Virus record (IMG/VR): IMGVR_UViG_3300027791_000113
Span: 1-26,341 of that record
Origin: a virus
Reading direction: 5' to 3' (one strand)
Length of the DNA stretch: 26,341 nt
A program made the translations under genes and the position numbers. Positions 1 through 26,341 of the stretch are shown here, piece by piece. Each line of letters opens with the position of its first letter. Positions within the stretch are counted from its first letter, which is position 1. Under the pieces are notes generated by a model. It made no database searches and had not been told where the DNA came from. It saw nothing but the letters and a program-made list of their open reading frames with translations.

Positions 1-26
1 ATCTTAATCTTTTTTGAAAACAATAG

Positions 27-54
27 TTGAAAAATAATTCTTTATGCCTAGAAT
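27..54 (+). promoter_or_regulatory. Promoter for gmd, leaderless geometry
   Basis: TTGAAA (27-32), 16-base spacer, TAGAAT (49-54), then only five bases to the ATG at 60. A sigma-70-type start would fall on or beside the A of the ATG. A dyad with one bulged base, ATGCCTA (44-50) and TAGGGCAT (54-61), covers the -10 and start codon. No Shine-Dalgarno sequence is present. Confidence 0.55.
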
Positions 55-59
55 AGGGC

Positions 60-1109
60 ATGAAAAAGATTTTAATTACAGGTGTAAGCGGTCAAGACGG
101 ATCGTTAATGGCAGACTATCTTTTAGGATTGGGTCACGAGGTATATGGACTGGTCAGGCACTCTGCTTCAACAAATGATCGAAATTATGCCCATAATCTA
201 GATAATAAGAATTTTCATTTGGTTACTGGAGATATTACAGATTTTTCTTGTATATGTCACATAGTCCAAAGCATACAGCCAGATTATTTTATCAATTTAG
301 CCGCGATGTCTTTTGTTGCTGAAAGTTGGAATTCTCCAGTATCAACATTTGAAATAGACGCTAACGGAGTTTTGTATTGTTTGGAGGCCATTAGGCTTCA
401 TCAACCAAAATGTCGTTTTTATTCGGCAGGAACAAGTGAACAACTATCCGAAGTAGATTATGTTCCTCAAGACGAAAATCACAAAAGAACTGCTAAGTCA
501 CCGTATGGAGCAGCGAAAATAGCTGCAGAGCAATTGGTTAGAGTTTATAGAAATTCTTATAACTTATATGCTATTCATGGTATCTTATTTAATCATGAGG
601 GTGTTCGCAGAAACGAGTGTTTTGTGTCTCGCAAGATTACAACTAATGTAGCTAGAATAAAAAAAGAATTAGATGAAGGAAATGTTCCTAAGCCAATGGA
701 AATAGGCTTTTTAGATAGTGAAAGAGACTGGTCTGATGCCGAAGATTTTGTTCGTGGAATTTGGATGATGTTAAACCAAGATGGTTCTCCAAAAGAATAC
801 GTATTATCTAGTGGTGAGTGCCACAGCGTTAGAGAATTTGTCGAAAAAGCATTTGAAGTGGCTGGAATCAAGGGACTTTGGGAAGGCGAGAAAGAGCTAG
901 AAAAATATACTATGTCTTCCTCTTGTTATCACGCGAAACAAGTCGATCTGGTTACTATAAATCCAAAATTTTATCGCCCCTTCGAAGTTACCAAGCTACA
1001 TGGTAGTTATGCAAAAATTAAAAAGGATCTAGGATGGGAACCAAAGATTAATTTCGAAGAGTTAGTAAAGAAAATGGTAGATAACGATATTAAACTGATT
1101 AACAGTTAA
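60..1109 (+). CDS. gmd: GDP-mannose 4,6-dehydratase
   Basis: Extended short-chain dehydrogenase converting GDP-D-mannose to GDP-4-keto-6-deoxy-D-mannose, precursor of fucose, rhamnose, perosamine and related sugars. Seen: N-terminal Rossmann motif G8-x2-G11-x2-G14; catalytic T125-S126-E127; Y149-x3-K153; a GMD-typical NHE-x-VRRNE-x-FV-x-RKI block at about 178-192; and LDSERDW at 218-224. At 349 residues it has the usual family length, so it is probably intact. It has its own leaderless-type promoter. No GDP-fucose synthase, reductase or glycosyltransferase is visible in the window, so its product is presumably finished by host enzymes or by phage genes outside the window. It could modify host surface glycan or a phage component. 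The family call is very firm; the downstream sugar is unknown. Confidence 0.95.
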   Translation: MKKILITGVSGQDGSLMADYLLGLGHEVYGLVRHSASTNDRNYAHNLDNKNFHLVTGDITDFSCICHIVQSIQPDYFINLAAMSFVAESWNSPVSTFEIDANGVLYCLEAIRLHQPKCRFYSAGTSEQLSEVDYVPQDENHKRTAKSPYGAAKIAAEQLVRVYRNSYNLYAIHGILFNHEGVRRNECFVSRKITTNVARIKKELDEGNVPKPMEIGFLDSERDWSDAEDFVRGIWMMLNQDGSPKEYVLSSGECHSVREFVEKAFEVAGIKGLWEGEKELEKYTMSSSCYHAKQVDLVTINPKFYRPFEVTKLHGSYAKIKKDLGWEPKINFEELVKKMVDNDIKLINS

Positions 1110-1110
1110 T

Positions 1111-1752
1111 ATGTCTTATTTGACTCATAATTTGCCAACCTTTACTTGTTTTATAAGAAACGAGTATCTTTTTAATCATGAAAAGGGTCATAAAGAATAT
1201 ACATCATGCGATGTACATTCTGTTACTTCATTGGAAAAAAGAGTCCCCTTGTTTGAGTGTTATTTAGATAACGGTGTAAACTGGACAAGAAGGCCAATAA
1301 CGGCTTTATGTTGGAAAGAGTGCGATCCTGTACCACTTGAAGAAACAATGTACTGGGATTGTTTCTCTCCGTATGTAGACGTAGGCATAAGAAGTAGATT
1401 GAAAGGCCTTAGAGCCATACTTATAACCCCTTCTAACAAAAGAGAATGGGGGGAATATATGTTTACAATAGATTGGGGATGGGAAAACAAAGCGATATTG
1501 GACACGAACTTCTCAGAACATCCAGAACATAAATGTGCTCATTTATTTAAAATGGAGAATGGAAATTTCTATGCTTATCCTAACAATAGAATTATTTGGC
1601 ACGACGATGCTTGGGTCGAGAAGCCATTAACATCTAATCCTGGATATCAAATAGATCAGAACTTCTATAGCGTAGAAAATAAAAGGGTGAAGTACACCGA
1701 CAATTCCTTTATGACTGAGTTCACCGACTTGGACTATACAGATTCGGAATAA
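1111..1752 (+). CDS. Conserved-looking phage protein of unknown function
   Basis: 213 residues, starting one base after the gmd stop and overlapping the next start by one base, so probably co-transcribed and translationally coupled with both. No signal peptide or membrane segment. The sequence is rich in Trp, Tyr, Phe and Cys and looks like a compact globular beta-rich domain (for example YMFTIDWGWEN near 115-125 and a YAYPNNRIIWHDD stretch near 153-165). I recall similar hypothetical proteins in marine phages but cannot confirm it without a search. Its position immediately before an aminoacyl-transferase-like gene suggests the two may work together; that is inference. No catalytic motif is recognised. 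Confidence 0.85.
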   Translation: MSYLTHNLPTFTCFIRNEYLFNHEKGHKEYTSCDVHSVTSLEKRVPLFECYLDNGVNWTRRPITALCWKECDPVPLEETMYWDCFSPYVDVGIRSRLKGLRAILITPSNKREWGEYMFTIDWGWENKAILDTNFSEHPEHKCAHLFKMENGNFYAYPNNRIIWHDDAWVEKPLTSNPGYQIDQNFYSVENKRVKYTDNSFMTEFTDLDYTDSE

Positions 1753-2516
1753 TGGAATTATATTTTGATCATATTTGTGGCAAGCAAGCAGATTATGATT
1801 TTTTACATTGTTTAGTAAGTGCAACAGTTGAAAAGGGTGAAGAGCAAGAAGCTTTAGACAAGGGTTGGTGTCCTTCAAACATATGGTATAACCAAGATAC
1901 TAATTTCTTAAAAGATAATAAAATAATTTGGTATCAGAGTCGTCAGGCTAGATTAGATATAAGCAAGCATAAAAAAGTAAATAAAGAGACTAAATGCTGG
2001 AAAAGGGTAGAAAAAAGCAATATTAAAATAGAGGTTACAAAAACCCCTGATTTTGAAAAATTATACAAAATTTATTTAAAATATGTAACATACAAAAAAT
2101 TTACTCATATTTTATCAGAAGAAGATTTTTATAATGTTTATAATACTAACAGTGATATCTATATACTATATGGAGATGTAGCCTTTACCACTACTGAAAT
2201 AGTTGGTAGAAGTCTTATAGCTCACCAATTTTGCTGGGATTACGCTGATCCAACTCTGGGTTTAGGCAGATTCTCTACATACAGAGAAATCTCATTGGCC
2301 AAAGATTTAAATCTAAAATATCTTTATATAGGTCCAAGTTATGAAAGTCACGCCAAATATAAAAGCTCATTTCCTGGTTTTGAGTTTTGGACTGGTAGAA
2401 AATGGTGTGCTGACAAAGACATATTTAATAATTTAATAGAAAACGACGAGACAAGAGATAATATAGAAAATATTACAGAATATTATGATTATTATTTTAA
2501 GTTGCTAAATATTTAA
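1752..2516 (+). CDS. Arginyl/leucyl-tRNA-protein transferase-like (ATE/Bpt C-terminal domain) protein
   Basis: 254 residues. The C-terminal half (about 95-220) reads like the C-terminal GNAT-like domain of aminoacyl-tRNA-protein transferases (ATE1, Aat/Bpt): a LYKIYLKYVTYK helix near 104-115, then GLGRFSTYREISLAKDLNLK (170-189), YLYIGPSYESHAKYKSSF (190-207) and a terminal aromatic FWTGRKW (212-218). In true ATE/Bpt enzymes this region follows an N-terminal Cys-rich part and transfers an amino acid from charged tRNA to a protein N-terminus, marking it for degradation (N-degron). Here the N-terminal third has GWCPSNIWY (38-46) but not the full set of paired cysteines I would expect. Substrate could be a host protein, a peptide or something else. 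Start ATG overlaps the upstream stop by one base. The fold is fairly likely; the activity is unproven. Confidence 0.65.
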   Translation: MELYFDHICGKQADYDFLHCLVSATVEKGEEQEALDKGWCPSNIWYNQDTNFLKDNKIIWYQSRQARLDISKHKKVNKETKCWKRVEKSNIKIEVTKTPDFEKLYKIYLKYVTYKKFTHILSEEDFYNVYNTNSDIYILYGDVAFTTTEIVGRSLIAHQFCWDYADPTLGLGRFSTYREISLAKDLNLKYLYIGPSYESHAKYKSSFPGFEFWTGRKWCADKDIFNNLIENDETRDNIENITEYYDYYFKLLNI

Positions 2517-2518
2517 TC

Positions 2519-2547
2519 TTGACAATCAATATATCTTATGGTATATT
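2519..2547 (+). promoter_or_regulatory. Promoter with inverted repeat over the -10
   Basis: TTGACA (2519-2524), 17-base spacer, TATATT (2542-2547), seven bases to ATG 2555: near-consensus sigma-70 spacing with the start codon at about +1. A perfect 7-base inverted repeat, CAATATA (2527-2533) and TATATTG (2542-2548), has its right arm on the -10 and could be an operator. The -35 begins with TTG, which would also be read as a start codon in this frame; the promoter argues for the ATG instead. Confidence 0.65.
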
Positions 2548-2554
2548 GGTTTGT

Positions 2555-2842
2555 ATGAAAGATAAAGTATTAAAAAATAACGAAGAGCCATCAATGATAG
2601 AGATCAACAGTGCGGTTGATTTGTCTAAGCATAGATCAAATTCTTTAATTGTAGCTAAAATTCAGAAGTCTGTTTTAGAAAACGAAGAGATGTATAACGC
2701 TATGCGAAAACTTTTCGATGATCTGAGGTTAAAAGTTGACATTGATGATAGCACTCATTTTATCATCACCGCTGAAGATGTTGACATCCATTCTTGGACT
2801 GAACAAGAGCTCGCTGAAATAGGCTGGTCTAAGAATAAATAA
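2555..2842 (+). CDS. Small acidic protein, unknown function
   Basis: 95 residues from ATG 2555. An in-frame TTG at 2519 would add 12 residues, but that TTG is the -35 of a good promoter, so 2555 is preferred. Charged and soluble with no membrane segment. The C-terminal half ends in a predicted helix with SWTEQELAEIGWSK (near 82-95). No family recognised. It is followed nine bases later by another unknown gene and then by the RecA-like gene, so it may open a recombination operon. Function unknown. Confidence 0.75.
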   Translation: MKDKVLKNNEEPSMIEINSAVDLSKHRSNSLIVAKIQKSVLENEEMYNAMRKLFDDLRLKVDIDDSTHFIITAEDVDIHSWTEQELAEIGWSKNK

Positions 2843-2850
2843 ACCTATTA

Positions 2851-3444
2851 ATGATTAGAGCAATCTTTCAGTCTACGGGATTTGAATCTGGCGAATTTGG
2901 CAAAAAGGGTAATTATATCTTTTCTGATATATCAGAGGACTATGAGCCCTTGGCTGATAAATATGTGTTTTCACAACTAAAGTGCATTAAAAATCTAAAG
3001 CCCAAAAAGGGGGATGTATTCCAGTTTAATGCAGAGCTAGACTATGAGGATGGACTGAAGATAAAGAGGCCTAAGAACGTAATTAAAGTCGATCTATCGC
3101 ACTTGAAAGACGGCTATGAGTATTGTCTTACAAAGTTTTTAAAAGAGAGCAGGGTTGTAACAAAAGAAGACTCTAGAAACGAGAAGGTAGCATATATTAG
3201 AATGACCACTCTTTTTGGAGAGAGGTTGTTTAGATATATAACTTTACCCTTTAAACTGAACTCTTTACACTGGTTTACTACTGAAGATGGTCTAAAGTTT
3301 TGCAAAGAAGAGAAATTTAAAATGGATAATTCCGAAAAGGACATTGCTATTTATAAGGAAGAAGTTAAGCTTGAAAAAAACAAGATTGGCGATGATATAC
3401 ATACAAACAATAAAAAGAAAAATTTAATCGGATTTTTAAAATAG
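2851..3444 (+). CDS. Unknown protein upstream of recA-like gene
   Basis: 197 residues. The N-terminal 75 residues look beta-rich (KGDVFQFNAELDYEDG near 53-68), compatible with an OB- or SH3-like fold, followed by a mixed alpha/beta part and a highly charged tail (about 160-197) that ends KKKNLIGFLK. Such a hydrophobic C-terminal tip after a basic linker resembles protein-interaction tails, but I cannot name a partner. It is ten bases upstream of the RecA-like gene, which makes a recombination accessory role possible but unproven. No Shine-Dalgarno; the start follows an ATAAACCTATT stretch that recurs before the gene at 15361. Confidence 0.8.
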   Translation: MIRAIFQSTGFESGEFGKKGNYIFSDISEDYEPLADKYVFSQLKCIKNLKPKKGDVFQFNAELDYEDGLKIKRPKNVIKVDLSHLKDGYEYCLTKFLKESRVVTKEDSRNEKVAYIRMTTLFGERLFRYITLPFKLNSLHWFTTEDGLKFCKEEKFKMDNSEKDIAIYKEEVKLEKNKIGDDIHTNNKKKNLIGFLK

Positions 3445-3454
3445 AAATATAATT

Positions 3455-4567
3455 ATGACAACAAAAAAAACAAAAAAGAAAGCAGAAGGCTTAACGCCAG
3501 AAGAGTTGTTGACTCAAACCCTTAAAGATAACAAAGGAGATCACTATAACTTTTATAAAACAACTTATTACGAAATAAGTCAAGGAAGCTTACTTTTAGA
3601 CTTACACGTTGGGAAAATCACCCCTGGAGTTGTTCGCCATGTTGGCGTCTCAAGAGGAGGAAAGACATCTCAAATGCTTGAAAACTTGAAACAGTTTTTA
3701 AAAGCCATGCCAGATGGAAGAGGATTCTGGGTTCTCGCTGAAGGTCGCTTGAGTGAGAAAATCAAAAAACGTTCTGGCTTGAAATTTGTTTATAATCCAG
3801 AAGACTGGGTTGATGGTTCGGTATTCGTATTAGAGTCCAATGTTTACGAACTGGTTTTTGATACTATTAGAAAATTACTGGGGAATAACCCACTTGATAA
3901 AAAATATTTTTTCGTCATTGACTCTACTAACGGTCTTAAAAGTAAGGCAGATCTGGAAAAGGGTAGTAGTGAAGCAACGAAGGTGGCTGGAGGCGCGGTA
4001 ATGACTTCTGACTTTCTTAGTAGGGTAACACTCGCAATGACTAAATTTGGACACATTCTCGGCGTAATTGGTCAAGTTAGAGCTAGACCTAAAATTAATC
4101 AATATGAAAAACAAGACCCATCTTTATCTAATGCAACTGGAGGTAATGCATTAGATCACTATCCAAATATTTTCCTTCAATATGAACCCAAATATAAATC
4201 AGATATTATTGGCGATGTCAGCGATCCACTGGGTCACTGGGCTAAAGTAATCGTCGTTAAAACCGATAACGAAAAAACTAGTATCGTTAAATATCCCATT
4301 AAATATGATCAGGATGGTAAAGGTGGTTCTGTTTGGAGAGAGTATGAGATTGCAGATTTAATGCTTCAATGGGGAATGCTAACTAAAGCAGGTGCTTGGT
4401 TGAAGATGTGCAGTAATTTAACAAAAGAATTAATCGGAGAGGGTTTTATTGATAAAGAGGATGAAGAGTTTTCGATCCAAGGCATGGATAAGCTTCGTGA
4501 ATGGCTGGAGCAAAACAGTGATCTCACGGACTATATGTTTAATAAATTTGAGAAGCTTCTTTCTTGA
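3455..4567 (+). CDS. recA: RecA-like recombinase ATPase
   Basis: 370 residues. Walker A GVSRGGKT at 64-71, Walker B FFVID at 152-156, and an L2-like ATGGNALDHY block at 227-236 that matches the GG-x-AL-x-FY region of RecA. A basic N-terminal tail (about 1-12, lysine-rich) and a C-terminal extension (about 300-370) flank the core. Expected role: ATP-dependent filament formation on single-stranded DNA and strand exchange in phage recombination and repair. The Walker A is non-standard for RecA (which usually has GPESSGKT), so this belongs to a divergent phage RecA/UvsX-type group. The stop overlaps the TTG start of a Vsr-like nuclease gene, suggesting coupled function. Confidence 0.88.
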   Translation: MTTKKTKKKAEGLTPEELLTQTLKDNKGDHYNFYKTTYYEISQGSLLLDLHVGKITPGVVRHVGVSRGGKTSQMLENLKQFLKAMPDGRGFWVLAEGRLSEKIKKRSGLKFVYNPEDWVDGSVFVLESNVYELVFDTIRKLLGNNPLDKKYFFVIDSTNGLKSKADLEKGSSEATKVAGGAVMTSDFLSRVTLAMTKFGHILGVIGQVRARPKINQYEKQDPSLSNATGGNALDHYPNIFLQYEPKYKSDIIGDVSDPLGHWAKVIVVKTDNEKTSIVKYPIKYDQDGKGGSVWREYEIADLMLQWGMLTKAGAWLKMCSNLTKELIGEGFIDKEDEEFSIQGMDKLREWLEQNSDLTDYMFNKFEKLLS

Positions 4568-4965
4568 AGATTAAAAATATATTTGGCAAGGAAGTCAGTA
4601 AATCTTTCAAAAAATATAAAATAGATTGGGATAGAAAAGTATCAAATCCTCAAAAAAGGGTAAAAGATATTGTTAAAAATTACTGGTTTGCATCAGATTG
4701 TTACGAGGAACTTTACATTCCAAATAGCAAGTTGAGGATAGATCTATTCAATGCTTCGGATAAAACTGTCATTGAAGTTTCTCCACTACAGCATCAACAA
4801 TATAATGCCTTCCTGCATGGATCTAGATTGAGATATCTTGAAGCGCAAAAAAGAGACCTGCAGAAAATAGACTGGTGCGATATTAATAATTTTAAGTATA
4901 TTGAGATTGACGAGCAAGACTTAAAGGGAGCAGACGAAGACATATTAAGTAAAATACTAGGCTAA
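4564..4965 (+). CDS. Vsr/DUF559-like endonuclease-fold protein, copy 1
   Basis: 133 residues, TTG start in a TTGA overlap with the recA stop (as ATGA overlaps elsewhere in the window). Core resembles the PD-(D/E)XK fold of very-short-patch-repair and DUF559 nucleases: LRID with D60, VIEV with E71, then Q76-H77, and a terminal strand KYIEIDEQDL (111-120). It shares an IDWD-x-KV signature (20-26) and overall layout with the next gene, so the two are paralogues. This copy has lost the VDG following the Glu (it has VSP), so it may be less active or have another role. The substrate is unknown; the recA neighbourhood points to recombination or repair. Confidence 0.65.
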   Translation: MKIKNIFGKEVSKSFKKYKIDWDRKVSNPQKRVKDIVKNYWFASDCYEELYIPNSKLRIDLFNASDKTVIEVSPLQHQQYNAFLHGSRLRYLEAQKRDLQKIDWCDINNFKYIEIDEQDLKGADEDILSKILG

Positions 4966-4979
4966 TAATTAAATTTATT

Positions 4980-5417
4980 ATGTTATTCAAAATCATAGGC
5001 TCCAAAAGGAAGGTAAATCGAGATCTAAGAGAGCATACGATAGACTGGGATACAAAAGTAAAAAGAGGTGGCAAAAAAAACTTCGGAAAGCTTCAGTATG
5101 ACGTAAAACAACTTTTAAGACCGCATTGGGAATTACATGTAGTAAACGAAGAGTTTGTTATTCCTGCGACCAGAAGCGAAAGGGGTAGGAGTATTGACTT
5201 TATCAATTTCACAACAAGAACTTGTGTTGAGGTAGATGGGATACAGCATAATAAAAAAAGCTGGTGTCATAAAAATAAATATCAATTTTTCAAACAATTA
5301 CGTAATGACAGTTGGAAAGAGCAGTGGGCAGAGCTTAATGGCTTCAATATGTTTAGAATTTATGAAACTGACGAACTAAATGACGAATTATTATATAAAC
5401 TTGGAATTATTTCTTGA
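4980..5417 (+). CDS. Vsr/DUF559-like endonuclease, copy 2
   Basis: 145 residues. Clear Vsr/DUF559-type nuclease pattern: RSIDF with D73, CVEVDGIQH with E84, D86, Q89 and H90, a basic helix KQLRNDSWKEQWAE (105-118), then GFNMFRIYETDEL (121-133). Shares IDWDTKV (21-27) with the upstream paralogue. The candidate catalytic residues appear complete, unlike the first copy. Known relatives nick or cleave DNA in mismatch repair, homing or phage DNA processing; which applies here is not visible. It starts 14 bases after the previous gene, and its stop is embedded in the -35 of the next promoter. Confidence 0.75.
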   Translation: MLFKIIGSKRKVNRDLREHTIDWDTKVKRGGKKNFGKLQYDVKQLLRPHWELHVVNEEFVIPATRSERGRSIDFINFTTRTCVEVDGIQHNKKSWCHKNKYQFFKQLRNDSWKEQWAELNGFNMFRIYETDELNDELLYKLGIIS

Positions 5418-5441
5418 CTTTACCACAAAACATGTTAAATT
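5414..5441 (+). promoter_or_regulatory. Promoter, leaderless geometry
   Basis: TTGACT (5414-5419) and a TTAAATT -10-like region (TAAATT 5436-5441, 16-base spacer), five bases before ATG 5447. The -35 overlaps the stop of the nuclease gene. An 8-base palindrome AACATGTT (5429-5436) lies in the spacer. Distance from the first T of the -35 to ATG is 33 bases, as in the other leaderless-type promoters. Confidence 0.5.
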
Positions 5442-5446
5442 AACTT

Positions 5447-5641
5447 ATGAAAAATAAAGAAAAGCTCAAAAAGGTTAATCTTCTTTTAAACGAAATGAAA
5501 GTTTTCGTTGCTTACTTAGAAGATATCCACAAAGACTTAGAAACCAGAAAATCGGAATCAGAATCTTGTGACAGACCTTGGGGAGCTATAAAAAATCGTG
5601 CTAAATCTTTTAGAAACAGTCTTTTAGAATTCTATCGATAA
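5447..5641 (+). CDS. Small helical protein, unknown function
   Basis: 64 residues, strongly charged, predicted almost entirely alpha-helical, with heptad-like leucine spacing over about 6-35 and a second basic helix (about 47-64). Too short for a family call. It has its own TTGACT promoter with the ATG at about +1. Its own promoter and good in-frame context support a real gene. Confidence 0.7.
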   Translation: MKNKEKLKKVNLLLNEMKVFVAYLEDIHKDLETRKSESESCDRPWGAIKNRAKSFRNSLLEFYR

Positions 5642-5643
5642 GC

Positions 5644-5672
5644 TTCTCTAGAACCCCCTCAAAGTGTAATAC
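5644..5672 (+). promoter_or_regulatory. Class II promoter-like motif (TTCTCT / TGTAATAC)
   Basis: TTCTCT (5644-5649), 15 bases, TGTAATACT (5665-5673), four bases, ATG 5678. The same arrangement with identical spacing precedes genes at 11417, 20637 and 21143. The TG directly before TAATAC resembles an extended -10; the upstream box differs from the TTGAC promoters. Confidence 0.6.
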
Positions 5673-5677
5673 TAATT

Positions 5678-6973
5678 ATGGAAAAAAAATTAATCGAAAA
5701 ATGCGTTTCTATGTTCCGAGATGGAGCAGGAAAAATGGAAGTAGTTAGACTAATCATGGAATGGACTGGTCTAAAAGAAACTGCCGCAAGAAGTAGGGCA
5801 ACAAATATTTGGAACAATGAGTTTGAAGAGGAATATATTCCAGTCTCAAATCGCGGACAAGAGGATTTTAAATCTGAAGACAATGGCTTTAAATCTGGCG
5901 GGACAAGGTTTGACCAGAATGACGAAAACAACGCAACGGCGGAATCTAAAAACGAGAACGTCAGAACCTTGGAAGATTTGCTCGAAGTGTGTAATGTTGA
6001 TTTAGAATATTGGGAGGTCGAGAGACATATAATTAATAAATGGGAGGTTGCCGCTAAAGATAATATAGGTGAGCTCCGCCATTCTCCACTCTATCAAGTT
6101 AAAGCTTGGCTAAAAAAACGTGAAGTCAAAAACGCAGAAGAGGTCGTAAATTATTTTAACGAGTCATTGCAGAGTATTTCTCCGAAAGTTAAAAAAAGAA
6201 ATGCTGGCGGTAAATATATGTATGAAATTTCCATACCCGATCTGCATTTGGCTAAACTCGGATGGGAACCAGAATCTGGACAGGACTACGATGTTAATAT
6301 CGCCGCTAATTTATTTAGATCGGCAGTAAAAGACCTCTTAAGTAAAGTAAATTTAGATGAAGTATGTAAGGTTCTTCTTCCAGTCGGCAATGACTTTTTC
6401 AATTCAGAGGGTCTTTCTGGAGCCACTACTGCAGGCACTCGACAAGATGATGACTCTAGATGGCAGAAGTCTTTTAGCATTGGTTGTAATTTAATCTCAG
6501 AAGTTGTTGATGAACTATCTAAAAAGGTTAATGTAGATATTGTTATTGTTCAAGGAAATCATGATTTCGAGAGAGATTATTATCTTGGAGAATTCTTGAG
6601 AGCTTGGTATAGAGGCAATGAAGCAGTAAACATAAATAATAGTCCCAAGTCTAGAAAGTATGTTGAATTTGGAGAAAACCTTATTTTGTTTACTCACGGA
6701 AATGAAGAAAAGCAAAGCGAACTTCCATTGTTGATGGCTACTGAGCATCCAAGCTTTTCACAATGCAAGTTTAGAACAGCACATTTGGGACATCTTCATC
6801 AGACAAGAGTAGTTGAAAATAAAGGGGTTACAGTGAAAATTCTTCCGTCTCTCTGTGCTAGTGACGCATGGCATAAGGTTAAAGGATTCTGTGGAAATAG
6901 AAGATCCGCTATGGGCTTTTTATATGATCCAGTTTATGGAGAGGTAGCAAACTATTACTATAACGTAGTTTAG
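5678..6973 (+). CDS. Calcineurin-like metallophosphoesterase (SbcD/Mre11 superfamily)
   Basis: 431 residues. N-terminal helical segment (about 1-50), a linker rich in Asn, Ser, Glu and Gly (about 55-95), then the phosphoesterase domain from about 180 with the full metal-ligand set: D188-L-H190, GND 237-239, GNHD 293-296, H340 and GHLH 371-374. Such enzymes hydrolyse phosphodiesters; phage members are often annotated as SbcD-like DNA repair exonucleases, but no SbcC partner is nearby. The N-terminal helices could be a DNA-binding domain (inference). It is the only gene between a class II promoter and a hairpin terminator, so it is probably expressed as its own unit. Confidence 0.85.
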   Translation: MEKKLIEKCVSMFRDGAGKMEVVRLIMEWTGLKETAARSRATNIWNNEFEEEYIPVSNRGQEDFKSEDNGFKSGGTRFDQNDENNATAESKNENVRTLEDLLEVCNVDLEYWEVERHIINKWEVAAKDNIGELRHSPLYQVKAWLKKREVKNAEEVVNYFNESLQSISPKVKKRNAGGKYMYEISIPDLHLAKLGWEPESGQDYDVNIAANLFRSAVKDLLSKVNLDEVCKVLLPVGNDFFNSEGLSGATTAGTRQDDDSRWQKSFSIGCNLISEVVDELSKKVNVDIVIVQGNHDFERDYYLGEFLRAWYRGNEAVNINNSPKSRKYVEFGENLILFTHGNEEKQSELPLLMATEHPSFSQCKFRTAHLGHLHQTRVVENKGVTVKILPSLCASDAWHKVKGFCGNRRSAMGFLYDPVYGEVANYYYNVV

Positions 6974-6999
6974 CTATTCAAAATGAACTTATCATTTAA

Positions 7000-7022
7000 A
7001 CTATGCGTCCGATCCGCATAGT
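7000..7022 (+). terminator. Hairpin, probable terminator
   Basis: Perfect 8-base stem ACTATGCG (7000-7007) and CGCATAGT (7015-7022), 7-base loop, followed by CTATTTGTTG, a poor T-tract. It lies 27 bases after the phosphoesterase stop, in the longest intergenic space of the first 20 kb. A TTGACC at 7030-7035 has no convincing -10, so I do not call a promoter there. Confidence 0.55.
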
Positions 7023-7083
7023 CTATTTGTTGACCTAGGTATGATAGCGAAATTTATTTTGTGATCATATATATTAATTGTAC

Positions 7084-7111
7084 TTGACTAGTAACAAAAC
7101 TACTATAGAAT
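7084..7111 (+). promoter_or_regulatory. Promoter for dnaB, leaderless geometry
   Basis: TTGACT (7084-7089), 16-base spacer, TAGAAT (7106-7111), six bases to ATG 7118. Same -10 hexamer as the gmd promoter. A 5-base inverted repeat TAGTA (7089-7093) and TACTA (7101-7105) sits between -35 and -10. Confidence 0.6.
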
Positions 7112-7117
7112 TACCAT

Positions 7118-8596
7118 ATGCCAAAAATCATAAGCGGTCCGAGTGACCAAAGTTTAGAGCGCAAATTTTTAGGAGGACTAATCCACAATGGAGTTGATGT
7201 CTGGATTGACATTTGCGACTTTATAAAGGAAGAAGATTTCACAAATAGTGGAGTTAAGATGTTGTTTAAGGTTTGTAGGCTTCTTTTAGAAGAGAATAAA
7301 ACTTTAGATTCTGCGATCATATCTTCACGTTGCAAATCCCAAGGGATTACAATTAGTGAAGGGAATGTGGGAGACTTCATAGAGAATCTTTTGATTTCTC
7401 CTTTAAATGTTAAGTCTAGCGTTGAAGCGGCGCAGGAATTGATAATGCTACGAATTCGCAGGAATAAAATAGCTAATGCTAGAGATATTGCTAAATTTTC
7501 TCAAGATTTCGAAGGAACAAATTTATCAGACTTTGCAAATGGAGCGGAAGAAATCTTCGCTGATGGTAACGATATTATCCTCGACAAGCACGAGCCAGTC
7601 AATATTGCTCAAAGTGCATATGAAATCGTAGAAGAGCTTGGCAATAACGATGGTGAATACGTCATTAAGACGCCTTGGCCTACCTTTAACGCCGCTTTCT
7701 CTGGCTTTCGACCCAAGGACTCATATTGTATAGCAGGAAGACCCTCACACGGCAAATCTGGCGTTCTACTTTCCCTTGCTCAGTTTTGTGCGAATGAAGT
7801 CGAAGACAACTTTATTGATGGCAAAAGATTACCAGTTCTATATTTAGATACTGAAATGGATGCGAAAGAGCAAACACTTCGTTGGGCGGCAATGGTAGCT
7901 GATATTGACCCATTTTTAGTCGAAAGTGGAGACTGGAGAAAAAACAAAGATTGTGTAGAAAAAATTAGAACCGTACTTAAAGATAAGTCTTCTACTGATA
8001 ACTTCCACCACGTTTACGTTCCTGGTCTTTCGGCTATGGAAATTCGTTCGATTTTTCGTCGATGGGTTAGAAAAACCTGTGGTCGAGATAACGTAGGAAT
8101 TGTAGTTTTTGATTATCTAAAAATCACTGGAGAAGAACTTAAGGGTGCATCAAATCCAAGACTTGAAATGGGCTATAAGCTTGATATGCTTAAGGATGAA
8201 ATCAAAGATAACTCTAATTGCACTTTTCTGTTTGGAGCTCAAAGAAACAGATATGGGGAAGATGATGATAGTTCTATCGCAGAGTCAGACTATATTCAAC
8301 AGCTTTCCACTTGGACTGGTCTGATTAAAAAGAAATCTATGGCTGAGCTCGCAGAACAGCCAGCAGATGAATTCGGCACCCACATGTTGATACCTACAAA
8401 ATTCAGAAAGCTTGGTAGGGATGGTCAAAACTTTGAGAATCCAGTCAAGATCGAGGGAAAGTATTTAAGAAACTGGATTAACCTTGATTTCTCTAACTTT
8501 AGATTTAATGACAAGGACGATGGTAGAGCAGTTCAAGATTACCTAAGTCTAGTTGCATCTAATAACGGCAACAACAATAGACGGCAAATACCATAA
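7118..8596 (+). CDS. dnaB: Replicative DNA helicase, DnaB family
   Basis: 492 residues, normal DnaB length. N-terminal primase-interacting helical domain (about 10-150: ERKFLGGLI, then LRIRRNKIANARDIA), linker, and RecA-like ATPase domain from about 180. Walker A GRPSHGKS at 207-214; H1a-type Asp-Thr-Glu (LDTEMD 243-248); Walker B IVVFDYLK 328-335; late arginine-rich KFRKLGRDG stretch. A hexameric helicase unwinding ahead of the phage fork. The C-terminal tail is Asn/Gly-rich and low in complexity. The primase gene follows after 12 bases, the classic helicase-primase pair. Own TTGACT promoter with ATG at about +1. Confidence 0.92.
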   Translation: MPKIISGPSDQSLERKFLGGLIHNGVDVWIDICDFIKEEDFTNSGVKMLFKVCRLLLEENKTLDSAIISSRCKSQGITISEGNVGDFIENLLISPLNVKSSVEAAQELIMLRIRRNKIANARDIAKFSQDFEGTNLSDFANGAEEIFADGNDIILDKHEPVNIAQSAYEIVEELGNNDGEYVIKTPWPTFNAAFSGFRPKDSYCIAGRPSHGKSGVLLSLAQFCANEVEDNFIDGKRLPVLYLDTEMDAKEQTLRWAAMVADIDPFLVESGDWRKNKDCVEKIRTVLKDKSSTDNFHHVYVPGLSAMEIRSIFRRWVRKTCGRDNVGIVVFDYLKITGEELKGASNPRLEMGYKLDMLKDEIKDNSNCTFLFGAQRNRYGEDDDSSIAESDYIQQLSTWTGLIKKKSMAELAEQPADEFGTHMLIPTKFRKLGRDGQNFENPVKIEGKYLRNWINLDFSNFRFNDKDDGRAVQDYLSLVASNNGNNNRRQIP

Positions 8597-8608
8597 TTAA
8601 AAATCGTC

Positions 8609-9598
8609 ATGTCAAACGTTAAGCAAATTCTAAGAGATAATGGAGTAAAAATAACTAGTGAAAACGATTCTGGGTTTGCTCAGTTTTGTCCTTCCTATCG
8701 AAACTCTAAAAATCCGATGGGAGCTTCGATCAATCTTAAAACTGGTTGGGTTATTGATTGGAGTCAGGATGAAAAATTTCCGTTAGATGTTTTAATTAAA
8801 AAACTCGGAGGCAAAGAACTTTCAAAGAAAGATCTTGAAAACTTACAACCAATTTTTGAGCAGACTGATGAGAAAGAAAAAACTTTCTGGAAAAAAGATT
8901 CTCTTTTGCATTTTTTGCCAAACCATACTTACTGGTTAGACAGAGGGGTATCCAAAGAAACTCTAGACTTTTTCCAAGGCGGAGTGTCTCATAGTGGTAA
9001 ATTGTATCAGCGTTACGTATGGCCAGTTTTCGACCGCCATCAAAGAATTGTTGGGTTTACAGGGAGAGATTTAAGTGGCGAAGCTAAAATCAAATACAAA
9101 CATGAGGGAAAAAGTTCTTATTTTCTTTTTGGTTTATTTAATAAGCTTGGCAACTCTATGCCCATACTATCTAGCATTTTAGAATCTAACGAAGTTATTC
9201 TTGTCGAAGGGCCATCTGATTCGGTCGCTTGTTATGATGAGGGAGTTAAATTCGTATTGCCGACAATCGGCTTGAACATTTCTAAAACACTGATGAGTTT
9301 TCTTATAGGAGTAAACCCAGATAAAATTACTATATCTTATAATAGAGATGATAATTTTGCGGGTCAAAATGCCGCTGTTAAAAACTTTGCAAAATTGGCA
9401 CAACACTTTGATATTGAAAAGCTATGTATTAAGTATCCGACAGGAAATGATTTGTCGGATAATAAAAAAGATATTCAAAGTTGGGTTGACAAAAATGAGG
9501 ATTCTGCTATACTTGAGTTTAGAGAAAAATTCAAAAGATTAAGAAATAACAATAAAAAAATGACACAACAGGAGATTAAGATAGGAAAAACCTTTTAA
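8609..9598 (+). CDS. dnaG: DnaG-type primase with degenerate zinc-binding region
   Basis: 329 residues, shorter than bacterial DnaG (about 580). N-terminal part (about 24-68) aligns by eye to the CHC2 zinc domain but keeps only C27 of the metal ligands. Next is a catalytic core with FTGRDLSGEAKIKY (150-163) and a TOPRIM domain from about 195 with VEGPSD (199-204) and a modified second acidic motif, N245-R-D247-D248 followed by FAG. It would make RNA primers on template exposed by the adjacent DnaB. The lack of zinc ligands and the Asn in the second acidic motif are departures from the norm, so template recognition or activity may differ. No separate C-terminal helicase-binding domain is obvious. 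Confidence 0.85.
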   Translation: MSNVKQILRDNGVKITSENDSGFAQFCPSYRNSKNPMGASINLKTGWVIDWSQDEKFPLDVLIKKLGGKELSKKDLENLQPIFEQTDEKEKTFWKKDSLLHFLPNHTYWLDRGVSKETLDFFQGGVSHSGKLYQRYVWPVFDRHQRIVGFTGRDLSGEAKIKYKHEGKSSYFLFGLFNKLGNSMPILSSILESNEVILVEGPSDSVACYDEGVKFVLPTIGLNISKTLMSFLIGVNPDKITISYNRDDNFAGQNAAVKNFAKLAQHFDIEKLCIKYPTGNDLSDNKKDIQSWVDKNEDSAILEFREKFKRLRNNNKKMTQQEIKIGKTF

Positions 9599-9610
9599 TC
9601 AAAACTAAAA

Positions 9611-9868
9611 ATGGCTATAGTAATTAACATAATAGTAACTTATATAGGAATCGGCATTCTTTTTTGTATATCGGAGCAAAGATATAGGAATTATATATTA
9701 TTAAGGATCTCATGCTCCAATTTAAGGGGTATAGAGCGTGATTATATGCTAAGCATAACTGAATCATATTTACAAAAAATTCCCTATCGACAGTTAAGAG
9801 CGATTGCCTCTTTGTTTTTTATTCCAGTTTTAGTGCCTTATATATTAATTTATCATGGAAAAAGATAA
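9611..9868 (+). CDS. Small two-segment membrane protein
   Basis: 85 residues with two hydrophobic segments, about 4-20 (IINIIVTYIGIGILF-like) and about 64-82 (IASLFFIPVLVPYILIY), joined by a basic and polar stretch, so probably an inner-membrane hairpin protein. No family recognised. Its last 14 bases overlap the following SLOG-like gene, which suggests coupling. Small membrane proteins next to nucleotide-sensing proteins can be effectors, but nothing here proves that. Confidence 0.7.
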   Translation: MAIVINIIVTYIGIGILFCISEQRYRNYILLRISCSNLRGIERDYMLSITESYLQKIPYRQLRAIASLFFIPVLVPYILIYHGKR

Positions 9869-10346
9869 AATTAAATTAGGAATCTTCTGCTCTTCTTCTT
9901 TTAAAAATTATCCCTTCATCGAAGGAATCTTAAATAAAAAGGTTGAGGAAATAGGATTAATCATTTCTAATAACTCTGGTCAAAGATTACCAGAGAAATA
10001 TTCTCATGAAAAGAATATTCCAATGTTGTCCTATCCGATTGGCAAAAATTTAAATGCTTTAAAAGCTAACGACTTAATTATTAAAGCTTCTGACTGTATT
10101 TTAATTATCGATGATGGAAACTCCAAGAATAATCATACTGTTAAAAAAAAGTGTGGTATTGTAAATAAAAAACTTACATTTATTGACGCTCCACGCGAAG
10201 ATACAATTTTAGATGCGGTGAAAGAATTTTTTGATACGTTTGAAAAATCCAAGGAAGATGATCTAAAAGATTGGGTTTGCGGATCAAAAAGAGGTTTTGA
10301 TAAGCTAATTAAACTTCAGGAAAAATATCAAAGATTAATTAAATAA
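9855..10346 (+). CDS. SLOG/DUF2493-like nucleotide-binding protein
   Basis: 163 residues with a Rossmann-like pattern: KLGIFCSSSF (7-16), EEIGLIISNNSG (31-42), a HEKNIPMLSYPIGKNLNA block (51-68), KASDCILIIDDGNSKNNHT (77-95), then GIVNKKLTFID (101-111). The order (glycine strand, age-of-molecule and sugar/nucleotide loop, then a second strand before an N-x-x-T helix) resembles SLOG superfamily proteins (DprA, LOG, DUF2493/YspA), which bind nucleotides or their derivatives. In defence systems SLOG domains sense signalling nucleotides; in phages the role is usually unknown. Overlaps the upstream membrane-protein gene by 14 bases. Family call moderate; ligand unknown. Confidence 0.6.
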   Translation: MEKDKIKLGIFCSSSFKNYPFIEGILNKKVEEIGLIISNNSGQRLPEKYSHEKNIPMLSYPIGKNLNALKANDLIIKASDCILIIDDGNSKNNHTVKKKCGIVNKKLTFIDAPREDTILDAVKEFFDTFEKSKEDDLKDWVCGSKRGFDKLIKLQEKYQRLIK

Positions 10347-10348
10347 TC

Positions 10349-11380
10349 ATGAGTAATAAAAAAGAATTTGCCCTTTCCCCTAGCCGTATAATGAGTTACG
10401 TAAAGTGCTCATATGTATATTATATGGAGAATACTCTCATGTTGGACAGTGGCAAGAACTTTGGCAATATGAGAGGAAGCGTTCTTCATGAGGCGTGTGA
10501 GCTATTAATTAAAGAAAAATACAAAAAAAGAGTTCAGAAAATTATTGATAGCGGTAGCATATCAAGCGATCCCGCTCTTATTAGATATTTAAAGATCAAA
10601 GGATACCAAGAAGGTTTAAGGGATGAGTTTGACCACAAGGGTAATAATAATTTTGAAATGATTTGCGACATGTTATATGTTGTTTTGTCGAATGACTTTT
10701 ATTGCGAAGGCTGGGATATAGACTATGACAATCTTGAGGTTAAATTTACTCTTAGGAGCGAGGAGCCAGAATACGTAATTCGAGGCTTGATTGATAAGCC
10801 AACTAGTAGAGATGGGGTCTACAAGATTTTAGACTACAAGTCTAGTCAGTCTAAAAAATCTAAAAAAGATTTGGAAATGGAAATCCAAGCTTTGTGTTAT
10901 ATTTTATACTGCATCAGGGGTTTAAAGGCGAAAGACGCTACTGTAGACTTTGTTTTCGCTCGTTTCCCAGACGACCCGATAGACCGTATTGAGAATATTT
11001 CTAAAAAAGAGTTAGAAGGATTTGAGCATTACTTGTCAGATTTGTATTCTCATTTAAAAGACTTTGATAAAAACAAGGCATCAGAAAATCTCGCGGCAGA
11101 AAAGGGATATATTAAAGATGGCGGATTCGAGGGGAAGGTTATGTGCGGATATGCTCAGTATGAGGGACATTCTTACCCAGAGACTCACAAGGACAAGGAT
11201 AAAAGAGGTAAACCCTATTATTGTTGCCCATATAAATTTGCATTTACCTATTATTCGCAAAGAGATATCGATGGAAATATTGTAAAATCTAGCAAAAATT
11301 TAGAAAATCTAGAAGAAGTCGGAAAATATTATATTACAGAAGAGCAACATGATGGTTGCCCCGCATTTAAATCTGTTTAA
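10349..11380 (+). CDS. PD-(D/E)XK exonuclease, RecB/Cas4-like, possible iron-sulfur cluster
   Basis: 343 residues. Motifs in order: LSPSRIMSYVKC (9-20), GSVLHEA with H47, GLIDKP with D149, ILDYKSS with D162 and K164, and the motif-IV-like Q180. This is the RecB/Cas4/AddB C-terminal nuclease pattern. Cysteines at C20 and in the C-terminal part (C266, C292, C293, C337) are placed like the one-plus-three set that holds a 4Fe-4S cluster in Cas4/AddB, so a cluster is plausible. Likely role: 5' or 3' resection of DNA ends for recombination with the RecA-like protein. It ends the dnaB-led group; a class II promoter starts directly after it. Confidence 0.85.
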   Translation: MSNKKEFALSPSRIMSYVKCSYVYYMENTLMLDSGKNFGNMRGSVLHEACELLIKEKYKKRVQKIIDSGSISSDPALIRYLKIKGYQEGLRDEFDHKGNNNFEMICDMLYVVLSNDFYCEGWDIDYDNLEVKFTLRSEEPEYVIRGLIDKPTSRDGVYKILDYKSSQSKKSKKDLEMEIQALCYILYCIRGLKAKDATVDFVFARFPDDPIDRIENISKKELEGFEHYLSDLYSHLKDFDKNKASENLAAEKGYIKDGGFEGKVMCGYAQYEGHSYPETHKDKDKRGKPYYCCPYKFAFTYYSQRDIDGNIVKSSKNLENLEEVGKYYITEEQHDGCPAFKSV

Positions 11381-11382
11381 TA

Positions 11383-11411
11383 TTCTCCTTTAGGCGTAAA
11401 ATCTGTAATAT
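11383..11411 (+). promoter_or_regulatory. Class II promoter-like motif (TTCTCC / TGTAATAT)
   Basis: TTCTCC (11383-11388), 15 bases, TGTAATATT (11404-11412), four bases, ATG 11417. Identical spacing to the motifs before 5678, 20637 and 21143. It lies between the nuclease stop and the signal-peptidase-like gene, and could drive the whole sugar operon to 15344. Confidence 0.6.
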
Positions 11412-11416
11412 TATGT

Positions 11417-11770
11417 ATGAGGATTTTATTTATAATCTTACTCTTAACTGGCTGTGCCACAAAAGAAAAATCTCCTAAAAATATATTTTTTTATGAACTG
11501 CCAGACACTGGAAGTATGGAACCAGCACTTTCTGGGGGTGACATCATTTACTTAGACCGCTCATTTGAATATGAAGATCTTAAAGTTGGCGATGTAGTGG
11601 CCTATTATGAACCTAAATATGGAATTATTAATGGCATTCTACATAGAATCGTGAGAAGCTCTTCTCCTAAAGAGTGGGTAGTGAAAGGGGATAATAATAA
11701 AAACATCGACAGGTATAATCTTAATGAAGAAAGTTATTACGGGAAGCTAATTAGGGTTGATTTTAAATAA
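11417..11770 (+). CDS. Signal peptidase I-like (Sec11/SipW-type, S26) lipoprotein
   Basis: 117 residues. N-terminal lipoprotein signal peptide: MRILFIILLL hydrophobic run, then lipobox L-T-G-C with C13, so it is probably anchored on the outer face of a membrane. The body matches the S26 signal peptidase core: G32-S33-M34-E35-P36 with the nucleophile S33, GDVVAY (58-63), H76-R77-I-V, and VVKGDNN (88-94) with D98. The absence of a central catalytic Lys and the presence of HR-I-V and KGD resemble the ER/SipW Ser-His-Asp subgroup. The protein is very small (a bare core). It could cleave exported phage or host proteins; the substrate is unknown. First gene of the sugar operon. Confidence 0.72.
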   Translation: MRILFIILLLTGCATKEKSPKNIFFYELPDTGSMEPALSGGDIIYLDRSFEYEDLKVGDVVAYYEPKYGIINGILHRIVRSSSPKEWVVKGDNNKNIDRYNLNEESYYGKLIRVDFK

Positions 11771-11790
11771 TTATATTTGATCATTACTTT

Positions 11791-12558
11791 ATGATTCTGG
11801 TCATAGGAGAAAATATTACAGATATATTTATTTATTGTAACTCAAAAAGGTTATCTCCAGAAGCTTGCTGTCCAGTATTGACACCTGAGAATAAAGTTTT
11901 AAATTCCGGGGGTGCTGGAAATGTTGTCCAAAATTTAAAATCCCTAAAAAATAAGGGTGTTATCGGAATTCATCAAAAAAAAGAAATAACTAAAACTCGA
12001 TATATTGTTGGCAATCAACATATTATGAGGTATGATGAAAATGATGAATGCGAAAATCTAAAAATTAAAGAGCTTGAGAAAACTCTGTCTAAAAGAGGGG
12101 TAAGATTATCTAGATTTGAAGCAGTAGTAATTTCTAGTTACTCAAAAGGATTTGTAACCCCTGACTTAATAAGGGATATCAGAAAAAAATACGAGGGACT
12201 GATTTTTATTGATACCAAAGATAAGAAGGGAGACTGGTGTGAGTTTGTGGATTTTATAAAAATAAATGACAAAGAATGGCTTGAGAATTTTAATTCAAAA
12301 TACGAAGGAAGTGCTAATATCTTCGTTACAAAAGGTTCCGAAGGAGTTAGCTGGATAAACAAAAATAAAAACTTTATGGTTGATCCCATTGAGGTTGCGG
12401 ATTTTGTGGGGGCTGGAGATTCATTTTTCTCTGGATTTATTACAAAATACTTGGATTCTAAAAATATAGAAAAAAGTCTTGACTTTGCTAATAAATGTGC
12501 TAGAGTATCGGTAAGTAAAAAGGGTGTGGTGTCTGTTAAAAAAGAAGACATTATTTAA
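11791..12558 (+). CDS. hldA: D-glycero-D-manno-heptose-7-phosphate kinase (HldE kinase-domain type, PfkB family)
   Basis: 255 residues, PfkB/ribokinase fold. RLSPEACCPV (20-29) is the signature of the HldE/RfaE kinase family; SGGAGNVVQNL (39-49) contacts sugar; TKTRYIVG (67-74) and FVGAGDSFFSGF (205-216), with catalytic D210, are conserved. The HldE reaction phosphorylates D-glycero-D-manno-heptose 7-phosphate at C1. It is about 60 residues shorter than the usual domain, apparently missing part of the lid region between residues 50 and 65. It stands alone, while in many bacteria it is fused to the nucleotidyltransferase encoded next. The substrate is inferred from family and neighbours; another phospho-sugar is possible. 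Confidence 0.8.
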   Translation: MILVIGENITDIFIYCNSKRLSPEACCPVLTPENKVLNSGGAGNVVQNLKSLKNKGVIGIHQKKEITKTRYIVGNQHIMRYDENDECENLKIKELEKTLSKRGVRLSRFEAVVISSYSKGFVTPDLIRDIRKKYEGLIFIDTKDKKGDWCEFVDFIKINDKEWLENFNSKYEGSANIFVTKGSEGVSWINKNKNFMVDPIEVADFVGAGDSFFSGFITKYLDSKNIEKSLDFANKCARVSVSKKGVVSVKKEDII

Positions 12559-12590
12559 CACTAAACAATCGTAACTCTGGTAAAAATAAA

Positions 12591-13025
12591 ATGAAATCGA
12601 GCAAATTTGATATCAAAGAGATTAACATATCTTTTTGTGCTGGCTGTTTTGATGGTGACTACTTGCATGATGGCCATAAATATTTAATAAATAAAATGGT
12701 AGAAGCTTCTAATTACCAAGTTATTGCCCTAAACTCTGACGACTATATAAGAAGACACAAGAGGGATCCAATCTGCCATCAAGATGAAAGAAAGAATCGA
12801 CTATTAAAATTAGGACTTGACGAGGTAGTAATTTTCGACGAAGATTCTCCAATACAAATAATTAAAACAATTGAGCCCCATAGCATTTTCGTAGGAGATG
12901 ATTATACTTTAGATCGTGTAGTTGGATATCCCGAATGCAAAGAATGGGGAGGCGAAGTTCAAATCATAGATCGTATAAACGATATATCAACAACAAATAT
13001 AATTAATGAAACTAATTTACCTTGA
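12591..13025 (+). CDS. hldC: Heptose-1-phosphate nucleotidyltransferase (HldE C-terminal type)
   Basis: 144 residues, cytidylyltransferase fold. GCFDGDYLHDGHKYL (18-32) gives the H26-x-G-H29 nucleotide-binding motif; FDEDSPIQIIKTIEPHSIFVGDDY (82-105) and VVGYPECKEWGGEVQIID (110-127) follow HldE order; DISTTNII (131-138) is the ISSTxxI-type motif. Expected reaction: transfer of AMP from ATP to heptose 1-phosphate. There is a three-residue insertion between FD and LH compared with the common FDILHAGH. Its last 20 bases overlap the HAD gene. Strong family call; the exact nucleotide (ADP or another) is not shown by the sequence. Confidence 0.85.
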   Translation: MKSSKFDIKEINISFCAGCFDGDYLHDGHKYLINKMVEASNYQVIALNSDDYIRRHKRDPICHQDERKNRLLKLGLDEVVIFDEDSPIQIIKTIEPHSIFVGDDYTLDRVVGYPECKEWGGEVQIIDRINDISTTNIINETNLP

Positions 13026-13539
13026 TTTAGATGGAGTTTGTGCAGATTTTACTAAGGACGTTTCCAAAATATTTAATCTCAAAGACACTCCAGTAAATTT
13101 GCCAGAAAAGGGTGCTCCTTGGACTTACGAGGGCAAAAATCGTGATCGATTAGATACCGTTATGGAATCGTATGATTTTTGGACGAATCTAGATGCTTAC
13201 TCTTGGTCTAGAAGTTTAGTTGAATTGTGTCAAAGATATGGAGATACTAGATTTTTGTCTAAAGCTCGTCCTAATTCTGGTTGCATGGGAGGTAAAATAG
13301 ATTGGATTTTAAAATATTTTCCAGAGATGGAATACAAAACTATCTTGACAACTCAAGATAAGTGGGTATGCTCTAGCTCTAATAGCATACTTATAGACGA
13401 TGATCTCCGACACAAAGAAGAATGGATTAAGCGTGGTGGACATTATTATCATTGGCAAGAACTAAAGGGATGTGAAGACGGTGACGCAATAGCAAAAAAA
13501 AGAATAATTCAACTGGAGAAATTTTTGATTCAAATATGA
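13006..13539 (+). CDS. HAD-superfamily phosphatase (5'-nucleotidase-like or GmhB-like role)
   Basis: 177 residues. HAD motif I LDLDGVCAD with nucleophile D7 and acid D9, motif II-like FLSKAR near residue 80, a Lys before the strand near 105, and motif IV IDDDLRHKEEW (near 130). The DGVCADF pattern and size resemble 5'(3')-deoxyribonucleotidases found in phages rather than classic GmhB. Its position inside a heptose operon, between nucleotidyltransferase and epimerase, fits the phosphatase step that removes the 7-phosphate (GmhB role). Both readings are open. It overlaps the upstream gene by 20 bases and the next small gene by four (ATGA), so it is translationally coupled. Confidence 0.78.
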   Translation: MKLIYLDLDGVCADFTKDVSKIFNLKDTPVNLPEKGAPWTYEGKNRDRLDTVMESYDFWTNLDAYSWSRSLVELCQRYGDTRFLSKARPNSGCMGGKIDWILKYFPEMEYKTILTTQDKWVCSSSNSILIDDDLRHKEEWIKRGGHYYHWQELKGCEDGDAIAKKRIIQLEKFLIQI

Positions 13540-13709
13540 GCAAAGTCATATCATTAAAACCGAATATAATGTATTATATTCGCGAAAAAACATTAAAAGA
13601 TTATGAAGAAGGTAAAGTAATCTTCAAACATAAAGACGAAGACAGAGAATTGAAAGTAGAAGTTTGTGGTCGATTTCTGCTCGGATATAACATTAAATTA
13701 CATGATTAA
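13536..13709 (+). CDS. 57-residue protein inside the sugar operon
   Basis: Short ORF beginning in an ATGA overlap with the HAD stop (ATG 13536) and ending TAA 13707-13709. It overlaps the ATG of the cupin-epimerase gene (13702) by eight bases. Sequence begins MSKVISLKPNIMYYIRE and has a basic, beta-prone C-terminal half (about 30-57, REL-K-VEV-CGRFLLGYNI). Overlaps on both sides, as for its neighbours, support a real coupled gene rather than a gap. No family recognised; perhaps a small regulatory or structural subunit. Confidence 0.6.
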   Translation: MSKVISLKPNIMYYIREKTLKDYEEGKVIFKHKDEDRELKVEVCGRFLLGYNIKLHD

Positions 13710-14973
13710 AAAACCAAAAATAGTAAATAAAAATTGGGGTGGTGAAATCCATTGGACTAACAATATTAATTATTGTGGAAAGACTTTGGTTTTAAAAAAG
13801 GGTTGCCATTGTAGCCTTCATTCTCATTGGAAGCGTGAACACTTTTTAATTCAAAGCGGCAATGTAAGGTTAGCTTTGGAGAAGCGTCTACTGGGACAAA
13901 AAGGGATTGGTGAGATGGTTTTCTTTGACTTGGTTAAGGGCGATTGCATTGAAATACCACGCGAATCTTGGCATACATTCTATGGACTTGCCGATAGTGA
14001 AATTATTGAGTTTTCAACTCCAGACGAAGAGTCAAAAAGACTTTTCCCAAGCGGTCCCAATGACATCAAAACTTGGGAGAAATTAATTTCAGAAACCAAA
14101 GAAAAAGAAAATAAAAAATTGAAAACAATACTAGTAACTGGATCGGAAGGGTTTATCGGCTCCAGATTTCTAGAACTCAATAAAGATAAATATAGAATTT
14201 TTAATTTAGACAAATCAGACACAGATAGTTTATTAGAAAAGTCCAGTAATTTTAAATCCTTGTCTTGGTTCGATTGTAAAAATCAAAAAACTTATAAATT
14301 TTCAGACATCGATGCGGTTTTTCATTTTGGAGCTGAAACGGATACTACTTCAAATAACAGTCAAGAATATTTTAAATATAATTGTTTGTTCACCAATCAT
14401 CTTATCGACGAATGCTATGAAAATAATATACCTTTGATATTTTCTTCTTCAGCGTCTCTTTATGGCTCTGGTAATGATATACCTCTTAATCTTTACGCTT
14501 GGAGTAAGTGGGCAAGCGAAAAGTATGGAATTGAAAAAGCTAACAAAAGCCTTTCACCTAATAATTGGAGGTTTACGGCATTGCGCTACTTCAATGTTTA
14601 CGGTATTGGAGAGCATAATAAAAATATTAAAATGACTTCTCTTGCATATCAGAATCTTAAAAATAGCAAGATTGAGTTATTCACTGGTAATCCTGTCAGG
14701 GACTTTATATTCGCAGATGATGTGGTATCAGCTAATATCCACGCTTTTGAAAGCAATCAATCTGGAGTGTTTGATGTAGGTTGCTCCTCCCCAAGAAGCT
14801 TTGAGGACATTGCGGGTTGCCTAGGTGCTGAAGTGGAATATGTAGATAACCCTATAAAGGATCAGTATCAGTTTTATACTTGTGCTGATAAAACAAAAAT
14901 GCTTGACAACTGGTCTGCCAAGTATAGTTTAGAAAATGGAATTACTAAAATGAAGGAGTATTATAATAAATGA
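13702..14973 (+). CDS. hldD: Cupin fused to ADP-heptose 6-epimerase (HldD/RfaD type)
   Basis: 423 residues from ATG 13702; a GTG at 13666 in the same frame would add 12 residues but lies inside the preceding small gene. Residues 1-130: cupin like the sugar-isomerase/mannose-isomerase group, with NWGGEIHW (11-18), KGCHCSLHSH (33-42), H40, H42, E47 and H91 as likely metal ligands. Residues 140-423: extended SDR with G147-x2-G150-x2-G153, FHFGAETDTTS (207-217), SSSASLYGSG (248-257), Y265-x3-K269, RYFNVYG (295-301), MTSLAYQ, PVRDFIFADDVV (331-342) and KDQYQFYTCAD (386-396): the order and motifs of HldD. Epimerises the C6 of the heptose. The fused cupin could supply an isomerase or epimerase step (inference). 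Confidence 0.85.
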   Translation: MIKKPKIVNKNWGGEIHWTNNINYCGKTLVLKKGCHCSLHSHWKREHFLIQSGNVRLALEKRLLGQKGIGEMVFFDLVKGDCIEIPRESWHTFYGLADSEIIEFSTPDEESKRLFPSGPNDIKTWEKLISETKEKENKKLKTILVTGSEGFIGSRFLELNKDKYRIFNLDKSDTDSLLEKSSNFKSLSWFDCKNQKTYKFSDIDAVFHFGAETDTTSNNSQEYFKYNCLFTNHLIDECYENNIPLIFSSSASLYGSGNDIPLNLYAWSKWASEKYGIEKANKSLSPNNWRFTALRYFNVYGIGEHNKNIKMTSLAYQNLKNSKIELFTGNPVRDFIFADDVVSANIHAFESNQSGVFDVGCSSPRSFEDIAGCLGAEVEYVDNPIKDQYQFYTCADKTKMLDNWSAKYSLENGITKMKEYYNK

Positions 14974-15344
14974 GTTTAAACTTTTATCAAACCTGCCCAA
15001 CAATTGATCAAGGAATTGCGGAGTGCAAAGATATTATCGAAAACTATCTTGATGATATGGTAAACGATATAAATCCCGAATTTTATTCTGACGAAAAGGG
15101 TAAGAACAAAAATAACGTTGTTGAGTCTTTTAAAGATATGATATACAATGATATAGAACATATCTTCGAGAGCGTTAGAGAGACAAATGTTCAAATGAGA
15201 GAGGTGGCTGATGAACAAATTCGTAATTTAGAATACGAGGTTGAGGAAATGAGCAGTGAATTGGAGGATTTAAAAATACAACACGAGGAGGCTGAAAAGC
15301 AGATTTTAAATTTAGAGATTGATAGAGAAAATGCTTGTGATTAA
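14970..15344 (+). CDS. Coiled-coil protein, unknown function
   Basis: 124 residues starting in an ATGA overlap with the epimerase stop, so translationally coupled to it. The N-terminal part (about 1-60) is acidic with many Asn and Asp; the C-terminal half (about 65-120) has a regular leucine/isoleucine heptad pattern with acidic residues, a long coiled coil. An AAGGAG at 14953-14958 lies 11 bases before the start; it is one of the few Shine-Dalgarno-like sequences in the window and is inside coding sequence. No enzymatic motif. Last gene of the sugar operon; role unknown. Confidence 0.75.
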   Translation: MSLNFYQTCPTIDQGIAECKDIIENYLDDMVNDINPEFYSDEKGKNKNNVVESFKDMIYNDIEHIFESVRETNVQMREVADEQIRNLEYEVEEMSSELEDLKIQHEEAEKQILNLEIDRENACD

Positions 15345-15360
15345 TTTTCAATAAACCTAT

Positions 15361-16065
15361 ATGATTAAAAAAGATACAGGGCAAGATTTACTTAGGTATA
15401 ATTTTAATGATTATAAGTTTCTATGCTATGATTACGAGACCGAATCATTGTGTCTTGCTGGTAATAATAAGCCTTGGGAAGTGGGCTATATAACGGTAGA
15501 AGGCGGTAAAATTACTTCCGAACACAACCGTACCATTTGGTGGGAAGATTTAAATATTTCTGATGATGCCGCTAGAATTACTCGATTTAATTATGAAAAC
15601 TATAAAAAAAGTGCAGAAAATCCTGATTTAGTTCTTGATCAATTTGAAAATGAGCTTTATGACCCAAAGACCATCAATATTACTTATAATGGTTTGAATT
15701 TTGATATGTACCTTCATCAGTTATGGAGAAAGAAACTTGGCAAAGAGATTGATTGGACTTTCTTGCCTCGCTCTATTGATATTCTTGTCCTGTCTAGAGC
15801 TTATCGCATGGAGATGGAACCCCCAGATAATTGGGAGGATTTTTTCTGTTGGCAATTAAAATTGGCTAACTATTTCAGTGATAACAGAACAAGAGCTTCT
15901 CGTAAATTACCAAGTTGCACTCTAAAAAAGATGTGTTATGAACTTGATATTGAATTCGATGACGGACAGGCGCATGGAGGACTTTATGATGTCCATAAAA
16001 CTTGGGAACTATTCAAGCATCTTATTAGAAAAATGGAAATAACAACCAAACACCTACATATTTAA
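15361..16065 (+). CDS. dnaQ: DnaQ-like 3'-5' exonuclease (DEDDh proofreading type)
   Basis: 234 residues. Exo I CYDYETESL with D24 and E26; Exo II TYNGLNFDMYL with N108 and D113; Exo III AHGGLYDVHKTWELF with H203 and D208, so the DEDDh set is complete. Known role: proofreading 3'-5' exonuclease for Pol III-type polymerases or DNA repair. It is upstream of the polymerase genes in the same orientation, with one unknown gene between, which fits an epsilon-subunit role. No C-terminal alpha-binding domain is recognised; about 30 residues follow Exo III. The start is preceded by an ATAAACCTAT stretch, also seen before 2851, and no Shine-Dalgarno. Confidence 0.88.
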   Translation: MIKKDTGQDLLRYNFNDYKFLCYDYETESLCLAGNNKPWEVGYITVEGGKITSEHNRTIWWEDLNISDDAARITRFNYENYKKSAENPDLVLDQFENELYDPKTINITYNGLNFDMYLHQLWRKKLGKEIDWTFLPRSIDILVLSRAYRMEMEPPDNWEDFFCWQLKLANYFSDNRTRASRKLPSCTLKKMCYELDIEFDDGQAHGGLYDVHKTWELFKHLIRKMEITTKHLHI

Positions 16066-16098
16066 AACAGGCAATAATCCAACAAACTAAAAAACTAG

Positions 16099-16177
16099 TT
16101 GACAATATAGTGGAGTGATGCTACTATTGTTTGTACGACTTAAAACAAAAACAAAAACAAAATATAAAAATATAATT
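16099..16177 (+). promoter_or_regulatory. Strong promoter with CAA-rich leader
   Basis: TTGACA (16099-16104), 17-base spacer, TACTAT (16122-16127): the closest fit to consensus in the window. It is followed by a leader of about 44 bases rich in AAAAAC repeats (16141-16160) and TATAAAAATATAATT before ATG 16178. The leader has no Shine-Dalgarno and almost no G. An imperfect dyad ACAATATAGT and ACTATTGT overlaps the -10. Such long promoters recur before 20323, 21903 and 24020. Confidence 0.7.
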
Positions 16178-16630
16178 ATGGCAAAGAAATCATTTAAACT
16201 AGAAGACGTAGAATTTGTATGCGACAAGAATCAGCTTGAATCAGATAAGAGACAGGCTGTGCTTAATGATCTTAAGGCTATGCTTGAGGAAGAGCAAGAG
16301 CAGGAAGATGTTGAAAAAGTAGAGTATAAGATTGTTGGCTTGTTCCCCGATGGCGAGGGCTATGATAAAATTTCTATTGAAGATAGGGTAATAATTCCTA
16401 TTAAATTGCCAGTAGAATTTGATACTGCGACTTTACAAGACCACATGGTATTGGCGGCAACAAAGCATAATGAAAGTGGTAGAGCTAAAAAGCAAGGTAA
16501 AATTTTTACACTCAATGATTTACTGACAAAGGCGACAAAAAAGAATTTGACAGAAGAAGGAATTAAAGTTCAGTGCGAAGGTCGTTTTGAGATTGTGCCT
16601 TGCAATCCTCAGCTTATTAATGAGAAATAG
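16178..16630 (+). CDS. Unknown protein, own strong promoter
   Basis: 150 residues from ATG 16178. An upstream GTG at 16115 in frame would add 21 low-complexity Lys-rich residues and would start within the promoter, so it is rejected. Acidic helical N-terminus (about 22-50, with EEEQEQEDVEKVE), then a beta-rich middle with SIEDRVIIPIKLP (about 71-83) and a lysine-rich end (QGKIFTLNDLLTKATKKN). No family recognised. The strong promoter and CAA-rich leader suggest high expression. Its location between proofreading exonuclease and polymerase makes a replication accessory (for example DNA-binding) role plausible but unproven. Confidence 0.8.
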   Translation: MAKKSFKLEDVEFVCDKNQLESDKRQAVLNDLKAMLEEEQEQEDVEKVEYKIVGLFPDGEGYDKISIEDRVIIPIKLPVEFDTATLQDHMVLAATKHNESGRAKKQGKIFTLNDLLTKATKKNLTEEGIKVQCEGRFEIVPCNPQLINEK

Positions 16631-16633
16631 ATT

Positions 16634-17368
16634 GTGATTTATTTGTTTTCTAGTGCCAACTCCCTGAACTCAATTCTTACCATTGATAAAAAATCAAAGG
16701 AGGGCGGTAGCGATTCTATTTTTCAGATTGCAAAAGAAAACAATATAGATCAGGTATTTTTAATCGAAAAAAACCCATCCTCTTTCCCTCAAGCACTTAG
16801 CAACGCTACAGAACTAGGTCTACAGCTCGTTTATGGGCTCTCCTTGACAGTCTGTGATAACTCAGACGACAAAGAGCTAGAATCGATTTCTACGGAGCAT
16901 AAAATGGTTTTTATTGCCAAGACTGGCGAGGCATATAAGAGCATTTTAATGAAGCTATATAGTGATGCCGCAACAAGGGGAAATTACAATGGTTTGCCGA
17001 GAACAGATTTCGATCGAATCAAAGAATTTTGGGGGGACGATATGCTAATGATGGTTCCATTTTACGATAACTTTCTGCATAAAAACTTATTCTCATTTGG
17101 CAATTGTTTAGTAAAATTCCAAGAATATAATCCTGTGTTTTGCGTTGAATATCACGAGCTACCACTAGATCGGATGATGGCTATTAAAATAAAAGAATAT
17201 TGCAAGGAAAATGACTATGACTATATCAAAAGTCATAGCGTAAGATATAAGAGCGAGGAAGATATCGATGCATACTTGACTTATAGATGTATTCAGAATA
17301 AAAGTAGTATTCAATGCCCAAACCTTGAAGGCTTTTGTTCAAATAAATTTGCATTAACAAATGATTAA
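16634..17368 (+). CDS. Separate, degenerate PHP domain of DNA polymerase III alpha
   Basis: 244 residues from GTG 16634. The order of helices and strands follows the N-terminal PHP domain of DnaE: SANSLNSILTIDKK, then QIAKENNIDQVFLIEKN, LGLQLVYGLSLTV, MVFIAKTGEAYKSILMKLYS, and late VRYKSEEDIDAYLTYRCIQ, the motif typical of the PHP end. The metal-binding residues are missing: the usual H-x-H near the start is S-S-A-N and the D-H-G-N is E-K-N-P. So it is probably a structural, non-catalytic domain. Its stop overlaps the ATG of the polymerase gene by eight bases, in a different frame. The residues continue the family alignment directly into that gene. Confidence 0.75.
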   Translation: MIYLFSSANSLNSILTIDKKSKEGGSDSIFQIAKENNIDQVFLIEKNPSSFPQALSNATELGLQLVYGLSLTVCDNSDDKELESISTEHKMVFIAKTGEAYKSILMKLYSDAATRGNYNGLPRTDFDRIKEFWGDDMLMMVPFYDNFLHKNLFSFGNCLVKFQEYNPVFCVEYHELPLDRMMAIKIKEYCKENDYDYIKSHSVRYKSEEDIDAYLTYRCIQNKSSIQCPNLEGFCSNKFALTND

Positions 17369-19985
17369 AGATAAAGATTTTTTAAGTCAATTTGAAAATT
17401 ATTCCGATACTTATAATGTCCTTGGAGTTAGAATTCCGCAGGTAAATATAGGAGGTTCATATGCTAAGAAATTTGATTTAGATTTGTCAAAAGACGAACA
17501 TCAAATTCTTAGACAGCTTTGTCTGCACGGATATAAAAAGCTAGATATCGACTCCTTGCCAAATAAGGAGATTTACAGAGAGCGTGTAAAATTTGAGCTA
17601 GAAACCCTTAAAAAACTTGGATTCACTCGCTATATTCTTATGGTATGGGATCTGATTCAATGGTGTGACGAAAATAAAATCGCCAGAGGTTGGGGTCGTG
17701 GTTCTGTTGCAGGAAGTCTGGTATCTTATCTAATAGGTTTAACTGCGGTTGATCCAATTAAGTATGATCTAATTTTTGAACGTTTTATTAATGAGTCTCG
17801 TGCTCAATCAAAAATTGTTGATGGAGAACAGTATTCGGACGGAAGCACTGTTCCAGATATTGACTTTGATGTTTGTTACCTCAATCGCAGTCGAGTAGTT
17901 CACGAATATTTGGGATCTAAATATCCTAAAAAGACTGGGCACATCTCTACTCTTAATACCCTTTCGACAAAACTGGTTCTTAAAGAGGTCTGTAAGAAAT
18001 ATGGAGGCTATAACGAAACTCAAGCCAACCGACTTTCTAATATGATCGAGAGCGATGCAGGAAAGCTTGATTCCCTTAAAGACACCCTAGATAAGAATGA
18101 TCAGTTTAAGGAATGGGTAGAGGAAAATCCTAAGATATATAATATATGTTTGAAACTTTCTGACCTGCCGAAAAACTTCGGTCTCCATGCGGCAGGTATT
18201 ATTGTATCATATGATGAAATTTTTAATTCTTTGCCACTTGAAGATAGGGATGGCGTTATAACTTCATCATATACAAAAGACGATGTTGCTGAGCAGGAAA
18301 TAAAGCTTGATGCTTTGGGTCTAAAGACCTGTACAATCATTTATGAAACAGCAAAAGAAGCAGGATACGATTTAAATAGTTTTGATCCTAATGACCCAGA
18401 GATATACAAGCTATTTGAAAAGTTTGATTATAGCTATGGAGTCTTCCAGTTAGATGGAGACACTGCTTGTAAAGTAACCAAACAAGTTCAGCCTAAGAAT
18501 ATATCAGATATTTCTGCTATCTCCGCTATCGCCAGACCGGGTGCATTGGCTTTTTTGGAAGACTTTTTAGAATCTAGAAAAACTGGTAAAATAAAATCTA
18601 TTTATCCGCCTATCGATGAAATTCTAGCCAACACTTCTGGCGTTATTCTATATCAAGAGCAAACAATGAAAATTGCTCACGAGGTTTACAAATTCTCTCT
18701 TGTAGAAGCTGATATCTTAAGAAAAATTATTGGCAAGAAACAGCTCGAAAAGGTAAAGGAGTGGGAAGAAAAAATTAAAAAGGCAGGTATAGATCAGGGA
18801 ATACCAGAAGACGCAACTCAGATTTTTTGGGAGACGGTTCAAGCATCTGCGAAATATCAGTTCAATGCGAGCCATTCATACTCATATGGATACATTAGCT
18901 GTCTCTGCGCTTATCTAAAGATTAAATATCCAGCAATCTTTTTCAAAAACTGTCTTATGCTTGCTCGTTCGTTCCAAGATAGCGAGGCTCGTATTATGAA
19001 AATATGTAAAGAGCTTCCATATTTTGGTATTGAACTCAGACCACCAGACCTTGTTAAATCTGAGGAAGACTTCTCTGTTGAAGGCAATATAATTCGCTAT
19101 GGAATTAAGTCAATAAAATCCGTCTCGGAAAAGACTCTTGTAAAGCTTAAGGAGTTTAACTCAGTTCAGACAAATAAATTCCAACTATTTGAAGCGGCAA
19201 ATAAGTCTGGTATTAATATTAGGATTTTGTCTAACCTCATTAAGGCAGGATGCTTGAGCTCTTTTGGGGATAACAGGGGACTACTTACTCTTGAGGCCGC
19301 TAGTTGGAATGCTTTGACGGACTCTCAGAAAACTAAAATATTTAAATTCGGAGAAAAATATAATTATGATTTACTAAATATTCTGCTTGATATTAAAGAT
19401 GGTAAACTTCTCAGCGATGGAAAAGAAATTATCTCAACAAAAAAACGTAAAACCAAGTCAGGAGAGAAATCTTCTTGGGACACCTTTTATAGTAAATATC
19501 TTCCACACAAGTTAGAATGGAGTAGCTACGCCAAGTATGTAGATTTCTACAATTATTATTATGAGCAAGACATTCTTGGTTTTGCATATAGTAAAAAATT
19601 ATTTGAAATACTAGAGCCAGAATACAAAGGTATTATACATCTTGGAGATTTGGAGAATTCGGTAGAAGATTCTATCGTAACTTCTTGCGGGATAGTGCAA
19701 GAAGCGAGTGTTGGTAAGACTCAAAAAGGAAATAAAAAACTAACCCTTACAATAGGCGACGAATATGGTCAAAGTAGGGTTCAGGTTTTTAACTTTAACA
19801 GATTTGATAGAGCAACCAGAACAACAGAATTTCTTAGTAATGTTGATGATTTGAAAGATCAATACGGCAGACTCCCAGAAAAAAAAGACGTTATTGTTTT
19901 TAGGGGCACGAAAAAGACTAATACTGTGTTCGCTGATAAAATTCGCATTTTAAACTTAGATTTCAAAGAAAGTATTGACAAATAA
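17361..19985 (+). CDS. dnaE: DNA polymerase III alpha subunit (DnaE type) lacking PHP domain
   Basis: 874 residues. Palm: GRGSVAGSLVSY (112-123), catalytic D166-I-D168 in VPDIDFD, D317 in KLDALGLKT. Fingers: YGVFQLDGDTACK (359-371) and ARPGAL (391-396); YQEQTMKIAHEV (431-442), LRKIIGKK (453-460), FNASHSYSYGYIS (501-513); HhH and linker (about 600-640); an LGFAYSKKLF region (739-748); and a C-terminal OB fold (about 771-866). All three catalytic aspartates are present. The N-terminus matches the segment that follows PHP in DnaE, so with the previous gene it forms about 1118 residues, close to a complete DnaE. Main replicative polymerase of the phage. It starts in an 8-base overlap, and no Shine-Dalgarno is seen. 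Confidence 0.93.
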   Translation: MIKDKDFLSQFENYSDTYNVLGVRIPQVNIGGSYAKKFDLDLSKDEHQILRQLCLHGYKKLDIDSLPNKEIYRERVKFELETLKKLGFTRYILMVWDLIQWCDENKIARGWGRGSVAGSLVSYLIGLTAVDPIKYDLIFERFINESRAQSKIVDGEQYSDGSTVPDIDFDVCYLNRSRVVHEYLGSKYPKKTGHISTLNTLSTKLVLKEVCKKYGGYNETQANRLSNMIESDAGKLDSLKDTLDKNDQFKEWVEENPKIYNICLKLSDLPKNFGLHAAGIIVSYDEIFNSLPLEDRDGVITSSYTKDDVAEQEIKLDALGLKTCTIIYETAKEAGYDLNSFDPNDPEIYKLFEKFDYSYGVFQLDGDTACKVTKQVQPKNISDISAISAIARPGALAFLEDFLESRKTGKIKSIYPPIDEILANTSGVILYQEQTMKIAHEVYKFSLVEADILRKIIGKKQLEKVKEWEEKIKKAGIDQGIPEDATQIFWETVQASAKYQFNASHSYSYGYISCLCAYLKIKYPAIFFKNCLMLARSFQDSEARIMKICKELPYFGIELRPPDLVKSEEDFSVEGNIIRYGIKSIKSVSEKTLVKLKEFNSVQTNKFQLFEAANKSGINIRILSNLIKAGCLSSFGDNRGLLTLEAASWNALTDSQKTKIFKFGEKYNYDLLNILLDIKDGKLLSDGKEIISTKKRKTKSGEKSSWDTFYSKYLPHKLEWSSYAKYVDFYNYYYEQDILGFAYSKKLFEILEPEYKGIIHLGDLENSVEDSIVTSCGIVQEASVGKTQKGNKKLTLTIGDEYGQSRVQVFNFNRFDRATRTTEFLSNVDDLKDQYGRLPEKKDVIVFRGTKKTNTVFADKIRILNLDFKESIDK

Positions 19986-20003
19986 AATATAAGACTGTAT
20001 CGT
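19975..20003 (+). promoter_or_regulatory. Promoter, leaderless geometry
   Basis: TTGACA (19975-19980), 17-base spacer, TATCGT (19998-20003, weak -10), seven bases to ATG 20011. The -35 lies in the last codons of dnaE. First T to ATG is 36 bases. Confidence 0.45.
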
Positions 20004-20010
20004 CACGATC

Positions 20011-20202
20011 ATGAAGGAAACGAAGAAATTACAAAAGGATAAGACAATTATCAAAATGAAAAAAGAGGGAGGAGTGTATTGGCCTCAAAATCATAAAGAT
20101 ATTTTTCGACATTGTACAAACGGTGCTAACGCACTTAGTGAATCTGAATTTTCAAAGTTTTATGAAATTTTCGCTTTACATAATGTTCAATTATACTTTT
20201 AA
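20011..20202 (+). CDS. Small basic protein, unknown function
   Basis: 63 residues. Lysine-rich N-terminal third (about 1-18), then a helix with HKDIFRHCTNGANALSESEF near 28-47 and an aromatic C-terminal tail. It has its own TTGACA element with the start at about +1. No family recognised. It begins a run of small unknown genes after the polymerase. Confidence 0.65.
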   Translation: MKETKKLQKDKTIIKMKKEGGVYWPQNHKDIFRHCTNGANALSESEFSKFYEIFALHNVQLYF

Positions 20203-20247
20203 TTAAAAATAAAAGATATTTCGACTCAAATAAATACAATAAAAGCC

Positions 20248-20322
20248 TTGACACGGATCAGTATAGAGATATAACTGATAATCAAACAAATAAACCTTAA
20301 CAGAACTATTTAATAATAAAAT
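20248..20322 (+). promoter_or_regulatory. Promoter with dyad over the -10 and CAA-type leader
   Basis: TTGACA (20248-20253), 16-base spacer, TATAAC (20270-20275). A dyad, ATCAGT (20257-20262) and ACTGAT (20274-20279), spans the spacer and -10; it could be an operator. The about 40-base leader contains CAAACAAATAAAC and TAATAATAAAAT before ATG 20323, similar in style to the leaders at 16099, 21824 and 23950. The 120-base gap 20203-20322 holds nothing else that I can see. Confidence 0.6.
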
Positions 20323-20619
20323 ATGATTGATCGCAAAAGAATTCTACAATCCTTCTTCCAAGTTAAAAAAACTTCCAAATATATCTGGCATGGTTTGCCA
20401 ACTTCTAATCAAGAAAAAAAACAAAGGGCAAAACGAAAAATTGAATTGTCACCACATGACATTTTGATTCCATCCGTAAATAATAAATTCTGGAACAAGA
20501 TTAATAAAAATGGGGCAGTTAATATAGAGATACCAAGTAAACACCTAGTTATGGTCGATAACTCTATTCTTTTTGATAATACTTACTATATTAATGGGTT
20601 TGATCCCCAAAACTCATAA
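20323..20619 (+). CDS. Unknown small basic protein
   Basis: 98 residues. Basic N-terminal third (KKQRAKRKIEL near 32-42), then a beta-prone part with FWNKINKNGAVNIEIPSKHL (about 56-75) and VMVDNSILFDNTYYINGF (76-93). It could be a small beta-barrel or substrate-binding-like fold, but no family is recognised. It has its own leadered promoter, so probably one of the more strongly expressed genes in this block. Confidence 0.7.
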   Translation: MIDRKRILQSFFQVKKTSKYIWHGLPTSNQEKKQRAKRKIELSPHDILIPSVNNKFWNKINKNGAVNIEIPSKHLVMVDNSILFDNTYYINGFDPQNS

Positions 20620-20631
20620 TTTGTGTAATAA
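20603..20631 (+). promoter_or_regulatory. Class II promoter-like motif before a GTG start
   Basis: ATCCCC at 20603-20608 (weaker match to TTCTCY), 15 bases, TGTAATAAT (20624-20632), four bases, GTG 20637. Spacing is identical to the motifs at 5644, 11383 and 21109. It lies across the end of the previous gene and supports the GTG start. Confidence 0.5.
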
Positions 20632-20636
20632 TTACT

Positions 20637-20861
20637 GTGGCGATTAAAAAAATAAAATCTATACACAAACGTATGTTCTATAAGTACAAGATGATAGCTG
20701 AAGAGTGCTGTTATACGAGGATAAAACTAAGCGACGGTGCCAAAATTGATATCCAAGGAGGATATCTTAAAGAAACTGAGTTTCATTTTGCAAATAAAGA
20801 AAATGCAGATTTTTTCTCAAATATGCTGAAAAGTCTGATAGTTTTTAAAAATAAAATTTAA
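20637..20861 (+). CDS. Unknown small protein, GTG start
   Basis: 74 residues beginning at GTG 20637, placed exactly four bases after the class II motif TGTAATAAT. Basic N-terminus (VAIKKIKSIHKR), then a mixed alpha/beta part with AEECCYTRIKLSDGAKIDI (about 21-39) and a hydrophobic C-terminal helix (about 56-74). No family recognised. Ends eight bases before the next gene. Confidence 0.68.
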   Translation: MAIKKIKSIHKRMFYKYKMIAEECCYTRIKLSDGAKIDIQGGYLKETEFHFANKENADFFSNMLKSLIVFKNKI

Positions 20862-20869
20862 TTACAATT

Positions 20870-21103
20870 ATGGAAAGATACGAAACTAAAAAATTTGACT
20901 CCTTTTCAGAGTCAAAAGCTCTCTGGGATGAACTGTTAGACACCTTTAAGGAATTAAGACTTTCACCATTTTATTCATTTAAGGGGTACAATAAAGGGTC
21001 TTTTAAGAGCTATTCCATATCCTTTATGGTAAAAAGTAACAGTGAAGCCCAAATATTAAATAAGCTTCGCAAAAAAGTGGAGTTATTTAAAATTAACTGT
21101 TAA
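20870..21103 (+). CDS. Unknown small protein
   Basis: 77 residues. Amphipathic helix near 12-31 (SESKALWDELLDTFKEL), beta-prone middle (FYSFKGYNKGSFKSYSISFMVK, about 34-55) and a basic C-terminal helix. The layout (helix, two strands, helix) is a small alpha/beta domain, possibly related to the neighbour at 20637, but I see no clear sequence match. No family recognised. Probably co-transcribed with 20637. Confidence 0.68.
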   Translation: MERYETKKFDSFSESKALWDELLDTFKELRLSPFYSFKGYNKGSFKSYSISFMVKSNSEAQILNKLRKKVELFKINC

Positions 21104-21108
21104 AGACC

Positions 21109-21137
21109 TTCTCTAAATTGCATGTATAATGTAATAA
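21109..21137 (+). promoter_or_regulatory. Class II promoter-like motif before a GTG start
   Basis: TTCTCT (21109-21114), 15 bases, TGTAATAAT (21130-21138), four bases, GTG 21143: the same spacing as the motif at 5644. A perfect TATAAT (21125-21130) just upstream offers an alternative -10 with a poor -35. It explains a GTG start next to an in-frame TGA. Confidence 0.6.
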
Positions 21138-21142
21138 TATGA

Positions 21143-21577
21143 GTGGGAATCGATGACAAAGTTTATGAAGCAGAAAATGAAGTTTTCATAAATGAAAGAA
21201 AATATACTGAAACTCAACTTAAGAAGTTTTTCTTCTTGATTACGGGAGATAATTGGTTTATAAATAAATATGGTACTGGATATAAAATGTATATTATCGG
21301 CCCAAATTTCTTTGATGCTTCTTACGGATGCTATAAAGAGATATATTTACTTGAAAATGAACACTTTACAGAAAGCACTATTTGTCACGAATTAATGCAC
21401 TCCTGCAAGCATATAAGGGGAAATCCTCATGGCAAAGCTTGGCAAAAAAGATACGTAGATATGGTCAAAATATATATTTCCAATCAAATGGGAGAAGAAT
21501 TAGAGCAAAGATTCGCTAAAATATATGAAAATAATAAAAAAAATTATTTGGCGTTGGAAAATAGAAAAAAAGTTTAA
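21143..21577 (+). CDS. SprT-like zinc metalloprotease-fold protein
   Basis: 144 residues from GTG 21143 (an in-frame TGA ends just before it at 21142). Zinc motif H82-E-L-M-H86, then H96-G-K-A-W100: the HExxH plus HG-x2-[WF] pattern of the SprT/Spartan/WSS1 family, here 9 residues apart. SprT-like proteins process DNA-protein crosslinks or act as small proteases; phage versions are often of unknown use. Length is typical of a minimal SprT domain without the zinc ribbon. The end overlaps the following ORF by 53 bases in another frame, an unusual length for this window. Confidence 0.75.
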   Translation: MGIDDKVYEAENEVFINERKYTETQLKKFFFLITGDNWFINKYGTGYKMYIIGPNFFDASYGCYKEIYLLENEHFTESTICHELMHSCKHIRGNPHGKAWQKRYVDMVKIYISNQMGEELEQRFAKIYENNKKNYLALENRKKV

Positions 21578-21767
21578 TAAAATATACTCATTTTATATAA
21601 ATAATTTACATATTTTTCATCCTCAAGAACAAGAGTCTATACGTTCTATCAGAAATTCATTTTACTTTTTCCTAAATAGGAGCAGTTGGGAAAGAAATAA
21701 AGATAAAATTGAAAAACAAGTCGAAATGCTTAACATCAAGATAAACCACAGAATAAAAAACAAATAA
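21525..21767 (+). CDS. Small basic protein overlapping the SprT-like gene
   Basis: 80 residues, ATG 21525 inside the last 53 bases of the SprT-like gene, in another frame. Rich in Lys, Ile, Asn and Phe; a helical, basic protein with no family recognised. The long overlap crosses an A-rich run (21532-21542), where a sequencing indel could alter frames; a shorter start downstream is not obvious. It ends directly against a 17-codon ORF at 21768. Real but uncertain gene. Confidence 0.45.
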   Translation: MKIIKKIIWRWKIEKKFNKIYSFYINNLHIFHPQEQESIRSIRNSFYFFLNRSSWERNKDKIEKQVEMLNIKINHRIKNK

Positions 21768-21821
21768 TGGAAATACTAATAATTACATTTATACTTCTCT
21801 GCATATTTGGGGATATTTAAA
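21768..21821 (+). CDS. Possible 17-residue membrane peptide
   Basis: ATG 21768 follows the previous TAA directly, and a TAA closes the ORF after 17 codons. Sequence MEILIITFILLCIFGDI is almost entirely hydrophobic, as a single membrane helix would be. It may be chance in AT-rich DNA, where hydrophobic codons are common, so confidence is low. The adjacent coupling to the stop is the only supporting sign. Confidence 0.25.
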
Positions 21822-21823
21822 GC

Positions 21824-21902
21824 TTGACTTTAAAATTTCTTCATTCAATATGAGAGATAGTAAACCACAAATAATAACACAAATAATAGCACAAATAAAA
21901 AT
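21824..21902 (+). promoter_or_regulatory. Promoter with long CAA-repeat leader
   Basis: TTGACT (21824-21829), 16-base spacer, CAATAT (21846-21851), then a leader with three ACAAATA copies (about 21868, 21879, 21890) before ATG 21903. Very similar in sequence and plan to the element at 23950. An 18-codon ORF (ATG 21850) occupies the leader and ends on the next ATG, but looks like a consequence of repeats. Confidence 0.6.
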
Positions 21903-22157
21903 ATGAAAATTAAACAAATGATCCAAGATACAAAAGGTAAATTTTTTACTGTTAATTTTGTTAAAAAAGACGGAAATAAACGACACATGGTTGCTCGACT
22001 TGGGGTAAAAAAATATCTTAAGGGTGGAGAAAACCCCGCTAAAAACCGAGACAATTTGATTGTAGTTTTTGACGTGCAAAAGAGGGCATATAGGATGATA
22101 AATTTAGATACTTTACTTAGCTTTAAATGCGGTAAGAAAGAATACTACTGTTACTAA
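21903..22157 (+). CDS. SH3 beta-barrel-fold protein (DUF2693-like)
   Basis: 84 residues. The pattern KFFTVNFVKKDGNKRHMVARLGVKKYLKGG (about 13-42, F-x-V-x-F-x-K-K-D-G-x-x-R), then NLIVVFDVQKRAYRMINLDTLLSF (51-74) resembles the DUF2693/SH3 beta-barrel proteins common in phages of Bacteroidota. Such proteins are short and probably bind partners or nucleic acid; function not established. Leadered promoter with CAA repeats upstream suggests high expression. I recall the family from memory and rate it moderate. Confidence 0.65.
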   Translation: MKIKQMIQDTKGKFFTVNFVKKDGNKRHMVARLGVKKYLKGGENPAKNRDNLIVVFDVQKRAYRMINLDTLLSFKCGKKEYYCY

Positions 22158-22166
22158 AAATAGTTA

Positions 22167-22197
22167 TTGACTTTCTCAAATTTATATGAATCATCAT
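22167..22197 (+). promoter_or_regulatory. TTGACT promoter-like element
   Basis: TTGACT (22167-22172), 35 bases from first T to ATG 22202. The -10 is weak (CATCAT 22192-22197, 19-base spacer). A dyad with a two-base bulge, ATTTATATGA (22180-22189) and TCATAAAT (22194-22201), covers the -10 and the start. Confidence 0.4.
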
Positions 22198-22201
22198 AAA
22201 T

Positions 22202-22843
22202 ATGAAAATATTAATTGCTTGCGAATCCTCTGGAGTTATTCGTGATGCCTTTCGAGCAAAGGGACACGAAGCTTATTCTTGCGACATTATCGAAACAGGT
22301 CACGAATACCATATTTGTGACGATGTTTTAAATGTTTTAGATCAAAACTGGGATATGATGATTGCTCATCCGCCTTGTACTTATCTTTCAGTTAGCGGTA
22401 TGCATTGGACTGTTCGTGGTTTGCGTGATCCCAAACTGACTGAAGACGCTCTTGAATTCGTTCAAAAGCTTATAGATGCCCCAATTGAAAAAATAGTAAT
22501 TGAAAATCCAGTTAGCGTCATTTCGACACGCATCAAAAAGGCAAGCCAATATATACAGCCTTATCAGTTCGGAAAAGATAGAAGTAAAAAAACTGGGCTA
22601 TGGTTGAAAAATCTTCCCATTCTAGAACCTTCTGAATATGTTGAGCCTACAAGATGGGCTTGTTGTGGAAAATGGGTGGAGAAAGATTCTACTTGTAATA
22701 AATGTAATAAAAAGGCTAAACCCAGATGGTCTAATCAAACTCAAGATGGTGCAGATAAAACTCCACCATCTAAAGATCGTTGGCGCACTCGCTCTCAAAC
22801 TGATCAAGGTATTGCAGAAGCAATGGCAAATCAATGGGGCTAG
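22202..22843 (+). CDS. Cytosine-methyltransferase-like protein with zinc ribbon
   Basis: 213 residues. N-terminal SAM-type ILIACESSGVIRDAF (3-17); HPPC (56-59) followed by TYLSVSG, a C5-methyltransferase-like catalytic loop; ENP (101-103) as motif VI; then a Cys cluster C154-C155 with C165 and C168, a zinc ribbon insertion. Members of this phage family are usually annotated as putative DNA cytosine C5-methyltransferases. The PPC-x-Y loop and the ENP motif support cytosine modification, while motifs VIII-X of classic enzymes are not clear, so the chemistry could differ. Ends RTRSQTDQGIAEAMA, normal length. Followed 56 bases later by a second methyltransferase. Confidence 0.7.
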   Translation: MKILIACESSGVIRDAFRAKGHEAYSCDIIETGHEYHICDDVLNVLDQNWDMMIAHPPCTYLSVSGMHWTVRGLRDPKLTEDALEFVQKLIDAPIEKIVIENPVSVISTRIKKASQYIQPYQFGKDRSKKTGLWLKNLPILEPSEYVEPTRWACCGKWVEKDSTCNKCNKKAKPRWSNQTQDGADKTPPSKDRWRTRSQTDQGIAEAMANQWG

Positions 22844-22863
22844 AAAATACTTCATAAAAAGAC

Positions 22864-22898
22864 TTGACTTTTAATAAATTACCCACAAAGTGGTGAAC
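22864..22898 (+). promoter_or_regulatory. TTGACT element without clear -10
   Basis: TTGACT (22864-22869) lies 35 bases before ATG 22899, the spacing of the leaderless-type promoters, but no convincing -10 is visible. A small inverted repeat CCAC (22883-22886) and GTGG (22890-22893) lies near the start, and an ACCCAC at 22881 is 18 bases before ATG, as is ACCAC before 25356. Confidence 0.35.
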
Positions 22899-23786
22899 AT
22901 GAAAATCTTATCTCTCTTCGACGGAATCTCTTGCGCTCAAATTGCGCTTAATAAGCTTGGCATTAAATACGACAATTATTTTGCTAGTGAAATTTGCGAA
23001 AAAGCGATTAAAGTAACGCAAGACAATTATCCAGACACAATCCAATTAGGTGATGTGACAAATTGGAAAGATTGGAAGTTGCCTAAGATTGACGTGATTT
23101 GTGCAGGTTTTCCTTGCCAATCTTGGTCTAAAGCAGGATTACAAGGCGGATTCCAAGATGAGCGTGGAAAACTAGCTTATGTTCTTGCAGATATTTTTCG
23201 TCACCTAAAGAAACAGAATCCTAATTTAATTTTCTTGTTTGAAAATGTAGAGATGGCAAAAGAAAAGTTAAATGATTTAAATGAATTGTTTGGCTGTGAG
23301 GGAGTTAAAATCAATTCTTCGCTATTAACTGCTCAGAAGCGTGGGCGAGTCTACTGGACAAATTTAAAAATTGATCCAATAAAAGATCAGAGAATTCAAT
23401 TTCAAGACGTTCTTGATGATGGAATAGCCGAAAAGGAAAAAGCATACTGCATCAAACTTTGTCGTGGAAATGCAAGGGATTATTTTAAGAAAAAACAAAC
23501 TAATATTGTTTTTTGCCCAAATAAATATGGTAAATATGAAGTAAAAAATAAATTCATCTCTATGACTTTTCCGAAAGGGAAAGACCCAAATGAGTTATTT
23601 ACCTTTAAATGTTCTTTGCCAGATGGCAATTACGACCTAAGACCTCTTAATAGAAATGAGGTCGAGAGGTTGCAAACAATCCCTAAAAACTATACCAATG
23701 CGGTAACTGTAGCTTCTGCCCATAATTTAATGGGTAATAGTTGGACTGTTGATGTAATTTGCCATATTTTAAAAAATGTTAAATAA
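22899..23786 (+). CDS. DNA cytosine-5 methyltransferase (Dcm/DNMT-like)
   Basis: 295 residues from ATG 22899 (GTG 22890 would add three). Complete C5-methyltransferase motif set: LFDGISCAQIAL (6-17, motif I), GFPCQSWSKAG (70-80, motif IV, catalytic C73), ENVE (115-118, motif VI), QKRGRVYW (146-153, motif VIII) and GNSWTVDVI near the C-terminus (motif X). Target-recognition region between about 160 and 250. It transfers a methyl group from SAM to cytosine in DNA. Function in the phage is probably protection against restriction, since no cognate endonuclease is visible. Together with the previous gene it gives two cytosine-MTase-like proteins in tandem. Confidence 0.93.
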   Translation: MKILSLFDGISCAQIALNKLGIKYDNYFASEICEKAIKVTQDNYPDTIQLGDVTNWKDWKLPKIDVICAGFPCQSWSKAGLQGGFQDERGKLAYVLADIFRHLKKQNPNLIFLFENVEMAKEKLNDLNELFGCEGVKINSSLLTAQKRGRVYWTNLKIDPIKDQRIQFQDVLDDGIAEKEKAYCIKLCRGNARDYFKKKQTNIVFCPNKYGKYEVKNKFISMTFPKGKDPNELFTFKCSLPDGNYDLRPLNRNEVERLQTIPKNYTNAVTVASAHNLMGNSWTVDVICHILKNVK

Positions 23787-23937
23787 AATTTGGAGAATAT
23801 GGGCTAAATCTATAGGAGAAAAGGCAACTTCTAAAGATAGGGAGGCAGACATTGTCGCAATAATTAGGACTGTTATCTTTTTAACCTATTTAATTACTAA
23901 TTTTTTTATCATATCTGGCGTAATGAGGCATTGGTAA
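23776..23937 (+). CDS. Small membrane protein, 53 residues
   Basis: ATG 23776 overlaps the last 11 bases of the methyltransferase gene; stop TAA 23935-23937. Begins MLNKIWRIWAKSIGEKA, a basic N-terminus, then one hydrophobic segment (about 27-50, VAIIRTVIFLTYLITNFFIISG), ending MRHW. This layout (basic cytoplasmic end, one helix) is a plausible single-pass membrane protein. I recall similar short sequences in marine phages but cannot verify it. Good length, coupling and hydrophobic pattern support reality. Confidence 0.68.
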   Translation: MLNKIWRIWAKSIGEKATSKDREADIVAIIRTVIFLTYLITNFFIISGVMRHW

Positions 23938-23949
23938 TAAAGATTTTTC

Positions 23950-24019
23950 TTGACTTTTATAAATATGTGGTCAATATACAGATTGTAAACACAAATATAA
24001 ACACAAATATAACATAAAA
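23950..24019 (+). promoter_or_regulatory. Promoter with CAA-repeat leader, near copy of 21824
   Basis: TTGACT (23950-23955), 16-base spacer, CAATAT (23972-23977), and a leader with two ACAAATATAA copies before ATG 24020. TTGAC (23950) and GTCAA (23970-23974) form an inverted repeat over the promoter. Same plan and similar bases to the element at 21824. Confidence 0.6.
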
Positions 24020-24418
24020 ATGATCAAACAAATAGATAAAGAATTCCTACGTTGCCTTCGCTCAGAAATTGATGTAGCACTAGAACCAATCGCTGAGAAA
24101 TATGGTATTAAATTTGATGCAGGTAATGCTTCGTTCTCACAGTTTAATGCTACAATTAAATTAGAGATTGCAACTGCTCAAAATGGCGATTTTATTACCA
24201 AAGAGGCTCAAAGCTTCCTAAATTATGCAGAATTACTAGGATTATCTAAGGATTTTTTAAATAAGGAGTTTTCTTACTTTGGTAACAAATATATTCTTAC
24301 TGGATACTCGCCTCGCTCCACTAAATATCCATTTATTGCGACTAAAGTTTCAGATGGTGGCTCATACAAGTTGCCTAAAAGTGTCGTAACTGCGGAAAAC
24401 TTTAAAGAAATTGCTTAA
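24020..24418 (+). CDS. Conserved phage protein of unknown function
   Basis: 132 residues. N-terminal helix (about 1-25), then a beta-rich part. The C-terminal stretch from about 79 (LNKEFSYFGNKYILTGYSPRSTKYPFIATKV) has the plan 'leading F, gap, GxxYxIxGxxPRSxKYPIxAxR' that I know from a widespread phage hypothetical family; the role is unknown. Its leadered promoter (23950) and the following coupled genes make it the head of a small-protein operon. The stop and the next ATG overlap by one base. Confidence 0.7.
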   Translation: MIKQIDKEFLRCLRSEIDVALEPIAEKYGIKFDAGNASFSQFNATIKLEIATAQNGDFITKEAQSFLNYAELLGLSKDFLNKEFSYFGNKYILTGYSPRSTKYPFIATKVSDGGSYKLPKSVVTAENFKEIA

Positions 24419-24672
24419 TGCAAAATAAAATATACGATAAGCCAATCGCGTTTGATGTAGATATGCCCGTAAAAGGAGTTAAAAGATTTACTGTCTATGC
24501 AAGAAGCGATGAAGAAGCAGTTAAAAAAGTCGAGACACGCGCTTTTGAGCCTTTTGATTCAGAGTGGTTTGAGGAACTTGATTGCGAAAAGCCTTATGTT
24601 ATTGACGCTGATGAATCAAATGTTCATCCTAGACCGATTCTTTCAAGTATTGTTACAAACATAGAAAATTAA
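24418..24672 (+). CDS. Small acidic protein, DpnD-like layout
   Basis: 84 residues, starting one base into the previous stop. Two strands (IAFDVDMPVKGVKRFTVYA, about 11-29), then a helix with the AxSDEEAVKKVE pattern (about 29-40), and an acidic tail. The plan strand-[S/D]EE-A-helix-acidic end recurs in the genes at 24681 and 25089, suggesting duplicated small proteins of the DpnD/PcfM type. Function unknown. Confidence 0.65.
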   Translation: MQNKIYDKPIAFDVDMPVKGVKRFTVYARSDEEAVKKVETRAFEPFDSEWFEELDCEKPYVIDADESNVHPRPILSSIVTNIEN

Positions 24673-24680
24673 TTAATATT

Positions 24681-24881
24681 ATGCCCGATTATAAAATAAC
24701 TGTAACAGAAACAGTAACTTATCAATCGATTGTTTCTGTCCCAAAACAAGATAATGACGAAGATGTCGAGCAATTAGTAGTTGACACCTTTTATAACAAG
24801 GGTTATTATGATGTGGCTAACATCTTAGACTCAGAAACTTCTGATATAGAAATCCAACAAATGAACAGATATGATAGTTAA
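24681..24881 (+). CDS. Small acidic protein, DpnD-like layout, second copy
   Basis: 66 residues. KITVTETVTYQSIVSVP (about 5-21) as a strand pair, then a short loop and helix DNDEDVEQLVVDTFYNKGY (24-42), ending with acidic DIEIQQMN. Similar plan to the neighbours at 24418 and 25089. The end overlaps the next start by 11 bases. No catalytic motif. Confidence 0.62.
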   Translation: MPDYKITVTETVTYQSIVSVPKQDNDEDVEQLVVDTFYNKGYYDVANILDSETSDIEIQQMNRYDS

Positions 24882-25092
24882 GTTAAACGATAAAAATTAT
24901 ATCCGCAAAAAGATGGATGACACAATAGACGAAGCTGATGGATTAGCGGAGCTAATTTGTGAAGGCGGGGCAGAAGGTGAATATACTCAAAAAGAATTAT
25001 TGACAATGCAGAATAAAGCAGATACATTGTATTCTCTTTATAACGCCTTAGAAATGCGTTTGAAAAAACTAAATAACCAATTATCAAAATGA
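24871..25092 (+). CDS. Small acidic helical protein
   Basis: 73 residues. Begins MIVKLNDKNYIRKKMDDTIDEADG and is predicted almost entirely helical, with acidic N-terminal half and basic C-terminal helix (LYSLYNALEMRLKKLNNQLSK). Could form a helical hairpin or short coiled coil. Overlaps both neighbours (11 and four bases), so it sits in a coupled chain. No family recognised. Confidence 0.62.
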   Translation: MIVKLNDKNYIRKKMDDTIDEADGLAELICEGGAEGEYTQKELLTMQNKADTLYSLYNALEMRLKKLNNQLSK

Positions 25093-25319
25093 GTGAGACA
25101 TACAAAGGAAATTATACTAATTTAGCCCAACCTACCGAAGAAGGCGTATATCGCGTAGGCGTAATCTCTACAATAACTCGTTATATTGATATAAAAGCTT
25201 CCTCTCAAGAAGATGCTAAAGCTGAAGCAGAACGCATTTACAACGAAGAAGGGACTGAAGAACAGGAATGGATAGAAGATGCTGAAGAATTAGAATCTTT
25301 ATTTGATGCCGACATTTAG
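25089..25319 (+). CDS. Small acidic protein, DpnD-like layout, third copy
   Basis: 76 residues, ATG overlapping the previous stop by four bases (ATGA). VYRVGVISTITRYIDIKASSQEDAKAEAERIYNEEG (about 20-55) has the strand-then-SSQEDAKAEAERI-helix plan shared with 24418 and 24681, followed by a very acidic helical tail ending in LFDADI. The family plan resembles DpnD/PcfM-like phage and plasmid proteins whose function is unclear. Confidence 0.65.
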   Translation: MSETYKGNYTNLAQPTEEGVYRVGVISTITRYIDIKASSQEDAKAEAERIYNEEGTEEQEWIEDAEELESLFDADI

Positions 25320-25321
25320 TG

Positions 25322-25351
25322 TTGACTTTTGCAATTTACCACTCATTATAA
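25322..25351 (+). promoter_or_regulatory. Promoter, leaderless geometry
   Basis: TTGACT (25322-25327), 18-base spacer, TTATAA (25346-25351), four bases to ATG 25356; 34 bases from first T to ATG. An ACCAC at 25338 lies 18 bases before the ATG, as before the methyltransferase at 22899. Confidence 0.5.
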
Positions 25352-25355
25352 AGAA

Positions 25356-25562
25356 ATGGCTAAACCAACTCAAACAACAGAAATAGATAACGCTCGTAGA
25401 GTATTAGGAATGCTTGATACTGTAACTGATCCAGAAGAATATAAAAAAATCTTTGGGGTTCAAGATAAAGATGTTGACAACATGAAGAAACTTATTCTAA
25501 ATAAGGGTAAATTAAAAAAGAAAATTTTCACTAAAGATGAGGAAAACAATGAAGATGAATAA
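25356..25562 (+). CDS. Small helical protein, unknown function
   Basis: 68 residues from ATG 25356. A TTG at 25329 in frame would add nine residues but falls in the promoter. Begins MAKPTQTTEIDNARRV, then helices with VTDPEEYKKIFGVQDKDVDNM (about 22-43), a basic patch (KGKLKKKIF) and an acidic end. It might be a small scaffolding or regulatory protein; no family recognised. Its stop lies inside the next gene. Confidence 0.65.
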   Translation: MAKPTQTTEIDNARRVLGMLDTVTDPEEYKKIFGVQDKDVDNMKKLILNKGKLKKKIFTKDEENNEDE

Positions 25563-25767
25563 AACACAAGCATATATTAGAGCATCAAAATTTTACTTGA
25601 CGGACGAACTCCCAGAAGATTTTGAGAATTTGACCGAAGATGAGACGATACAGTTCATTAATGAAAACGTTTGGCAACCATTTGAGATGTGGGATCCGTT
25701 CGATGTTCTTGAAATGATTGACGATTTAGCTTCTGAATTTATTTGTATTTCCTCTAGTAAAGGTTAA
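25555..25767 (+). CDS. Small acidic protein, unknown function
   Basis: 70 residues from ATG 25555 (overlap ATGAATAA with the previous stop). ATGs at 25537 and 25549 in frame give longer alternatives; the one at 25549 has a GAGGA seven to nine bases upstream, a rare Shine-Dalgarno-like sign here. MNKTQAYIRASKFYLTDELP then acidic helices with two WDPF-type aromatic patches (EMWDPFDVLEMIDDL, about 44-58). No family recognised. Last gene before the non-coding stretch. Confidence 0.6.
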   Translation: MNKTQAYIRASKFYLTDELPEDFENLTEDETIQFINENVWQPFEMWDPFDVLEMIDDLASEFICISSSKG

Positions 25768-25904
25768 ACTAAATAATAACAGACACCTTATATTAAATAT
25801 CTAAAAATATATTGGTAATAAAAGGAAGAATTTAGATTTAAAAGCTGTTTTAAGTAGGCTATAGTTAGCTATAAATAATACACCAAATAAACTAGGGGTA
25901 TAAC

Positions 25905-25939
25905 TAGACTTTCAAGGTCTAAAGCCTTGTAGGGCTTTA
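25905..25939 (+). other. Two adjacent hairpins
   Basis: TAGAC (25905-25909) pairs with GTCTA (25917-25921), loop of seven. Directly after it, AAAGCC (25921-25926) pairs with GGCTTT (25933-25938), followed by TATATA. A further hairpin, TATAG (25860-25864) with CTATA (25869-25873), lies upstream. GGGGTA (25895-25900) can also pair with TACCTC (25958-25963), enclosing both. This could be a terminator or a structured RNA. Confidence 0.4.
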
Positions 25940-26231
25940 TATACAAATATAACCTTTTACCTCAGTAAAATAGCATAATAAGATATAATATATAAGGATA
26001 CTATATAAAGAAATAACATTAAGGAATATACATAGGATAAATAAAGAAATAATAGAACTAAAACCCTGTTTCTTGTCTTGTAGGGGATTATCCAGTTTAT
26101 ATTTCTTAAATAAATGGATTTTTTTTAGAAATACCTTAAATAATACTATAAATAATGCTTTTTTGTGTTATATCGGACATAATATAGGTTTTTATATTGA
26201 TAAATAAGTATCTGTTATAAGCGGAATAGTC

Positions 26232-26262
26232 TTGACATGACTAAATAAAAGTTTTTTATTCC
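26232..26262 (+). promoter_or_regulatory. TTGACA promoter-like element in the AT-rich end
   Basis: TTGACA (26232-26237) with only weak -10 candidates (TTTATT 26255-26260, 17-base spacer, or TATTCC 26257-26262). No start codon of a gene follows within the window, so the target would be a gene or RNA beyond 26341. Confidence 0.3.
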
Positions 26263-26341
26263 TAAATAAATAAAAAAAAATATAAATAAAAAAAGTTTTT
26301 TAAATAAATAAATATATATAATCCTCTTATAAAAAAAAATA

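Follow-up and report, generated by a model that had tools for sequence, protein, structure and literature searches.

Promoter-like sites in the window

Four genes of a viral DNA fragment share the same short word at the same distance from their start codons, and the question that they raise is whether this word is a promoter and, if so, what reads it. The window, that is, the whole stretch of DNA analysed, is a 26-kb fragment (26,341 nucleotides) of a virus record, and its relatives were sought by protein scans of IMG/VR. The phage group to which it belongs is apparently uncultured and aquatic. An initial annotation listed four TGTAATANT sites (5665-5673, 11404-11412, 20624-20632 and 21130-21138), every coordinate of which is correct, and took them for a promoter class (class 2 in what follows) distinct from the TTGAC class of the same DNA (class 1). 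The word lies exactly 13 bases before the starts at 5678, 11417, 20637 and 21143, and exactly 34 bases before them stand TTCTCT (5678 and 21143), TTCTCC (11417) and ATCCCC (20637). The pattern TGTAATANT-N4-[AG]TG, seen four times in the window, averaged 0.06 over 100 dinucleotide shuffles and never exceeded 1, and TTCTCY-N15-TGTAATANT was seen three times versus none in shuffles. Two other window matches to TGTAATANT (from 2477 and from 11820) fall within genes of the opposite strand.

All four promoters are on the plus strand. The first one, before the SbcD-like phosphoesterase/exonuclease gene 5678-6973, combines an exact -35-like TTCTCT (5644-5649), placed 16 bases upstream of TGTAATA when counted from TTCTC, with a -10-like TGTAATACT (5665-5673) 13 bases before the ATG. 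Its complete 34 bp are identical in the window and in two relatives, the 41-kb contig G001 (about 92% identical DNA) and the 141,669-bp contig G002 (mostly 85-90% identity where alignable). The protein has a weak Metallophos match and its orthologue in G002 matches phrog_704, a DNA repair exonuclease. Gene 11417-11770 follows a -35-like TTCTCC (11383-11388) and a -10-like TGTAATATT (11404-11412, 13 bases before the ATG) that is the same in G001 and G002 despite a differing spacer. Gene 20637-20861 has a degenerate -35-like ATCCCC (20603-20608; ATCTCC in G001 and ATCCCT in G002) and a -10-like TGTAATAAT (20624-20632) 13 bases before its GTG, and the SprT-like gene 21143-21577, also starting with GTG, has TTCTCT (21109-21114) and the same TGTAATAAT (21130-21138) at the same distance. 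The product of the latter gene matches SprT-like PF10263 with an E value of 2e-5, slightly short of the curated cut-off. The window genes served are exonuclease-like, SprT-like, possibly peptidase-like and, in one case, unknown, and none is structural.

The product of 11417-11770 is a small protein with a lipoprotein-like N-terminus and no Pfam match at E <= 0.01, in which a signal-peptidase/S24-type motif (GSMEPAL...GDVVAYY...HRIV...KGDNN) was noticed by eye. Two adjacent genes next to it (11791-13025), again judged by eye, look like one half each of HldE (RfaE), the heptose kinase/adenylyltransferase: one resembles a PfkB-like kinase, the other a nucleotidyltransferase with GCFDGDYLHDGH. Taken with epimerase-like genes at 60 and at 13666, this pair suggests a phage-borne sugar-nucleotide set. 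The end of the window (25770-26341, about 570 bp) is very AT-rich and almost ORF-free, with no tRNA and no Rfam match.

Recurrence of the motif in close relatives

Homology between G002 and the window is confined to 72-101 kb of G002, and the remainder of this contig, which may itself be incomplete, was used as a held-out test. A second close relative, G005, was used for motif counts, and genes were called with a simple longest-ORF rule. Recurrence in a fuller genome had been named as a check of the class, and the motif was found far above chance outside the window in both G002 and G005. Two motifs of promoter type, CTTGACttt and TTCTCtA...TGTAATAat, came out of expectation maximization (EM) from random seeds on 200 upstream regions of G002, and a seeded run gave T-T-T-C-T/A-C, N16 and T-G-T-A-A-T-A. 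When the spacer was allowed to vary, TTCWC-N15..17-TGTAATA had 11 matches in G002 and six in G005, all of them at exactly N16, and the reversed pattern had none. Held-out G002 contains seven TTCWC-N16-TGTAATA sites versus 0.06 in shuffles, and the six of G005 compare with 0.01 expected. Across the window lineage 25 sites are found at N16 and two at most at any other spacing. Comparison of the window, G001 and G002 gave differences at 0 of 108 positions of the -10 element versus 17 of 180 in the spacer.

A sigma factor encoded by the lineage

A search for a sigma-like gene, the other check that had been proposed, was positive in G002. The 26-kb window contains no sigma gene, and the link between sigma factor and promoter comes from its relatives. 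Sigma factors are the proteins that direct RNA polymerase to its starting points. The gene of G002 (121936-122631, 231 aa) is preceded by genes for a zinc-ribbon protein and PhoH and followed by the one for the large terminase subunit, with a match to Pfam sigma-70 region 2 (PF04542) at 122026-122169. One protein scan found relatives in 15 other contigs and a profile scan at least 591 matching stretches in IMG/VR, while tblastn at E <= 1 found no homologue in 50,697 GenBank phage records. A weak match to phrog_1740 (E 5e-4) was the only one among the PHROGs. In GTDB the family has a single match, on a contig from a metagenome-assembled genome of Flavobacteriales, too weak a pointer to name a host.

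All 56 aligned members of the family match Sigma70_r2 (PF04542, best E 1.1e-6) and TIGR02937 (sigma70-ECF, best E 4.7e-12), the latter over residues 29-195. Region 4 was recovered as Sigma70_r4_2 (PF08281) at E <= 0.1 in 13 of the 56 (best 1.1e-4), with no match for the G002 member, and a structure model predicts helices at the C-terminus. Between region 2 and these helices the model has a short strand, and in this stretch four cysteines (C84, C87, C96 and C108) are invariant in the 56 aligned relatives and probably form a zinc site. Nearly all of the best 50 Foldseek matches in the PDB are sigma factors, with the ECF factor SigH near the top and top probabilities of 0.99-1.00. None of these sigma matches reaches E <= 1e-3 and global TM-scores are about 0.25-0.3, low because the domain packing is uncertain. 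Judged by its region 2 and fold, and with a region 4-like part predicted, the G002 protein is probably an ECF-like (group 4) factor of the sigma-70 family.

The zinc-ribbon protein (110 aa; G002 121604-121936, L028:1604-1936) ends at the start of the sigma gene. The two genes are probably in the same operon, and the 110-aa protein could be a co-factor or an anti-sigma factor. Upstream of this operon a TTGAA(A/T)-N16-TAT-type host promoter is present in 8 of 8 close relatives (alignment by inspection), and five of the eight also have a TGTAATA class-2 site. A sigma operon with host-type and class-2 promoters repeats the layout of phages 7-11 and phiEco32, where host and phage promoters both drive the sigma gene (PMC4331800).

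Conservation of the -10 element with divergent sigma factors

The suggestion that a phage sigma factor may recognize the motif gains from the fact that the lineage encodes one of its own, and from distant relatives that keep the same -10 element. In phages with a sigma factor only 32-43% identical, unbiased enrichment gave GTGTAAT as the top upstream 7-mer, with expectations from a second-order model built from the same upstream regions. It occurs upstream of genes nine times in G014 versus 0.35 expected and 12 times versus 0.7 in five smaller contigs pooled. In 79 further distant loci, some of them close to one another since only identical upstream ends were removed, there were 48 versus 3.2, and about half of the 79 have a TGTAAT site in the stretch sampled. 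The control consisted of 80 unrelated viral contigs (35% GC) reused from a scan for TTTCTC-N16-TGTAATANT, with those sites masked; among the matches listed in that scan there was one per contig and they looked like chance. These contigs gave four GTGTAAT versus 1.4 expected, with no start-codon peak, and showed neither -10 enrichment nor a -35 element. On G014, EM motif search found compositional motifs only, and it was the k-mer enrichment that succeeded.

The -35 element is absent from an alignment of 149 distant sites. TTCWC-N16-TGTAAT was considered as a shared -35 arrangement in distant relatives and rejected, as the matches are mostly homologous, coding-like stretches. In the region 4-like part, the C-terminal helix reads RSLASHRK in one of the two sigma groups and KQIKNxKK in the other. 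Region 2 and the -10 would thus both be conserved, and region 4 and the -35 both changed, a suggestive pattern. The persistence of the -10 element alongside divergent sigma factors is the strongest evidence pointing to a link between this sigma family and the promoter. Separately, AGTCGTTGA/GTCGTTGAT, possibly a further promoter element or else a repeat, shows strong enrichment upstream of genes (10 versus 0.1) in the distant set, L202 among its loci.

Genes served by the two promoter classes

The two classes are distributed differently along G002, in agreement with their having been set apart. The first 52 kb, the structural-gene part with the tape measure and tail-sized genes, contains 11 of 17 class-2 sites versus 0 of 26 class-1 sites (TTGAC-N16..20-TAnnnT; Fisher p = 2e-6). 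The G002 genes with a class-2 site upstream include, in the structural part, the one for the tape measure and several large ones that lack annotation; others are those for PhoH, the SbcD-like exonuclease, the SprT-like protein and the small subunit of ribonucleotide reductase. Class-1 sites are upstream of the DnaB-type helicase gene and many small genes; in the window a host sigma-70-like TTGACT-N16-TAGAAT (7084-7112, plus strand) precedes the DnaB-type helicase gene at 7118. This fits a putatively early, host-type class 1 and a putatively middle/late, phage-specific class 2. Given the non-structural genes of the window, and ribonucleotide reductase and PhoH in the relatives, "late" may mean "middle plus late".

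Start codons and predicted leaderless messages

Of the 43 TGTAATA sites of the window lineage that have a start codon nearby, 19 have it at exactly 13, and in the distant set it peaks at 13-15 after TG, a peak that control words do not have. Other class-2 sites in the relatives have the start at 14, 18, 19, 22, 25 or 38. The initial annotation had used the distance of 13 to fix two GTG starts; being the commonest but not the sole distance, it supports them without fixing them. The start at 20637, GTG in the window and G001, gains support from an ATG at the homologous position of G002, and 21143 is GTG in all three.

In T4 the late elements lie at -13 to -6 relative to the transcription start (PMC1524935), and the motifs of phiEco32 end 6-8 nt before it (PMC4281155). 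With either geometry a peak at 13-15 would put the transcription start on the start codon or within two bases of it, and by this analogy class-2 mRNAs are predicted to be leaderless at most sites. Many class-1 promoters have a like geometry, with TTGAC 33-37 bases before the start. Most gene starts of the window (for example 3455, 9611 and 20870) have A/T-rich upstream sequence with no evident Shine-Dalgarno motif. These starts and the position of TTGAC may reflect a general leaderless or Shine-Dalgarno-free translation in phage and host.

Proposed mechanism and alternatives

We consider it highly probable that the class-2 motif marks middle/late promoters at which the host RNA polymerase works with the phage sigma factor. 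The promoter class would be TTYCWC-N16-TGTAATAnT, and the 231-aa ECF-like protein, with region 2, region 4 and the four-cysteine insertion, would bind the host core RNA polymerase. Its region 2 would read GTGTAATA as the -10 element and, in the window lineage, TTCWC at -35 spacing would probably be read by region 4. The host holoenzyme would be the first to transcribe the sigma operon, from the TTGAA-N16-TAT promoter, and in most close relatives the class-2 site would add a positive feedback. Transcription would begin at the start codon, or within about two bases of it, at most sites and give leaderless mRNAs. We infer from these patterns that sigma factor and promoter make contact and that host polymerase is used, and also the timing and the point where transcription begins. 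As to the history of the system, we lean slightly towards an ECF-like sigma subfamily of this large clade's own, with a probably zinc-binding insertion, an ancestral -10-only GTGTAATAT and leaderless starts, from which the window lineage would have gained or kept TTCWC together with a diverged region 4.

That the shared words are due to chance, or to common ancestry of duplicated upstream regions, is scarcely credible. TGTAATA is frequent in AT-rich genomes, with 35 expected in G002, but the shuffle, reversed-pattern, spacer and held-out controls refute both versions, and the sequences between the -35 and -10 elements are unrelated among sites. TGTAATA could also be a translation-initiation signal, a leader element of non-Shine-Dalgarno type, as might be thought from the sharp start-codon peak (13 in the window lineage and 13-15 in the distant set) and from the window having no evident Shine-Dalgarno sequences. 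We hold this to be very improbable because the word is all but missing from operon-internal genes (2 of 177) compared with those that have a gap of 30 nt or more (27 of 173; p = 2.6e-7); in addition, it is coupled to TTCWC by a rigid 16-base spacer and several sites are 18-38 bases from the start.

The host holoenzyme might instead be redirected by a phage activator or co-activator of the MotA/AsiA kind, or an alternative host sigma factor might be used, with the phage sigma factor serving elsewhere. An extended -10 reading (TG and then A-T-A-n-T) is imaginable, and a zinc-ribbon protein is encoded just ahead of the sigma gene. This remains an unlikely explanation: a host sigma factor with an activator leaves a -10 that travels with the phage sigma factor unexplained, when this element tops the upstream 7-mers in phages sharing only a 32-43% identical sigma factor and shows no enrichment in viral contigs that are unrelated but have a similar GC. 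Moreover, the host-type TTGAC promoters of the same genome differ in -10 and location.

Comparison with known phage systems

Promoter recognition by a phage sigma factor substituted for the host one is of a known kind, a phage sigma factor with its own middle/late promoters. The initial annotation had offered T4 middle promoters as an analogy. These combine the host sigma-70 -10 TATAAT with an activator box in the -30 region. The likeness is that of a later second class beside an early host-type class, and it is weak: class-2 sites have TGTAATAnT and no TATAAT as in MotA/AsiA promoters, and T4 appropriates the host sigma-70, whereas the present system indicates sigma substitution. Exchange of the sigma factor, as with T4 gp55 and phiEco32 gp36, fits better. 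T4 late promoters involve co-activation by the clamp and gp33. As in the present case, T4 gp55 is a small phage sigma factor that uses a -10-like element to bring host polymerase to late genes (PMC1524935), and most of the present family seems to use a -10 only. The T4 late element is TATAAATA, different from TGTAATAnT, and the present protein has, unlike gp55, a region 4-like C-terminal domain.

There is also a likeness to phiEco32 gp36, phages 7-11 and SU10, with an ECF-like phage sigma factor, a host-type promoter on its gene, a short, conserved -10-type motif ending 6-8 nt before the start and service to middle and late genes (PMC4281155, PMC4331800). The phiEco32 consensus is TAATGTATA and the one found here GTGTAATA/GTGTAATAT; the present sigma factor has the four-cysteine insertion, and the window lineage adds a -35 element. 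There is no sequence homology at E <= 1 to known phage sigma factors such as phiEco32 gp36 in the 50,697 phage records. Phages AR9 and phiKZ, with a multisubunit RNA polymerase, likewise have a phage-specific late promoter consensus (PMC5312081), but unlike them G002 and G014 have no RNA polymerase beta-subunit gene (PF00562). A search for a single-subunit polymerase (PF00940) gave no match, its control being likewise silent. In the literature searched nothing relevant was found on TGTAATA or GTGTAAT as a phage promoter.

What is new here is a sigma subfamily for which no relative was detected among GenBank phages and a promoter code not found in the literature searched, along with a lineage-specific -35 element and the predicted leaderless messages. 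A regulatory code, sigma factor plus promoter, was in this way obtained from sequence alone for a family whose IMG/VR relatives number at least 591, with none detected among the 50,697 GenBank phage records. In contigs of this phage group early versus later genes, and many start codons, become predictable, and leaderless messages are predicted as the rule for class-2 genes. With its -10 conserved and its -35 variable, the system lends itself naturally to testing which region of the sigma factor determines which specificity.
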